DNA of 64,000 bases from Flavobacteriia bacterium (GTDB lineage: Bacteria; Bacteroidota; Bacteroidia; Flavobacteriales_D; Crocinitomicaceae), in NCBI GenBank assembly GCA_947450325.1, contig CANFUT010000016.1, forward strand, positions 1 through 64,000, in the 5' to 3' direction. The notes below the pieces were generated by a model, which saw nothing but the letters and a program-made list of their open reading frames with translations, was not told the origin of the DNA and ran no database searches. Shown piece by piece: positions 1 to 64,000 of this stretch. The stretch's first letter is position 1; each line of letters starts with the position of its first letter. Position numbers and translations under genes: made by a program.

Positions 1-2
1 TT

Positions 3-92
3 AATGCAAAAATAAAAGCTTTCAGAGCTCAATTTAGAGGAGTCAGAAATGTTGGATTCTTTTTATTTAGATTAACCCAAATTTATGCTTGA
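3..92 (+). CDS. Possible 3' end of a coding region cut by the window edge
   Basis: An open frame enters from the left edge and stops at TGA 90-92, giving 29 residues rich in Arg, Phe and hydrophobic residues. It could be the C-terminus of a gene that starts outside the window, but so short a piece cannot be told from chance. No family is recognisable. Nothing else coding is visible between here and the tRNA terminator. Confidence 0.2.
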   Translation, partial: NAKIKAFRAQFRGVRNVGFFLFRLTQIYA

Positions 93-185
93 TTTTCTGT
101 GAAGTCCACAGAATTTTGACATGATCCGTAATAAAGCTATAGCATCAAAATTAATAAAAGTGCGAGAAAGAAAATGAGAGCAAAG

Positions 186-239
186 AAAAAAACCAGAGTT
201 CGGAACGTCGCTCTCGCTTTGTTTCTCACTCTGGTTTTT
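186..239 (-). terminator. Rho-independent terminator of the tRNA-Leu gene
   Basis: Arms AAACCAGAGT (190-199) and ACTCTGGTTT (228-237) are exact reverse complements. Read on the minus strand, the hairpin is followed by a run of T. It begins directly 3' of the tRNA. The loop is long (28 nt). Confidence 0.6.
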
Positions 240-240
240 G

Positions 241-322
241 TACCCAGGGCGGGAATCGAACCCGCACACCTTGCAGTACTGGATTTTGAATCCAGCGCGT
301 CTACCAATTCCGCCACCTGGGC
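241..322 (-). tRNA. tRNA-Leu (anticodon CAA)
   Basis: On the minus strand the sequence folds as a class II tRNA. The acceptor stem GCCCAGG pairs with CCTGGGT (one G-U pair at the end). The D-arm contains AATTGGTAGA. The anticodon stem CTGGA/TCCAG holds the loop TTCAAAA, giving anticodon CAA, which reads the leucine codon TTG. A short variable arm (ACT-GCAA-GGT) and the T-arm GCGGG-TTCGATT-CCCGC follow. CCA is not encoded. The gene stands alone, with its own promoter upstream (358-387) and a terminator directly downstream. Confidence 0.95.
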
Positions 323-357
323 GTGGACTTGGAACCGAAAAAATCGGTTAGCGAGGG

Positions 358-387
358 CAAAGATAGCGTTTTTATTCAAATTACAAA
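358..387 (-). promoter_or_regulatory. Bacteroidota-type promoter of tRNA-Leu
   Basis: On the minus strand TTTG (384-387) is followed after 18 nt by TATCTTTG (358-365). This matches both the -33 TTTG and the -7 TAnnTTTG consensus known for Bacteroidota. It lies about 35 nt upstream of the mature tRNA 5' end. Confidence 0.6.
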
Positions 388-440
388 TCTTTTCCCTAAC
401 ATTTTTTTAATCTAGGAAGTGATTTTTTAATAGATTAAAG

Positions 441-2519
441 TTACTTCAACAATTTGCAAACCATTTTTTGTCCTTTAACTTCGATTTCCAATAAATAAAC
501 ACCTGTTTGCAAACCTTCCAACCCTTTGATTTGAAGTTGATTTCCATTTTGGGAACTGATTTGCACAGATTTTTCTTCTATCAATCTTCCCGTTTGATCC
601 ATCAGTTTATATTGAATTGTTTGATTGAAATCAGCGCTGAATTTCACTGCCACTTGATCTTTGAATGGATTTGGAAAAGCTTGATTTGCTAAGTTTTGAA
701 AATTAGTTTCGTCGATGCCAGTAAAACTACAACTATTCAATGTTCCCGGCATGTTGATGTCCAACCAATCCAACCTGCGTTGCAACCAATCTTTCAATCT
801 TTGCACTTCTTCCGCATAAGATTGAGATGGCGCTTGTACTTCGCTTGTTCCAGTTGCGAGACCTAGATTGCTCCAAGTTTCAAAATGCCAAGCTTGACTT
901 TCATTGACTTTCTCGGCAACGGAATCAATTTTTTGATTTAAATAGGATTCTTGTAAAATGGTTCTGCGCAAATCATCATATCTGCAACGCAATTCGTCTC
1001 TAAACGTTGAATCTTCCAACAATCGAATGTACCAACCTGGAGCGTCAATATCTTGGTCCACATTTCCATACATAAATTCAGAACCATCTTCAGAACCTGA
1101 CCACATGTCTTTCAAAGCCCAATCAAAATCCCAAACTGGACCAGCTTTTAATTTTCTGACTGTTCCATCTGCATGGTCTTTGTCTTTATAGAAAAATCGA
1201 CTTTTTTTGAATCCATCTACGTTTCTTGCTAATTCATTGATAATAAAATAGTCAATGAAAGTCGGAACACTGATGTATTTTCTGTAACCAATTGCTGTAT
1301 CTGCAAAATCAGGACCATACAAAGCGGTTTCAAAATCATTGATAAATCCTTGGATATACGCTTTTTGTTCAGGCACAATTACTGCGGGATCAGGATAATA
1401 ATAGACCATGTGTACATCAACCGTAGGAAATCCAATCGGGTGATAATTCAATAACCACGAATTGGAATTGTCCCAATAATCAAATTTCAAAATATAACCA
1501 CCAGTCAAATTTTGACCTGTCGTTTCATTGATATCTAACTTTGAAATGTCAATTCGATTTGAATCGCGTTTGATTTTTTCCGTCAATAAATAAATACCTC
1601 TGTATTCGCCATTGATAACAACGTCTACCAACCTGCATCTTGTTGAATAGTGTCCCATTGTATCAAATAAATGGTAAGGTAAAATGTTTCTAGCGAATGA
1701 TTTATCATTATAATTTGCAATGAGTTGCCAATCATGTTCTGCAGGCATTCCGAGAATTGTGGAATCAATAGCGTTTCCATTGACATCTTGCAACTCTAAC
1801 GCATACGGTTTTTGAGGCAATGAAGCTGAATAATTTCCCCTAATTTCAATGCCTATTTTTCCATTGTATTCATTTTTTTGGTCAAAAATATGATTTCTAA
1901 CACCTTCACCGTTATAAATAATTCCCATATCCGCTAAAATTTTGGGTTCATCGACAATTGTTTGTCCGTTGGTATTGATGATCACAATCGGCAAATCAGA
2001 TTCAGTAAATTGGAAATAAGTTGCAGGTGTAGTTCCGAAAGAAAGGGTAAAATCTTGCAAAAATCCTTGGTCAGCGCCATAATTATCATGAATTCTCAAA
2101 TACCATGTTCCATTTGGATTTTGACCGTTATTAACCAATCCCATTTGACCCATCGGTTTGAAGGTTCCCGTAAATGGCGCAATTCCAGAAGCAAATGATG
2201 CTGTCACATCAGAACGCATGCAGGTATTTTGAAAATTATCATCTCCTCCACCAATATTGGCAATTAAAGTTACAACGGTTCCATCAGGCGAAACCAAAGT
2301 AATATCTAAATCAGCCAAATACGTATGCGTCAGATTGATGCACACTTGCTCTAAACCAAAAGATGTAATGTTGATATTGGAAGGAAGACCCGAAACATTT
2401 ACAGGAACATTAATCGTTTGTAAATCAAGGATTGAATCACTTCCACCAGTAAACGACTGACCAAAAATAGTATTGGATGTAAAAACAAAAAATACCGTTA
2501 TAGCTAATATTAACTTCAT
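441..2519 (-). CDS. Secreted CotH-kinase family protein with P-domain and T9SS sorting domain
   Basis: The 692-aa protein has an N-terminal signal peptide ending near FGQ (residues 18-20). Residues about 30-165 resemble a proprotein-convertase P-domain-like beta-sandwich (LADLDITLVSPDGT, then NPNGTWYLRIHDN). Residues about 175-560 look like the CotH protein-kinase-like family (GIEIRGNYS, KPYALEL, DWQLIANYNDKSFARNIL, GEYRGIYLLTEKI, GPVWDFDWAL). The last 80 residues form a T9SS type A sorting domain (AFPNPFKDQVAVKF, ending KMVCKLLK). The expected location is the cell surface or outside the cell. CotH proteins phosphorylate extracytoplasmic proteins in spore coats; the substrate here is unknown. 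ATG start; no obvious operon partner, although a DUF58 gene lies 52 bp upstream on the same strand. Confidence 0.85.
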   Translation of the reverse strand: MKLILAITVFFVFTSNTIFGQSFTGGSDSILDLQTINVPVNVSGLPSNINITSFGLEQVCINLTHTYLADLDITLVSPDGTVVTLIANIGGGDDNFQNTCMRSDVTASFASGIAPFTGTFKPMGQMGLVNNGQNPNGTWYLRIHDNYGADQGFLQDFTLSFGTTPATYFQFTESDLPIVIINTNGQTIVDEPKILADMGIIYNGEGVRNHIFDQKNEYNGKIGIEIRGNYSASLPQKPYALELQDVNGNAIDSTILGMPAEHDWQLIANYNDKSFARNILPYHLFDTMGHYSTRCRLVDVVINGEYRGIYLLTEKIKRDSNRIDISKLDINETTGQNLTGGYILKFDYWDNSNSWLLNYHPIGFPTVDVHMVYYYPDPAVIVPEQKAYIQGFINDFETALYGPDFADTAIGYRKYISVPTFIDYFIINELARNVDGFKKSRFFYKDKDHADGTVRKLKAGPVWDFDWALKDMWSGSEDGSEFMYGNVDQDIDAPGWYIRLLEDSTFRDELRCRYDDLRRTILQESYLNQKIDSVAEKVNESQAWHFETWSNLGLATGTSEVQAPSQSYAEEVQRLKDWLQRRLDWLDINMPGTLNSCSFTGIDETNFQNLANQAFPNPFKDQVAVKFSADFNQTIQYKLMDQTGRLIEEKSVQISSQNGNQLQIKGLEGLQTGVYLLEIEVKGQKMVCKLLK

Positions 2520-2571
2520 GTAAACCTAATTATTTGTTCACAATGTAAGAATTTACGGTAAAATAGCCAGC

Positions 2572-3903
2572 CTAAATTACGCCTCTAGCTTTTAATTCTA
2601 AGTATTTATTGATGGTAGTTATCGACAAATCTTCCGGTCGAGTTAAAATCGTTTGAATTCCGTTTTGGCGCAATTCTTTGGCGATAACCATTTTCGTGGT
2701 AATCAGTTTTTCTGCAACCGCAGATTGATAAATCTCTTGCACTGTATCAATGCGTTGAAAAGCTACATCTTCTAATTCATTATTTTGGAAAAACACAACC
2801 ACCAAAACATGCCGTTGATTGATTTTTTTCAATATTGGAAGCGCCCTTTTCATGGCGAATTCACTTTCGAAATTGGTGTAAAGCATCAAAAGAGAGCGAG
2901 ACTTCACCGTTTGACGAATTGATTCATACAACAATTCATAACTCGATTCCTTGAACTGTGTTTTTTGGTTGTAAAGCAGATTTAGAATTCTTCTCAAATG
3001 TCCATTGGAACGATCTGCAGCTAACTGAGTTCCCATTTTATTGGAAAAAGTAATCAAACCTGCGCGGTCGCCTTTTCGAAGGGCAATATTGGAGAAAACC
3101 AACGCAGAATTAATGGCATAATCCAATATGGTCATGTTTTCAAATTCCATTTGCATATTTCTACTTTTGTCAATCAAAGCATAAATATTTTGCGAACGTT
3201 CTTCTTGATATTGATTGACCATCAATTCATTGCGTTTACTTGTCGCTTTCCAATTGACAGTTCTCAAATCATCGCCTTGCACATAGTTTTTGATTTGCTC
3301 AAATTCATGGTTATTTCCAATTCTTCTCACTTTTTTGATTCCTCGTGCTTGTGTTTGTTGATGAAAAACCTTTAATTCATACTGTTTCATCTGTAAAATC
3401 GAAGGAAAAACTTGTACGCTTTGTGACAAAGGATATTCAATTTTCCTTTTGATCAAAAATAAACTGGACGATAAATAAATCAAGACATCACCGAATGAAA
3501 ATTCACCACGTTGTTTGGGTGTAAATTCATAGGTAAAGGTTTTGGTGTTGCTGGGCATTAAGAAGGCAGTATATTCCTTTTGTCTGACTTGTAATTGAAT
3601 TGGAAAACCTTCAATCAAAGCAAAATTAATTGGTTGATTGCTTTTATTTGTCACTGAAATTGTAACGGTATTTGAATCACCCAAATTCAATAAATTGTCC
3701 ACTTTTCGTGTTACCTCAATTGGTTTTTCATTCACAAAAGTGATAATAACATCAATCAAAACAGCACAAAACAAAGCCAACAAAGCGACGTTCGACACAA
3801 AAAACATCCACGGATATATTGTCGCGCAGCAATACGAAGCAATTACGATTGCTAGCAACACAAAGAAAAACCGTGTCAAAAATATATGCCGAAGGAAACT
3901 CAT
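2572..3903 (-). CDS. DUF58 domain-containing membrane protein
   Basis: The 443-aa protein starts with two transmembrane helices in residues 10-55, followed by a beta-rich region. The diagnostic DUF58 segment (GDDLRTVNWKATSKRNE, near residues 215-232) leads into a von Willebrand A-like fold (ALIDKSRNM). It lies 2 bp downstream of the MoxR gene and is the last gene of the five-gene operon. MoxR-DUF58 pairs are generally thought to act as chaperone-like assemblies for envelope proteins or metal-dependent enzymes. The specific client is unknown. Confidence 0.88.
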   Translation of the reverse strand: MSFLRHIFLTRFFFVLLAIVIASYCCATIYPWMFFVSNVALLALFCAVLIDVIITFVNEKPIEVTRKVDNLLNLGDSNTVTISVTNKSNQPINFALIEGFPIQLQVRQKEYTAFLMPSNTKTFTYEFTPKQRGEFSFGDVLIYLSSSLFLIKRKIEYPLSQSVQVFPSILQMKQYELKVFHQQTQARGIKKVRRIGNNHEFEQIKNYVQGDDLRTVNWKATSKRNELMVNQYQEERSQNIYALIDKSRNMQMEFENMTILDYAINSALVFSNIALRKGDRAGLITFSNKMGTQLAADRSNGHLRRILNLLYNQKTQFKESSYELLYESIRQTVKSRSLLMLYTNFESEFAMKRALPILKKINQRHVLVVVFFQNNELEDVAFQRIDTVQEIYQSAVAEKLITTKMVIAKELRQNGIQTILTRPEDLSITTINKYLELKARGVI

Positions 3904-3905
3904 AA

Positions 3906-5009
3906 TTATCTTGGAACTTCTATCATTTGAATAATTTCAGCGATTACTTCTTCTGGTTGAACACCTTCCATTTCTGCCTCCGGCGTAAGTATTAATCTGT
4001 GGTTTAAAACGTGTGGTGCCACAAATTGAATGTCTTCAGGAGTAACGAAATCTCTTCCGCGAATGGCAGCGACAGCTTTCGAAGCTTTCAACATGGAAAG
4101 AGAAGCTCTTGGAGATCCACCTAAGTATATCTTACCGTGATTTCTCGTTTTGAACGTCAGATTTGCGATGTATTGCAATAAATTATCTTCGATAATAATT
4201 TTTTCAATCAATCCTTGAATTCTAGAAATATCTTGAACTGAGAATACCGCATCAACTTCATCCAAATTAGGCGTTTTGATGTTGTTCTTGTAACGTTTCA
4301 AAATTTCAGTTTCTTGCTCTAAATCTGGATAATTGATTTTAATCTTAAACAAAAAACGGTCTAATTGTGCCTCTGGAAGGTTGTAAGTTCCCTCTTGCTC
4401 AATTGGATTCATGGTTGCAATCACCAAAAATGGAAATTCCATCTCGTAGCGATTTCCATCATACGTAATTTGTCTTTCCTCCATTACTTCAAACAAAGCC
4501 GCTTGCGTTTTTGCAGGAGCACGGTTGATTTCATCGATCAAAACAATGTTGCTAAAAATCGGTCCACGACGGAAATTGAAACTTGAATCTTTCATATTGA
4601 AAACGGATGTTCCCAAAACGTCCGAAGGCATCAAATCTGGCGTAAACTGAATTCTCGAAAACTGGATATCCAATGCTTTCGACAAAACTTTAGAAGACAA
4701 AGTTTTCGCAACTCCTGGCACTCCTTCCAACAAAACATGTCCGTTAGAAAAAATTCCAGTCATTAATAACTCAACCATTTCTCCTTGTCCAATCACAAAT
4801 TTGGACATTTCTTGGCGGACTTGATTGACTTTTTGTGCTACCCAAATCAGATCTTCATTTGATCTTTCAAAACCATAGCCAGATTTTGTTTCCTCGGAAT
4901 TCTCAACCGTTGAATCATCAATTTCAGATGAATTATTTGATTCAATATTTTCCTTTGGCATAAAAGCCTCATGTTCTGGGTTGATTTCTTGATTTTCTTC
5001 GTTTATCAT
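3906..5009 (-). CDS. MoxR-family AAA+ ATPase
   Basis: The 367-aa protein has Walker A GVPGVAKT at residues 96-103 and Walker B VLIDE at 156-160, followed by INRAPAKTQAALFEVMEE, typical of MoxR/RavA ATPases. Sensor 1 (VIATMNPIEQEGT) and the C-terminal lid (GGSPRASLSMLKASKA) are present. The first 45 residues are an acidic, Asn/Ser/Glu-rich extension before the usual start of the family, which may be disordered. The gene sits between DUF4350 and DUF58 genes, as in many Bacteroidota, and probably works with DUF58. ATG at 5009. Confidence 0.92.
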   Translation of the reverse strand: MINEENQEINPEHEAFMPKENIESNNSSEIDDSTVENSEETKSGYGFERSNEDLIWVAQKVNQVRQEMSKFVIGQGEMVELLMTGIFSNGHVLLEGVPGVAKTLSSKVLSKALDIQFSRIQFTPDLMPSDVLGTSVFNMKDSSFNFRRGPIFSNIVLIDEINRAPAKTQAALFEVMEERQITYDGNRYEMEFPFLVIATMNPIEQEGTYNLPEAQLDRFLFKIKINYPDLEQETEILKRYKNNIKTPNLDEVDAVFSVQDISRIQGLIEKIIIEDNLLQYIANLTFKTRNHGKIYLGGSPRASLSMLKASKAVAAIRGRDFVTPEDIQFVAPHVLNHRLILTPEAEMEGVQPEEVIAEIIQMIEVPR

Positions 5010-5033
5010 GCGATTTTATTTTGCGGTATTAAA

Positions 5034-6710
5034 CTAATTCATTTTTAAAAATGGTGCAATAAATTGCTCAAAATCTTTTTTACTATATCTGCTGATTTCC
5101 AAATGATTTATAGTCAACTTACGATTTCCTGTAAATTCAAACATGGTATTTCCGTTTGATACTTGAACGCCGATCAAATCATTGATTTCAAACTCTTTTT
5201 TACTGAAAAAATAAGGGTAAAATATCATTTTTCCACGTTCAACAACCAACAAATTCCTACTGAAAAGGATTATTCCCATTGTCAACACTAGAAATCCTAT
5301 TGGCCAAAATAATATTCCTGTTCCATTTGAAGAAGCCAACAAATAGAAACCTCTTAAAATGGCATTAATTCCAAGGAAAATAAAAGTTGTCGAAAGAATC
5401 ATTTGACGTTTAAAGACAATTTTCTTCTTCTCAGTCTTTTGTTTGATTTTATCTTTGATGATTCCTGTTTTAATGTAGAATGCGCGTTGCATTTTCGCTA
5501 CTTCTTGCACGTATTCATAGGTAACTGCATGCATTTTCTGATTTTCAAGCATGTTGACCAAATTCTCTACATCGGTAAATTTGACGCCACTTTTTTCTGA
5601 AAGCGCTTTAATTTCTTTGGTCTTATCTTGCTTCGAAAGATCGATAAAAAATTGTCGATTGATGTTGGCTCTGAAATTTCTGCGCATCACAATCAAAATA
5701 CTGTAAGGAGATTCTTGCTGTAAATAAATCGCGGTCATCGTATTGGCAAAATCCAAGGATCGATTTTTATTCTCAGGAATGTAGGGAACAATTGGCCAAT
5801 AGCGCTTAGATCTGAAAATCAAATATAAAATCACGCCAAGTATCGTCAACAAAAGCGCAATCAACAACTCCAATTTTTTAAATAGAAATTGCAATAAGCT
5901 GTTGTCTTTTCTGCCTTGATCTCCATCCACATCTTCCGTGCTGAAATCACCGATATCATCGCTCAATCTTCCCAATTCTAGCCAAACAACTCGTTTTTTC
6001 GGCGGAAATTGGTGAATTACACTTTGAGCATAATTGAAACCATCTTTCGTTAACATTTGATAGTTGTAAAACATCTCAGGATTGCTGTGTAAAAAAATGT
6101 GTCCTTTGCCAAATTTTAATTTCACAAAATTCGGTGTTTCCATAAACGAACTGATCGTGATAAAATTGGTGTCCTTGATATTGTATTCATTAAATATTTT
6201 CCAAACCCGCGCAACCGTGTCTGCCTGAAAAATGGCGCGCAGTGTATATTCGTCGTTTAAAGTATGCACTTTTACTTCATCATCAAAATACCATTCATTG
6301 TAACTATTGTAAAAGAAGTGCTGATTAATTGTATCAATTAAATCGTGGAAAGACAAAAGCAAATTCGATCCTTTTTTGACCTCACTCAAAATTGTATCAA
6401 ATTCTTCAGGATAAACACTGAATCTATCACCGACGAAAATATATGTACTATTTGAATCTTTTGATAAATAGTTAAGTGAATCATCAATCACAATATTTGA
6501 GTCACCATAACTGTCAAACATTGTTTTGAACAAATAAATACCCATTGGATCTTTGGATTCCAAAATGAATTCAGTACTCCAATCGTCTGAAACAAACTTG
6601 GGTTTTTGTTTACTTTCTTCTTTGTAATCAGTACCAGAAAAAAGATACACTATCAATACAATAAACAGAAGCAAAACCGCCCCTGCAATCGTGGCTTTTT
6701 GCTTATTCAT
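5034..6710 (-). CDS. DUF4350 domain-containing membrane protein
   Basis: The 558-aa protein has an N-terminal transmembrane helix (residues 8-25). An extracytoplasmic DUF4350-like domain follows (YLFKTMFDSYG, TYIFVGDRF, GSNLLLSFHDL, KLKFGKGHIFLHSNPEMFYNY). One helix lies near residue 285 (LLIALLLTILGVILYLIF) and a C-terminal two-helix region near residues 435-490. DUF4350 domains resemble glutamine-amidotransferase-like folds without the catalytic residues. The ATG overlaps the stop of the DUF4129 gene by 8 bp, so the two are translationally coupled. The C-terminal membrane part after residue 430 is longer than I expect for the family. Confidence 0.8.
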   Translation of the reverse strand: MNKQKATIAGAVLLLFIVLIVYLFSGTDYKEESKQKPKFVSDDWSTEFILESKDPMGIYLFKTMFDSYGDSNIVIDDSLNYLSKDSNSTYIFVGDRFSVYPEEFDTILSEVKKGSNLLLSFHDLIDTINQHFFYNSYNEWYFDDEVKVHTLNDEYTLRAIFQADTVARVWKIFNEYNIKDTNFITISSFMETPNFVKLKFGKGHIFLHSNPEMFYNYQMLTKDGFNYAQSVIHQFPPKKRVVWLELGRLSDDIGDFSTEDVDGDQGRKDNSLLQFLFKKLELLIALLLTILGVILYLIFRSKRYWPIVPYIPENKNRSLDFANTMTAIYLQQESPYSILIVMRRNFRANINRQFFIDLSKQDKTKEIKALSEKSGVKFTDVENLVNMLENQKMHAVTYEYVQEVAKMQRAFYIKTGIIKDKIKQKTEKKKIVFKRQMILSTTFIFLGINAILRGFYLLASSNGTGILFWPIGFLVLTMGIILFSRNLLVVERGKMIFYPYFFSKKEFEINDLIGVQVSNGNTMFEFTGNRKLTINHLEISRYSKKDFEQFIAPFLKMN

Positions 6711-7572
6711 GTTTATCTTTTAAATTTTCATAATTTTTCTGCAGGTGTGGAACCAAGGATAAATATTCATTTTCTCCAATATCATAATCACCATACCACA
6801 CTAAATCGTAAATTCGTACGCTTTCATAGAAATCTGCATATCCATCTTTACCAGACATTTGAATTAAATAATCAAAGTTGGTCAAATCTTTTTTCCATTT
6901 TATTTTTCGAAGACGAATAGATTCTTTTAAAATAAACGTAAACCAAATACGAACACATTCTCGGTAATTATTTTCAGCCATAGCAGCTTCTAGACGTAAC
7001 TCTAATTCTGTTTTTGGAATTAACTCGGGGTTCCAATCGGCTGGTGAAAAATTTCCTTGAGTTGGAGCTGGAACGTATCTGTAATTTTTGACTATTAAAT
7101 AAGTAATCCACGCCAATAACAAAATCCCCAAAATGATTAAAATAACTTTCCAAACGAAAGGTGAAATAGTTGGTCCATTTACATTTGGAATATTTGGTGG
7201 TGAAATTTGTGGTGGATCAATATCTAATTTTTCTGGCTCTGAAATTTTTGGGTCATATTTTTTGTCGCCCGTTGAACCACCTCCACCATTTCCATGCAAG
7301 TTTTTTGCATCTCTAGATCTTTGAATGTCTTTCGGATCGTATTCTAGACCAGTATATTCGTCCTCATCATATTCATCGTCTTCGAATTTTTCCATCGAAG
7401 TGGGTTCGTCGTAGTTATTTTCTGGTCCTCGATACTTTTTATCTTTAATGTAATTATATTCTCGCTTGAATTTTTGGTACGATGGTTTGTTGACCTCATT
7501 TTTCTGAGCCAAAGTATTGCTGATGCAAAATATCAATATGTACGAAAAATATTTACTCAAAATCTGTGTCAT
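6703..7572 (-). CDS. DUF4129 domain-containing membrane protein
   Basis: With ATG at 7572 the protein is 289 aa and begins with a clean signal peptide (MTQILSKYFSYILIFCIS, cleavage near LAQ). The longer frame would start at a TTG further inside the upstream gene. A low-complexity acidic and Pro/Gly-rich stretch (residues about 60-130) precedes one transmembrane helix near 140-160. The cytoplasmic DUF4129 domain ends the protein (ELRLEAAMAENNYRECVRIW, LVWYGDYDIGENEY). It overlaps the SpoIIM-like gene by 20 bp and the DUF4350 gene by 8 bp. DUF4129 is a usual member of the MoxR/DUF58 operon in Bacteroidota. Confidence 0.8.
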   Translation of the reverse strand: MTQILSKYFSYILIFCISNTLAQKNEVNKPSYQKFKREYNYIKDKKYRGPENNYDEPTSMEKFEDDEYDEDEYTGLEYDPKDIQRSRDAKNLHGNGGGGSTGDKKYDPKISEPEKLDIDPPQISPPNIPNVNGPTISPFVWKVILIILGILLLAWITYLIVKNYRYVPAPTQGNFSPADWNPELIPKTELELRLEAAMAENNYRECVRIWFTFILKESIRLRKIKWKKDLTNFDYLIQMSGKDGYADFYESVRIYDLVWYGDYDIGENEYLSLVPHLQKNYENLKDKHE

Positions 7573-9493
7573 TTTCTTGGTAACGATTTCGTTTACCAAA
7601 TTTTAAGAACGCCTTTTTTAGACCGCTTGCAGTTTCTTTTTCATATTCATTATAACCAATGAATGTCATGCTAATGATCCAAAGTGGTAAAACGAGGAGT
7701 AAAAATAAAATGTATATCAATTGTCGAACGATATTTGCCCAAAACATGCGATCTCCTCCCAACGCTTCAGCAACATCTTTAGTGAAATCGGCGAGCAAAT
7801 CCAATAAATCGGGCATCATTGGTTCAGTAATATTGATGATACTTGTGGGATCAAAATTTTCACGAATACTTAAAACCAATGCAATTGGCTGCATAAACAA
7901 TGCAAAAATTAGTGTGAAAATAACAATATTTAAGAGTGAAATTCCATAAGAGCGGGCGCTAAATGTCCATCCCTTTCCAATGGCGTTTTTGATAGAAAAA
8001 TCAGCAATTCCAGGAATAATTCCATTTAAAAACACAAAAGGCAGTAATAGAATTAAGATGATGTACCAATACCATGGAATAAACGCTAGCGAGAAGAATA
8101 ATAGAAAATTACCTAACCAAATCAATAGTATTTTTTGTTTGGCAAAAGAGAAAAATGCTCGCCAACTGAAATCTTCATCTTTTATTTTGAATGCAAACAA
8201 AACGCCTAAAAACATTCCACTGATGACAAAGGACCAAGCTAAATTCACAATCCAGTCTTGTAAATTCGTGAATCCAAAACCTGTCATGATTTCCATTTGT
8301 TTCGACCAATCAAACCAATGTTCAGTCGCCATTAAATTTGCATGATTTTCATTTTGAAAATAAACCAAAACTAAAATTATCGGGAACAAAATTCTAAAGT
8401 TGACTTTTGAAATTTTGGTAAAATGAATGTTGTAAAATCGAAATGTATCTGAAATAATTTCCCCGAAATTTCTGATTTTCGATAAGTCAAATTTCACTGG
8501 TGGAAAATAGTTGATTAAGTCTTTTTCTTCCAACAATTCTGGATGCTTTCGAGCAACAATCATTGGATAAATGATGTAATAAAATAAGATGATTCCAAAC
8601 GAAAGACCAATAAGCACCCATTTTGACCATTCTGGCAAATCCATGTAATTTCGCGTCACATAGCTTTCTAAATAACCAGCAAATACAAAAAATGGAACCA
8701 AGCTCATCATGATTTTTAAACCTCTTTTTGCAGAAATTTGCAAGGATTGAAGTCGCGTATAATTTCCAGGAAAAAGCCATCCATTTCCCATCGTTATTCC
8801 AGCGCCTGCGGCTAAAACGATGGAAGAGATTTCAAATGCTCCATGAATCCAAATTCCTAAAAATGAGGTAATCAATAAGCCTTTGGTAGCAAAGAAATAT
8901 TGAAATGAACCAACCATCATTGCGTTTTTGAAGAGCAAAATATGAGTCCCAACAGTGAAGAAGATTCCAAAAATAAATGTCAAAAATGCGACTTTGATAT
9001 TGTTAGTTGTGATATCAATAAACATTTGCATTTGCGTTCCACCTTTATAAACTGCCAGCGGATCTCCATTTGAAATATTTTCATTGGTCATTTCTACATA
9101 TTGTTTCGACAATACGAGTCCAGTAAAATTTGGGTAAAAATGCGTAGTTATTGCCGATAGAGCTGCCCAGATTAAAAAGACGACCAAGGCAAAAAGCAAA
9201 TTTCGTCTCGACTTATAAATTTCCAACGGAAGAGAAACCCTCCAAACGGTTAGAAACTTTTTGAATGTTTCCGCTTTTTTCAAGTGAACTCCTGTGTAAA
9301 CACGCTGAGCCAATTGATTTAGGTAAACTCTAACTGTTCTTCTTTGGTAAAAAGTTTGGGCATAACTGAGATCGTCAGTGATATCCATGTATAAATCACT
9401 CAACTCAGTAGGATCGCTCGATTCACTTTCAGAAAGTTTTTCGAAGCGATTCCATTTTTCCTTATTTTGTTCTATGAAGGAGGTTTCTTTCAT
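7553..9493 (-). CDS. SpoIIM/DUF95-family integral membrane protein with an extra C-terminal membrane module
   Basis: Residues 1-335 match the stage II sporulation protein M (DUF95) family as found in non-sporulating Bacteroidota: a soluble N-terminus (ELSDLYMDITDDLSYAQTFY), then several membrane helices with the conserved loops GSFQYFFATKGL and IWIHGAFEISSIVLAAGAG. Residues 336-646 form a second module with at least five further helices (for example LLIWLGNFLLFFSLAFIPWY). At 646 aa the protein is about twice the usual length. It is the first gene of the operon and has a good promoter directly upstream. It may be a fusion of two membrane proteins or scaffold components. Confidence 0.82.
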   Translation of the reverse strand: MKETSFIEQNKEKWNRFEKLSESESSDPTELSDLYMDITDDLSYAQTFYQRRTVRVYLNQLAQRVYTGVHLKKAETFKKFLTVWRVSLPLEIYKSRRNLLFALVVFLIWAALSAITTHFYPNFTGLVLSKQYVEMTNENISNGDPLAVYKGGTQMQMFIDITTNNIKVAFLTFIFGIFFTVGTHILLFKNAMMVGSFQYFFATKGLLITSFLGIWIHGAFEISSIVLAAGAGITMGNGWLFPGNYTRLQSLQISAKRGLKIMMSLVPFFVFAGYLESYVTRNYMDLPEWSKWVLIGLSFGIILFYYIIYPMIVARKHPELLEEKDLINYFPPVKFDLSKIRNFGEIISDTFRFYNIHFTKISKVNFRILFPIILVLVYFQNENHANLMATEHWFDWSKQMEIMTGFGFTNLQDWIVNLAWSFVISGMFLGVLFAFKIKDEDFSWRAFFSFAKQKILLIWLGNFLLFFSLAFIPWYWYIILILLLPFVFLNGIIPGIADFSIKNAIGKGWTFSARSYGISLLNIVIFTLIFALFMQPIALVLSIRENFDPTSIINITEPMMPDLLDLLADFTKDVAEALGGDRMFWANIVRQLIYILFLLLVLPLWIISMTFIGYNEYEKETASGLKKAFLKFGKRNRYQENDTDFE

Positions 9494-9506
9494 TTTTCGT
9501 TGAACG

Positions 9507-9535
9507 TAAATATACTTTAATTTTCAATTGTCAAA
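9507..9535 (-). promoter_or_regulatory. Promoter of the SpoIIM/DUF4129/DUF4350/MoxR/DUF58 operon
   Basis: On the minus strand TTTG (9532-9535) is separated by 17 nt from TATATTTA (9507-9514). This is a -33/-7 pair with one mismatch in the last base of TAnnTTTG. It lies 13 nt upstream of the ATG at 9493, which predicts a leader of fewer than 10 nt. Confidence 0.5.
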
Positions 9536-9578
9536 GTTTTGCAACAACAAAAAATACAGAAAATATTTATTCATTAAG

Positions 9579-10739
9579 CTATTTTACGCAGATTTTAGAA
9601 GCCAATCTTTGCGCATTTACGACCAATTCTTCGACTTTCTGTTCTCCATAGGTTAAAGTAACAGCCATGCGTCGAAATGGTCGTGTAAAAGGTTTGCCGA
9701 AAATTCTAAAATCACTGTTTGGTTCTAACGCTGCTGTTTCAATTCCTGAAAAAACAGGTTCGTTTACAGAAGTTTCTGTCGCCAAAACAACTGCACTTGC
9801 GCCATTTCTAAGCAATTGTATTTCTGGAATTGGAATTCCTAAAATCGCTCTTGCATGCAGTTCAAATTCATTGAAATTTTGCGTTCCAGCAAGCGTAACC
9901 ATTCCTGTATCGTGCGGACGAGGTGAAAGTTCGGAAAACACAGCTCCATCTTTCGTGATAAAAAACTCTACACCCCAAATTCCAGCGCCACCGAGTGCTT
10001 TGGTAACATCGCCAGCCATTTTTTGAGCTTCAGCCAAATGCAAAGGATTAATTGACATTGGTTGCCAACTTTCCTGATAATCACCGCGCTCTTGTCTGTG
10101 ACCAATTGGCGGACAAAAAAGCGTATGGCCATTTTTTTGTGTTACAGTCAATAAAGTAATTTCATAATCAAAATCGATGAAACCTTCTACAATAACTTCT
10201 TGCAAATCACCACGAGAACCTTCAAGTGCATATTTCCACGCTTTTTCAATGTCTTCCGCACTTTTGATCACTGATTGTCCTTTTCCAGAGCTTGACATCA
10301 AAGGTTTAACAACACAGGGAATTCCAGTAAATTCAACTGCTTTTGAAAGTTCTTCAAATGACGTAGCATATTTATATTTTGCAGTTTTTACACCAACTTC
10401 AATGGCAGCTAAGTCACGAATTGCTTTTCTATTCATCGTAAAATTTGCTGCTTTTGCACTTGGAACTACTTGAATACCTTGTTTTTCGTAGTCAAAAAAT
10501 CTTTCTGTTCGGATTGCTTCAATTTCAGGTACAATCAAATCTGGCTGATGTTTGGCAACAATGGCGTCCAGTGCATTTCCGTCCAGCATATCAATTACTT
10601 CAAAAGTATGCGCAACCTGCATGGCTGGTGCATTTTCATAACTATCAACAGCAATGACGTATTGACCCAATCTTTGTGCTGCAATGGCAAATTCTTTTCC
10701 TAATTCGCCTGAACCTAGTAGTAAGATTTTCTTTCTCAT
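9579..10739 (-). CDS. purT: Formate-dependent phosphoribosylglycinamide formyltransferase (GAR transformylase 2)
   Basis: The 386-aa length is close to the usual 390. The N-terminal nucleotide-binding fold shows [21 protein letters not shown]. The ATP-grasp core includes [15 protein letters not shown] and the metal/ATP-binding segment [31 protein letters not shown] split over two motifs. PurT makes formylglycinamide ribonucleotide from GAR, formate and ATP, a cytosolic step of purine synthesis. It is a single gene on the minus strand with ATG at 10739. A TAATTTTG (-7-like) box ends only 4 nt before the ATG, so transcription could be nearly leaderless. Confidence 0.95.
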
Positions 10740-10917
10740 GGAACAAAATTAAATTATTTATTCAGATTATTGATTCTCAAGTTGACCTCATTTTCCAATT
10801 TTCTTGTAGCTTTAGCTTTCATTCAATTATTTTTGAATTTCTTTTGAAAAAACGTAACAAAAGCCAAAGGATTTCGGTTAAAATAACTTCAAAGGTATTA
10901 AGTCAGTAACAATTTCT

Positions 10918-10925
10918 TAACTTTG
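10918..10925 (+). promoter_or_regulatory. -7 box upstream of the VTC/DUF4956 pair
   Basis: TAACTTTG matches TAnnTTTG exactly and ends 12 nt before the ATG at 10938. No good TTTG is visible 17-23 nt upstream, so this is only half a promoter. Confidence 0.3.
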
Positions 10926-10937
10926 GTTTAACAATAG

Positions 10938-11696
10938 ATGGACAAAATAGCAACGTTAGTACAAAAATTTAACCCAATAACCCTTGAAGAAATGGACAGG
11001 GTTAAATTGATGAATCGCATCGATACTAAATTTGCTTTCAGTGTAAATCAATTGGTTGAACTTTTACCTTCTTTGTCAAATGATTACCGAATTCTAGAAG
11101 TAAAAGACACAAGAACACCTCATTACCAGAGTCTTTATTTTGATGATGTTGATTTTTCTTTCTTCAAAGCACACCACAATGGACGCACGAATCGGTTTAA
11201 AGTTCGAATCAGAAAATATGTTGAATCTGATTTGTTTTTCCTAGAATTGAAACACAAAATAAAAGGAAGAACTGATAAAAAAAGAATCAAAGCAACTGGT
11301 TTTTCAGATAATCTGGATGAACAACAAGTGACTTTTTTGAATCAATATTTGACCAAAGAGGCAGTTTTGAAAGCAAAATTGTGGAATTCGTTCAACAGAA
11401 TAACATTGGTAAATAATGTTGATGAAGAAAGACTAACGCTTGATTTTAATCTGCATTTTCATTGGCATGAAGAGCATCACAAATTTGAAAATTTGGTCAT
11501 TGCTGAATTGAAACAAAGTAAATTATCAAGAAATTCTCCGTTTTATCAATTGATGAAAACAAATTACATCAGACCGTATCGCTTGAGCAAATATTGTATT
11601 GGTGCGATTGAACTATACAATGAAAAGAATATTAAATACAATCGATTTAAAGAGAAATTATTAAAACTTAAATCCATAAATGCCCATGTTGCTTAA
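10938..11696 (+). CDS. VTC domain polyphosphate-polymerase-like protein
   Basis: The 252-aa protein matches the VTC domain. Recognisable elements are MNRIDTKFAF near residue 28, SLYFDDVDFSFF, the basic strand RFKVRIRKY, LELKHKIKGRTDKKRI, and the C-terminal LSKYCIGAIELY. In yeast Vtc4 these charged strands line a tunnel that polymerises ATP into polyphosphate. Bacterial homologues are annotated as polyphosphate polymerase-domain proteins, with function mostly untested. It overlaps the DUF4956 gene by 17 bp, so the pair is translationally coupled. There is no signal peptide; it is probably cytoplasmic or membrane-associated through its partner. Confidence 0.85.
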   Translation: MDKIATLVQKFNPITLEEMDRVKLMNRIDTKFAFSVNQLVELLPSLSNDYRILEVKDTRTPHYQSLYFDDVDFSFFKAHHNGRTNRFKVRIRKYVESDLFFLELKHKIKGRTDKKRIKATGFSDNLDEQQVTFLNQYLTKEAVLKAKLWNSFNRITLVNNVDEERLTLDFNLHFHWHEEHHKFENLVIAELKQSKLSRNSPFYQLMKTNYIRPYRLSKYCIGAIELYNEKNIKYNRFKEKLLKLKSINAHVA

Positions 11697-12381
11697 TTTA
11701 TTTTTCAATTTAAAGACTTCTATTGAACCTACACAATTGTTAGAATTTGAATGGTTTAACAATGATTTCTACTCCTTGATTTTTCGTTTGGGAGTGAATT
11801 TAGTTTCAATGACCATCTTGATTCGTTTGCTTTATTATCCAAAGACGAAGCGCAAAGATTATTTGTTTACCTATTATTTAATTGGGACAATTACTTTTTT
11901 GATCTGTTTTGGACTGAAAAAATTGGACATTGATACTGGTATGGGACTTGGCTTATTTGCCATTTTTGGAATTCTTCGCTACCGAACTGATGCGATTGAA
12001 ATCAAGGAAATGACGTATTTATTTATGATTATCGGGATCAGCGTCATCAACTCATTGGCATCCAATAAAATCAGTATTGCTGAAATGGCTTTGATGAATT
12101 TCACGTTGATAGGAATCACTTTTGGATTAGAATATTTGTGGTTATTGAAACATGAAACTAGAAAGACAATTATATACGAGCGAATTGATTTGATCAAACC
12201 AGAACATCACGAAGTGATGAAAGCAGATTTAGAATTGAGAACAGGATTAAAAATCAACCGTTTTGACGTTGGCAAAATTGATTTTTTACGAGATGTTGCG
12301 CAAGTGATGATATTCTATTACGATTCAGATCAATCTTTGTCTGACTATAACGACCACTCGGAAACAGGGGAAGTTAGTTGA
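11680..12381 (+). CDS. DUF4956 domain-containing membrane protein
   Basis: The 233-aa protein has about four transmembrane helices (residues about 30-50, 62-80, 85-105 and 112-150). The conserved DUF4956 core is GMGLGLFAIFGILRYRTDAIEIKEMTYLF, seen as two joined motifs. A soluble C-terminal tail ends in DFLRDVAQVMIFYYDSD. DUF4956 is a frequent partner of VTC-domain genes, and here it follows one with a 17-bp overlap. It could be the membrane anchor or channel for the polymerase product (inference). The stop overlaps the stop of the convergent beta-barrel gene by 8 bp. Confidence 0.85.
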   Translation: MPMLLNLFFNLKTSIEPTQLLEFEWFNNDFYSLIFRLGVNLVSMTILIRLLYYPKTKRKDYLFTYYLIGTITFLICFGLKKLDIDTGMGLGLFAIFGILRYRTDAIEIKEMTYLFMIIGISVINSLASNKISIAEMALMNFTLIGITFGLEYLWLLKHETRKTIIYERIDLIKPEHHEVMKADLELRTGLKINRFDVGKIDFLRDVAQVMIFYYDSDQSLSDYNDHSETGEVS

Positions 12382-13144
12382 TTCCAAAAGAAAATCCTGC
12401 TTGGATACCGTAAAACAATCCTTTGTGAATATACGGTGATTGTTTTTGAAATGAATTGTTTAATTGCATTCTGATTTCAGGAAGTAAATAGAACGCAACT
12501 TTTGGTTTAATTTGCCATGAAACACCAACATTGGCAATGGCAGCAATGGTGAAGAAATTTATCTGTTTGTTGTCTTTAATGTTCGAATTGCTTCCAACAT
12601 TCAAAGAATTAGTCCAATTGATCTTTTGATTGTAACTCATAAATAATTGTGGTTGAACACCAAGTCCAGCGATAAATTTTACTTTTCCTGCTGTGATATA
12701 TTGTAATTTGATTGGGATTGCAAAATAAGTGTAATTAGTTGTGTATGAATAACTAGAATCATTCACTGCGCTTTTAAAATCATAAGATTCACCATTTTTT
12801 GCCAAGGAAGCACCAAAATCAATCCACCAATTTCGTTTGATTTGATTTCTAAATCCGATTGTAGCTCCGCCCGTGAAAATGGATTTCTCATTTGCTCTTT
12901 CTCCCAGTGGTTTTCCGAATAAACCTTCGTTTTCATTTAAGATTCGACTGCCTAATCCAAAACTCCCTCCGACGTAAAATGCTGAAGTAGGAATTTTTTG
13001 CACGACAAGCATTTCCTTATTTTTCGACTTTTTAATTTTTTTCTCAGGAGAACCAGTTGTTTTTCCAGTCTCGATTTGACCAAAAACCGTAGAAGAAATA
13101 AAGATTATTAACAATTGTAGTCTGAATGTTTGAAAGAAATCCAT
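12374..13144 (-). CDS. Outer-membrane beta-barrel protein (PorT-like)
   Basis: With ATG at 13144 the protein is 256 aa and begins with a signal peptide (MDFFQTFRLQLLIIFISS, cleavage after FGQ). A longer TTG-started frame would only add a non-hydrophobic stretch. A Lys-rich linker (KKIKKSKNKEM) precedes a series of amphipathic beta-strands with aromatic girdles and Gly turns (YVGGSFGLGSR, YFAIPIKLQYITAG, FIAGLGVQPQLFMSY, VGVSWQIKPKVAFYLLPEIR), ending in GIQAGFSFGIN, as usual for 8-10-strand Bacteroidota outer-membrane proteins. Ligand and role are unknown. It is divergent from the AsmA gene. Confidence 0.75.
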   Translation of the reverse strand: MDFFQTFRLQLLIIFISSTVFGQIETGKTTGSPEKKIKKSKNKEMLVVQKIPTSAFYVGGSFGLGSRILNENEGLFGKPLGERANEKSIFTGGATIGFRNQIKRNWWIDFGASLAKNGESYDFKSAVNDSSYSYTTNYTYFAIPIKLQYITAGKVKFIAGLGVQPQLFMSYNQKINWTNSLNVGSNSNIKDNKQINFFTIAAIANVGVSWQIKPKVAFYLLPEIRMQLNNSFQKQSPYIHKGLFYGIQAGFSFGIN

Positions 13145-13234
13145 TAATTTAGCGTTTACTTTGAAAATGTGCTTTGAAACCTTTGTTTCAATCAATACAA
13201 ATATCGAGAAAATTCAACTTGTAATTCATAAAAG

Positions 13235-16105
13235 ATGGCTAAAAAAGAGAAAAAGAAGAAAAGTTTGTTCCGTAGAATTTTGAAATGGACAGGAATCACA
13301 TTTTTATTACTAATCATCGCTTTGATTTTAATTCCAATCTTTTTCAAGGATGAATTGAAAGAATTGGCATTAAAAGAAGTAAATAAAATGCTGCTTGCTG
13401 ACGTGGCAATCAAAGATTTTGATTTAACTTTTATTAGTACTTTTCCTCACATGACGGCTCAATTTGAAGGCGTAACAGTAACAGGTAGAAATGAATTCAA
13501 GGGTGTAAAATTGGTTGATATCAAACAATTGGACGCACATGTTGATTTCTGGAGTGTTGTAGGCGGCGATCAAGTTGAAATCAAAGGAATTACTTTGGAA
13601 GAGCCTAAATTTGATGTTCGTGTATTAAACAATGACAAAGCCAATTACGACATTATGAAACCAGATTCTTTGCAAACTCCTGAAGATAAAGAACCTTCTA
13701 GTTTCAAACTTTCTTTACAGGAATACGCTATCAATAATGCTTACATCAAATATGACGATCAAGCTGGAGATATGTTTGCTGAATTGAAAAACATGACCCA
13801 CACTGGGGAGGGTGATTTAACAGCAGATGTGATTGATTTCAATACAAATACAACCATGGACGCCATGACATTTAACATGGATGGATTGACTTATTTGAGT
13901 AAAGTAAAAACCAATTTGGTTGCTAATCTTTTGATGGAATTCAAAGAAAATTCATCCAAAATTACGTTGAAAGAAAACACACTTGAACTGAACGCTTTGA
14001 AATTATCTGTGGATGGGTTTTATGAAATGTTGGACAAAAAAGACAACATGGATTTGAAGTTAAACGCTTCCAAAGCAACATTTAAAGATTTCTTGTCCTT
14101 AATTCCTGCATTTTATCAGTCAGGTTATGAAAACATCGAGACGCAAGGAAATTTAGCTTTGAAAGCCCAAGTGAAGGGAATCATGGACGATAAAAATCTG
14201 CCAGGATGGGATGTTGGAATAAGCGTTGACAACGCTTCTATCAAATATCCAAGTTTGCCGCAAAAAATCACCAAAATTGCAATCAATGCAGGTTCAAAAT
14301 TTGCCGGAGGTTCTAACTTGGATAAAATGACGGTTGATGTATCAAAATTTCATGCAGAATTTGCCGGAAATAAAATTGACGCAAACTTAAAAATGTTGAG
14401 TCCAATGGTTGATCCATTTATTGATTCAAAAATCCTTGCCAAAGTAAATTTAGCAACACTTGGTCAAGTGATTCCTTTAGCCAAAGGAGAATCTTACACT
14501 GGAAAACTAGATGCAGATGTTCAGTTGAAAGGAAAAGTCAGCGCATTGGAAAACAAAAGATACCAAGATTTTGATGCAAATGGAACGTTGAAATTGGTCG
14601 AAATGCTATACAAATCGGCTGATTTACCAGATGCAGTAAGCATCAAATCGATGGTTTTTAGATTTTCTCCTCAAAATTTAGCCTTAGAAAGTCTGGACGC
14701 CAAAATGGGTAGAAGTGATTTCAAAGTAAATGGAACAATCGACAATTATTTGGGATATTTCTTCAGTAACGATTTATTGAAAGGGAATTTTAATTTCAAC
14801 AGTAATTATTTGGATTTAGACCAATTGGCAGGAACTTCAAGTACTACGTCATCTACTGAAACAACCACGACAGCTGCAAGCGAAGAAGTGTTGCTTATTC
14901 CAGAGAATGTAGATTTCAATTTGAACACCAACATCAATACATTGCGCTACAACAAAATGGATATCAAAAACGTGAAAGGTTCTGTCGGAATGAAGGAAGA
15001 AGTTGCGAGTTTGAATAACTTGACCATGAATACGATGGGTGGAACAGTTGGTTTAAAAGGTAGTTATGATACCAAGGACCATTTAAAACCTAAAATCGAT
15101 TTTGGATATAATTTGAAAGAATTAGATATTAATCAATTGGCTAATAATTTTGTGACTATTGAAAAATTAGCACCAATTGCTAAATATGCGCAAGGAAAAA
15201 TCACTTCGACATTCAATATGAATTCGTTTTTGACACCATCGTTTGAACCAATTTATGCTACATTGACTGGTGCTGGTGATTTATTCACCAATTCAGTAAC
15301 TATTTCTGGATTTGAACCATTGAAAAAAATCAGTTCTGAATTGAAAATGGAGAAATTAGCTACGCAAACATTGAAAAATTTGAGCACAAAATTCAAGTTT
15401 GCAGATGGTAAAGTTTCATTAACACCGTTTAATGTGAAATTTGGAAACATCATGACCAATGTAAGTGGAAGTTCATCTATTGAGCAAGACATCGATTATG
15501 TGTTGAAAATGAATGTTCCAAAAGAAGAAATTCCTGCAAGCATGATTAAATTGGTGGAAAGTGGAATTCAAAAAGTAAATGGAATTACACCAAAAATTCA
15601 AGTGAAAGAATTGCCTGCCTTCATCCCTGTGAATGTGAAAGTAATCGGGAAAATGAAGGATCCAAAAGTAACGACTGATTTAAAAGAGCAAATCATGAAG
15701 CTTTCAGGTAACATGAAGGAAACTGTTAAGGAAGCTGTGAAAGATGCAATCAACAAAGGAAAAGATACTGTAAAAGCGATTGTGACAAATAATGTAAATG
15801 AAGTCAAAGAGGATTTGAATAAAAAGAAACAGGAAATCTTGGAGGATGGTCAACGACAAGCAGACAAATTGAAAGCGGAAGGCAAAAGAGCTGCTGCGCA
15901 AATCAGAGAAGAAGGAGCTAAAGGTGCTCAAAAACTGACGGATGAAGCAGGTAGCAATCCTTTGAAGAAAAAAGCTGCTGAAGTTGCTGGAAAGAGAATC
16001 ATCAAGGAAGCTGATGAGAAAGCGAATAAAGTGGAAGCTGAAGCCAATGCAAAAGCAGACGGAGTGATGGCGAAAGCGCGCGAGAAGGCTGATCAAGTAA
16101 AATAA
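13235..16105 (+). CDS. AsmA-family protein with coiled-coil C-terminal tail
   Basis: The 956-aa protein opens with a Lys-rich cytoplasmic stub and one transmembrane helix (residues 17-37). The AsmA N-terminal motif follows (LTFISTFPHMTAQFEGVTV, near residue 60). The long periplasmic body is beta-rich, with repeating layers (for example LALKAQVKG, VDFNLNTNINTLRY) typical of AsmA/TamB-like bridge proteins thought to move lipids or assist outer-membrane assembly. The last 110 residues are rich in Lys, Ala, Glu and Asp with helical periodicity. The gene stands alone between a divergent beta-barrel gene and a convergent helicase. Confidence 0.88.
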   Translation: MAKKEKKKKSLFRRILKWTGITFLLLIIALILIPIFFKDELKELALKEVNKMLLADVAIKDFDLTFISTFPHMTAQFEGVTVTGRNEFKGVKLVDIKQLDAHVDFWSVVGGDQVEIKGITLEEPKFDVRVLNNDKANYDIMKPDSLQTPEDKEPSSFKLSLQEYAINNAYIKYDDQAGDMFAELKNMTHTGEGDLTADVIDFNTNTTMDAMTFNMDGLTYLSKVKTNLVANLLMEFKENSSKITLKENTLELNALKLSVDGFYEMLDKKDNMDLKLNASKATFKDFLSLIPAFYQSGYENIETQGNLALKAQVKGIMDDKNLPGWDVGISVDNASIKYPSLPQKITKIAINAGSKFAGGSNLDKMTVDVSKFHAEFAGNKIDANLKMLSPMVDPFIDSKILAKVNLATLGQVIPLAKGESYTGKLDADVQLKGKVSALENKRYQDFDANGTLKLVEMLYKSADLPDAVSIKSMVFRFSPQNLALESLDAKMGRSDFKVNGTIDNYLGYFFSNDLLKGNFNFNSNYLDLDQLAGTSSTTSSTETTTTAASEEVLLIPENVDFNLNTNINTLRYNKMDIKNVKGSVGMKEEVASLNNLTMNTMGGTVGLKGSYDTKDHLKPKIDFGYNLKELDINQLANNFVTIEKLAPIAKYAQGKITSTFNMNSFLTPSFEPIYATLTGAGDLFTNSVTISGFEPLKKISSELKMEKLATQTLKNLSTKFKFADGKVSLTPFNVKFGNIMTNVSGSSSIEQDIDYVLKMNVPKEEIPASMIKLVESGIQKVNGITPKIQVKELPAFIPVNVKVIGKMKDPKVTTDLKEQIMKLSGNMKETVKEAVKDAINKGKDTVKAIVTNNVNEVKEDLNKKKQEILEDGQRQADKLKAEGKRAAAQIREEGAKGAQKLTDEAGSNPLKKKAAEVAGKRIIKEADEKANKVEAEANAKADGVMAKAREKADQVK

Positions 16106-16120
16106 TTAAATCATTTTTGG

Positions 16121-16153
16121 AAAGTTCCGGTTATTGTATAATCGGAACTTTTT
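16121..16153. terminator. Bidirectional terminator between AsmA and helicase genes
   Basis: AAAGTTCCGGTTAT (16121-16134) and ATAATCGGAACTTT (16138-16151) pair over 14 bp with one G-T mismatch and a 3-nt loop. T-rich flanks lie on both sides. It lies between two convergent genes. Confidence 0.8.
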
Positions 16154-16156
16154 CAT

Positions 16157-19100
16157 TTAAAATTGATACGAAATTTGCCAACCTCTTTGTGAAAGCACAT
16201 CATGCAAGGTAATCAGTTCTCTAGCATCATCAATTTTATCTGTGATTTTTGAAATCGACAAGTTTTGGTTTTTTTCAATTTTTACATTTAAATCAAAAGG
16301 GAAAACTAATTCTTCATTCCTGTTTTCTTCTTCCAATTTAATCAATAGATATCTCAGTAAATTTACCGATTCATTTGTGCTCAATTCGAGCTCATTAGAC
16401 TTAATTGAGCTAAAAAAGTGAATTGCCTTTTTCGATCTCGTTAGCAGTACATTTAATCTTTTGGAGCCGTTTTTTTGATTTAAAGGACCGAATCTTTTGT
16501 GGAATTCGCCCAATTCATTTTTAGCATAACCTAGACTGATGATTAAGATATCACATTCATCACCTTGAATTTGTTCTAACGCTCTAAAAAAGCCTTTTCC
16601 TTGCTCGACTTTTTGGGAAAACTTTTGCTTTGTCGAGGGCGACAGTTTCCTCCAAATACAATCAATTTGTTGTTCAGAGAATGCTACAATTCCTAAAGAA
16701 TCATTTTGATCAATTAGTTTTTCAATCAGTTTTGCTACTGCTTTTGCTTCTTCGATATTTTGTCGTTCAATAAAACGTCCATTTTCTACGAAATGTAGAT
16801 TCAGAGGATGCTTGTTTTCAGCCGAGGATGGAAATGCAATAAGTTCATTTTGATAGAAGTATCTATTTGAAAATGAAATCAATTCAGGATGATTACTGCG
16901 GTAATGGTGTTTTAAAGTTGTTTTTGCATAGTAGTAATTGGCTTGGTGAAGTAAATCTACGCTTGAAACTGATCCTGAAAAATAACTGCTCGGCGACATT
17001 TGATGTTCATCGCCAGCAACAATCGCTCTTTTAGCTCTTTGTAAAGAGCCCAATGCATTTGAAAGTGGAATTTGACTTGCTTCATCAAAAATAACCCAGT
17101 CGAAAAGGGATGCTTCCATCGGAAAAGTTACAGCGACTTGCGTTGGTGTACTCAACCAAATCGGAGTTAAAATTTCGATCCAAATTCTGGCTTCGCTATT
17201 TAATAATTCCCGAATCGTTTTATGTTGTTTGGTTTTAGCAAATTCTTTAACCAAAATCGATTTTCCAATTTTTAGATTGGCTTTAAATATTTTTTCATCG
17301 CCCTTGAGTTTACCGCTTGGAGTTCTGAGAATTGCATTTAATCGTTGAAATTTTTCTGTTTGTTGATGAAAAATTTGCTTCCCGAAAAGGAACATCTCCT
17401 CATTTTCCGATTTAATGATATTTTCAATTTTTGAAAACATTGTTTGACCGTCAAATTTTGCTAATTCAGGCCATTGAGACTCGAAATTTACCCAATGACT
17501 TTTAAGCACTATTCTCGCGATTTCAAGCGGTGATTTTGATGTTCTAATTAAGTTGTATAATTCTGTATTAAAGTGTATTATTATATTTTTTTCCCGAATA
17601 ATTTCTACCGCTGATTTTTCTAATTCAATTAAATCTTTAAGCGTCAATTTATCTAAATCGTAATCAATTAAGTTTTTTAATTTTTGGAGTAAATTGCTCA
17701 ATTCCTTTGAAAGCAAAATGGCCTCTTTTCTAATTATGGAATTGATAGAAAAAGCTTGGTTAATTTCGTTTAATTTTTCATTTTCTAGTTGTGTTACGAT
17801 GTAACTTATACTTTCAATTTCTATTGAAGGTCTTTCAATCCCAAGCTTAAGAAATTCTTGTTCCAAAATTTGCAGTTCTTGAGAGATGGATAAATATTTT
17901 TGCCAATTCTCGACCGCTATTTCTGGTATTATTTCTTTATTTTGAAGGTGAATGTTGATTTGTTTTTCAGCTTTTCTTTTGATCCACCAGTTACTTGATA
18001 ATTGTATTTTCCATGATTCAACTTGCGTCAAATTGGGTTTGATTTTCCAATTATTTTCTTCTGACTTGATTAAGTTAAGTTCGGATTCTTTCGAAATACA
18101 CTTGATTTTCAGTTTTTTAAACTTATTTTTTTCTTTTTTTGTTGAGAATAACGAGGCATATTTTTTATAAAGTTCATTTTCTAGAATTTGAAATCTCGGT
18201 ATTTGCTTAATGATTTGAACTAATTCTGCAACAGTATTAATTTCAAACTTCTTAGAAAATTTTTCAAATTCTTCCTTCAAATTCTTGATATCTTGGTCAA
18301 GTTGAAAATTATCTTTCAGTGCATTTTGACTTAGAAATTTTATTTTGTCAAATCCACCCCAAGATGCATAAAGTTTTTCAATCTCTGATTTTTGTTCTAA
18401 CCAAGTTTTGATACTCGGGACTGCAGATGAATAGGTAATATCTTTTAAATCAATATCTTTTAAAAGCTTTTTGAATTCTTCTAAACTTACTCCTCCAATT
18501 AGATTTTTGGAAAGCATCTTGTCGAGCGTTAATTGGAACTGCGACAGAAGTTGTTCAGAGAGCTTTAAATTTTTTGCTGGCTTTTCGGCTTTAAGTTCTA
18601 ATTTATCCCAAGTATTTTTTAATTTTTGAATAAAATCATGTGATTTTATTTGGCCTTGGGAAATAAATGTAAAATCATCTAACTGGTATTGATTTAGTTT
18701 TTTGACTAATACTTCGAGCGCCGCTTTTTTCTCAGAAACAACCAAATTCATTTTTCCTTCGAAGAGCAGTTTTGCCAATAGATTAGTCAATACTTGCGAT
18801 TTTCCAGTACCCGGGGGACCTTGAATCACCAAATTCCCAGTTTTGATTTTTTCAAACACCAACAATTGATCTTTATCAATCGAAACCAAATTGAAATTGG
18901 TTAATGGTTTGATATCAGTTTCATTGTTGAATTCTTCACCTAATATTTCTTTCACCAAGTGATTTTGTTCTTGATTTTGAAGTGCTTCTAAGTCCTTGAC
19001 AATTTGATAGCGATGATGGTGAAAATTGCCAATAATTTTGAAATTTTCTATAGTTACTTCAAATTTATTGGTGTTTAAAAATTCATGCAATGAGATCAAG

Positions 19101-19540
19101 TTTTCGTCCATATCCAAATCGTCGCTAGATTCCCATTCGAGGCCATAACTTCGTTGTATTTCATTGATGATAAATGGATTGAACAGAAAGTTTTCAAAGT
19201 CTGGCTTGAAAGCAATCGTTTGACTTACTTTATTGATTTTAAACGAAAGCGGGATTAAGATCAATGGTGAAACTACTTGTTTTCCTTTGTAATTCCAGTT
19301 TAAACCATTGTATGCGATGCATAGTGAATCTGTATCAGAAATTCGTTTGTTTTGAATCGCTATTTTGATGATTTGACTCAGAGATTTTTCAACAGGAAAT
19401 TCGCAAGATTCACTTAGTTTTGTTTTAATTTGAAAAAATTCTTTTTTAGAAAAATCAACATTTACCAATATGTCAGAGGATTGTATTTCTGTCAAATCGA
19501 AGATAAATTCTTCCAAAAGATATTTTTGTTCCTTCTTCAA
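16157..19540 (-). CDS. Large superfamily 1 (DNA2/UPF1-like) helicase or ATPase
   Basis: The 1127-aa protein has Walker A GPPGTGKSQV at residues 241-250 and, after a long helical insertion (about 300-740, coiled-coil-like and Lys/Glu/Leu-rich), motif II VIFDEASQIPLSNALGSL and motif III AIVAGDEHQMSPSSYF. Late motifs are KHHYRSNHPELISFSNRYFY, QGDECDILIISLGYA and NVLLTRSKKAIHFF. This is the layout of SF1B helicases with a 1A-1B insertion. No nuclease domain is visible at the C-terminus. The only usable start is TTG at 19540, because an in-frame stop lies just upstream and the next Met is far inside. It follows the oxidoreductase gene by 10 bp. A role in DNA repair or defence is possible but unproven. 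Confidence 0.75.
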   Translation of the reverse strand: MKKEQKYLLEEFIFDLTEIQSSDILVNVDFSKKEFFQIKTKLSESCEFPVEKSLSQIIKIAIQNKRISDTDSLCIAYNGLNWNYKGKQVVSPLILIPLSFKINKVSQTIAFKPDFENFLFNPFIINEIQRSYGLEWESSDDLDMDENLISLHEFLNTNKFEVTIENFKIIGNFHHHRYQIVKDLEALQNQEQNHLVKEILGEEFNNETDIKPLTNFNLVSIDKDQLLVFEKIKTGNLVIQGPPGTGKSQVLTNLLAKLLFEGKMNLVVSEKKAALEVLVKKLNQYQLDDFTFISQGQIKSHDFIQKLKNTWDKLELKAEKPAKNLKLSEQLLSQFQLTLDKMLSKNLIGGVSLEEFKKLLKDIDLKDITYSSAVPSIKTWLEQKSEIEKLYASWGGFDKIKFLSQNALKDNFQLDQDIKNLKEEFEKFSKKFEINTVAELVQIIKQIPRFQILENELYKKYASLFSTKKEKNKFKKLKIKCISKESELNLIKSEENNWKIKPNLTQVESWKIQLSSNWWIKRKAEKQINIHLQNKEIIPEIAVENWQKYLSISQELQILEQEFLKLGIERPSIEIESISYIVTQLENEKLNEINQAFSINSIIRKEAILLSKELSNLLQKLKNLIDYDLDKLTLKDLIELEKSAVEIIREKNIIIHFNTELYNLIRTSKSPLEIARIVLKSHWVNFESQWPELAKFDGQTMFSKIENIIKSENEEMFLFGKQIFHQQTEKFQRLNAILRTPSGKLKGDEKIFKANLKIGKSILVKEFAKTKQHKTIRELLNSEARIWIEILTPIWLSTPTQVAVTFPMEASLFDWVIFDEASQIPLSNALGSLQRAKRAIVAGDEHQMSPSSYFSGSVSSVDLLHQANYYYAKTTLKHHYRSNHPELISFSNRYFYQNELIAFPSSAENKHPLNLHFVENGRFIERQNIEEAKAVAKLIEKLIDQNDSLGIVAFSEQQIDCIWRKLSPSTKQKFSQKVEQGKGFFRALEQIQGDECDILIISLGYAKNELGEFHKRFGPLNQKNGSKRLNVLLTRSKKAIHFFSSIKSNELELSTNESVNLLRYLLIKLEEENRNEELVFPFDLNVKIEKNQNLSISKITDKIDDARELITLHDVLSQRGWQISYQF

Positions 19541-19550
19541 ATTTTAAAAA

Positions 19551-20588
19551 TTAATCCCAAAATACAGAGATTTTTCCCGTTGATTTTCCTGATTCTAATA
19601 GGGCATGAGCTGCCGAAATTTCGTTGACATTGAACTTTGCACCCACTTGTGGTTTTAAAATGCCTTTATTCGTTAATTCTACCACTTCTTTCAAGCAATG
19701 AGAAAGAACTTCAGGTTTATTATCTGCGATTTTAAGCATGTTCACTCCTAAGACATTTTTAGAACGCATCATGAGTCCGATTGGAATAACAATTCCCATT
19801 TTTCGTACAAAGTTGAGAGAGGATAAAATTCCCCATTTTTTGCCAGATCTTTCGGAACCACCAAAGAGAATCACTTTTCCTCCAGAACCAATTAAACCCC
19901 AATCTTTTTTGAATGTTGAACCAGCAATTGGATTAAATGTAACATCTAATCTTTGTTCTTTTAAGTGACTTAAAATAGTGCTTTGATAATCTGATTTATT
20001 GTAGTTTACAACCACGTCGGCTCCCAATTCTTTTACTAAAGCTTCTTTACTTTCATCTCCTATTTTGGCATAAACGAAAGCTTTTTTCCATTTGCATAAC
20101 TGAATCAACGCAGTGCCAACACCTCCAGCTGCAGCATGAATCAATACTTTGTCGCCTTCATGCACTGGAGACAGATAGACAGCCATATAATAAGCCGTTA
20201 CGAATTGCGTTGAAAGTGCCAATGCTTCTTCTGCTGGCATACTTTCAATCAAAGAAATAGCATAATCTTGTGTGATCGCTTTTTTCGCATAGCCACCAAA
20301 TCTTGTGAAGGCAACAACCCTTTTTCCCAATAATTCTGGAGAAACATTTTCACCTATTTCTTCGATTATTCCGACTACTTCATACCCTAAAACGGCCGGT
20401 AGAGCAGGAGCTTCTTTGTATAGATTATTTCTTGCCATTACATCCGCATAATTCAAACCAAAAGCTTCAACATCAATTAGAACTTCATTGGCTTTTGGTT
20501 TTTGAATCTGAATCGTTTTTTGCTCAAAAGCCATTTCTGCTTTTCCATAAGCTTTTAAAACAATTCCTTTGGTATCAATTTTTTCCAT
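19551..20588 (-). CDS. Zinc-binding-dehydrogenase-type quinone oxidoreductase (VAT1/QOR-like MDR)
   Basis: With ATG at 20588 the protein is 345 aa. The GroES-like N-terminal domain shows VEAFGLNYADVMARNNLY and LGYEVVGIIEEIG. The NAD(P)-binding domain has IHAAAGGVGTALIQL followed by the ADVVVNYNKSDY region. The zinc ligands of true alcohol dehydrogenases are absent, as in quinone oxidoreductases and VAT1 proteins. The predicted role is NADPH-dependent reduction of a quinone or enone; the substrate is unknown. The start overlaps the rsmI stop by 14 bp. The longer frame would need a TTG start. Confidence 0.85.
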   Translation of the reverse strand: MEKIDTKGIVLKAYGKAEMAFEQKTIQIQKPKANEVLIDVEAFGLNYADVMARNNLYKEAPALPAVLGYEVVGIIEEIGENVSPELLGKRVVAFTRFGGYAKKAITQDYAISLIESMPAEEALALSTQFVTAYYMAVYLSPVHEGDKVLIHAAAGGVGTALIQLCKWKKAFVYAKIGDESKEALVKELGADVVVNYNKSDYQSTILSHLKEQRLDVTFNPIAGSTFKKDWGLIGSGGKVILFGGSERSGKKWGILSSLNFVRKMGIVIPIGLMMRSKNVLGVNMLKIADNKPEVLSHCLKEVVELTNKGILKPQVGAKFNVNEISAAHALLESGKSTGKISVFWD

Positions 20589-21255
20589 TTTTTCCTTCAA
20601 TGATGATTACAATTTCCCCTTTTGGAGGATTTGCTTCGTAATATTTTTGAACTTCTTGGGCTTCGCCACGTTTGAATTCTTCGTAGATTTTGGAAATTTC
20701 TCGCACAACACAAACTTTTCTCGTTGGTTCGAAGAAAGTCGCTATTTGCCCCAAGCATTTAACCAATCTATGAGGAGACTCGTAAAGTACGATTGTTCTT
20801 TCTTCTAAAGCCAATTCTTGCAGTTTGGTTTGTCTACCTTTTTTATGTGGTAGAAATCCTTCAAAGCAAAATCTGTCGCAAGGAAAACCACTACCCACCA
20901 ATGCAGGAATTAAAGCTGTTGGGCCAGGTAAGCAAGACACATTGATTCCTGCATCAACACAAGCGCGAACGAGTAAAAATCCTGGGTCAGAAATAGCGGG
21001 TGTACCGGCATCTGAAACTAGAACTGTCATCGTATTTTCTTTGATTTTATCAATTACAAAATCAAGTGTACGGTGCTCATTGTGGGCGTGAAATGGATAG
21101 ACAGGTTTTTGAATTTCAAAGTGATTCAATAATTTTTTGGTCACTCTGGTATCTTCAGCATAGATGCAATCGGCTTCTTTTAACATGCGGATTGCTCTGA
21201 GGGTTATGTCTTCTAAATTTCCAACTGGAGTTGGGACAAGTACTAAACTGGACAT
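20575..21255 (-). CDS. rsmI: 16S rRNA (cytidine(1402)-2'-O)-methyltransferase
   Basis: The 226-aa protein has the tetrapyrrole-methylase-like fold of RsmI. It starts with LVLVPTPVGNLEDITLRAI and continues with CIYAEDTRVTKKLLNHF, the SAM-binding loop LVSDAGTPAISDPGF, LPGPTALIPALVGSG and FEGFLPHKKGRQ. RsmI adds a 2'-O-methyl group to C1402 of 16S rRNA and helps decoding fidelity. It lies 5 bp downstream of the RDD gene and overlaps the oxidoreductase, so RDD, rsmI, oxidoreductase and helicase probably form one transcription unit. Confidence 0.95.
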   Translation of the reverse strand: MSSLVLVPTPVGNLEDITLRAIRMLKEADCIYAEDTRVTKKLLNHFEIQKPVYPFHAHNEHRTLDFVIDKIKENTMTVLVSDAGTPAISDPGFLLVRACVDAGINVSCLPGPTALIPALVGSGFPCDRFCFEGFLPHKKGRQTKLQELALEERTIVLYESPHRLVKCLGQIATFFEPTRKVCVVREISKIYEEFKRGEAQEVQKYYEANPPKGEIVIIIEGKNGKN

Positions 21256-21260
21256 ATTTT

Positions 21261-21998
21261 TTAACGTGTGAGAACAACATAATCAAGCAAAACGGTTTTT
21301 AGAAATTCCATTTTTTTCTGCGGAGTTTCTGGTAACCCGATGATTTCTGCTGTTTTGTGAGCCAACTCTATGGTAAATTTTTTGGTTTCCTCGTTGGGGT
21401 ATTTTTCAACTCTTTGAATCGTGTTTTTTATCAACATAACATCTTCATCAGTGAATCGAAGTACATTGAGGTAAGTAGGTTCATGGTTTTTTTGGTCTTT
21501 GATTGCTAGAATATTTCTTAAGTTATATTGTTGGCTATTTTTCTTGTTTATGACAACTGTGTTTGCCATAGCATCTCCCAATCTTTGTCCTCGTTCAGAC
21601 GTACTTGAGAAGAGGATTGCCAAAAAGCCAAAACCGAACCACATGTCGATTACTCTGAAAATCCAACGGGTAAAATATTCTCTAAATCCAGCATTTTCTC
21701 CAGAAAGACTTACTACTCGAATTCCCATTGCATATTTACCAAGGCTTTGTCCATGTGTAAGATATTCTATGATTGGGCTATAAAAAATAAAAGGAATTCT
21801 GACTAGAAGTAAAAAAACAAAACTTCCAGTTTCAGGTTCCCATGAAATCATTGAAGCTCCAATTAGGAAAGTGAAAATCAGAAAATAGATAAAAAAAGCA
21901 AATAAATCAATGATTGAAGCAATCACACGAACGCCCGTTGAAGCTATTTCGTATTCAATTTTAACATGTTGACCAGTCGTAAATTCAATTGACTTCAT
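21261..21998 (-). CDS. RDD-family membrane protein
   Basis: The 245-aa protein carries the RDD domain in residues 15-150. The Arg-Asp-type signature is present as TGVRVIASIIDLFAFFIYFL in the first helix. GQSLGKYAMGIRVV and FTRWIFRVIDM follow, and about three to four helices are seen in all. The C-terminal 90 residues are soluble (FTDEDVMLIKNTIQRVE, FTIELAHKTAEIIGLP). In many flavobacteria this extended RDD type sits beside the SpoIIM gene of the MoxR operon. Here it is 12 kb from that operon and precedes rsmI. Transport or osmotic roles are suggested for the family, but the function here is unknown. Confidence 0.85.
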   Translation of the reverse strand: MKSIEFTTGQHVKIEYEIASTGVRVIASIIDLFAFFIYFLIFTFLIGASMISWEPETGSFVFLLLVRIPFIFYSPIIEYLTHGQSLGKYAMGIRVVSLSGENAGFREYFTRWIFRVIDMWFGFGFLAILFSSTSERGQRLGDAMANTVVINKKNSQQYNLRNILAIKDQKNHEPTYLNVLRFTDEDVMLIKNTIQRVEKYPNEETKKFTIELAHKTAEIIGLPETPQKKMEFLKTVLLDYVVLTR

Positions 21999-22018
21999 GA
22001 AATATTATTTGCAAAAGG

Positions 22019-22050
22019 CTAAGGTACATTTTTTAGGTTAAAAAAAACAA
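22019..22050 (-). promoter_or_regulatory. Candidate promoter of the RDD-rsmI unit
   Basis: On the minus strand TTG (22048-22050), a 21-nt spacer and TACCTTAG (22019-22026) resemble the -33/-7 pair, with one mismatch in the -7 box. It overlaps the T-tract of the protease terminator. Confidence 0.3.
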
Positions 22051-22089
22051 TTAAGGAATTGATAATCGCTTAAAATCATCAATTCCTTG
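22040..22089 (-). terminator. Rho-independent terminator after the secreted protease
   Basis: AAGGAATTGAT (22053-22063) and ATCAATTCCTT (22078-22088) are perfect reverse complements. On the minus strand the hairpin is followed by TTAATTG and a run of eight T, just after the protease stop at 22096. Confidence 0.75.
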
Positions 22090-22095
22090 GTGAAT

Positions 22096-24399
22096 TTATT
22101 GAACAACTATTTGTTTAACTACCAAACCAAACTGTGTTTGAACTTTAACTATGTACATTCCGCCGTTCAGATGAGAAATATCAATTTGACTTGTATTTTC
22201 ATTTACTGATTTTTCAATCAATAGTTGACCAGCAAGATTATAGATTGTAACAGTTTCAATCTGGTTGTTGTTTTTACTTTGAATATTTAAGTTTTCATTT
22301 GCTGGATTTGGAGCAATTGTTATACTTTGATCCAATAAATATTCTTCAATTCCTATGACTGAATTTGAGCAAAATTGTGTTGTGTTCATAGAACCAAAAT
22401 TTGCATTTGCAGTTGTCATTTCAGCCACAACACCACCAGCAGAATTTGTTATTGTATAACTTCCTGAAGGGTCTGAGGTACTTGTCATACCATCACCATT
22501 TGAATCTTTAATTCTAAAAAAGTAACAACCAGATGCGACACAAAAATGTTCAACAATTGGAGTAACAGCACCAGCATTTGCATCAGAATAGCCTCCTCCA
22601 GTGTACAGAATGTTATTTGATAGATCTAATAAATCCCAAGAAATTTCTGATGCCCAATAATCAAGGTTTAAATTTAAATCTATCATATCGCCATTCAAAA
22701 CAGCTGTAAAATTAGACGTTATTGAATTGTTTGATGCACCTATGTCAGCGCTTCCATTTGATGAAATAATTGTTGCTGTAAAAATATGATCTCCTGCTGA
22801 AACGGTCAAAGTTGGAAGTGTGATTATATCCACTCCATATTTTGTTAAGTCACCTGTCCAATTGTAAGTCATATTGTTGTTTCCATCAAGTCCATAAGAA
22901 ATTGTACATGATGTCAAAGCGTTGATTCCAGCATTATAAATACTAAATTTAGGTGAAATTGTATTGCCGCATATTCTTCCGATTGCACCTTCAGGATTTT
23001 GAATTGCGCCATCTATATTGATTTCCATTCCTGCAGGATCATTGCCATCAATAAATAAAAGTCCAGTATTGGTTGGATCCAGCCAATCTTTTAATCTTGT
23101 TGCGGGTGTTGTGCCTAAATCCCAACCTGTTCCAAAACGACCATAAATGTCATATTGGTTATTATCGACGGTCCCAGAACAAGCAGAAGCTCCTCCAGAC
23201 AAAACACCAATTGTTCTGTGGTTTTGGTCGAAAAGGGGAGAGCCAGAAGAACCAGGCTCAGTAACTCCATTGTCCCAATTTGCTATACGCCAAACATTTG
23301 TATTTGCGTTACCGTTAAATGAGGTAATTTGTTGAGTTGGCGCATCATTTTCACGGCTTATTTTTTTAATATCGCCATTTGGATGATGAATACCTGTCGC
23401 TTGAGTTACTGTTAATGCGTCAGAATGGTCCCAACCATTGTAATAAATTCCCCAAGCAGGATTTGGAGCTGTATTTAATTCTACTAAAATAAAATCAGAA
23501 CTTGAATTATTAGCTTTTAAGGTGCAACCATTTATTGTTAAATTAGTTGGTCCATTATTGTCGATAGAATTTGTAGTGGCACATATTGCGTTTGCAGCGG
23601 TTCTTTCCCAACGAAATCTAAAGACCCAAGCAGCAGTATTTGTAATTCCACAATGGTTAGCCGTTAAGTAGTAGGGAATGGTTGTTCCTGAAGTGTTATT
23701 TACCAGTGAGCCTGAACAAATTCCACCTCCACTAACTACACAAGCAACTGCGTTTCTTTGGCTACCCCAACCAATTCCGAGTGGACAATTTACATCAACA
23801 TTACAACTTCCAGCTTGACCAAGTGATTTTTCCATGAAATTATCAAGGTTTTTATATCCATGAACAACAGTTCCAAGATTCAAAATCGATTTTCCAACAA
23901 CTTCTTTTGGTTCGACCAATTCAATGATTGCTTTTTGATCGTAAACTAATTCTGTACCTAAAATCTTATTTACATTATTGTTTATACTTGTATATGCCCC
24001 AGAAAATGATTTTCCATCGTTAGCTACCAAATAAAGTTTAGCGCCAGCGGGTAATTCAAATTGGTTGAATATTAAATTGATAGAAATTGCATTTGGACAA
24101 TAAATACCATATTGATAAACAACGTCTCCGTTTGGTAATGTTTGTTTTGTTGCTTCCGAAATAATATTTGTGTTTACAGCATGTTCTACACCAAATCTGT
24201 AAATTTTATCAATTCCATCGATGCGATTTTGTTCGTCTTGGGTAATTTGAGCAACAGCATCAACCAAAGGCATTTCTGTGAAAATTTTGGTTTTATTGAT
24301 TTTGCCACGCACAGTTTGTGGTAAACCAAGGTCAGTAATTTGCCCAAAACCATTGAATAATAGACTGATAAATAGAAATGAATAAATTATTTTTTTCAT
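22096..24399 (-). CDS. Secreted trypsin-fold protease, lysyl-endopeptidase-like, with T9SS sorting domain
   Basis: The 767-aa protein has a signal peptide (cleavage near FGQ, residue 20), a propeptide-like region to about residue 195, and a catalytic domain with several Cys residues (CNVDVNCPLG). The triad is visible: His249 in LTANHCG, Asp302 in SSDFILVELN and Ser385 in EPGSSGSPLFD. The arrangement matches Achromobacter lysyl-endopeptidase-type S1 peptidases. Residues about 460-680 form beta-sandwich modules, and the last 85 residues are a T9SS sorting domain (IAPNPANENLNIQS, ending LVVKQIVVQ). It should be exported to the surface or medium. It follows the thioredoxin-like gene by 34 bp. Confidence 0.88.
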   Translation of the reverse strand: MKKIIYSFLFISLLFNGFGQITDLGLPQTVRGKINKTKIFTEMPLVDAVAQITQDEQNRIDGIDKIYRFGVEHAVNTNIISEATKQTLPNGDVVYQYGIYCPNAISINLIFNQFELPAGAKLYLVANDGKSFSGAYTSINNNVNKILGTELVYDQKAIIELVEPKEVVGKSILNLGTVVHGYKNLDNFMEKSLGQAGSCNVDVNCPLGIGWGSQRNAVACVVSGGGICSGSLVNNTSGTTIPYYLTANHCGITNTAAWVFRFRWERTAANAICATTNSIDNNGPTNLTINGCTLKANNSSSDFILVELNTAPNPAWGIYYNGWDHSDALTVTQATGIHHPNGDIKKISRENDAPTQQITSFNGNANTNVWRIANWDNGVTEPGSSGSPLFDQNHRTIGVLSGGASACSGTVDNNQYDIYGRFGTGWDLGTTPATRLKDWLDPTNTGLLFIDGNDPAGMEINIDGAIQNPEGAIGRICGNTISPKFSIYNAGINALTSCTISYGLDGNNNMTYNWTGDLTKYGVDIITLPTLTVSAGDHIFTATIISSNGSADIGASNNSITSNFTAVLNGDMIDLNLNLDYWASEISWDLLDLSNNILYTGGGYSDANAGAVTPIVEHFCVASGCYFFRIKDSNGDGMTSTSDPSGSYTITNSAGGVVAEMTTANANFGSMNTTQFCSNSVIGIEEYLLDQSITIAPNPANENLNIQSKNNNQIETVTIYNLAGQLLIEKSVNENTSQIDISHLNGGMYIVKVQTQFGLVVKQIVVQ

Positions 24400-24433
24400 C
24401 TGTTTGATTATTTGGAGAGTGGAAGAGAAGCTT

Positions 24434-25084
24434 TTAGTTTTTAACCCGTTTGATGCTACAACCTACCGCAACAGTATTACTTACTTTGACGACTTCATTA
24501 TTGGAAACGTTGGCAATTGCATTTTTTAAATTATTATTTTCTTCAGTTCTTTTTGGATCCCAAGTATTATCAATCGAACCTTTGTAAATCAATTTTAAGT
24601 CTTTGTCAAGTAAATAAACTTGTGGAGTTCTATTTGCACCAAAGGCATCTGCTAAAACAGCATTTTTATCTAACAAATAGGGCATTGAATAACTCATTTC
24701 TTTGGCATGTTTTTGCATTGCCTCAAAACTGTCTTCATCAGCGCGTTTTCCTTCATTCGAATTGATTAAAACCATTCCAATTTCTGCTTTTTGAGCCAAT
24801 GTATTTAAGTCATTATATTGTTTTTCCCAACCTGCAAAATCAGCTGATCCGATAACAAAAGGACAAGTGTTGCATGAAAATACCACAAGTAATCCCTTAC
24901 TCTTTTTCAGTTTTTCAAGCGTTTGCATCGAATTATCTATGTTGGCCATTTCTAAAGTTGTCATTGGTGCACTTTGACCCACCGTAAATCCTTCTTCTAA
25001 AGTTTTTCGAATCGAAAGATGCGTAAAAGAGACTAAAAATAGCCCAGAAAGTAGCACAATGGCAATCGCTTTTAAATTTTTCAT
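24434..25084 (-). CDS. Secreted or periplasmic thioredoxin-like (redoxin) protein
   Basis: With ATG at 25084 the protein is 216 aa and starts with a signal peptide (MKNLKAIAIVLLSGLFLVSF). The longer frame would begin at TTG. The thioredoxin fold shows GLLVVFSCNTCPFVIG with the redox pair C-N-T-C-P, then NSNEGKRADEDSFEAM, MPYLLDKNAVLADAFGANR, and the cis-Pro segment TPQVYLLDKDLKLIYKG. It resembles Bacteroidota AhpC/TSA-like thioredoxin proteins with a CxxCP motif. It sits just upstream of the Cys-containing protease and may help its disulphide formation (inference). Confidence 0.8.
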   Translation of the reverse strand: MKNLKAIAIVLLSGLFLVSFTHLSIRKTLEEGFTVGQSAPMTTLEMANIDNSMQTLEKLKKSKGLLVVFSCNTCPFVIGSADFAGWEKQYNDLNTLAQKAEIGMVLINSNEGKRADEDSFEAMQKHAKEMSYSMPYLLDKNAVLADAFGANRTPQVYLLDKDLKLIYKGSIDNTWDPKRTEENNNLKNAIANVSNNEVVKVSNTVAVGCSIKRVKN

Positions 25085-25172
25085 AAGTGAATATTTAGTT
25101 TTTTGTTTCAACCTTCTTAAATTTCAGTTGTTGAATTTACACAATTTATAACGAAAATAAAATAAATCCAAA

Positions 25173-28100
25173 TTATTCACCTTCTTCTATTTCTTCATCC
25201 AAATTGTCAGTTTCAGATTTTTCAGTATCAAAATCATTCAAATTTACGTCGTAAGATTCTGAATTCAAAAGTGTTCCCATTTTGAAATAGCGAATATAGA
25301 TATCAATCAATTTCTCCTGATATTTCATTTGTTCTTCTAAATCAGGGAGATTCGGATTCATACAGATATCACCCAAATATTTGGTTTTAGAAAGATCGCC
25401 ACTTAACCATCTTCCGTTTCGTTTTCCCAAAACATATTCACCGACATGATTTAATTTTCCGAAAGGATCGTAATATTTCCAAATTCCATCAGGTAAACCA
25501 TTTTTCATTTTTCCTTCACTTTGGATTGTTCCATTGTCGTAATAGTTTTTGGTATATCCATTTATGCGATGTAAACTCGAATCTGCTTCCCAAATGGTTA
25601 GAAACTGTCGCACTTCATAGTGGTCTGTGTGAGAACAATCGTATTTTTCAAATTTTTCAATGACAAAACTTTTTGAAATTAAATTTCCTTTGCTGTCGAA
25701 ATCACTTAAAATTCCTTTGGATTTAAATTGAATTGAATCATTCAGCCTGATGACGCTATCGAAGTACTCAACTTCATACAATTTTTCGCCTTCATAACCG
25801 TAAAATTGCCAGCATCCGACTTTTTTTCCAGCACAGATTTCACCATCTCTAGAGATTGTATCATTGGGGAAATATTTGGTCATGTGGTAATCGATACCCG
25901 TTTTTTCAATCAAACTTGGTCTACCATAGTACGGTTGATTGTATGCATTTTGTAAAAGTCCAAATTTGTAAAGTAAATTTTCAACAGTGTTGGTTTGAAC
26001 GATATCATCTGGCATAAAATAAATCGAATCTCTCCAATCATATAAATATCTGACGCTTAATTGATTTGACTCCCAAATTTTTTCTTCTACCGGATAAGAA
26101 TATTGGAATTTAATGTAGTGGTATTTCATTCCCAATGAATCATATCCTTCATAATCATCGATCGGCATTCCATACAGAAAGAATCCGCGTTTGGACAATT
26201 TTCCGTTGGTGTGATAGGATTTGGATTCACCTTGTAAAGCGCCATCTTGAAAATTCAATTCATAGAGTAAAATGGTATCTCTTTTAGGAAGATGCAAATA
26301 TGTTCTTACGATTCCATCTAACGCACCATTTTCATAATTTGAACGCGTGGTTGCAATTCTATTTTGTTCAAAGGCAGCACCTTCAGGATATCCATCAAGG
26401 TATGTTTTTTCAGAAGTTTTATTTCCTTGCCAATTAAAAGTTACTTCTTTGCCAGACTTGAGCCCATTTTTGAAATTCGATTGACTGTATAAATAATATT
26501 TTTTCTTTGCTGGAAGTGTGTCGTATGGATTTTGATTGAAAGCGAAATCGTAGTCCAAACCTTTACTTTTAACTTTTGGATAAGCCACTTCATATTCTTT
26601 GTAAAGGCCTTCTAATTCTCCATTTAGGTAATTAATTTCTTTTATTACATTGCCTGCATAATCATATGCTTTCCAAGTACCTGTCGCTTTTCCATTTTGG
26701 ATTTGTCCTTCAACCTTTGAAATAGCGTTATAACTTCTGTTGAAATTTAAAATTCCGTATCGTAAGTTTGGTAAAATGGATAATAAAGCTTCTTGGTAAT
26801 CAAGACCTAAACGATTGGAAACAGCAAGAATATCTTTGTATTTTGCTTTGCCCGTTTTTTTGTATTTTTTGTAGTCTTGCGTCAATGCTTTGTCAAACTT
26901 TTCTGATTCACAGAAATTGAAAACAATTTTATTTTTATTGACTTGCAAAGAAGGTGAAGCAGTTGCAAATTTTAATTCAACATGACCATTGTAGGGTTGG
27001 TTTTGAAAATACAATACGTCATCATGTGTCATTTCAAACGAATTATCGATATCTGTGATATTCAATTGAGGAAGTGAATCAATTGACATGAAATTAGGCA
27101 CGTAATTTCCATTGAAAGTGCTGATTAATTTTAAATCGTTGAAATACAATTCTTTTTTACCCCGAACGTTTGAAAACTCATCGTTGAATTCATAAATCGT
27201 TGATTCCGTTTTACTACCGTTAAGCGACCAAGATTCATATTGCACCGTTTTCTCATCTGCGTTGAATAATTCATAATTCCAAACGGTTGTATCAGGATAC
27301 CACTCTTTAAAAAGTAAAATCTTTCCTTTCAAATTCAAATTTTGCAAAGTATCAAAGCCATCATTGTATCTGAAATAATTCCATTCTTCGGTATTTTCTT
27401 CATTTAGGGCGTACAAATAATCTTCTACTAAAAAAGTATTTAAATTGTCGATTACAATGTGTTTGTCTTTGTAGAATGGGTCGAGTATTTGTTTGATGAA
27501 AGTTCCTGTTGAATCATAAATGTTGATTTCATACACAACACCTTCATAATCTAGAGATTTAGATTCATATTCTTTTTTGATAGGATCGTAATTAATGACG
27601 TTGGCAGGTAAACCGTTGTCCCAAAAAATGGTATCTTCTTTAACAAGATTACCATTTTTGAATTCTAATCGAACTTTCAATTTTCCGTTGTCAAAAAATT
27701 CTTCATAAATTCCATCGTATTTGTTGTAATATCCGATGCTATCTATGGCTTTTGCTTTGGACAAAAAATCTCCATTTACTTGTATGTAGTTATCTGAAGA
27801 AGGGTCGTTTCCGTATTCCTCGTAATATTCTTCTTCATAATAATCATTCGGTAATTGAATTTCTCCATTTAAGTCAAATTCTTCTTCATAAACTTCCCCT
27901 TCGTAAGCATTGTTATCTTCTTCAGGCAGTTCAATATTTTGATCTTTATTGCTTTTAAATTTTCTCAACGCATAAAAATTCACTGATGGAGATTCGTAAA
28001 ACGTTGAAAAAGTGAAATACTTGTAAGGTAAATTATTGAAATTAATATTGTTGTGTCTAATAAATGGTTGATGAGAAAGAACTTTGTTGTCTGCATAGGT

Positions 28101-28934
28101 AAAATGAGATTTTAAGATAACTGTATCAATATATTTCTCTTCATCAAAATAATGTACTCTTTTGTAAATGAACCATTCACCACATTTTTCACCATCTTTA
28201 AAATTTCCTTTTTCAAGTAAAGTTTTTCCTTTAAAATTCTCAAATTTTCCGTTTTCGATTCCATTTTCAAATGTCGTCTTATCCGTGTTATAAGTCATTT
28301 TTTGATTCAAATATGATTGGATGTCTTTCTTGGTTCTATAAGGAAGATGAAAATAAGTTGAATTCGTCCAAATTCCGGTCTTCAAACCATCTTTGAATGT
28401 GCCGTATTTAACTGTGTCGCCAATCGTGTTTAACCAATGTGCCTGACCATCAAGTAGATTGTTTTTTAGATTAAAATAACCCGCAATCTTTGAAGAATCG
28501 GGAACTAGCTCACCTTTTTGATTAAAAACAAAATATCCATCAAAAAATTGAATGTATTTTCCATCGGGTAGTTTTTCCAAAGCTGGAACTATGTCTTTTT
28601 CAAATAAATAATTCGTCTGATAAAAAAGATCTGAATTGGCAATTATCAATGCAGATTTTGCTTTTTCTTTTTTTGAAAAATTTTGAATTCCGTAAATAGC
28701 CGAGTAGTTCTTTAAAAGCTTTCTAATTTCTTTCTCAGAAAGTTCTGGATTGTTTAACCTTACAATAGATTTGAAATCAAAAACCATCATACTTTCCAGT
28801 GCATTCGACATTTTTGCCGTTTGCGGGTAAGGATAAATGTAGTATTTTACGCCATTGATTTCTGTCGAATCTAGTTTTTGTGAAAAAACAAAGATTGTTG
28901 AAAAAATGAAAACGAATGAAATTATTTTTTCCAT
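25173..28934 (-). CDS. Very large secreted MORN/YwqK-repeat protein
   Basis: The 1253-aa protein has an N-terminal signal peptide (IISFVFIFSTIFVFSQ). It then carries many imperfect repeats of the form [Y/F]xNGxxxGxWxxY, known as MORN or YwqK repeats. Examples are YGTFKDGLKTGIWTN, GNFKDGEKCGEWFIY, IQNGKATGTWKAYDYAG, FKNGLKSGKEVTFNWQG, GKMKNGLPDGIWKYYDPFG and GEYVLGKRNGRWL. An acidic Glu/Tyr-rich stretch interrupts them near residues 345-385, and the C-terminus is acidic. No T9SS domain or lipobox is seen. The family is often mislabelled as an antitoxin; there is no toxin gene nearby. The function is unknown. ATG start. Confidence 0.8.
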   Translation of the reverse strand: MEKIISFVFIFSTIFVFSQKLDSTEINGVKYYIYPYPQTAKMSNALESMMVFDFKSIVRLNNPELSEKEIRKLLKNYSAIYGIQNFSKKEKAKSALIIANSDLFYQTNYLFEKDIVPALEKLPDGKYIQFFDGYFVFNQKGELVPDSSKIAGYFNLKNNLLDGQAHWLNTIGDTVKYGTFKDGLKTGIWTNSTYFHLPYRTKKDIQSYLNQKMTYNTDKTTFENGIENGKFENFKGKTLLEKGNFKDGEKCGEWFIYKRVHYFDEEKYIDTVILKSHFTYADNKVLSHQPFIRHNNINFNNLPYKYFTFSTFYESPSVNFYALRKFKSNKDQNIELPEEDNNAYEGEVYEEEFDLNGEIQLPNDYYEEEYYEEYGNDPSSDNYIQVNGDFLSKAKAIDSIGYYNKYDGIYEEFFDNGKLKVRLEFKNGNLVKEDTIFWDNGLPANVINYDPIKKEYESKSLDYEGVVYEINIYDSTGTFIKQILDPFYKDKHIVIDNLNTFLVEDYLYALNEENTEEWNYFRYNDGFDTLQNLNLKGKILLFKEWYPDTTVWNYELFNADEKTVQYESWSLNGSKTESTIYEFNDEFSNVRGKKELYFNDLKLISTFNGNYVPNFMSIDSLPQLNITDIDNSFEMTHDDVLYFQNQPYNGHVELKFATASPSLQVNKNKIVFNFCESEKFDKALTQDYKKYKKTGKAKYKDILAVSNRLGLDYQEALLSILPNLRYGILNFNRSYNAISKVEGQIQNGKATGTWKAYDYAGNVIKEINYLNGELEGLYKEYEVAYPKVKSKGLDYDFAFNQNPYDTLPAKKKYYLYSQSNFKNGLKSGKEVTFNWQGNKTSEKTYLDGYPEGAAFEQNRIATTRSNYENGALDGIVRTYLHLPKRDTILLYELNFQDGALQGESKSYHTNGKLSKRGFFLYGMPIDDYEGYDSLGMKYHYIKFQYSYPVEEKIWESNQLSVRYLYDWRDSIYFMPDDIVQTNTVENLLYKFGLLQNAYNQPYYGRPSLIEKTGIDYHMTKYFPNDTISRDGEICAGKKVGCWQFYGYEGEKLYEVEYFDSVIRLNDSIQFKSKGILSDFDSKGNLISKSFVIEKFEKYDCSHTDHYEVRQFLTIWEADSSLHRINGYTKNYYDNGTIQSEGKMKNGLPDGIWKYYDPFGKLNHVGEYVLGKRNGRWLSGDLSKTKYLGDICMNPNLPDLEEQMKYQEKLIDIYIRYFKMGTLLNSESYDVNLNDFDTEKSETDNLDEEIEEGE

Positions 28935-28984
28935 TATTTGTGAATTATTTTAATTAAAATCAATGAGTTATATTGTTTTTTTTT

Positions 28985-28992
28985 CAAATTTA
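28985..28992 (-). promoter_or_regulatory. -7 box upstream of the MORN-repeat gene
   Basis: On the minus strand TAAATTTG matches TAnnTTTG about 50 nt upstream of the ATG. A convincing TTTG at the right distance is missing. Confidence 0.25.
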
Positions 28993-29050
28993 AATATAAA
29001 TTAAGAATATTTCGTAAAATACCCAATTTTAGATTTAGTCATTTTTTAAT

Positions 29051-30049
29051 TCATCTTTTTCTCTTTTCGTAACGGAAAGTTTCGAGATAAAAATAAGGTT
29101 CGCCCGATGCATTTTCTTTTTTGTGTTTCAAATATATCGGTTTTCCACTGGCGTCATATTCAAAATTATGAACGGTTCGAGTGATGAAAATATTGTCGGA
29201 AATCGTTGAGTCGATGTATGAAATCCACTGATTCTTTTTGTTGTACTGATAACTGCGCTTGATTTCAAACGGATAATCTTCTATAATTCGTTCTTTCAAT
29301 GCGCCTGTTGGCCAGTAATTGTACAAATGCACTTCTTTTTCCTTCACTTTATTTTCGACTTTGTAGCGCTTATAGGGTTTTCTTGGAGTTCCCCAAATCA
29401 CCCAATCATTACTCGCTGGTTTCAAAATTGAATCTACAGAAAGAGGTCCCCAATATTTTTTCTGTTTGAGAAAATAAATGCGTTCATTTGTTTCAATGTC
29501 TTCATAACAAGAAGCTTTCGGTTTGTTGTACGAATATCTGTGAAGCACATAATTGTATTCTCTTTCTGATTGGAAATCGGTTGTAAAGTCATTGATTGAA
29601 TCCCTAGCTGAGAGGAATTTGAAAACATCTGGTGACACATTTCTGAAACCATTTCTGTCCATTTTCCCTTGATAAATGAAACTTGAACGGGCAATTTCTC
29701 TATCGTCGTAATAGTAATAAATCACGAGGTACAACACTTTGCCATTTGTATCGAAATAATATTCACTTTTTTCTCTTGGCATTGCTTCACTAGCAGAGAT
29801 GCTGTTGGTGTCACCAATGATTCTTGGGAAAATGCGTTTGGTAATTTTATAAATGTTGTTGGCTCGAATCAATGAATCATTGAACCACAGTGGAAAGGAT
29901 AATTCTGATTCGAAATTTTCATTGAAAAACAGCGGATTAATCCATTGTTTTTTGTTTAAAGGCATTTTAGAAAGTGCGTTTTTTTCCTTTCCTGAATCGC
30001 AAGCGAAGAGGATGAAAATCATTGCAAAAACTGAAAAAATCTTGAACAT
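29051..30049 (-). CDS. Lipoprotein of unknown function
   Basis: The 332-aa protein has a lipoprotein signal (MFKIFSVFAMIFILFACDSG), with the lipidated Cys at residue 17. The rest is rich in Tyr, Lys and Asn. It has short strand-turn repeats loosely like those of the MORN-repeat protein downstream (YNYWPTGALKERIIEDYP, FEYDASGKPIYLKHKKE), which suggests a YD/MORN-like beta-structure. No catalytic motif was recognised. It lies 116 bp upstream of the MORN-repeat gene on the same strand, so the two may be related in function. Confidence 0.65.
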   Translation of the reverse strand: MFKIFSVFAMIFILFACDSGKEKNALSKMPLNKKQWINPLFFNENFESELSFPLWFNDSLIRANNIYKITKRIFPRIIGDTNSISASEAMPREKSEYYFDTNGKVLYLVIYYYYDDREIARSSFIYQGKMDRNGFRNVSPDVFKFLSARDSINDFTTDFQSEREYNYVLHRYSYNKPKASCYEDIETNERIYFLKQKKYWGPLSVDSILKPASNDWVIWGTPRKPYKRYKVENKVKEKEVHLYNYWPTGALKERIIEDYPFEIKRSYQYNKKNQWISYIDSTISDNIFITRTVHNFEYDASGKPIYLKHKKENASGEPYFYLETFRYEKRKR

Positions 30050-30165
30050 GATGAGAATTATGGAACTAAAGATAAGGAAAAATAAGTTTAAATCTCGAAA
30101 TTGAGATTTTGATAAATTTTCAAATACTCAAAATATCTTTGATTTTTGGCGTTTCTACTTTGTTC

Positions 30166-30198
30166 TTGATATTCTTGAAAAATTAAGTGTTAATTTTA
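30166..30198 (+). promoter_or_regulatory. Candidate promoter of the histidine kinase gene
   Basis: TTG (30166-30168), 22 nt of spacer and TAATTTTA (30191-30198) give a -33/-7-like pair with one mismatch in TAnnTTTG. It is 28 nt upstream of the ATG. Confidence 0.3.
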
Positions 30199-30226
30199 GG
30201 CATTCAGACTTAAGCTTGAATTGGAA

Positions 30227-31783
30227 ATGAATTTATACTCAAACAAACAAAAATGGAAGATTATTTTGCTGCTCATAGCATTGTTGCTCGTGGGTGCATC
30301 TTTGTTTGTTTCCAATACAATCGTCACCAAAGTTGGTGATAGAGAGCGCGACCGTGTAAAGCAATGGGCAGATGCGATCAAGAAGAAAGTTGAATTGGTG
30401 CAATTGACAAACCGCACTTTTTCTCAACTGCGAGACAAGGAAAAATCCGAAATGGAAATGTGGATTGACGCCACGAAAGAAATTTCGAAGCCAATCGCAG
30501 GAGATTTTATGCCTGATTATGAATTGCCGCTCAAAATTATCAGCAAAAACAAAGATATTCCGGTGATTTTGATTGATAACAATCGCGCTGTTTCGACTTA
30601 CATCAATTTAGATTTAGACACAGTAGCCATTCGCTCTGAAAATCCTGGTTTATCAAAAGCGCAGTTGAACCAATTGTTTGAAGATTCTTTGCTGAAATTG
30701 TCGGACCAATGGCGATTGAAAAATCCTGCGTTTACGATTGAGGTTTACGAAGGCTTGTTTATGACCTATATTTACAACGATTCGCGAGAAATTGTGAAGT
30801 TGGAGAAAGAACGTGATTCTTTGTTGCGCTCGTTCAATCAAGAGTTAATCGAGAACAAAGGAATGGTTCCCGTTTTATTGATTGACAACAAAACGGATTC
30901 TATTTTAGCCACCAATTTGCCAGCGAATAAAGTTTCTGATTCCATTTTACCAATAACAATTGCGAATTTGAAAGCGATTAATACGCCCATTGCCATTAAT
31001 TTTTCGACGGAACAAAACAGTTTGTTGCTGTATGATGATAGTCCAGAATTGAAACAATTGCAATATTTTCCTTACATCCAATTTGGGATTATTGGTTTGT
31101 TCATTTTTATTGGATATTTGATTTTCAGTACTTTTCGTAAAGCGGAGCAAAACCAAGTTTGGGCTGGAATGGCGAAAGAAACTGCGCATCAATTGGGAAC
31201 ACCACTTTCTTCACTGATGGCTTGGGTGCAATTGTTGGAAGCCCAAAATGTGGATCCGATGATCATCGAGGAAATGCAAAAAGACGTCAATCGCTTAGAA
31301 ACTGTGACGGATCGTTTCTCGAAAATTGGTTCAGGTACCAAATTGGAACGAAAAAACATTGTTGAAACGACCAAAAAAGTGATGGATTATTTGCGTCACC
31401 GAATTTCAAATAAAATCGAGTTTGAATTTAAGTCCGAAAATTCTGAAATAGAAGTGCTTCACAACGCTCCTTTGATGGAATGGGTAATCGAAAACATCGC
31501 GAAAAATGCCGTTGATTCCATGGAAACTGCTGGAAAATTGAGTGTGTATGTACACGAAACGCCAGAATGGGTGCACATCGACATCAAAGACACTGGAAAA
31601 GGAATGCCGCCCAAATTATTCAAAACGATTTTCCAACCAGGATTTACCACTAAAAAACGCGGTTGGGGATTGGGCTTATCGCTTGTGAAACGCATCGTGC
31701 ACGAAAACCACAAAGGCAAAGTGTTTGTGTTGGAGTCTGAAGTGGGGAAGGGGACGATTTTTAGGATTAGTATTCCGTTGTGA
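30227..31783 (+). CDS. Orphan membrane sensor histidine kinase
   Basis: With ATG at 30227 (the longer frame begins at TTG two codons earlier) the protein is 518 aa. One helix lies at residues 11-29 and a second near 283-303, bracketing a periplasmic sensor of about 250 residues that is rich in charged residues. The H-box is ETAHQLGTPLSSLMAW with His321. The N-box is ENIAKNAVDS, the G1 box DTGKGMP and the G2 region RGWGLGLSLVKRIV. No HAMP domain is obvious. No response regulator is adjacent, so its partner is elsewhere. The signal sensed is unknown. Confidence 0.88.
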   Translation: MNLYSNKQKWKIILLLIALLLVGASLFVSNTIVTKVGDRERDRVKQWADAIKKKVELVQLTNRTFSQLRDKEKSEMEMWIDATKEISKPIAGDFMPDYELPLKIISKNKDIPVILIDNNRAVSTYINLDLDTVAIRSENPGLSKAQLNQLFEDSLLKLSDQWRLKNPAFTIEVYEGLFMTYIYNDSREIVKLEKERDSLLRSFNQELIENKGMVPVLLIDNKTDSILATNLPANKVSDSILPITIANLKAINTPIAINFSTEQNSLLLYDDSPELKQLQYFPYIQFGIIGLFIFIGYLIFSTFRKAEQNQVWAGMAKETAHQLGTPLSSLMAWVQLLEAQNVDPMIIEEMQKDVNRLETVTDRFSKIGSGTKLERKNIVETTKKVMDYLRHRISNKIEFEFKSENSEIEVLHNAPLMEWVIENIAKNAVDSMETAGKLSVYVHETPEWVHIDIKDTGKGMPPKLFKTIFQPGFTTKKRGWGLGLSLVKRIVHENHKGKVFVLESEVGKGTIFRISIPL

Positions 31784-31806
31784 TAAGCGTAATATAAGAT
31801 CTTCTT

Positions 31807-31840
31807 GTTCTTTCTTTTTTCTTGATAAGAAAGAAAGAAC
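31807..31840. terminator. Terminator-like inverted repeat after the histidine kinase
   Basis: GTTCTTTCTTT (31807-31817) and AAAGAAAGAAC (31830-31840) are perfect 11-bp inverted arms with a 12-nt loop, 24 nt after the kinase stop. They are low in GC and purely A/G against C/T, so this may instead be a dispersed repeat. Confidence 0.4.
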
Positions 31841-32048
31841 CAAAGAAAAAATCAAGGCTACGCAATCAAAGCTAAAAAATTCCAATTTATGACTAAACAA
31901 AAGTAAACTCGCAACAAAGTGCGATTTAGTTGTGAAGTTCATCTATGCTCAGACAGTACTTTTGTTTGGTCGTCAAAAATTCCAATTTTTCTTAACGCTT
32001 TTATTGCTAAGGCCGGAAAATGTCGTGAAACTTTTGATTTTCGCTTTT

Positions 32049-32193
32049 TCCTCCCCCTTAGTCCCCCTCCAAAGGGGGAAATTTAAATTTTTGCCAAAAT
32101 AAAGAGTTTTAAAACTTGGCTAGAACATTTTCGTTTTTTGATTATAGATAATTTGGCATACTTCCCCCTTTGGAGGGGGACCGAGGGGGAGGA
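32049..32193. repeat. Inverted pair of C-rich dispersed repeats
   Basis: A 32-bp motif beginning TCCTCCCCCT and ending CCAAAGGGGGAA (about 32049-32080) recurs as its reverse complement at 32162-32193 with a few differences, about 80 bp away. Each copy also has an internal CCCCC/GGGGG hairpin. The rest of the 31784-32257 gap is AT-rich and holds no gene that I can support. A related copy is at 39799-39854. Confidence 0.75.
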
Positions 32194-32257
32194 CCTTTTT
32201 CAATAGATCAAAATACGAGGACAATTAGAAAGTCTCCTGTCTATCGTCTAAAGTTTC

Positions 32258-32707
32258 CTAAAGTAGTCCAAATTGCGTAAAATGATGCGTCAAATGCTTT
32301 GAATGCAGGCGATTCCATTGATCAAAATCTAATGGACCGTAATATGGGTGTGGGTGTTTTAATCCTGGATTATCGGCATACAGAGATTCTAAATCTAACC
32401 ACGTTTCAACATATTCGTCTATGGCCAATTCAATTTCTGAATGACACAATGGTGTATCGTCTTTCACGAAAGAAACCTTTAAATTGGCAGCCATTGGTTT
32501 ATCAGAATCCAAAAATGCAACCATTCTTTCCAAACGGTCTTCTGGAACTTCCAGTGGGAAAGGCGTTTCGCCTGTGGCGATTTTGAGAGTGTCTGTCAAG
32601 TGCTCAATCATGCGTTGCGCGCCCATTGAACCCCAATTTGGTTTTGAATCCGCATTGAGCTTATCAAAATACGGCAAAAGTGTTTCTAAATCGGTTGAAA
32701 TAAACAT
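32258..32707 (-). CDS. DUF1569 / DinB-like protein
   Basis: The 149-aa protein resembles the DUF1569 family, a DinB-like four-helix bundle. The N-terminal part has SMGAQRMIEHLTDTLKIATG, and the C-terminal helix HSKHLTHHFTQFGLL has the His residues usually found at the metal site (His36 and His141/142 are candidates). Homologues are sometimes annotated as part of oxepin-CoA hydrolase, but no paa genes are nearby. The ATG overlaps the stop of the lipid kinase by one base (TAATG), so it is the last gene of a coupled operon. The biochemical role is unknown. Confidence 0.75.
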   Translation of the reverse strand: MFISTDLETLLPYFDKLNADSKPNWGSMGAQRMIEHLTDTLKIATGETPFPLEVPEDRLERMVAFLDSDKPMAANLKVSFVKDDTPLCHSEIELAIDEYVETWLDLESLYADNPGLKHPHPYYGPLDFDQWNRLHSKHLTHHFTQFGLL

Positions 32708-33591
32708 TATTTGAAATTTTTTCCTACCAAGATATTCAAACTTTTTGGAATAACTTGCACATTCAGTTCATTTCTTACTTCAAAAGGTTCACCGTCGTAG
32801 TGAGCCATCTTGTGTGTCAAGGTGATTCTCACTTTTTCAACAGGGATAATTTCCGAAAAACGAGAGCGGTGAGAAGTGCGTTTAAAAAATCTGTAAACCA
32901 CTGCAGGCGCTTTCCACATCGAAAAAGGTTTTAGAATGCACAACTCGATTTTTCCATCAGAAATATTCGAATAAGGCGAAACACAAAATCCATTTCCGAA
33001 CTCAGAAGAGTTTGCCAAGGTGCACAATACAACGGGCAATTCTCTTTGGTAAGTTGGGAATTCAATTTTCACAGAAATTGGTTTGTAAGAAGCATATTCT
33101 CTAAGTACCAATTTCGCATAACTCCAAAAACCACGTGTGTGGTATTCGTCGAATTTTTTGGCAATCAATGCGTCAAATCCGTAACCGCCAACGCCTAAAA
33201 ATGGTTTGTCATTTACCAAAACGGTGTCCATTACAGAAGCGTTTTGTTCGTTGATGCTTTGGATCGCTTCGATGAGGTTTAAAGGAATTTTCAAATGACG
33301 CGCCAATCCATTTCCTGAACCTGCAGGAAGAATGGCCAATTTCGTTTCAGTACCAATCAAAGCGGTACCGACTTCATGCACAGAACCGTCGCCGCCTACA
33401 GCACAAACGATGTCAAATCCATCAATTGCAGATTGGGCTGCAATGGCTTTGGCGTGTTTTCTATATTCAGTAATGGTGATTTCGTAATCGAAAATGGAGT
33501 GATCGAGGTACTGTTCTATCAATGCAGGCAATTGGTTTTTCTTACCGATTCCCGATATTGGATTGATGATGAAGCGAATTTTCTTTTTCAT
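32707..33591 (-). CDS. Diacylglycerol kinase-family lipid kinase (YegS/DgkB-like)
   Basis: The 294-aa protein has the diacylglycerol-kinase catalytic domain: FIINPISGIGKKNQ at the start, the nucleotide loop CAVGGDGSVHEV (GGDGS at residues 66-70) and ILPAGSGNGLARHL (residues 87-100). The C-terminal beta-sandwich domain is present (SPYSNISDGKIELCILKPF, HYDGEPFEV). It would phosphorylate diacylglycerol or a related lipid with ATP at the inner membrane. Its start lies 50 bp inside the end of the LTA-synthase-like gene. This suggests that it recycles diacylglycerol released by that enzyme (inference). Confidence 0.9.
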   Translation of the reverse strand: MKKKIRFIINPISGIGKKNQLPALIEQYLDHSIFDYEITITEYRKHAKAIAAQSAIDGFDIVCAVGGDGSVHEVGTALIGTETKLAILPAGSGNGLARHLKIPLNLIEAIQSINEQNASVMDTVLVNDKPFLGVGGYGFDALIAKKFDEYHTRGFWSYAKLVLREYASYKPISVKIEFPTYQRELPVVLCTLANSSEFGNGFCVSPYSNISDGKIELCILKPFSMWKAPAVVYRFFKRTSHRSRFSEIIPVEKVRITLTHKMAHYDGEPFEVRNELNVQVIPKSLNILVGKNFK

Positions 33592-35488
33592 TGGATGTCA
33601 TTTGATTCAGAATCAAGTCACGATTGTAGCGCTGAATCAAGGCTTTTAACCTTTTTTCAAACACTTGACTTTCTTTCTTGTAATAAGAAAGCGAGTCGGG
33701 CGTGTCTTTTCTTCTGATCATTGCACCATACAAATTTCGTGCCTTATCGTTCGAAAATGTTAATAAATAGTTATTTCTGAAGTAATGATAGGTTCCTTCC
33801 AGATAGGTAATTGCTTCAGGTTCATGTTTTTGATAGTAAGAATTACCCATCGAATAATATTTTTTTTCGATATTCAATAAATCCAATAAAGTGGGTAAAA
33901 TATCGATGTGTTGGAAAAATTGCGTTTCCTTTTTGGGCTGAATCAATTTTTTTGGGTGAAAAAACAAAATCGGAATCTTGAACATTTCAGTTCGCTGACT
34001 GTAAATTGGACTTGAAGTTGCTGAAGTATGATCAGCGCACAAAATGAAAACAGTATTCTCGTACCAAGGTTGCTTTTTGGCTTCTTCGAAAAACTTTCTC
34101 AAGCTGTAATCTCCGTAGTTGATTGATTCACAAATTTGCTCTTTGCCTTTTTTCAATTTTCCACGCATGTGCGGTGGAATGTAATATGGATGATGCGACG
34201 AAAGCGTAAAAAGCGTTGCGAAAAATGGTTTTTTATATTTAGACAATTGTTTGGCGGTCCAAGGATTGAAATATTCATCTAAAATCCCCCAAGTTTTGTC
34301 GAAATGCGCATCGTTGTTGTATTCTTTTCGACCAAAATAACCGTCAAATCCCGCTTGCGCTGCGAATCCATCAAACTTCATAGATCCGTTGGTGGCTCCG
34401 TGGTAGAAACCAGAAACATATCCGTTTTCGTGTAAAATTTGGGGCAAAGATTCAATTTTATTGCTTCCATAAGCGGAAGAAATGTAAGGATTATCCAGCA
34501 AAGATGGAATCGATGCGATGATTGAAGGAACAGCTTCAATGGATTTTTTTCCGTTGGAAATTCCGTTCGTGAAATATAAACTTTCGCCCGCCAAGGAATC
34601 CAAAAATGGCATGTATGAAATTTCAGCTCCTGCAGCGCCACACCATTCGTTTCCAAAGCTTTCCAACATGATAATTACTACATTGGTATTGTTGGGCAAA
34701 ATGTGTTGCGGTTGAGAAACGTGAATGGGATTGAATAAGCGTTTTTCTTCTTCGAGTGAAAAGTATTTTTTCTGTTCTAGATTTGCTTTGTCGTAAGATT
34801 TCAGCATGGTGAAAGGCGTGTTCAACACCAGCGCGGTATTTTCCACTCGAGTGAATTGGGATGCATCAATGGGACTAAGCGGTTTCAATCCAAATCCACC
34901 GCGACCAAGCAAAATGAAAAATGCCAAAACGCTCAGAAACAAAATGCTGTCTTTAATCCAAAATGCGCTATTTCCAATGATTTTGCGATTGGGTTTGATT
35001 TTAGTTTTGTTGTACAACCAATTCGTGAGGATAAAAAACAGAATTAGTAGCAAGAGCAACAACCAAAAATCGCGCAGAAATGAGCCAATTTGTTGCATGA
35101 AATCATTGCCTGCGCTCAACATCGTGAACAAATCTATCGTTGATCTTTTGCTAGTATAATTGAAATATTCGACATCAATCAAATTCAATAAAACGACAAC
35201 AGTATTGATAAAAACAAAAATGACTTTCAGTCCAAATTGATAGTATTTGTTTTCCCTGAATGGTTGTGGGAAAATCGACAAGATGATGAAAGGTAAACTG
35301 ACTAAACTGATGGTAACCAAATCAAACCACAAGGCAACAAAAAAATCGTTGAATCCGATATTGGTGAAACTTGGGCTGTTGAAAATGTAGAAAACGACGC
35401 GCGTCAATTGCATGAAAAACAGCATAATTCCAAGTCTCTTCAACAAAGCTTTGAGGTGAATTGGAAGCATATTTTTCAGTTTATTCAT
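33542..35488 (-). CDS. LTA-synthase-family membrane sulfatase (phosphoglycerol transferase-like)
   Basis: The 648-aa protein has five N-terminal transmembrane helices (about residues 15-36, 46-72, 84-105, 138-158 and 175-197). The extracytoplasmic sulfatase domain follows. Metal-site elements are VVIIMLESFGNEWCG (Glu276), the nucleophile region NGKKSIEAVPSI with Ser316 where LtaS has Thr, SGFYHGATNGSMKFDG, LSSHHPYYIP and FILCADHTSATSS. LtaS and MdoB enzymes transfer phosphoglycerol from phosphatidylglycerol and release diacylglycerol. The acceptor in a Gram-negative cell would be a glycan or lipid other than teichoic acid. It is the first gene of an operon with a lipid kinase and a DUF1569 gene. 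Confidence 0.88.
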   Translation of the reverse strand: MNKLKNMLPIHLKALLKRLGIMLFFMQLTRVVFYIFNSPSFTNIGFNDFFVALWFDLVTISLVSLPFIILSIFPQPFRENKYYQFGLKVIFVFINTVVVLLNLIDVEYFNYTSKRSTIDLFTMLSAGNDFMQQIGSFLRDFWLLLLLLILFFILTNWLYNKTKIKPNRKIIGNSAFWIKDSILFLSVLAFFILLGRGGFGLKPLSPIDASQFTRVENTALVLNTPFTMLKSYDKANLEQKKYFSLEEEKRLFNPIHVSQPQHILPNNTNVVIIMLESFGNEWCGAAGAEISYMPFLDSLAGESLYFTNGISNGKKSIEAVPSIIASIPSLLDNPYISSAYGSNKIESLPQILHENGYVSGFYHGATNGSMKFDGFAAQAGFDGYFGRKEYNNDAHFDKTWGILDEYFNPWTAKQLSKYKKPFFATLFTLSSHHPYYIPPHMRGKLKKGKEQICESINYGDYSLRKFFEEAKKQPWYENTVFILCADHTSATSSPIYSQRTEMFKIPILFFHPKKLIQPKKETQFFQHIDILPTLLDLLNIEKKYYSMGNSYYQKHEPEAITYLEGTYHYFRNNYLLTFSNDKARNLYGAMIRRKDTPDSLSYYKKESQVFEKRLKALIQRYNRDLILNQMTSNEKENSLHHQSNIGNR

Positions 35489-35501
35489 GCGTTACTTTTT
35501 T

Positions 35502-35509
35502 CAAAAGTA
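35502..35509 (-). promoter_or_regulatory. -7 box upstream of the LTA-synthase-like operon
   Basis: On the minus strand TACTTTTG matches TAnnTTTG and ends 13 nt before the ATG at 35488. No clear -33 TTTG is present. Confidence 0.3.
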
Positions 35510-35625
35510 GGGACAAAATTTGAGGATTTGGAAGTTTAATTCGATTTTTTGATTTTGAGCGAAGATAATGAAATTGGTTTTCATATTGAGTTCAAAAGCA
35601 ACAAGCTAATACAGGATTTTAGGTA

Positions 35626-36738
35626 TCAGTTTTTTACAAAGCGATTTATTGTTTGGCCAATTTTTACTAAGTAAATGCCATTTGAAAGATTTCTGATGTC
35701 GATTAAGGGTTCGTTTTCTGAGAGTGTCTGTGTTAGGAGAATTTTTCCATTTAAATCAGACAAAACAATGGGCATATTATCTGCATTATCTATTTCAATA
35801 TGTATCCAATTAGCTGCCGGATTCGGTATAATTTTAAATTCTGAATATTCTAAATCTGAAATTCCCACCGACGCACAGTCCTCTGAATAGAACGATTGTG
35901 CATCCTCTGACCAGTTTGGATTACTAGTTGCAAAAGCTGAATTATCTACTTGAATACAGTAAAGGTTGGGGTTTACTACAGATTCAAAAAGATTCAATAT
36001 ATCGTTTGAATTGTTTCTCAAATTTAAAAAGCTCAGATTATTACTGTCGACAAATAGCTGTTGTAATGCAAAACATAAACTGAAATCAAGTTCCTCGATA
36101 TTATTGTCGCGACAGTTGAAAGAAGTCAGCATCCCATGCATTCCTACATTAATTGAGGTCAATTGATTTTGTATGCAGGCAAAAAATTCAAGGTCAAAAA
36201 GATTAGAAATATCAAGATTTCCAGAAAGTTGATTTTCACCACAAGATAGATATGCAAGATTGGTATTATTTTCTATGTTCAGATAAGTGAGATTGTTTGT
36301 GTAACACATTAAATACCACAATTGAGGATGAGAAGAGAAGTCCAAGGAATCTAATTGGTTGTTGTTAATATCAATTGATTGAAGCGATTGAATATTATCT
36401 AAATTGATGTCCGTTAAGTTGTTATAAGATGCCGAGAAAGCAATTAATTGGGTGTTTTGCGACAAATTAAGGGAAGTTAGATTATTCCCATTGCAATCAA
36501 GTGTTTCAATATTTATAAATGCTTCGATTCCAGTGAGGTCATCAATATTTCTGTATGAAATATCAAGTTGTCCTATAACTTGCTGAGCATCTGAATTTAA
36601 TATTGATCCATTTAATCCATCTGTATCAAAATTTGCGTCTATCAACGCCTGCTCAAAATTTGCATCAGGAATAATTGTTGACTGCCCAAAAGAATAGATA
36701 GTGAAGACCACTGCAAAAAGGGAAAGTATTATTTTCAT
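35626..36738 (-). CDS. Secreted leucine-rich-repeat protein with T9SS sorting domain
   Basis: With ATG at 36738 the protein is 370 aa and starts with MKIILSLFAVVFTIYSFGQ, a signal peptide; the longer frame needs TTG. Residues about 20-270 carry roughly nine LRRs of the Bacteroidota type (LTSLNLSQNTQL, LTDINLDNIQSL, LTYLNIENNTNL, LSFLNLRNNSND), spaced about 21 residues. The N-terminal cap IPDANFEQALIDANFDTDGLNG is typical. The last 75 residues form a sorting domain (FKIIPNPAANWIHIEID, ending TINRFVKN). It is probably a surface binding protein; the ligand is unknown. No partner gene is adjacent. Confidence 0.85.
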   Translation of the reverse strand: MKIILSLFAVVFTIYSFGQSTIIPDANFEQALIDANFDTDGLNGSILNSDAQQVIGQLDISYRNIDDLTGIEAFINIETLDCNGNNLTSLNLSQNTQLIAFSASYNNLTDINLDNIQSLQSIDINNNQLDSLDFSSHPQLWYLMCYTNNLTYLNIENNTNLAYLSCGENQLSGNLDISNLFDLEFFACIQNQLTSINVGMHGMLTSFNCRDNNIEELDFSLCFALQQLFVDSNNLSFLNLRNNSNDILNLFESVVNPNLYCIQVDNSAFATSNPNWSEDAQSFYSEDCASVGISDLEYSEFKIIPNPAANWIHIEIDNADNMPIVLSDLNGKILLTQTLSENEPLIDIRNLSNGIYLVKIGQTINRFVKN

Positions 36739-36905
36739 AAAGTAATTTTGATGCAATGTACTTTATTTTTCCAGCAGTCCAAGCTAAATCATTAGCTCTT
36801 TTACTCAGATGTTACAGTGAGCGTTTTAAGTGTATTAGCAAATTACCATTATATTTCAACAACAAAATATAACCAAGACCTCACGGTCTGAAATCCTTTG
36901 CTGAA

Positions 36906-36924
36906 TTCTATTTCAAAAATAGAA
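36906..36924 (-). terminator. Weak hairpin after polA
   Basis: TTCTATTT (36906-36913) and AAATAGAA (36917-36924) pair over 8 bp with a 3-nt loop, about 30 nt after the polA stop. It is AT-rich and lacks a good T-run, so it is only a possible terminator. Confidence 0.25.
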
Positions 36925-36951
36925 CATAAAAGTCCAAAAACACTCTCAAAA

Positions 36952-39762
36952 TCAATGCGCCTCCAACCAATTATCAGCAATTTTTACTTCAACTTCCATC
37001 GGAACAACCAATTGAATGGCATTTTCCATGGCTTCTTTCACCAATTTCGGCATCAATTCTAACTCGGATTCATGCACGTCAAAAACCAACTCATCATGCA
37101 CTTGTAGCAACAATTTGGATTGCACTTTTTGTTCGGTCATTGCTTTGTCGACGGCAATCATGGCCAATTTGATGATATCCGCCGCTGAACCTTGGATGGG
37201 AGCATTTACCGCATTTCTCTCAGCAAAACCTCGCACAATTGCATTTCCTGAATTGATGTCTGGCAAATAGCGTCTTCTTTTCATGATGGTTTCCACAAAT
37301 CCCAATTCGCGTGCATCGTTGATGGCTTTGTTCATGTAGGTTTTGATGGTGTTGAATTGTTCGAAATAACTGTCGATAATTCCTTTTGCTTCGGTACGAG
37401 AAATTCCTAAATTTTGCGCCAATCCGAAAGCAGATTGACCGTAAATGATTCCAAAATTGACAGCTTTTGCCGCACTTCTTTGGTCTCTAGAAACTTCATT
37501 GATTGGCGTGGCAAAAACATTCGAAGCTGTCGCTGCGTGGATGTCATGTCCTTCCTGAAAAGCGGCAATCATATTTGGGTCTTCGCTCAAAGCAGCAATG
37601 ATTCTCAATTCGATTTGCGAATAATCCGCAGCCATGATTTTGAATTCTGAACCTCTCGAAATGAAAGCTTTTCGAATTTCTTTTCCTTTATCCGTTCGGA
37701 TCGGAATGTTTTGCAAATTCGGATTATTGGAACTCAATCGTCCTGTAGCAGTAACCGTTTGCATAAAGTGCGTGTGCACGCGATTGTCGATTGGGTCAAC
37801 CAAAGTTGGGAGCGGATCGACATAGGTGCTTTTCAATTTCTTATTTTGGCGATAATCCAAGATCAAATTGACAATAGGATGGTCGTTTTTGTATTGTTCT
37901 AGTGCGTCTTCAGAAGTTTGGTATTGACCAGTTTTGGTTTTTTTCGCTTTCGCTGAAATTTTTATGTGGTCGAAAAGCACTTCACCTAATTGTTTTGGCG
38001 AGTCAAGATTGAAGTCAATTCCTGCCAATTCTTTGATTTCCTTTTCTTTCTCAATAGATTCCAATTCCAATTGCTTGGAGAAAACGCCCAAACCGTCCAC
38101 ATCAATTGCAATTCCTTCTTTTTCCATTTTGCGCAAAACACGCATCAAAGGCATTTCCATGTCGTAGAAAAGCGCTTTCAAATGGTCTTTTTCAATTTCC
38201 GGTGCAAAAATTTGTTTCAATTGCAAAGTGATATCTGCATCTTCACAAGCGTAATCAGAAACTTCAGAAGGTTCTAAATCGCGCATATTTCCTTGCGTTT
38301 TTCCTTTTTTTCCGATCAAAGTTTCGATGGAAACAGGTTTGTAGCGCAAATAATATTCTGAAAGAAAATCCATTCCGTGTTTTGCCTCCGGCTGAATCAG
38401 ATAGTGCGCAATCATGGTATCAAACAAATCGCCTTTGACTTCAATTCCATAATTGTCCATCACTTGAAGGTCGTATTTCAAGTTGTGACCAATTTTCAAA
38501 ATCGATTCAGATTCAAAAAACGGATTGAATTCAGCCAAAATGGTCAACGCATCTGCGCGATTTTCTGGAATTGCGACATAAAATCCTTCTCTTTCTCTGA
38601 ATGAAAAAGACATTCCGACCAATTCGGCGTGCAGCGATTCAACGCTTGTGGTTTCAGTATCGAAGCAAACTTCTTTTTGTTGAAGCAACAAATCAATCAA
38701 TTCTTTGCGTTCTTCCGGCGTTGTGATTAAGTGATAACTTGGTTTTTCAGTTGCGATGGTTTTCAAGTCAACCGTTTCAATTGGTTCTTGATTTTCAACC
38801 AAACTTTGCGTTCTAAATAAATCCAATTGTGCTTCAGAATTTGCGCTATCGTTGGTATTTGTGATTACAATTTCCTCACCAATGATTCTTTTAGCCAGAT
38901 TTCTGAATTCCAGTTCGGTGAAAATTTCTTTGACTTTCTCAACGTCTGGTTCACACATGATCAGCGCATCAGGATTGAATTCAACATCTACATCTAAGAT
39001 GATTGTAGCCAACATTTTAGAAAGAATTCCTTGCTCAGCAAATTCAATGACATTTTCTTTTTGCTTGCCCTTCAATTTGTCGGCATTCGCAATTAGATTT
39101 TCAACTGAACCAAATTCTTGAATCAATTTTTTGGAAGTTTTTTCTCCAATTCCAGGAATTCCAGGAATATTATCGGCTGCATCACCCCAAAGTCCTAAAA
39201 TATCGATGACCTTGATTGGATCGTCCACTTCAAATTTTTCGCAGACTTCTGCTACGCCTAAAATTGTCGCAGGATCGCCACCACGACCAGGTTTGTACAT
39301 GAAAATCTTATCTGAAACCAACTGTCCAAAATCTTTGTCAGGCGTCATCATGTAGGTGTAATAACCTTCTTTTTCAGCAATTTTTGCCAAAGTTCCGATC
39401 ACATCATCCGCTTCAAAACCTTCTTTCAATAAGATTGGAATTTGAAAAGCTTCCACGATTTTTTTGATTGGATCAATCATCGAACGAATGTCTTCGGGCA
39501 TTTCTTGTCTGTGTGCTTTGTAAGCCGCAAAATCTGCTTGTCGATTTGTCGCACCTCCAGGAGCATCAAAAACCACCGCCATGTGCGTAGGCTGCTCTTT
39601 TTTGATGACGTCGATTAATGCATTGGTAAATCCAAATGCAGCAGATGTATTTTGTCCTTTTGAATTGATTCTCGGGTTTTTAGCAAATGCAAAATAGGCT
39701 CTGTAAATCAATGCGAACGCATCAACCAAGAATATTTTTTTATCGTGAACAGCTGAAATCAT
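36952..39762 (-). CDS. polA: DNA polymerase I
   Basis: The 936-aa protein has all three domains. The 5'-nuclease domain (residues 1-300) shows LVDAFALIYRAYFAF, MAVVFDAPGG and GFEADDVIGTLA. An active-looking 3'-5' exonuclease domain (about 340-520) has Exo I VCFDTETTSVES, Exo II KIGHNLKYDLQVM and Exo III YACEDADITL. The polymerase domain has motif A MAADYSQIELRIIAAL, motif B RSAAKAVNFGIIYGQ and motif C LLQVHDELVFDV. It functions in lagging-strand primer removal and repair synthesis. Length and order are normal. It lies downstream of cysS with a dispersed C-rich repeat in the 120-bp gap. Confidence 0.97.
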   Translation of the reverse strand: MISAVHDKKIFLVDAFALIYRAYFAFAKNPRINSKGQNTSAAFGFTNALIDVIKKEQPTHMAVVFDAPGGATNRQADFAAYKAHRQEMPEDIRSMIDPIKKIVEAFQIPILLKEGFEADDVIGTLAKIAEKEGYYTYMMTPDKDFGQLVSDKIFMYKPGRGGDPATILGVAEVCEKFEVDDPIKVIDILGLWGDAADNIPGIPGIGEKTSKKLIQEFGSVENLIANADKLKGKQKENVIEFAEQGILSKMLATIILDVDVEFNPDALIMCEPDVEKVKEIFTELEFRNLAKRIIGEEIVITNTNDSANSEAQLDLFRTQSLVENQEPIETVDLKTIATEKPSYHLITTPEERKELIDLLLQQKEVCFDTETTSVESLHAELVGMSFSFREREGFYVAIPENRADALTILAEFNPFFESESILKIGHNLKYDLQVMDNYGIEVKGDLFDTMIAHYLIQPEAKHGMDFLSEYYLRYKPVSIETLIGKKGKTQGNMRDLEPSEVSDYACEDADITLQLKQIFAPEIEKDHLKALFYDMEMPLMRVLRKMEKEGIAIDVDGLGVFSKQLELESIEKEKEIKELAGIDFNLDSPKQLGEVLFDHIKISAKAKKTKTGQYQTSEDALEQYKNDHPIVNLILDYRQNKKLKSTYVDPLPTLVDPIDNRVHTHFMQTVTATGRLSSNNPNLQNIPIRTDKGKEIRKAFISRGSEFKIMAADYSQIELRIIAALSEDPNMIAAFQEGHDIHAATASNVFATPINEVSRDQRSAAKAVNFGIIYGQSAFGLAQNLGISRTEAKGIIDSYFEQFNTIKTYMNKAINDARELGFVETIMKRRRYLPDINSGNAIVRGFAERNAVNAPIQGSAADIIKLAMIAVDKAMTEQKVQSKLLLQVHDELVFDVHESELELMPKLVKEAMENAIQLVVPMEVEVKIADNWLEAH

Positions 39763-39798
39763 ATATTTAAATTGGATTTAGTAAAAAATATCAATTTT

Positions 39799-39854
39799 TC
39801 CTCCCCCTCAATCCCCGTTGACTTCGTCGGATGCTCCGCAACTCAAAGGGGGAA
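39799..39854. repeat. Third copy of the C-rich dispersed repeat, with insertion
   Basis: TCCTCCCCCTCAATCCCC and CAAAGGGGGAA match the two halves of the repeat at 32049-32193. They are split here by about 27 nt containing GTTG and CAAC near its ends. The element lies in the gap between cysS and polA and forms a CCCCC/GGGGG hairpin. Confidence 0.65.
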
Positions 39855-39882
39855 GACAGGAAAATTCTTTAAAATAAATGGA

Positions 39883-41349
<1,467 letters not shown>

Positions 41350-41374
41350 TTTACTAAAATAAATAGTTGAAGAA

Positions 41375-41382
41375 CAAAGATA
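41375..41382 (-). promoter_or_regulatory. -7 box upstream of cysS
   Basis: On the minus strand TATCTTTG matches TAnnTTTG exactly, with its end 25 nt before the cysS ATG. No TTTG stands at 17-23 nt spacing. Confidence 0.35.
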
Positions 41383-42488
41383 AGGATTTTTGTAGAAGGA
41401 TTATTTTCATTCTCTACTTACGATCGTTTTTTGTTTTTTATCAGTTTGTGGTAGCAATTTGATGATTGTAAAATAGTTTTTCATTAAGTTGTGAAAGAAT
41501 GACAGAAGTTTCATTTTGTAATCATTCTTTTTATGCTGACGTAAAGAATGCGAAGTTGTTAAAATCCATTTGGAGGATTTGTTAGATGAGACCATTACAT
41601 TTATCAAAAGCTTGCGAGAATTAGTGTTACGCAAAATTTCATTTAATTCTTACTGAATATGACAAAAATCATCTTTTGAAGTCTACTCAAGTCATTTTGA
41701 TTTTGGTTGATAAAATCTCATTGTTTTTAAAAATATCTAATCAGATTTACTCCGTTTTTGTTGGTTGTAGTTTAAGAAAGTATCTTATCGAACGTAAATT
41801 GTCGGTATGGTTTGGGTAATTTTCGTTTGTCCTTTGTTATTTCTGGGATATTTGTTTTTTTGAAAGCAATTTAAATATGCAATTTTATAAGAAAAATGTA
41901 TACTTATACTGTTTGTTTTTGCAATCTTTTGCGACGAAAACTAGATAGGAATAAGTGACAATATTTTCAAATTTATTATTAGCATCGATTTCTTTTCTCA
42001 TGAACGAAGTATTTAGTTTAAGTTATTAATTATCTGATTTTTTTATTTAAAGTAGTATATCAAATTTTGAATCAAAGATAAGGAAATCTAACTGTATGAC
42101 CGTTGAAAAAATGCTGAGGATTTACAATGTAAATTGCAGCAATTAATTACGCAGAAAAGATCATTTCTTATCCTAACAATTTGAAAGCACTAGCGCTGTT
42201 TTAGATCATCAAATCGCACTACATTTGATAGCTGATTTTAATAAAAGATTGAGAATATTTTAAAACAATCTGATTTTTTAAACAAAAAAATACAAATCAG
42301 TTAAATTATTAACAATTGTTGTTTTATGATAGTTGTCATTTGTTAATTGAAAAGCTTTAAATATTCGTTGTATAACGTGTTTTAAAAATTTACGCACTTT
42401 TTCGATCTATTTTGATCACGTTTTTTTTTTGTTTGTTTATTAATTTTGACTTAATATTGAGTTGTATTTATACCCTCGAATGGTAAAA
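41383..42488. other. AT-rich intergenic region with no supported gene
   Basis: About 1.1 kb separates cysS from the giant adhesin gene. It is strongly AT-rich with many stops in all frames. A 75-codon minus-strand frame at 41407-41634 has no recognisable features. No hairpin, RNA fold or repeat stood out by eye. It may be the regulatory region of the adhesin gene or decayed sequence. Confidence 0.5.
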
Positions 42489-42496
42489 TACATTTG
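42462..42496 (+). promoter_or_regulatory. Candidate promoter of the giant adhesin gene
   Basis: TACATTTG (42489-42496) matches TAnnTTTG exactly. A TTG lies at 42462-42464, with a 24-nt spacer slightly longer than usual. Transcription would begin near 42503, upstream of both candidate ATG codons (42569, 42611) and of the GTG at 42533. Confidence 0.3.
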
Positions 42497-42568
42497 TTTG
42501 CTAATTAATATTATTGTGTTTTTATAACGGTTGTGTTAGAAACACAATTTTTAACTACACTATATATT

Positions 42569-45500
42569 ATGTCAACATATAATAAATTTATTACTGTTAA
42601 AACTGCTGATATGGAAAATTCTTTTTCTAAAAGATTAAGATTTAATTTTTTAAATTTTTCTTGCCTTATTATTTTTCTTGCTTCGTTTTTCGGGAGTGAC
42701 GTTTTTGGTCAGACTACTGTATCTTTTGCTTACACAGGTGCCAATCAAACATGGACTTGTCCTCAAGGAGTGACATCGATAACAGTGAAGGTTTGGGGAG
42801 CAGGTGGTTCTGGAGCAGGAGGACCTAGTGCTGGTGGTTCTGGTGCATTTGTAACTGGTACGATGGCTGTAACTCCTGGTACTACTTATGTGTTGATTGT
42901 TGGAGGCGGAGGTACATATGGTTCTGCTGCTGCTGGTGGTTTTGGTGGTGGCGGTCAAGCAGGTACTGGTACTGGTGGAGCAAGTGGTGGAGGTTACAGT
43001 GGAATTTTTACTACATCAGTGTCTCAAGCTAATGCGCTTGTAGTTGCAGGTGGTGGCGGTGCTGCAGGATATTATGGCGGTGGCACGTATGGTGGAGCAG
43101 GCGGAGCTACTTCGGGAACTGCAGGAGGAAATAGGACTGCTGGAACATTTACAGGCGGCGGCGGAGGTACAACTTCAGCAGGTGGTGCCGGAGGAGTTGG
43201 CGGAGTTGGTGGTGTAGCTGGATCTGCTTTAGCAGGTGGTAAAGGCGCAAATAATACTTACGGTGGTGGCGGCGGCGGCGGCGGTTATTTTGGCGGCGGC
43301 GGTGGATATGCAGCCGCCAATACTACTAATTATTCTTCTGGAGGAGGAGGAGGCTCATCTTTCATATCATCCTCTATGAGTGGGGTAACTAATACAGTTG
43401 GAACAACAAATACTACTGCTGTTGCAAATCAGGCACCAGGAAGTGCTCAATCTGGTTACGTTGCTGGTTGTGGTAATGGAGGTGCCAGTTCCGCAGCAGG
43501 GGGGAATGGACTCATAGTTATTACTATTCCTTGCACAGCGCCTGTTGCACCAACAACAATATCTGGTACAACATCAATTTGCCCAAGTTCAACAACAACA
43601 TTAACCGCTTCTGGCGGAACCACTGGAACTGAAGGTAGATATTATTGGTATTCTGGAGCGTGTCCTACCAATGCGTTTGCGCAACATTGGACAGGTAGAA
43701 CTAATCCATACACTCCGACTACAACTACAGTAAACAAGGTTGATGGAGGTTATATAAATTTGACTTCTACGAATAACGATCCGAATTTAAATATGACTGG
43801 TCTGGGTTCTTTTAGTCCCACAACTTATAAATATGTTAATGTAAGATTTAGGGTCACGTCGGTAACTCAAGTTGGAGCCATGGAGATTTTTTGGTACAAT
43901 ACAGCTAATCCAACCGCAAGTGGGTCATTCTATAAAAATCAACCAATTACTAGTGTTCAAAATGTATGGCAAACAGTATCGATAGATATGACAACTCCTT
44001 CTGCCGGAAGTTGGACAGGATCGGCATCAAACATCACGGGATGGCGTTTTGATTGGACAACAAACTCTGGTGTCACGATGGATATTGATTTTGTATCACT
44101 TTCGTCGAGTCCAATAATTGGAGAAGGAACAACTTACACAACTGGAACAGCAGGTACTTATTATTCAGCAATTCAAAATGCTTGTGGATTATCAACATGT
44201 CAGAGTGCGACAGTAACAGTAGGTACTCAAGCAACCGCTGGAACATTTCAGTATTCAAATGCTAGTACTCAAACATTCTGCGCGGGTGGTTCAATTTCGT
44301 GCACCAACTCAACCGCTCCAACGAATGGAGGTTCAGGTACAGTTTCAACTGTTTGGTATTGCGGTGAATTGTTGAGTGGTACACCAGGTTCAGGAGGAAC
44401 ATACGGAAACTGGGTTCGTTCGACTACTGGTGGAACAGCATTATTAAGTGCAACAGGAACCAATGCGACTTCCTTAACAAATTATAACCCTCAAACTGAT
44501 TTTCCCGGTAAAACTAATTTTTATATTATTCGAAGAGCTTATACAGATATTTGCGGTGAGTGCGCGGGAGCTGGTGGTTGCTTAGATCAAATGTTTTATT
44601 TGAACGTAAATGCTGTTTCTGCTACACCAGCAATTACCGGTACTTATTGTCCTGGAGCAACAACTGTTTCAGGTACAGGAGTGAATGGTTCAACAATCAG
44701 TGTTATTCGAAGCGGTTCACAAATTGGAACAGCTACTGTTAGCGGAGGAGTATGGACGGCAACTGTTTCTACCTTAGCAGGAGCAGATATTTTAACAGCT
44801 ACACAAACAGAAAGTGGAAAATGTGTAAGTGTGGCGTCAGCATCCAATACTGTACTTTCAGCTTCAGCTGCACCAATCATTACTGGACCAATTTGCCCTG
44901 GAAGTACAACAGTTTCAGGAACAGGAATTAATGGTTCATCAATTAATGTAATTAGAAGTGGTTCTTCAATTGGAACAGCCACTGTAAGTGGGGGTGTTTG
45001 GACTGCAACAGTGTCAACCGTAAATGCTGGCGATGCGTTGACAGCTACTCAGACAGAGGTTGGTAAATGTGTCAGTGCGACAGCTTCTTATACTGTAATT
45101 ACACCTGCATCTTGGGGAAATATTCAATTTCCAACATCTCAGCCACAAAGTATCTGTGGTTCTCCTGTAACATTTTATGGTCAAGTTTATCGAGCTGGAA
45201 CAACGGAGGCAGCTGGACAAGGAGCAAGTTTGACTGCAGATTTGGGATGGAGTAATACAAATACAAATCCAAATACTTGGACGAATTGGACTTCAGCGAG
45301 TTTTAATGCGCAGTCAGGAAATAACGACGAATTTACGGCAGATTTAGGTGCAGGTCTTACAACGGGGCCATGGTATTATGCTTTTAGATATAATTATGCA
45401 GGTTGTCCAATTTATGGTGGATATGGTGGAGTATATGGTAGCGGTGGTTCAAATGGTCAAGCGATTGTTCCAGCATCACAAACTATTTCTTTGACTTCAT

Positions 45501-48500
45501 CCGTTGGAACGAATGCGCAGACAGTATGTAAAGGTTCAGCAATTTCAGCCATAAATTATACAGTTGGAAACGGAGCAACAGGAGCTTCTATAACTGGATT
45601 GCCTGCTGGAATAACTGGTTCTTACAGTGGTGGTGTGTTTACGATTTCAGGAACACCGACTGTTTCTGGAGTTTTTAACTATACTGTTACCACTTCTGGC
45701 GCAACAAATTGTGTTGTTCTTATAGCTGGAACAGTTACAGTTTCTGAAACATTGGATTTTGTTAATTTGCAATTCCCTTCCACAGCGTCAATCTGTTTTG
45801 GAAGTACTGCAAATATTTTTGGTCAAGTTTATGAAGCTGGTTTAACAAATCCAGCAGGTCAAGCAGCAGGTATAACTGTTCATTGTGGTATCAGCCCAGT
45901 GAGTTCAAATACAAACCCAAATACTTGGTCAAACTGGACCGCAGCAAGTTTTAATACCCAATCGGGTAATAACGACGAATATACAGCAACAATTGGCTCT
46001 GCCCTTTCAGCTGGTACTTATTATTATGCATACAGATATTCTTACAATGGTTGTGTATCCTATGGTGGATATAGTGCTGGTGGTGGTGGTTTTTGGGATG
46101 GTTCCTCTAATGTTTCAGGGGTCCTTACAGTTAATCCAACAAATACTGCTAGTTCAGCTTCATCATCTCCGACATTGTGTATTAATACAGCTTTAACTGC
46201 TATAACGCATACTACTGCAGGTGCAACTGGAATTGGTTCACCAACCGGCTTACCAACTGGGGTAACTGCATCATGGTCTTCAAATACGATATCGATCACA
46301 GGAACGCCAACTGCAACTGGAACTTTTAATTATAGTATTCCTTTAACTGGGGGCTGTGGTTCTGTAAATGCCACAGGAACAATTATTGTTACCCCTATAA
46401 ATAGTGCAGGTGTGGCTTCATCCACTCCTACTGTATGTAATAATTCTCCTTTAACAACGATTACACATACAACGGTAGGTGCAACAGGAATTGGGACCGC
46501 AACTGGATTGCCAACTGGTGTATCTGCGGCTTGGTCTTCAAATACGATATCGATCACTGGAACTCCAACTGGCATAGGAACTTTCAATTATTCTATTCCA
46601 TTAACAGGTGGTTGCGGCAGTGCAAATGCTACTGGAACAATTACTGTTACTCAACCAACAGTAAATCCAATTACAGGGACTACGACATTATGTGTTGGAC
46701 AAACTTCAACTTTAGGGGGTAATACTTTGCCTTATACTATTCAGTCTATTACATCAGTAGGAACAACTTCATTTACTCCTCCAGCTACAGGTGTGGCAGA
46801 GGTATTAGTTGTTGCTGGTGGCGGTGGCGGTGGTTTCGGTCGCGGTGGCGGCGGCGGCGGCGGCGGTGTTATTTACAATTCATCATATAGCGTAACAGCA
46901 GGTTCTCCGATTTCTGTTACTGTTGGCGCTGGAGGTACTGGTGGAACAACCAATGTTTCAAACTCGGCTACTGGAAATGGGCAAAACTCTGTTTTTGGAA
47001 CTATTACAGCTACAGGAGGTGGTTTAGGAGGATCACACAATCCAACAACAACTTCTAATTGTGCTGGTTTATCAGGAGGTTCTGGCGGCGGTGGCGCAAT
47101 CAATTACTCAAGCAGTTCTGTTTGGGCAGGTGGAACAGCCTCTCCAGCCGGACAAGGTTTTGCTGGTGGAACGTCAGGTCCAGCTGCGACAGATAATCCT
47201 AGAAATACAGGAGGTGGCGGTGGCGCTGGTGGCGTAGGAGTGACTTCTGGTTCTAGTACAACAGCTCCACCAAACGGCGGTGCAGGTATATCATATTCAA
47301 TTTCAGGATCAGCTGTATTTTATGGCGGCGGCGGCGGCGGTGCCGATGGTAGAGCTTCTGGTGAAACTATGACAACTGCGGGTGCAGGAACTGGCGGAAC
47401 AGGCGGCGGCGGAAACGGTGCAGCAATAGGAGGAAATCCAACAAGTGGCGCGGCAAATACAGGCGGCGGCGGCGGTGGAGGCGGTTCTGGTGGTTCTTCA
47501 ACTTCATTTGGAGGTAATGGCGGCTCAGGTATCGTGATAGTAAAATATCCTTCATCAACTTGGTCGTGGACAAGTAGTAACCCGAGTGTGGCAACAGTAA
47601 ATGCATCTACAGGGGTCGTAACTGCTGTATCAGCTGGGATAACAACGATTACTTTTACATTAACAACAGGAGGTTGTAGTAATTCTGCTAGCACAACCGT
47701 GACAGTAAATGCTAATCCTACAGCAGTTGCAACAAGTAATACACCAGTTTGTGGTGGTTCTGCTTTAAACTTAACTGGTACTACAAATATTGGGACAACA
47801 TTTAGTTGGACTGGACCAAATGGATTTACTTCAACGTCTCAGAATCCATCAATTTCAAATCCAACGAGTGCTGTTGCAGGTACCTATGCTTTTACGGCAA
47901 GTTTAAATGGTTGTTCTGCAACTGGAAATACTGTGGTTGCCTTTATTTCAGGTCCTACAAGTGTTACAGGTGGAAGCAATGCAACAATTTGTTACAATAC
48001 ATCAACAACATTGGCTGGTAGTGCGGTTGCCCCTAATGTTAACGTTACTGGTTCACAGACATTTACATGGCAAGGATCTGGGAATGATGGAGGAGCTTTG
48101 GGCAATGGAAATTCTGTTACAGGAACAACAACCGGTTTACCTACTGGAAGTACAATTACTTCAATTACATACACAACTGCTGTAAGATATACGTCTTATA
48201 CAGGTACCAGCTATTGTGGTAACTATTGGAATGCTAATTTATTAGTTAATAATGCAAGTATTGGTTCAGCGTGTGGTGTATCAAATATTAGTTACAGCGG
48301 GTTAAACGGTGCAGCAGCTAATAATCAAACATTTAAGTTGCAGGTAGTAGACGCAGATCTTTTTAATGATTTAAATTATGTAACGTTAACTGTAGTTGTT
48401 AATTATCAGTATCCTGCCCCTGCTCCAATAACATATGCATGGTCACCATCAACTGGTTTGAGTAACGCTGCAATTTCAAATCCAGTTGCTACTTTAACAT

Positions 48501-51500
48501 CAATCGCAACTTATACCATGACCGCAACATCTAATGGATGTTCGGTTGCGGCGTCACCTATTACGATTACAGTTCGTCCTCAATTTACTTCAGGTGCAAT
48601 CGCTACCACAGGTGAAACAATTTGTTCAGGAGGAACTCCATCTCAAATCGGAAGTTCTACTGCAGCAAGTGGTGGAGATAATTCAATAACGTACTCTTGG
48701 AGATCTTCTGCAGACGGTTACGTAGCCGCAATTTCAGGAGCAACTTCAGCAACTTACACACCACCTGCAGGTTTGACGTCAACAACAAGTTACAGACGTT
48801 ATGCGATTGACAATACATGTAATTTAACGCCAACTGTATCAACTGGTACTTGGACGGTAACTGTGAATTCCGTTCCAACTGCTGGAACAATTGCAAGTTC
48901 ACAAATAATTTGTAGCGGAACAGCTCCAAGTTTATTCACTTCATCTTCAAATGGGACTGGGACAGGTGCTGTTTCTTATGAGTGGCAAACCAATGCAAGT
49001 GGGTCGTATGCGACAATAGGAAGTGAAATTTCTTCAACATATCAAGCTCCAGTTTTAAGTGCAACTACAAGTTATCAGAGAAGAACGGTAGCCTTAAGTG
49101 GTGGTGTAACATGTTATTCAACTTATACATCACCAGTTACTATTACTGTAAATAGTAATCCAACTTTGTCAGGTATTACTTCAAGTTCAACCACTGTATG
49201 TGCAGGAGATGTTGCTACAATCACATTGTCTGGTATATTAGATGTTCCTCAAACCATTTCTTATACTATTGGGGGAACGGTAGGTACGCAAACAGCTACA
49301 GTTACTGGTGTGGGCGGTTCAGCGAGTTTTAATACAGTTACCTTAACTACTGCAAATGGTGGTCAGACAGTAACTATCACTGGCATAACACGTACAGATG
49401 TAACACCAAACTGTCCTTTTATTCCAAGTTCAGGAAATACGGCTACATTGCCTTCAGTTAACTCTTGTTCTTTAATTACCCCATCTACTAGTTCATTGAC
49501 AGCTTTTACTGCTTGTACAAACGTAGCTAGTTCAGAGCAATCATTTACAGTTATTGGCTCTGATCTTACAGCAGATATATTGGTAACGGCTCCAACAGGT
49601 TTTCAAGTATCGTTAAACTCTGGCTCTGGTTTTGGAAGTTCAGTGTCACTGACACAATCAGCTGGTTCGGTCGCATCAACCACTATATATGTACGTATGC
49701 TCTCAGCATCTACACCAGTAAATGGAAATATCACCCTTGCATCATCAGGTGCTGTAACTCAAAATGTATCAGTAAGTGGTTCTGTTAATCAGCTTTTAAG
49801 TGCTGTTTCAATAAGCGGAACCAATAATCAAATCATTTGTAGCAATGCTTCTGGTTCATTACTAACGGTTTCTGAAACCAACGGTGGCGTCATAACAAGC
49901 AGACAATGGGGTTACAGAACGACATCAGGGGGTGCAATTACATCCATTTCCGGCGTCACAGGTACAACTTATACTCCTTCAGGAGCAGATTTGCCAGCAG
50001 GTATATCCTATATTGTTTGCACATCAACGCCAACTTGTGGAAGCGCAGTAGTTTCCAACGAAATTACAGTAACTGAAACTTTATTGCCAACAATCACAGC
50101 TTCAACTTCAAATTTTGGCTGTGGAACTGGAACTGTGGGTATTTCTGCAACCGCAAGTGCTGGTACAATTGAGTGGTTCGATGCCTCTTTAAATGGTACG
50201 AGTCAAGGTACAAGTAATTCTGCTGCAACTTGGACAACACCAAGTATTGCGTCAACAACGATTTTTTATGCGGAAGCAGTCAATGGTTCTTGCCGTTCAA
50301 CTGCTAGAACAGCTGTGACAGCTACTGTAAATAGTATTCCAACGGTTACATTTACGGCTCAACCTGGTTCAACAAGCTGCTCGAGTAGCAATGTTACGTA
50401 TACTACGCAATCAGGTCAGGCAAATTATGTTTGGACATTCCCTGGAACGTTGAATACAGACTATACAATTACTTCAGGAGGAACAACATCCAGTAATACA
50501 GTCACGCTGCAATATTTAACGGCTGGAAGTAAAACGGTGTCGGTAAATTATGCTTCATCTGGATGTTCTGCTTTAACTGCGACTAGTTCAACTGCAACTA
50601 CGGTTTCAGTTACTCCTGCAGCACCTGCAGCTTCGAATGTAACAATTTGCGCAGGTGAATCAGCAAACTTGGTAGCAACTTCAGCTGGGAATAGCATTAA
50701 TTGGTATGATCAACAAACAGGTGGTACACTTTTATCATCTTTAGTTCAAAGTGGAGTAAATTATTCAGTTTCCCCATTGACAACTACAACATATTATGCA
50801 GAGGCTGCTACAACTTCTACAGGCTCTCCTCAAACGGTTTCATTTACAAATACTGGCGCTCTTCAAACATGGACAGTTCCGAATGGTGTTTTTAGTATAG
50901 ATGTGAAGATGTGGGGTGCCGGCGGAGCCGGTGGTTCATATAATGCAACACGAATAAATTCTGGTGGTTCTGGTGGATATGTTTCAGGATCATTAAATGT
51001 CACTCCTGGACAAGTTTTGAATTTAGTAGTTGGAAGCGGTGGTAAAGTATATCCTAATAATACGACAAGTCAATATGGAGGCGGTGGAGCCGGTGGATCA
51101 TCACTTTACTATTGCGGAGGCGGTGGAGGAAGAAGCGCCATACAATTTGTTTCCGGAACAGACTATGTAACCGCTGGTGGTGGTGGTGGTGGTGGAACCT
51201 CTCGATTGAGCGCTGGAAATGTAAATACAATAGGTATTGCATATGGTGGAGCTGGTGGAGGCGTTTCCGGAGGTGCCTCAGGAGCAACTTATAATTGTGG
51301 AGCAGCTACTGGAGGTACGCAGTCTGCTGGAGGAACTCAAGTGGAAGCTTTAGGTAATAATGGTGGTTCAGGATCCATATACACTGGTGGAAATGGAAAT
51401 ACAGTATATTATGGTTCTGGCGGCGGCGGCGGCGGCTATTACGGTGGTGCCGGCGGTGGTTGTGATTGGTGGAATGGTTATGGAAATGGCGGCGGCGGCG

Positions 51501-54500
51501 GTTCTTCTTATGTTGCAAACCTAACTTCATCTGTTAATACGCAAGGAAATATAAATACTGCTGGAGCTCAGGCTGCTGCACCTAATTCTTCTGATGCTAA
51601 TTACATATCAGGTGTTGGAATTGGAGGCGCTGGTGGAACAACTAACAATGGCGGTAACGGTTTAGTTGTGATTACTTACACCCAACCAGTTGTACAATGT
51701 GCTTCACCTAGGACTCCAGTTATTGTTACTGTGAATCCTACTCCAACCGCAAATGTCGGTTCAGCAATGTCTGCTATTTGCGCTGGACAAATGTCTGGAG
51801 CAATGGGAGGATCAGTTGGTGGTTCTGCAACAGGTGGCAATTGGAGCGGTGGCACAGGAACTTGGACAAACGCGAATAATCCTTCTACTGCTACTTATAC
51901 TGCAGGAGCAAGTGAATCGGGAATAGTTACTTTGACTCTTACTACATCAGGAGGAGGATGCGTTCCTATTACAGCTACAAAAACAATTTTTGTAAATTCA
52001 GTTCCTACAGCAAATGCTGGCGCTGATGCAACAATTTGTAATGGGTTATCCACTACTTTAAGTGGCACATTTACTTTACAGCCTATTTATTCAGATAACT
52101 TCGCTTCAAACAGTGGTTGGACACTAGGTTCTGGTTTTGCTATTGGAAGCGCAACTTCTTCAGGTACTTGTTCTTCAGTAGGTTCAGATCCTTCAACCGA
52201 TTTTACAACAACTTCTGACAATGGTATTCTTGGATTTCAAATTGGAGGATGTTATCCAGCAAGTATGGGTTCAACCATTTATGCAGTCTCACCAACGATA
52301 AACTTAGCTGGTTATACTTCTGCCTCAATGAGTTTTTATCGATGGTTGGGTGTTGAGAATAATTCATGGGATCACGCGTACATAGATGTTTTCAATGGTA
52401 CTTCTTGGGTGAATATCTTTTCAAATGGTGCAACTTCGTTAGATGACAACGCGTGGACATTGATGACTTACGATATTAGTGCTTATGTAAATGCTAATTT
52501 CAAAGTTCGATTTGGTATGGGTGGCTCTGATGGTACAGTTCAATATTACGGATGGAATATCGACGATTTAACAATTAATGCTGTGCTTCCTGCAACGTAT
52601 GCATGGTCTCCGTCAACAGGATTAAGTGCAGCAAATATAGCCAATCCAGTTGCTTCACCAACATCTGATCAGACGTACAGTTTAGCTGTAACTACAAACG
52701 GATGTACATCTTCCGCTGATCAGGTAACTGTTTTTGTAAATCCTGTTTCAGTAGGTGGTACAGCATCAGAAAATCAAACAATTTGTACTGGTTCATCTCC
52801 AGCTAACATTACACTTACTGGTAATACTGGAAATATTCAGTGGCAAGTGTCGTCTGACAATGTTACTTTCTCTAATATTGCGAGTGCTACTTCTTCTACT
52901 TTGACCTCAGCTCAAATGGGAACATTGACAGCAACTCGCTATTACCGTGCTTCTGTAACAAGTGGTGTTTGTTCTGCGGCTAATTCCAATGTAATAACAG
53001 TTACTGTAAACGCTAATTCAGTTGCTGGTTCAGTAAGTTCGAATCAGACGATTTGTTACAATGCGAGCCCTTCAAATATTACTTTAACTGGTAATACAGG
53101 AACTATTCAATGGCAAGTTTCTACCGATAATTTATCTTTCACAGATATTGTTGGAGCAACAGCTTCGCCATTAACTGGCGCTCAAATGGGTACTTTGACT
53201 GCTACTACGTATTATCGTGCGGTAGTTACAAATAGTCCTTGTTCATCTATTAATTCTGCATCAGTAACAGTTACGGTTTTACCTGCTCTTACGATGTCAG
53301 GCACGTTGTCTGCTTGTATTGGTGCAACTTCAGATTTAAGTGTTCCTGGTGAAACAGATTGGACACTTCCTACAGGTGGTACAATTACAACAATCGGAAA
53401 TGATCGAATTCATACATTCACTTCATCTGGAACTTTTACATCGTCACAAGCAATTCCTAGTGCTAGAGCAATTGTTGTCGGCGGTGGTGGTGGCGGCGGA
53501 TCAAATGGCGGCGGCGGCGGCGGAGCAGGAGGATTTTATCAAAATAATTCATTATCTATTTCTTCAGGTGCAACTACTGTAACTATTGGTGCTGGTGGTG
53601 CTGTGCATAACAATTTAGCTACTCCAAATACTGCTGCAACTATTGGCGGTCAATCTGCTTTTGGTTCAATTACTGCCGGTGGTGGTGGTGGTGGTGCGTC
53701 ACGTGATAATGGTGTTGGCGGTCAAAATGGAGGAACTGGAACAGTTTCTGGTTCTGGCGGCGGCGGCGGCGGATCATCTGCTACTCCTAGAAATAGTGCA
53801 GGTACAGGAACGTTCTCTGGTGGCGTTGGTACAGCTCCAGATTTAGGAGTGAATGCTACTGGTGGAGGCGGTGGCGGTGCTGGTGGATCTGGTTCAGCTG
53901 GAGTTTCTATTGTCGCTGGTAATGGAGGTATCGGTGTTCAAAGCAATATTTCTGGTACAAATTTATGGTATGCCGGTGGTGGTGGTGGTGGTACTACAAT
54001 CAACGGTACCAATGGAACAGGCGGTAGTGGAGTTGGTGGTAATGGAGAATCAACAGCTGGTTCTACAAATACTGGATCTGGTGGTGGTGCTGAAAGAGTT
54101 GGAGCCGCTGGAGTAGTTATTGTTCGCTATACAATTCCTACTTGGGTAAGTAGTAATCCTGCTGTAGCCACCGTTAATCAACAAACTGGTGTGGTGACTG
54201 CAGTTAGTACTGGAACAACAACTATCACTTACACTTCAACTCTAGGTTGTACAGCGATTCAAACATTTACTGTAAACCCAATAGCAATCCCAGCTTCGGT
54301 AGCTACAGCTACAGGTGCTACTTTAGCTTCTGGAGATTTATTATGGACAGGAAATTCGACAACTGTTTGGGGCTTAAATACGAATTGGGTTGCTTATGAT
54401 GGAACTAATTTTGTTGTTCCTGGAGCTGGAATAGCACCAACAGCGAATGATAGGGTTTTTGTTTTGCCGAGTTCAACTTCTGGAATTTGCATAAGCGCAA

Positions 54501-55936
54501 CAAACAACACAACAGTAACCGCAGCAGGTACAGCCAAAGATGTTTTCATTGGTTCAGGTGCAACGATGGTCATCAATGCTGGTCAAAGCTTACAAGTAAA
54601 TGGCGATTGGACAAACAACGGAACATTTACACCAAATGCAACTGCAAATGTTGAATTTGCAGGTGGTGCTGCCCAAACAATCGGCGGTTCATCGGCAAAT
54701 TATTTTACAAATTTGACATTAAATAAATCTGCGAATACGCTGACTTTGAATACATCTGTAACCGTTTCTGGCACATTGACAATGACTGCTGGAAACATTG
54801 CGACGAGTGCCTCAAACTTATTGACAGTAGGAACTTCACCAGCTTCTCCAGGTTCGATTGCTTGGACAGGTGGAACAGTTGTTGGACCTTTGAAAAGATA
54901 CATCTCAGGTACTACAAGTTCAACACAAGCATCTGGAATTTTCCCTGTAGGTTTAAGTGGCGTGAATCGCTATGCACAAGTTAATTACACTAGTGGTTTA
55001 ACTACTGGAGGTTCAATAACTGCAGAATATAAAGCTGGTTCTTGTCCCGTACTTTATGCTGGTTTACCAAACACTGTTAATGGTCAAATGATTCAAAACT
55101 ATGAAAATGAAGGATATTGGTCAATTACACCAACTGGAGGCGATTTGAATTCGGCAACTTATTCTCTGATCTTGAGAGGAAATACATTGAGTACAGTAAC
55201 CTCTCCTGCAGACATGGTAAAACTTCGAATCATTAAATCTACAAGTCATACTTCTTGGGAGATGTCTGGAATTGGAAGCAATTCTGGAACAACAGGTGGC
55301 GTATCAGATTTCACGATTGCCAATACTGGTATGACTGGCTTCAGTTTCTTCAACATTGGGTCAGGGAATGCAAATCCTTTGCCAGTAACTCTTTTAGATT
55401 TCTCTGCTAATTGCAATGAAAAATCTCAAGTTAACGTTCAGTGGACAACTGCAAGTGAGCAAAATTCTCAGTCTTTCATTATTGAACGAAGCAGAGACTT
55501 AACAGAATGGCAATTTGTAACAACTGTGAATGCTGCAGGAAATTCAAATTACAACATTGACTATTCAACAATTGATACAGATCCTTTCAGTGGTGTTTCA
55601 TACTACCGTTTGGTTCAAGTGGATTTCAATGGTCAGGAATCTATTTATGGACCAATCAGTGTGGCTTGTGCAGAAGCTGAAAATAGCATGGTTGTTTTCC
55701 CGAATCCAACGACTGGAAACTTTACAGTTGAAATATCGACAGATCAGAATTTGAATGATTCACAATTGATTATTACAGACCTATCTGGAAAAGTAATTTC
55801 AACTAGAAATATCAATGTGCTTCAAGGTAAAACACAAGCAATTTTTGAAAATCAAGATTTGCAATTAGGAACATACATCATTCAATTGAATTCATCCAAT
55901 CACAATATTCAACCGGTAAGGGTTGTTGTGAATTAA
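42569..55936 (+). CDS. Giant secreted multi-domain adhesin-like protein with four Gly-rich modules and T9SS sorting domain
   Basis: The protein has 4455 aa from ATG 42569. An ATG at 42611 gives the tightest signal peptide (hydrophobic [13 protein letters not shown], cleavage near VFGQ). The GTG at 42533 is less likely. The body is a chain of Ig-like and BIG-like domains with paired Cys. Between or inside them lie four glycine-rich modules (about 42718-43533, 46740-47552, 50825-51684, 53360-54135), a jelly-roll module with [10 protein letters not shown] (52068-52585), and tandemly duplicated domains. Near the C-terminus come a beta-rich region ([20 protein letters not shown]), a fibronectin-like domain ([19 protein letters not shown]) and a T9SS type A sorting domain ([16 protein letters not shown], ending IQPVRVVVN). 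The likely role is surface adhesion or matrix; ligands are unknown. Confidence 0.93.
42718..43533 (+). repeat. Gly-rich module A1 of the giant adhesin
   Basis: This coding segment opens with [19 protein letters not shown], continues with many GGGG runs ([17 protein letters not shown]) and closes with GNGLIVITI. It shares its opening and closing signatures with module A2. It directly follows the signal peptide, so it is at the N-terminus of the mature protein. Confidence 0.85.
44621..45112 (+). repeat. Tandem duplication, 246-bp period (82-aa Ig-like unit)
   Basis: Two units, starting at 44621 and 44867, encode the same domain: [20 protein letters not shown] against [20 protein letters not shown], then [17 protein letters not shown] in both. 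The DNA differs mainly at third positions, so the duplication is not very recent. Confidence 0.9.
46142..46657 (+). repeat. Tandem duplication, 258-bp period (86-aa unit)
   Basis: Two units, starting at 46142 and 46400, encode [20 protein letters not shown] and [20 protein letters not shown], both ending [12 protein letters not shown](V/A)NATGTI. The DNA includes an identical stretch of more than 20 bp around the shared SSNTISIT codons, pointing to a fairly recent or homogenised duplication. Confidence 0.9.
46740..47552 (+). repeat. Gly-rich module B1 of the giant adhesin
   Basis: This segment starts with [20 protein letters not shown], continues with [25 protein letters not shown] and repeated GGGGGAGG runs, and ends [13 protein letters not shown]. 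Its opening, the VFGTITA motif and its close match module B2. A BIG2-like half-domain ([20 protein letters not shown]) follows at once. Confidence 0.85.
50825..51684 (+). repeat. Gly-rich module A2 of the giant adhesin
   Basis: This segment starts with [19 protein letters not shown] and includes [20 protein letters not shown] and [11 protein letters not shown], with GNGLVVITY at the end. It is homologous to A1 and sits inside an Ig-like domain whose last strand resumes as [15 protein letters not shown]. Confidence 0.85.
52745..53284 (+). repeat. Tandem duplication, 270-bp period (90-aa unit)
   Basis: Two units, starting at 52745 and 53015, encode [19 protein letters not shown] and [19 protein letters not shown], then [15 protein letters not shown] against [15 protein letters not shown]. 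It is a known Bacteroidota Ig-like form with a strongly conserved IQWQVS strand. Confidence 0.9.
53360..54135 (+). repeat. Gly-rich module B2 of the giant adhesin
   Basis: This segment contains [55 protein letters not shown] and ends [12 protein letters not shown]. It is homologous to B1 and again is followed directly by a BIG2-like half-domain ([20 protein letters not shown]). Confidence 0.85.
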
Positions 55937-55953
55937 TAAACAAATAAATAATT

Positions 55954-55989
55954 GAAAAAATCCTACTCGTCTTGAGTGGGATTTTTTTT
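55954..55989 (+). terminator. Rho-independent terminator of the giant adhesin gene
   Basis: ATCCTACTC (55960-55968) pairs with GAGTGGGAT (55974-55982) over 9 bp with one G-T pair and a 5-nt loop. A run of T to 55989 follows, and an A-tract precedes. It begins 18 nt after the stop codon. Confidence 0.85.
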
Positions 55990-56002
55990 GCCAAGGATTT
56001 TT

Positions 56003-56121
56003 GATTTTTGTTATGGCACAATTTATTGTGCCATAACAAAAATCCTAGAGAGTGGTGACACAATTTATTTTGTCACAATAGAAATCTTAGACAGTGGGGA
56101 CACAATGCATTGTGTCCCCAC
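56003..56121. repeat. 42-bp tandem repeat carrying palindromes
   Basis: Units at 56017-56058 and 56059-56100, and a partial third from 56101, all begin with CACAAT and share CCTAGAGAGTGG or its variant CTTAGACAGTGG. Each junction is palindromic. Positions 56003-56044 have perfect 20-bp arms around TT. About 56053-56075 has an imperfect palindrome around GTGACACAA. Positions 56094-56121 have perfect 14-bp arms (GTGGGGACACAATG). No coding frame is supported. Confidence 0.85.
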
Positions 56122-56141
56122 AGATAAACCTTTTTTTTTTG

Positions 56142-56571
56142 AGCTACGGATGCACTGATTTTGTTAGGTTTATTTTTTATGTCCTTAATTCCCACCAACA
56201 TGTCGCTAGGCATCAAATATGGGTAGCCCAAGTTTCCCACACAAAACCCTGATGCCGTTAGGTATCAAATTTCCTTTTAATCCGTGCATCCGTGTCATAC
56301 CTCTTTTTTATCCAGCAACGTGGGGACACAATGCATTGTGTCCCCACAGACAAACCTCTTTTTAGCCACGGATGCACGGATTTTGGCAGGTTTTTTTGTG
56401 TCCTTAATTCCCACCAACATGCCGTAAGGCATCAAATATGGGTAGCCCAAGTTTCCCACACAAAACCCTGATGCCGTTAGGTATCAAATTTCCTTTTCCC
56501 CTTTAATCCGTACATCCGTGGCAAACCAACTTTAATTTTTCTTTTCAGCATTTAATCAGTGCATCTGTGGC
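56142..56571. mobile_element. MITE-like element pair with 18-bp inverted termini
   Basis: The better copy spans 56365-56522. Its ends GCCACGGATGCACGGATT and AATCCGTACATCCGTGGC are inverted with one mismatch. A diverged copy spans about 56144-56296. The interiors share long near-identical stretches (CTTAATTCCCACCAACATG, ATGGGTAGCCCAAGTTTCCC, CCTGATGCCGTTAGGTATC) and small ATGCC/GGCAT hairpins. A lone right-end-like sequence (AATCAGTGCATCTGTGGC, 56554-56571) matches the left end of copy one best. There is no transposase here, so it would be non-autonomous. Confidence 0.6.
56320..56347. repeat. Second copy of the 28-bp perfect palindrome
   Basis: GTGGGGACACAATG followed by its exact complement is identical to 56094-56121. 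It sits between the two MITE-like copies, so palindrome plus element form a repeating unit of about 226 bp. Confidence 0.85.
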
Positions 56572-57139
56572 TTTTTTCTCTTTTATCTGACTAGCGGAGT
56601 TCTTGATACATAAAAATACAATCATCCGATCATCTAACAACCTTGCTATCTAACTGTTTGATTTTAAACATTTATGTTTCTTTTCTTTTTCCCCTAAATT
56701 TAAAACCACACAATTCCGTGTAATTTTTAACTATTTATTAATAAATCGTATAATCGAGAATTTAACCCATATTTGACATTTTTTTAATATAAATATTCAT
56801 TCAAAGTGCTATTATATTCGATAAAAGTATATTTTTGTTCATTGTTTGTCAGGGTAAATAATGTTTAAATTAACTTCGTATTCTGTTTTTTTTGGTGAAA
56901 AATAGGTAAATGAAGAACGCTAATTTAACAATTTGGTGTTTTTTTATTTTTTTTCAAACCAAATGATGTTCATAATCGTTTAATGAATATTATATTATTG
57001 AATACTGATTTTTAACACTTATTAACCCCACAAAGTGCTACTATTAATAAATTATTAATGGTTTTTTTTGGCCTTAATAATTTATAAATTAAACAATTAT
57101 CTCACTTTTAGTTAGGATACTAACTTTTTCGTGGGTTTT
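56572..57139. other. AT-rich leader region of the second giant gene
   Basis: About 570 bp with many stops in all frames and A/T runs. No gene, repeat or hairpin could be supported by eye. It likely holds the promoter of the gene at 57151. Confidence 0.45.
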
Positions 57140-57147
57140 TATATTTG
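57140..57147 (+). promoter_or_regulatory. -7 box close to the second giant gene start
   Basis: TATATTTG matches TAnnTTTG but lies only 3 nt before the ATG at 57151. If used, the transcript would start at or after that ATG and the ATG at 57193 would be the true start. No -33 TTTG is visible. Confidence 0.25.
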
Positions 57148-57150
57148 AGA

Positions 57151-60100
57151 ATGAAAAGATTTTTACGCTTAGCAGCAGAAAGAACAAAGACTATGAAAAA
57201 ACAATACAATATGAATATGCAAAATTTCAATTTCCTTTTGAAATCTAAGATTTTAGTTGGTTTCTTGTTATTTATTGGGTTAAGTACAAATGTACTCGCT
57301 CAACCAACTGTTTTGTATACAGGATTAAGTTCGACTACTCCTGCCGCCTCAAATTCAAGGTTCGCTTTAAACACTGTTGGTGCTTTTAAACAAATTCGTT
57401 TTCAAGCCAATCAGACTGCAGCTGTAAGTACTTTAGGTTGGGCTTTCCATTCAGGTACAACAGGTTCACCTAATTATAGCCCAAGCTGGAGACCTGGTTC
57501 TGGAGGTAATACGATGTCTGTTAACACGTTTATTCCTACAAGTTTTGCAAACGGCGCTGTGTATAGTGCTTCTGGCACAGGGACTGATGGTTTGTTGCCT
57601 GCTATAACGAATGGTAATTATTATACTTTTAATGTAGCAAACAATGCAACTGCAAGTAACGTAATGTCATTGTTAGAAACTAACTTCAATCCTACAGTTT
57701 TAAGTACCGTATCTTTTACAACGCCGGCAAATACCAATAATGGTTCGCAGGTAACTGTAACTGCTGCTACTGCGCCTGCTGTTGGTGAATATGTTTATGT
57801 ACGTTACTCTTTTGATAGTTATGTTACTTCAACTTTGGTACAAGTTTCTTTTTCTGGAACAACAGGTACTGCATTTATTCCATGTAGAGGTTCTGCTGGA
57901 AGTGTGAGTTTCTACGTTTATTCTAGTAATAAAACCGCTGCTCAAATTAATACAGATGTAACTGGAAATGGGCAAACTGCACATGATATGGCTACGTTGA
58001 ATTTGAATAATAATGCAGGTGCAAATTTCTCTTACACTCAAGGAACTGGTTCAGCTTTTGCTGGGGTTTATAACGTACCTAGTTCTTGCTATGCAACAAT
58101 TGCTTCGTTTGTTACTGCTTTGAATGCAGCCACCATTACTGGACCTGTTACATGTGTTGTAGCAGATGGTTATAGCGAAACTGCTCCAACTGGTGGTTAC
58201 AGTATAACGGCTAACGGGACTTCTGCAAATACAATTATTTTTCAAAGATCAAATTCTGGTGGTGCAAAACCAATAATTACTGCACCGCTTTGGACCGCAG
58301 GTGGTACAACCGATGGAATATTTAAAATAATTGGTGGAGATTATATAACTATAGACGGATTTACAATTCAAGAAAATGCATCAAATACTGTCACAGCGGT
58401 AGGAGCCACAAACACAATGACTGAAATGGCAATTGGTTTATTTTTAACCACAGCAACAAATGGTGCCCAAAATAATACGATTAAAAACAATACGATTACT
58501 TTAAATTCCATTTATGCAAACAGTGTAGCTATATTTTCCTCTTCAGCGAGTTCATCTACAAATACGGCTTTAGCTGCTTCAGCAACCACCGGTACTAATT
58601 CATCAAATAAAATTTATGGCAACACAATTTCAAATGTTGCTTATGGTGTTTATGTTATTTCTCCTGCTAATACTGCAACGATTATTGAAAATGGATGGGA
58701 TATTGGAGGATCATCTGCATCAACAGGAAATACTATAACTTTTGGTTCTGTTACGACTTCCACACTTGTTTTCACTTCTTTTTCAGCAGTATTGCCTGCG
58801 GCGATTACTTTCAGGAATGCTAATACCGGACAAAATGTAAGTTATAACACTATTACTTCCAACTCATTGGCATATGCTCAAACTTCAGGTTTAGGCGGAA
58901 TAGTTCATACATTTGGAACTGCACCAACTGGAATTACCCATACAAATACTATTTCAAACAATACAATTACCTTAACAAATACAAGTACAACTGCGATTAC
59001 AGGTATTGATTTTGGAGCAGGTTTAGCAACAGGTACTATCGTCGGAAGTTCAAATAATTTAACTTTAAACCAAACAGCTACCGCTGCAAATGCAGCAGCT
59101 ATAATTGGTATCAAAGCAAATTATGCATCAGCCACAAATACTTGTAGTTCAAATACAATTGTTTTCAACCAATCAAATACAACCGGTGCATTGTCAAGTG
59201 CAACCACTGGAATTACTTTGGCTGGAGCAGGAACAACTTTGACAGCGAGTTCAAATACAGTTACTTTTAACCAAACGGGTTCGGGAACTGCAACTATAAC
59301 AGGCGCAATAATTGGTATCGATTATTCAGCAGCTGCAACGACTATAAATTCCCTTTCGAATACGGTTGTTTTGAATCAAACGACAGCTGTTGCTTCAGGT
59401 ATTTCAAATGCATTTACTGGATTGAAAGCAACGACAGCATCTACAACAGTGAATATAGGCGGTGTTGGAACTGGAAATACAGTTACTGTAAAACAAGCTT
59501 TTACTGGTTCTGGTACTTATGGTGCTGGGGCAATTACTTACATAGATTTAGGAACAGCTACACATGCAACTGCAAATGTACTTGCCAATACTTTGAATAC
59601 AACAGGTTCAACAGTTAGAAGTACTGGAGCTCTTATTGGTGTGTTATGTAACGGTACTGTTTCTGCTTTATATAACATTAAAAGTAATACTGCCACTATA
59701 GACAGAGTTGCAGCATCTGGTTCAATTGTTTTTACAAGTCAGAGTGGTACACCATCTAACGTTGCTGATACAGTATCAAGCAATACAATAACTTTCACCA
59801 ATTTGGCTGGAACAACCACAGCAACAGGAATCAGCCAGCTTGGAGGACCATCGACGCCAACTGGATTAAACAAAAACATTAACAACAATACAATTAATAT
59901 CAGTGGTACGAATACAGGTACAACTTTGGGAATTACCCTTAATTATACTGCAACTAGTAATGTAAAAAACAATGGAATTACTATTAGTTGCGTTGCGCCA
60001 ACTGTTACAGGAATAAATACTGCTACTTCGGCAAGCGCAGTTACTCTAAGTGGCAATACGCTTAGTGTTACTACTAGTACAACGTCTTTAACAACCTTAA

Positions 60101-63100
60101 CAGGAATAAATATTTTGGGTGGTGGGGCTCACAGTGTTACGAATAACACTTTTACTACGATAGCTGCTACTGGGATTTTGGCAACTGGTGGTACCACAAA
60201 TGGTATCGCAATTGCAGGAGGAACTGCAGCCAATGTATTCGGAAATCATGTGACGAATATTTCTGTTGGAGCAGCAACTAGTTCAGGTTCACCTACAATT
60301 AATGGTATAATTGTATCAGCAGGAACCTCTGTAAATATTTATCGTAATAAAATTCAAGGAATTTCTTCATTGTGTGCAGGTGCAACAACAGTTGCAAATG
60401 GGATTTTAGTATCAGGTGGTACAACCAACAATATTTACAATAACTTGATAGGAAATCTGACTTCAAGTGCTTCTGCAAATGCTGATGGAATTAGAGGTAT
60501 TGCGTTTACTTCTACTACTGCAAGTTCAACTCAAAATGTCTACTACAATACTATTTATTTAAATGGGACTTCCTCTGGCGCAACTTTTGGTGGTTCTGGT
60601 GTTTTTCATACGATTAGTGCTACGGCGACAACTTCGGCACTTGATTTAAGAAATAATATTATTATTAACGCAATTACTCCTAACGGTGCCGCATTAGCAG
60701 TTGCATACAGAAGAAGTACTAGTGCTTTGACTAATTATAGCGCTACTTCAGACAAAAATGATTTTTTTGGTACAAGCGGTTTATTTACTGATGGAACAAA
60801 TACGTACACTACTTTAGCTTCATTTAAGACAGCCATGTCTACAAGAGATCAAGCTTCACAAAATGTTAATCCAACTTTTTTAAGTACAGTCGGTTCAAAT
60901 GTCAACTATTTGCACATTGATGGTACTTTCAATGCATTGGGAATTGAAGCTTCTGCAGGTGTAATTGCAACATATACAACAGATTACGACGGGCAAACAA
61001 GAGATGCTTCTTTGCCTGATATTGGTGCAGATGAGTTTGTTGCAACTGTTCAATGTGCAACTCCTACATCTCCTACTAATAGTGCGACTGGTGTTTTACA
61101 AACGACTTCTTTAACTTGGACGGCTGTAACAAATGCTACTAGTTATGATGTGTACTTTGGTACTTATGCAGCTGCAACTAATATTGTAAATGGAACAAAT
61201 CAAACTGCGACAACATATACTCCTGCTAGTTCATTGAGTGCAAGTACAACCTACTATTGGAAAATAGTACCTAAAAATTCAGTTTCGACTGCCACTGGTT
61301 GCACAATATGGTCTTTTACAACAAGTGCAGCAAATCCAACTTTAAGCGTCGTAACTTCTCCAGCAGCTTTCGGGAACCAATGCCAAAATGTAGCTTCGAG
61401 TGCCAATTCATTCACAATTTCTGGTGTAAATCTTACAGGTACTTTTGTTACGATAACGGCACCATCGGGTTTCACGGTTTCAGAAGACAATATTACTTTT
61501 GCGTCATCAATCAATGTGAATCATTCAAGTGGTTCGCTTACAAATAAGACTATCTATGTAAAATTCACTCCAACGACAGCAACTGCATATTCTGCAAATG
61601 TTGTAATCAACGGAGGAGGCTTATCTGCGAACGTCAATGCATTGGTAACAGGAACAGGACTTCCGGCTTCAACGCCTACAGTTTCTATTTCTGCTTCGCC
61701 TTCTACGACTTTTTGCGCAGGTACAAATGTTACTTTCACTGCAGTTGGAGCAAATTTAAATAGTACATCAGTTACTAATTATCAATGGTTTGTTGATGGT
61801 TCAAGTGTTCAGAGTAGTGCGAGTGCAACATATGCTTCTACTGGATTTACAAATGCACAAACGGTATATTGTATAATTACAACTTCAGCTGGATGTGTGA
61901 CGTCAACATCAGCCACTTCAGCCACTTCAACTTTAACAGTTAATGCGACTCCAGTTGTTACGATTTCTAGTTCAATTAACAGTTATTGTGGTACAACGCC
62001 ATTGGCATTGACAGGAAATGGTGCGACAACCTATACTTGGTCTCCAATTACAGATTTATATACAGACGCAGCAGGAACCGTAGCTTATGTTGCATTAGCA
62101 AATGCATCAGTAGTTTACAGTAAAGCTCAATCTACGTTAAATTATACTGCGACTGGAACAACTTCTGGTTGTTCATCAACAGGATCTAAGTCAATTGCAA
62201 AAGGAGCTCCAGTAACATTGGGTACAGTAACTGCAGCGCAACCAAGTGCTTGTGCTGGGGGAACTGTCCAATTGAATGGTAGTGCAACGGTTTCTTCATC
62301 AGCATCAAGTTATGCATTCGCAGCGACGAGTGGTACATATAATTCAATTACCGGGGGAACGGTTATTAGTGATGGAAGTGTAACTACTTTAGATTCTTAT
62401 GTTTCTGGATCGATTACAATCCCGGCTTTTGTGTTTGCAGGTGTTACTTATACAACCGCTTGGATGGCTTCCAATGGAAGTTTAAATTTAGGAGGTGCTG
62501 CGCCAAGTACAACTGCTTACAACGTTATAAGTACTACGACAGGGAGTGGAATTTCTTTAGCAGTATTTAATGCAGATCTTTATGTTGTATCATCCGCTAC
62601 CTCTTCGGAAATGCGTTGGCAACAAATAGGTAACGAGGTAGTTTTTCAGTGGAAAAATTTCAGACGATATCTTGAAACTGAATCATTTAGTTTTCAAGCA
62701 CGATTGAATACCGTTACTGGTGTAATTACTTATGTTTATGGAGGTGCCCCTACTTTTGGTAGTGGTACTTCATACCAACCAATCGTAGGGATTCGGACCA
62801 GTGCCACAGACTTTAAAAATGTTCAAATTGGCAGTGGCGCTGCGACTTGGGCTGCACCAAATATAGGAGCTGCAAATACTGATGTATGCAGATTTACAAC
62901 CACTGCTCCTTCAAAAGTATTTGTAGATGGTCAAACTTATTCTTTCACCCCGCCATCATTAACTTATTTATGGACGAAAACCAATGTTTCCAATTTATTA
63001 AGTTCAACTACGATTACAAATCCTGTTGCAACAGTAAACGCAACAGATACATATACTTTCACAGCTACTGGTTCTGATGGTTGTTTTGCCGCTGGTAATG

Positions 63101-64000
63101 CTACTATTAATTTAGGGGGAGGTGCTCCAACAGTTACAGCCCTTTCAAGTGTACCAAGTATTTGTGTTGGTGGTTCAGCTACATTGAGTAATACAATTAC
63201 TGGTGGTTGTTCTCCATTTACTTATTCATGGAGTGACGGTTCAACAGTTGTAAGTTCAGCAAGTTCATTTTCTGCAACACCAACTTCCACCAAAACATAC
63301 ACGTTAACTGTTACAGATAACAATGGTTCCATTGTTGCTTCGGCGGTTACGGTAACTGTAAATAGTTTGCCTACAGTAACAGTAAATAGCGGTGCTTTTT
63401 GTACAGGCGGAACAGCAGTAGCATTAACAGCCTCAGGTGCTTCGACTTATTCTTGGAGTCCTGCTACAGATTTAAGTGCTACTGCAGGTGCTTCAGTAAA
63501 TGCATCTCCTACAGTAACTAGAACTTATACTGTAACAGGAACTGATGGAAATGGTTGTATTTCAACCGCTAATTCAGTAGTTACTTCTAATCAAACTCCA
63601 ACCACTATATCGGTCGCTCAATCGCCTGCCGCAGTTTGTTCAGGGAGTGTTGCAAGTTTAAGTGCCACAGGTGCTCAAGTTGGTTTATCAGCGTATATGG
63701 CTCCAGTATCACCAACAACTCAAGGAGGATCAATTAGCAGTGTTGCTTATGCCATCGGAACCTATTATCAAATTTTTGATGTATTGCAAGCGACTACGTT
63801 GGTTTCCATTGATGTTTTTCCTACTGCAACGGTTGGTACAGTTGGTACTATTTCAATCGCTAATAGTGCAGGAACAATATTGACAAGTGCAAATTATACT
63901 GTGACAAATTCTAGTGGAACAGTTGCACATACAGTTGTATTGAATTATCCACTTGCAGTTGGAACAGCATACAGAATTGGTCAAGGAGGTACAGCTATTA
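57151..64000 (+). CDS. Giant secreted beta-helix and Ig-like repeat protein, 3' end beyond window
   Basis: The frame is open from ATG 57151 to the window edge, 2283 codons without a stop. An ATG at 57193 is an alternative start. The signal peptide has a hydrophobic core LVGFLLFIGLSTNVLAQ. Residues about 55-380 are beta-rich. Residues about 390-1290 look like a right-handed beta-helix with repeated N-N-T-[IV]-x-[FLV] turns (NNTIKNNTITLNS, SSNTVTFNQTG, YNNLIGNL) and the usual closing DIGADEF. A fibronectin-like domain follows (SLTWTAVTNATSYDVYFGT), then Ig-like domains (SYSWSPATDLSATAGA). The domain families are those of the gene upstream, but no Gly-rich module is seen so far. A T9SS domain would be expected beyond the edge. 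The likely role is a surface or secreted adhesin. Confidence 0.9.
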   Translation, partial: MKRFLRLAAERTKTMKKQYNMNMQNFNFLLKSKILVGFLLFIGLSTNVLAQPTVLYTGLSSTTPAASNSRFALNTVGAFKQIRFQANQTAAVSTLGWAFHSGTTGSPNYSPSWRPGSGGNTMSVNTFIPTSFANGAVYSASGTGTDGLLPAITNGNYYTFNVANNATASNVMSLLETNFNPTVLSTVSFTTPANTNNGSQVTVTAATAPAVGEYVYVRYSFDSYVTSTLVQVSFSGTTGTAFIPCRGSAGSVSFYVYSSNKTAAQINTDVTGNGQTAHDMATLNLNNNAGANFSYTQGTGSAFAGVYNVPSSCYATIASFVTALNAATITGPVTCVVADGYSETAPTGGYSITANGTSANTIIFQRSNSGGAKPIITAPLWTAGGTTDGIFKIIGGDYITIDGFTIQENASNTVTAVGATNTMTEMAIGLFLTTATNGAQNNTIKNNTITLNSIYANSVAIFSSSASSSTNTALAASATTGTNSSNKIYGNTISNVAYGVYVISPANTATIIENGWDIGGSSASTGNTITFGSVTTSTLVFTSFSAVLPAAITFRNANTGQNVSYNTITSNSLAYAQTSGLGGIVHTFGTAPTGITHTNTISNNTITLTNTSTTAITGIDFGAGLATGTIVGSSNNLTLNQTATAANAAAIIGIKANYASATNTCSSNTIVFNQSNTTGALSSATTGITLAGAGTTLTASSNTVTFNQTGSGTATITGAIIGIDYSAAATTINSLSNTVVLNQTTAVASGISNAFTGLKATTASTTVNIGGVGTGNTVTVKQAFTGSGTYGAGAITYIDLGTATHATANVLANTLNTTGSTVRSTGALIGVLCNGTVSALYNIKSNTATIDRVAASGSIVFTSQSGTPSNVADTVSSNTITFTNLAGTTTATGISQLGGPSTPTGLNKNINNNTINISGTNTGTTLGITLNYTATSNVKNNGITISCVAPTVTGINTATSASAVTLSGNTLSVTTSTTSLTTLTGINILGGGAHSVTNNTFTTIAATGILATGGTTNGIAIAGGTAANVFGNHVTNISVGAATSSGSPTINGIIVSAGTSVNIYRNKIQGISSLCAGATTVANGILVSGGTTNNIYNNLIGNLTSSASANADGIRGIAFTSTTASSTQNVYYNTIYLNGTSSGATFGGSGVFHTISATATTSALDLRNNIIINAITPNGAALAVAYRRSTSALTNYSATSDKNDFFGTSGLFTDGTNTYTTLASFKTAMSTRDQASQNVNPTFLSTVGSNVNYLHIDGTFNALGIEASAGVIATYTTDYDGQTRDASLPDIGADEFVATVQCATPTSPTNSATGVLQTTSLTWTAVTNATSYDVYFGTYAAATNIVNGTNQTATTYTPASSLSASTTYYWKIVPKNSVSTATGCTIWSFTTSAANPTLSVVTSPAAFGNQCQNVASSANSFTISGVNLTGTFVTITAPSGFTVSEDNITFASSINVNHSSGSLTNKTIYVKFTPTTATAYSANVVINGGGLSANVNALVTGTGLPASTPTVSISASPSTTFCAGTNVTFTAVGANLNSTSVTNYQWFVDGSSVQSSASATYASTGFTNAQTVYCIITTSAGCVTSTSATSATSTLTVNATPVVTISSSINSYCGTTPLALTGNGATTYTWSPITDLYTDAAGTVAYVALANASVVYSKAQSTLNYTATGTTSGCSSTGSKSIAKGAPVTLGTVTAAQPSACAGGTVQLNGSATVSSSASSYAFAATSGTYNSITGGTVISDGSVTTLDSYVSGSITIPAFVFAGVTYTTAWMASNGSLNLGGAAPSTTAYNVISTTTGSGISLAVFNADLYVVSSATSSEMRWQQIGNEVVFQWKNFRRYLETESFSFQARLNTVTGVITYVYGGAPTFGSGTSYQPIVGIRTSATDFKNVQIGSGAATWAAPNIGAANTDVCRFTTTAPSKVFVDGQTYSFTPPSLTYLWTKTNVSNLLSSTTITNPVATVNATDTYTFTATGSDGCFAAGNATINLGGGAPTVTALSSVPSICVGGSATLSNTITGGCSPFTYSWSDGSTVVSSASSFSATPTSTKTYTLTVTDNNGSIVASAVTVTVNSLPTVTVNSGAFCTGGTAVALTASGASTYSWSPATDLSATAGASVNASPTVTRTYTVTGTDGNGCISTANSVVTSNQTPTTISVAQSPAAVCSGSVASLSATGAQVGLSAYMAPVSPTTQGGSISSVAYAIGTYYQIFDVLQATTLVSIDVFPTATVGTVGTISIANSAGTILTSANYTVTNSSGTVAHTVVLNYPLAVGTAYRIGQGGTAI

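Follow-up and report, generated by a model that had tools for sequence, protein, structure and literature searches.

Modules nested within Ig-like domains of two giant, putatively type IX-secreted proteins from a Flavobacteriia bacterium

Introduction

Two neighbouring genes of a Flavobacteriia bacterium encode giant Ig-repeat proteins that also contain large modules unrelated to Ig domains. The question is whether these modules are strung end to end between complete domains or sit within the Ig-like domains themselves. The window (the whole 64,000-nucleotide stretch analysed) contains the first gene and the start of the second:

42533..55936, plus strand: gene 1, giant Ig-repeat protein P0001, 4467 aa, with a C-terminal T9SS type A sorting domain
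57145..64000, plus strand: gene 2, start of giant Ig-repeat protein P0003, running past the window edge

Gene 2 was completed from its own contig (stretch L004), which gives a full length of 5155 aa for P0003. An apparent signal peptide was recognised by eye near the N-terminus of each protein, and both C-termini score above cut-off as T9SS type A sorting domains. The tail of P0001 matches Por_Secre_tail with 34.8 bits (cut-off 27) and TIGR04183 with 26.9 bits (cut-off 23), and that of P0003 scores 49.6 bits (cut-off 27). The original prediction placed eight inserts inside Ig-like domains of these genes and proposed gene growth by in-frame loop insertion rather than by end-to-end addition.

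Results

Inserts and their host domains

The modules of the window and the flanking host segments are as follows:

42698..43550, plus strand: Gly-rich module A1 (ALK_LTK_GRD, 26.5 bits, cut-off 24.5), un-nested, adjoining the apparent signal peptide end to end
43667..44110, plus strand: insert 1, 148 aa, without a family match; CC´ loop of an Ig_7 domain; host 43538-43666 and 44111-44230
46718..47548, plus strand: insert 2, Gly_rich_2 module B1 (89.5 bits); BC position of a Big_2-like domain; host 46652-46717 and 47549-47710
48026..48427, plus strand: insert 3, 134 aa, without a family match; BC loop; host 47948-48025 and 48428-48580
50816..51694, plus strand: insert 4, Gly-rich module A2 (ALK_LTK_GRD, 56.6 bits); FG loop of an Ig_7 domain; host 50606-50815 and 51695-51739
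52067..52588, plus strand: insert 5, MAM/cleaved-adhesin-like jelly roll; BC loop; host 51989-52066 and 52589-52747
53360..54136, plus strand: insert 6, Gly_rich_2 module B2 (57.9 bits); precedes the C half of a Big_2-like domain; host 53279-53359 and 54137-54283
62290..62955, plus strand: insert 7, 222 aa, without a family match above cut-off; BC loop in gene 2; host 62209-62289 and 62956-63114
63676..64000 (window edge), plus strand: insert 8, 151 aa in full; BC loop; N half of host 63586-63675

All eight predicted inserts are real and in frame, and in the translations each lies between the first and the last part of an Ig. Their predicted boundaries were accurate to within about eight codons, and a motif of 11 protein letters does resume after two of them, as had been claimed. 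The true end of insert 8 is at window coordinate 64128, as read from contig stretch L004. The two complete genes contain 13 split sites, six in gene 1 and seven in gene 2 (two of which start in the window), and a single protein carries up to seven split domains with differing cargo. The modules in both genes span 134-293 residues. Assigned by strand pattern, nine of the 13 sites are located in the BC loop, two in the FG loop, and one each in the CC´ and C´E loops. The N part of the host comprises about 22-33 residues at BC sites and 43-70 residues at the other sites; the FG break falls just before the last Ig strand. The BC and FG loops belong to the Ig end that carries the antigen loops in antibodies. 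An absolute rule that all inserts lie at one end of the Ig was dropped, given the CC´ site of gene 1 and EF-like sites in L065 and L190. By eye, the cargo type of insert 3 also occurs in a BC loop of L065, which is from the same genus, and insert 7 looks like an insert in L065.

Complementary host halves on Ig profiles

Modules strung end to end would leave each flank as a complete small domain or a linker. An Ig HMM built from 18 intact Ig domains of P0001 and P0003 matched both flanks at each of the 13 sites, in the right order and with no overlap (for example, at profile positions 4-27 and 34-87, 4-70 and 74-88, or 6-50 and 54-90). Such positions are complementary, neither overlapping nor repeated, which argues against the end-to-end arrangement. 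The B2 halves scored 4.2 and 2.0 bits and 0.5 bits when joined, a joined score equalled by 29 of 100 random substitutes for the upstream half and 48 of 100 for the downstream half; because these scores are too weak, sites with complementary Ig profile parts are counted as 12 of 13. The joined flanks outscored the better half at 11 of the 13 sites, the exceptions being g1_CC and B2. At seven sites, all 2 x 100 random substitutes stayed below the joined score. Substitutes that reached it elsewhere, per 100 with the upstream and the downstream half replaced, numbered 1 and 9 at g1_CC, 6 and 0 at g1_B1, 2 and 0 at both g1_BC1 and g1_BC2, and 1 and 3 at g2_BC5.

Joined flanks from six of the 13 sites were compared with Pfam families, with the FG host of gene 2 left out. 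Three of four candidate pairs exceed the Ig_7 (PF19081) cut-off of 27.3 bits over nearly the whole profile, again in opposition to separate complete flanks. The host of insert 1 reaches 30.8 bits over positions 1-82 of 84, that of insert 4 72.1 bits over 1-84 of 84 (compared with 53.4 bits for its N part alone), and the C´E host 53.1 bits (compared with 28.1). The WSP-type BC host of the MAM-like module covers positions 4-84 of 84 with 22.2 bits, below the cut-off, and an intact WSP domain of gene 2 scores only 18.9 bits; because of these scores, WSP-type hosts are named Ig-like and not Ig_7. Big_2 (PF02368) matches the joined B1 and B2 hosts weakly, with only profile positions from 24 or 35 on aligned. 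In the B1 host, the Ig HMM halves are complementary and Big_2 detects the C half, with no gain from joining (34.0 bits joined, compared with 35.4). In the B2 host, the N half is weakly supported, and Big_2 gives 39.7 bits joined and 37.8 bits for the C half alone. The Big_2 identity of these two hosts is weakly supported at the sequence level.

The comparison was extended to 30 BC hosts, which were joined in silico. Each of the 30 aligns over both of its halves to a single member of a set of 219 intact Igs, and the joined form exceeds the unjoined alignment score in every case. The mean number of N-side identities is 9.0 in the joined hosts, 4.1 in the unjoined hosts and 3.7 with a swapped upstream piece; in each of these two controls, the N side is still aligned over at least 12 residues in 14 of the 30. 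Whether such halves ever occur joined was a point on which the original prediction turned: intact versions of these domains do exist elsewhere, and it is to them that the 30 BC hosts align. No orthologue pair with and without an insert was seen among the same-genus genes fetched. Judged by sequence, an Ig that is discontinuous and interrupted by another module is present, consistent with the predicted chain of Ig domains in which the flanks are two parts of one domain and large modules occupy the loops.

Structure models of insert 5

The original prediction had named folding of an insert together with its flanks as a check. AlphaFold2 was run on P0001 residues 3068-3495 with alignment A2 (job 1) and on residues 3153-3405 with alignment A11 (job 2), in which both halves were spanned by natural split domains only. 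Alignments A3-A10 were set aside: most had short N halves or a module part misplaced by MAFFT, and A9 contained intact Igs only. Both jobs resolved the jelly roll, and neither gave a confident Ig from the two halves. In job 2, ten-residue pLDDT means ranged from 32 to 50 in the N half and from 32 to 61 in the C half, and most of the module was confident. No claim on the Ig fold is based on these models. The failure of AlphaFold2 to resolve a joined Ig, together with the occurrence of the same modules un-nested elsewhere, favours complete flanks with modules strung end to end. Against these points stand the complementary profile positions, the advantage of joining in all 30 BC hosts and the recurrence of the same break point across families, and we regard the end-to-end explanation as very improbable.

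Foldseek matched the insert 5 model to immune inhibitor A, meprin, the neuropilin-1 MAM domain, the Kgp K1 cleaved-adhesin domain and CBM22, with low TM-scores for a model that also contains the low-confidence Ig halves. By sequence, this insert scores 23.3 bits against InhA-like_MAM (cut-off 26.9) and 16.4 bits against choice_anch_J (cut-off 30), and a PDB sequence search gave no chain. The insert thus appears MAM-like by fold resemblance only, below the Pfam cut-off. A MAM search of 299 genomes matched nine, including the genome studied here.

Recurrence in relatives and portability of the cargo

The nesting plan was seen by eye in 12 other Flavobacteriales genomes from four families, with 18 further BC cases. 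WSP-type Igs carry cargo mostly in the BC loop and Ig_7-type (CHU_C-associated) Igs in the FG loop; the Ig_7-type hosts of the two genes also carry cargo once each in the CC´ and C´E loops. The pattern NWY-x-TGG is found in none of the 30 BC hosts, in six of 219 intact Igs and in six of eight FG hosts, with a seventh recognised by eye. In a split-alignment scan of 105 gap segments from 44 Ig-rich ORFs, 26 segments scored at least 35 bits, compared with none in each of three shuffled sets; because some of the 26 are, by eye, missed intact or PKD-like domains, only cases read by eye were used. Ten entries of a list of headless hits (47 before repeat removal) were viewed, and four (L014, L079, L097 and L042) are not splits. 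A LamG module near the end of an Ig in L036 lies in an ambiguous loop and was left uncounted.

Cargo in relatives includes P-domain, reelin-subrepeat, GEVED and unnamed modules. One unnamed family, WDG, occupies BC loops at 29 of its best 30 order-level loci, the remaining locus being cut by a contig end; the L158 locus was placed by the Ig-HMM flank test. Of 23 instances ranked lower, with no locus contributing more than two, 11 are in BC loops (three less sure), two in FG loops, one in an EF-like position and nine un-nested. At the phylum level, one of 30 instances is in a BC loop, three are in FG loops and 26 lie outside a recognisable Ig. The un-nested instances of the lower-ranked and phylum-level sets, which include modules following signal peptides, led us to reject the idea that WDG is tied obligatorily to Ig loops. 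Since WDG modules are seen nested in both BC and FG loops as well as un-nested, the cargo is portable. GEVED is nested at only one of 30 surveyed loci. The proposed gene growth by loop insertion rather than end-to-end addition is only partly supported. Both modes occur, and Gly-rich, GEVED and WDG modules have un-nested copies as well.

Real nesting need not imply function, and the modules could be structural spacers or tolerated passengers without a role in display or binding. Activity is known for none of the inserts here, several have no family match, and the Gly-rich modules could be structural. The MAM, cleaved-adhesin, CBM and P-domain fold classes bind glycans or proteins. Resemblance of several cargoes to these classes, an argument from known families, would speak against mere passengers, as does the presence of one cargo family in different hosts; we consider the passenger explanation unlikely.

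A third alternative concerns history: one ancient set of composite domains may have spread by whole-cassette duplication or recombination, and new loop insertions would have been almost absent. Of the 12 WDG-bearing Igs compared, eight have another WDG host as their nearest relative, so that some nested units resemble old cassettes that were copied and not newly inserted. These hosts form one group of P3_BC3, L186, L187 and L188a and a second of P3_BC5, L192, L202b and L188b; the BC site common to 29 of the 30 best WDG loci also fits cassette copying. Conversely, the other four hosts (L035a, L121, L110a and L115) lie closest to intact Igs or to Igs that carry different cargo, and the same cargo is found in both BC and FG loops. 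The second group also holds P3_BC2, a host of other cargo, and four hosts of this group share the best intact match, P0003 residues 1600-1682. The intact domain L009_29 is the best match for seven hosts with six cargo types, which may merely reflect a near-consensus sequence. Exclusive cassette spread has a real chance of being correct, smaller than that of a history that also includes insertion and cargo exchange.

Discussion

The sequences show recurrent nesting of modules in Ig-like domains, with preferred loops and one cargo family in several contexts. We consider it likely that P0001 and P0003 are T9SS-secreted Ig stalks in which discontinuous Igs carry portable, sideways-projecting putative binding modules, and that insertion was followed by cassette copying and cargo exchange. 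The stalk would be a long chain of Ig-like β-sandwich domains of about 90 residues. At a split site, the chain would exit the Ig at one loop (mainly BC in WSP-type Igs and FG in Ig_7 Igs), form a separate module, re-enter and complete the Ig, so that both flanks would fold as one domain and the module would project sideways. Drawn from a pool of MAM-like jelly rolls, Gly-rich modules and others in relatives, the cargo may bind sugars, polymers or proteins. Such units could have originated when, on rare occasions, a module entered a tolerant loop in frame; host plus cargo would then have been copied as a cassette, and cargo exchanged. Large modules plugged into Ig loops, with the same plan in relatives, suggest a modular system that presents putative binding modules on the cell surface.

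Whether Bacteroidota T9SS stalks in general form a port-and-cargo system, with two Ig subtypes, preferred loops and a shared pool of putative binding modules, seems to us evenly balanced; specificity would then evolve by cargo swap while the stalk is kept. A natural β-sandwich with preferred, reusable insertion loops is relevant to protein design and to the evolution of surface specificity.

The Ig profile matches chains of solved structures, namely GhpA (E 2.9e-141) and RemA (E 1e-11). GhpA, the T9SS grappling-hook protein of Aureispira, is likewise a giant Bacteroidota protein with the same Ig family, and 35 of its stretches match the Ig profile; among the matches listed, these are nearly contiguous from residue 1153 on. 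With E values up to 1 allowed, the WDG profile matched no PDB chain, and hence no WDG was detected in GhpA. GhpA structures include PDB 9flp. The hook is described as T9SS-secreted and heptameric (PMC11205867). The jelly rolls of gingipain cleaved-adhesin, MAM and CBM domains resemble insert 5 by Foldseek, with low sequence similarity.

The closest parallel is found in RTX adhesins. In MpIBP, FrhA and AhLap, the ligand-binding domain emerges from a sequence-discontinuous Ig-like stalk domain, an arrangement reported to hold the binding site off the axis of the adhesin (PMC10865825, PMC12077191). Split domains have also served to recognise ligand-binding modules in RTX adhesins (PMC12077191). 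If this sign works in T9SS proteins, a headless or tailless Ig would mark the likely position of a binding module, including modules without a name in the family libraries searched; Bacteroidota T9SS proteins are large and poorly annotated. Among the literature matches listed, no title or abstract opening describes Ig domains of T9SS or Bacteroidota proteins as split, nested or inserted. The two systems share an Ig stalk domain interrupted by a module, seen here by sequence. They differ in that RTX adhesins have an RTX C-terminus and type I secretion, whereas P0001 and P0003 have T9SS type A tails; and the N part of the FrhA host is one 12-residue strand, whereas the BC hosts of P0001 and P0003 break later. 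The two proteins are most likely type IX-secreted adhesin stalks that project putative binding modules as the split Ig-like domains of RTX adhesins do, and the T9SS arrangement may be regarded as a variant of the RTX split-Ig theme with another tail, another break point and multiple cargo.

Modules nested in Ig-like domains of two neighbouring genes

Genes 1 and 2 encode giant Ig-repeat proteins, P0001 and P0003, the latter completed in contig stretch L004.

Features of the window and of its continuation in the contig
241-322, minus strand: tRNA gene
42533-55936, plus strand: gene 1, 4467 residues encoded
57145 to past the window edge, plus strand: gene 2, 5155 residues when read on in its contig
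Gene 1 54260-55936 and gene 2 contig 70954-72588: related C-terminal parts, 69% identity over the 371 residues compared
L004:8759-9325 and L004:13229-13765, past the window: two copies of the WDG module in gene 2 (alignment A12)

The original prediction placed eight inserts between Ig halves in these genes, and all eight intervals do fall between the opening and closing parts of an Ig. Eighteen intact domains from P0001 and P0003 were used to build an Ig HMM. In the two complete genes, its matches to the flanks of the inserted cargo are ordered and non-overlapping at 13 of 13 sites, of which 12 are counted because the flanks of the Gly-rich insert B2 (53360-54136) score just 4.2 and 2.0 bits. 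With the cargo removed, the joined flanks outscore the better half at 11/13 sites; the flanks of the insert at 43667-44110 stay at 10.7 when joined, and those of B2 drop. Pfam, which is independent of this HMM, was applied to six of the 13 sites. The joined gene 1 FG flanks match Ig_7 (PF19081) with 72.1 bits over 1-84/84, compared with 53.4 for the N part alone, and the C'E flanks rise from 28.1 to 53.1 bits. The CC' flanks, submitted in joined form only, reach 30.8 bits over 1-82/84. The joined BC host of the jelly-roll cargo scores 22.2 bits, under the 27.3 cut-off, and a clear gain on joining is absent for the two Big_2 hosts.

Strand patterns (C-x-G plus hydrophobic for B, YxW for C, TYxV for F and VTV for G), rather than a structure model, were used to assign the loops, and place nine of the 13 sites in BC (two of them Big_2 hosts), two in FG and one each in CC' and C'E. 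The Ig_7 pattern NWY-x-TGG occurs in 0/30 BC hosts, 6/219 intact Igs and 6/8 FG hosts; by eye, a seventh FG host (L202) carries it one letter off, and the FG host in L024 lacks it. This pattern was composed after the FG hosts had been seen, and the port rule, in which WSP-type Igs take cargo mostly in BC and Ig_7 mostly in FG, is therefore offered as a hypothesis for new data.

Intact counterparts and predicted structure

Thirty BC hosts (seven from genes 1 and 2, 23 from relatives) were joined by script for comparison with a set of 219 intact Igs. In all 30, the alignment to one intact domain spans both halves and the joined score exceeds the unjoined one. Mean N-side identities are 9.0 for joined hosts, 4.1 for unjoined ones and 3.7 when the upstream piece is swapped. 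Since the N side still aligns over at least 12 residues in 14/30 of each control, aligned length alone says little; the identities and scores provide the real support. One intact domain, L009_29, is the best match for seven hosts with six cargo types, for which closeness to the consensus may be the simple cause.

The Ig profile matches solved-structure chains of GhpA (35 stretches, E 2.9e-141) and RemA; neither predicted model resolved the Ig halves. For the jelly-roll insert (52067-52588), the model is confident over most of the module and similar to MAM, cleaved-adhesin and CBM structures, although TM-scores for the model as a whole are low. Modules in L088-L094 and L096, whose records are named Euryarchaeota or Poseidoniaceae, share 39-47% identity with this cargo over aligned columns, which is no lower than for the bacterial relatives aligned alongside. 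The module may have moved between domains of life.

Split Igs in relatives

Inspection of candidate regions by eye, most of them picked by match to an Ig or cargo of gene 1 and thus non-random, gave 18 more BC cases from 12 genomes and four families (L036, L037, L041, L065 twice, L019, L107, L035 twice, L121, L110 twice, L119, L038 twice, L115, L136 and L150), along with an FG split in L024 and an EF-like split in L065. The BC excess is partly a detection effect, because the part of the Ig that follows the cargo is long in a BC split and only ~15 residues in an FG split. The cargo in these relatives includes reelin subrepeat B (56.8 bits), proprotein convertase P-domains at 30.4 and 24.4 bits against a cut-off of 21, GEVED in L041 and L150 (Pfam), modules judged MAM-like by eye, and unnamed modules. 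Across 30 GEVED loci from 40 genomes of the family, five read by eye and the rest by HMM only, a headless Ig follows GEVED in one (L150, confirmed by eye); the second nested GEVED, L041, comes from outside this survey.

The WDG module and the origin of nested units

WDG spans ~200 residues and has a WxG that is invariant in six aligned sequences, the two gene 2 copies among them. The members submitted gave no Pfam family above cut-off and no NCBIfam or PDB-sequence match, and the module would deserve its own family. Its profile matches 214/299 genomes of the order at E <=1e-5, many through partial matches. Among the best 30 loci, which include many closely related genomes and four duplicates of BC cases already counted, 29 have WDG in a BC loop (gene 2 locus L158 by the Ig HMM) and one is truncated at a contig end. 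Twenty loci picked down the ranking, each contributing no more than two instances, gave 23: 11 in BC (L184, L185 and one L189 site being less certain), two in FG, one EF-like and nine un-nested, of which six stand behind an apparent signal peptide and three in other contexts. By eye, the L184 and L185 hosts resemble SprB repeats; Pfam gave no match for L184. Across the phylum, 29/247 genomes match at E <=1e-10, and 30 instances in 28 loci comprise three in FG, one in BC and 26 outside a recognisable Ig. The lower-ranked and phylum samples thus place WDG free, in BC and in FG. Recurring among the order's lower-ranked matches are ORFs of ~1090-1180 aa (L193, L194, L201) in which a LamG-like stretch, as judged by eye, follows a partial WDG match.

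Host kinship was read from pairwise scores over ~90 residues, with no tree. For eight of 12 WDG hosts compared, and not for the other four, the nearest relative is another WDG host, as expected if host and cargo were copied together; these eight form two groups, each across genera. The second group includes P3_BC2, a P0003 host of a different cargo, and four of its hosts share P0003 1600-1682 as best intact match, as expected if cargo was exchanged. Cassette copying and cargo exchange both seem to be at work.

Proposed display model and comparison with RTX adhesins

A T9SS type A sorting domain forms the C-terminal end of both products. Tails related to these C-termini are also present on other genes, both in the four genomes of the same genus and in another four of the 59 searched. 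Por_Secre_tail, the T9SS sorting domain, has 112 matches at E <=0.001 across the source genome, which by this count is a large predicted secretome for 3.4 Mb. Ahead of the Ig stalk, gene 2 residues ~300-1290 have by eye the look of a long right-handed beta-helix (N-x-I/V repeats); Pfam showed no beta-helix family in the part of gene 2 inside the window.

Judged from sequence, the nesting of modules in Ig domains is real and recurrent. The proteins would be exported to the surface by T9SS, with the Ig domains as a stalk; modules would exit the loops with both termini stalk-side, leaving the far side available for putative binding. This display model draws on the cargo families and on the RTX adhesin precedent described in PMC10865825 and PMC12077191. 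No description of split or nested Igs in T9SS or Bacteroidota proteins was found in the literature searched, which covered subscription papers sparsely. The split Igs seen here probably work in the same manner as those of RTX adhesins. The gene 1 and gene 2 proteins nevertheless carry a T9SS tail and break the Ig at a different position, which places them outside the RTX adhesins.
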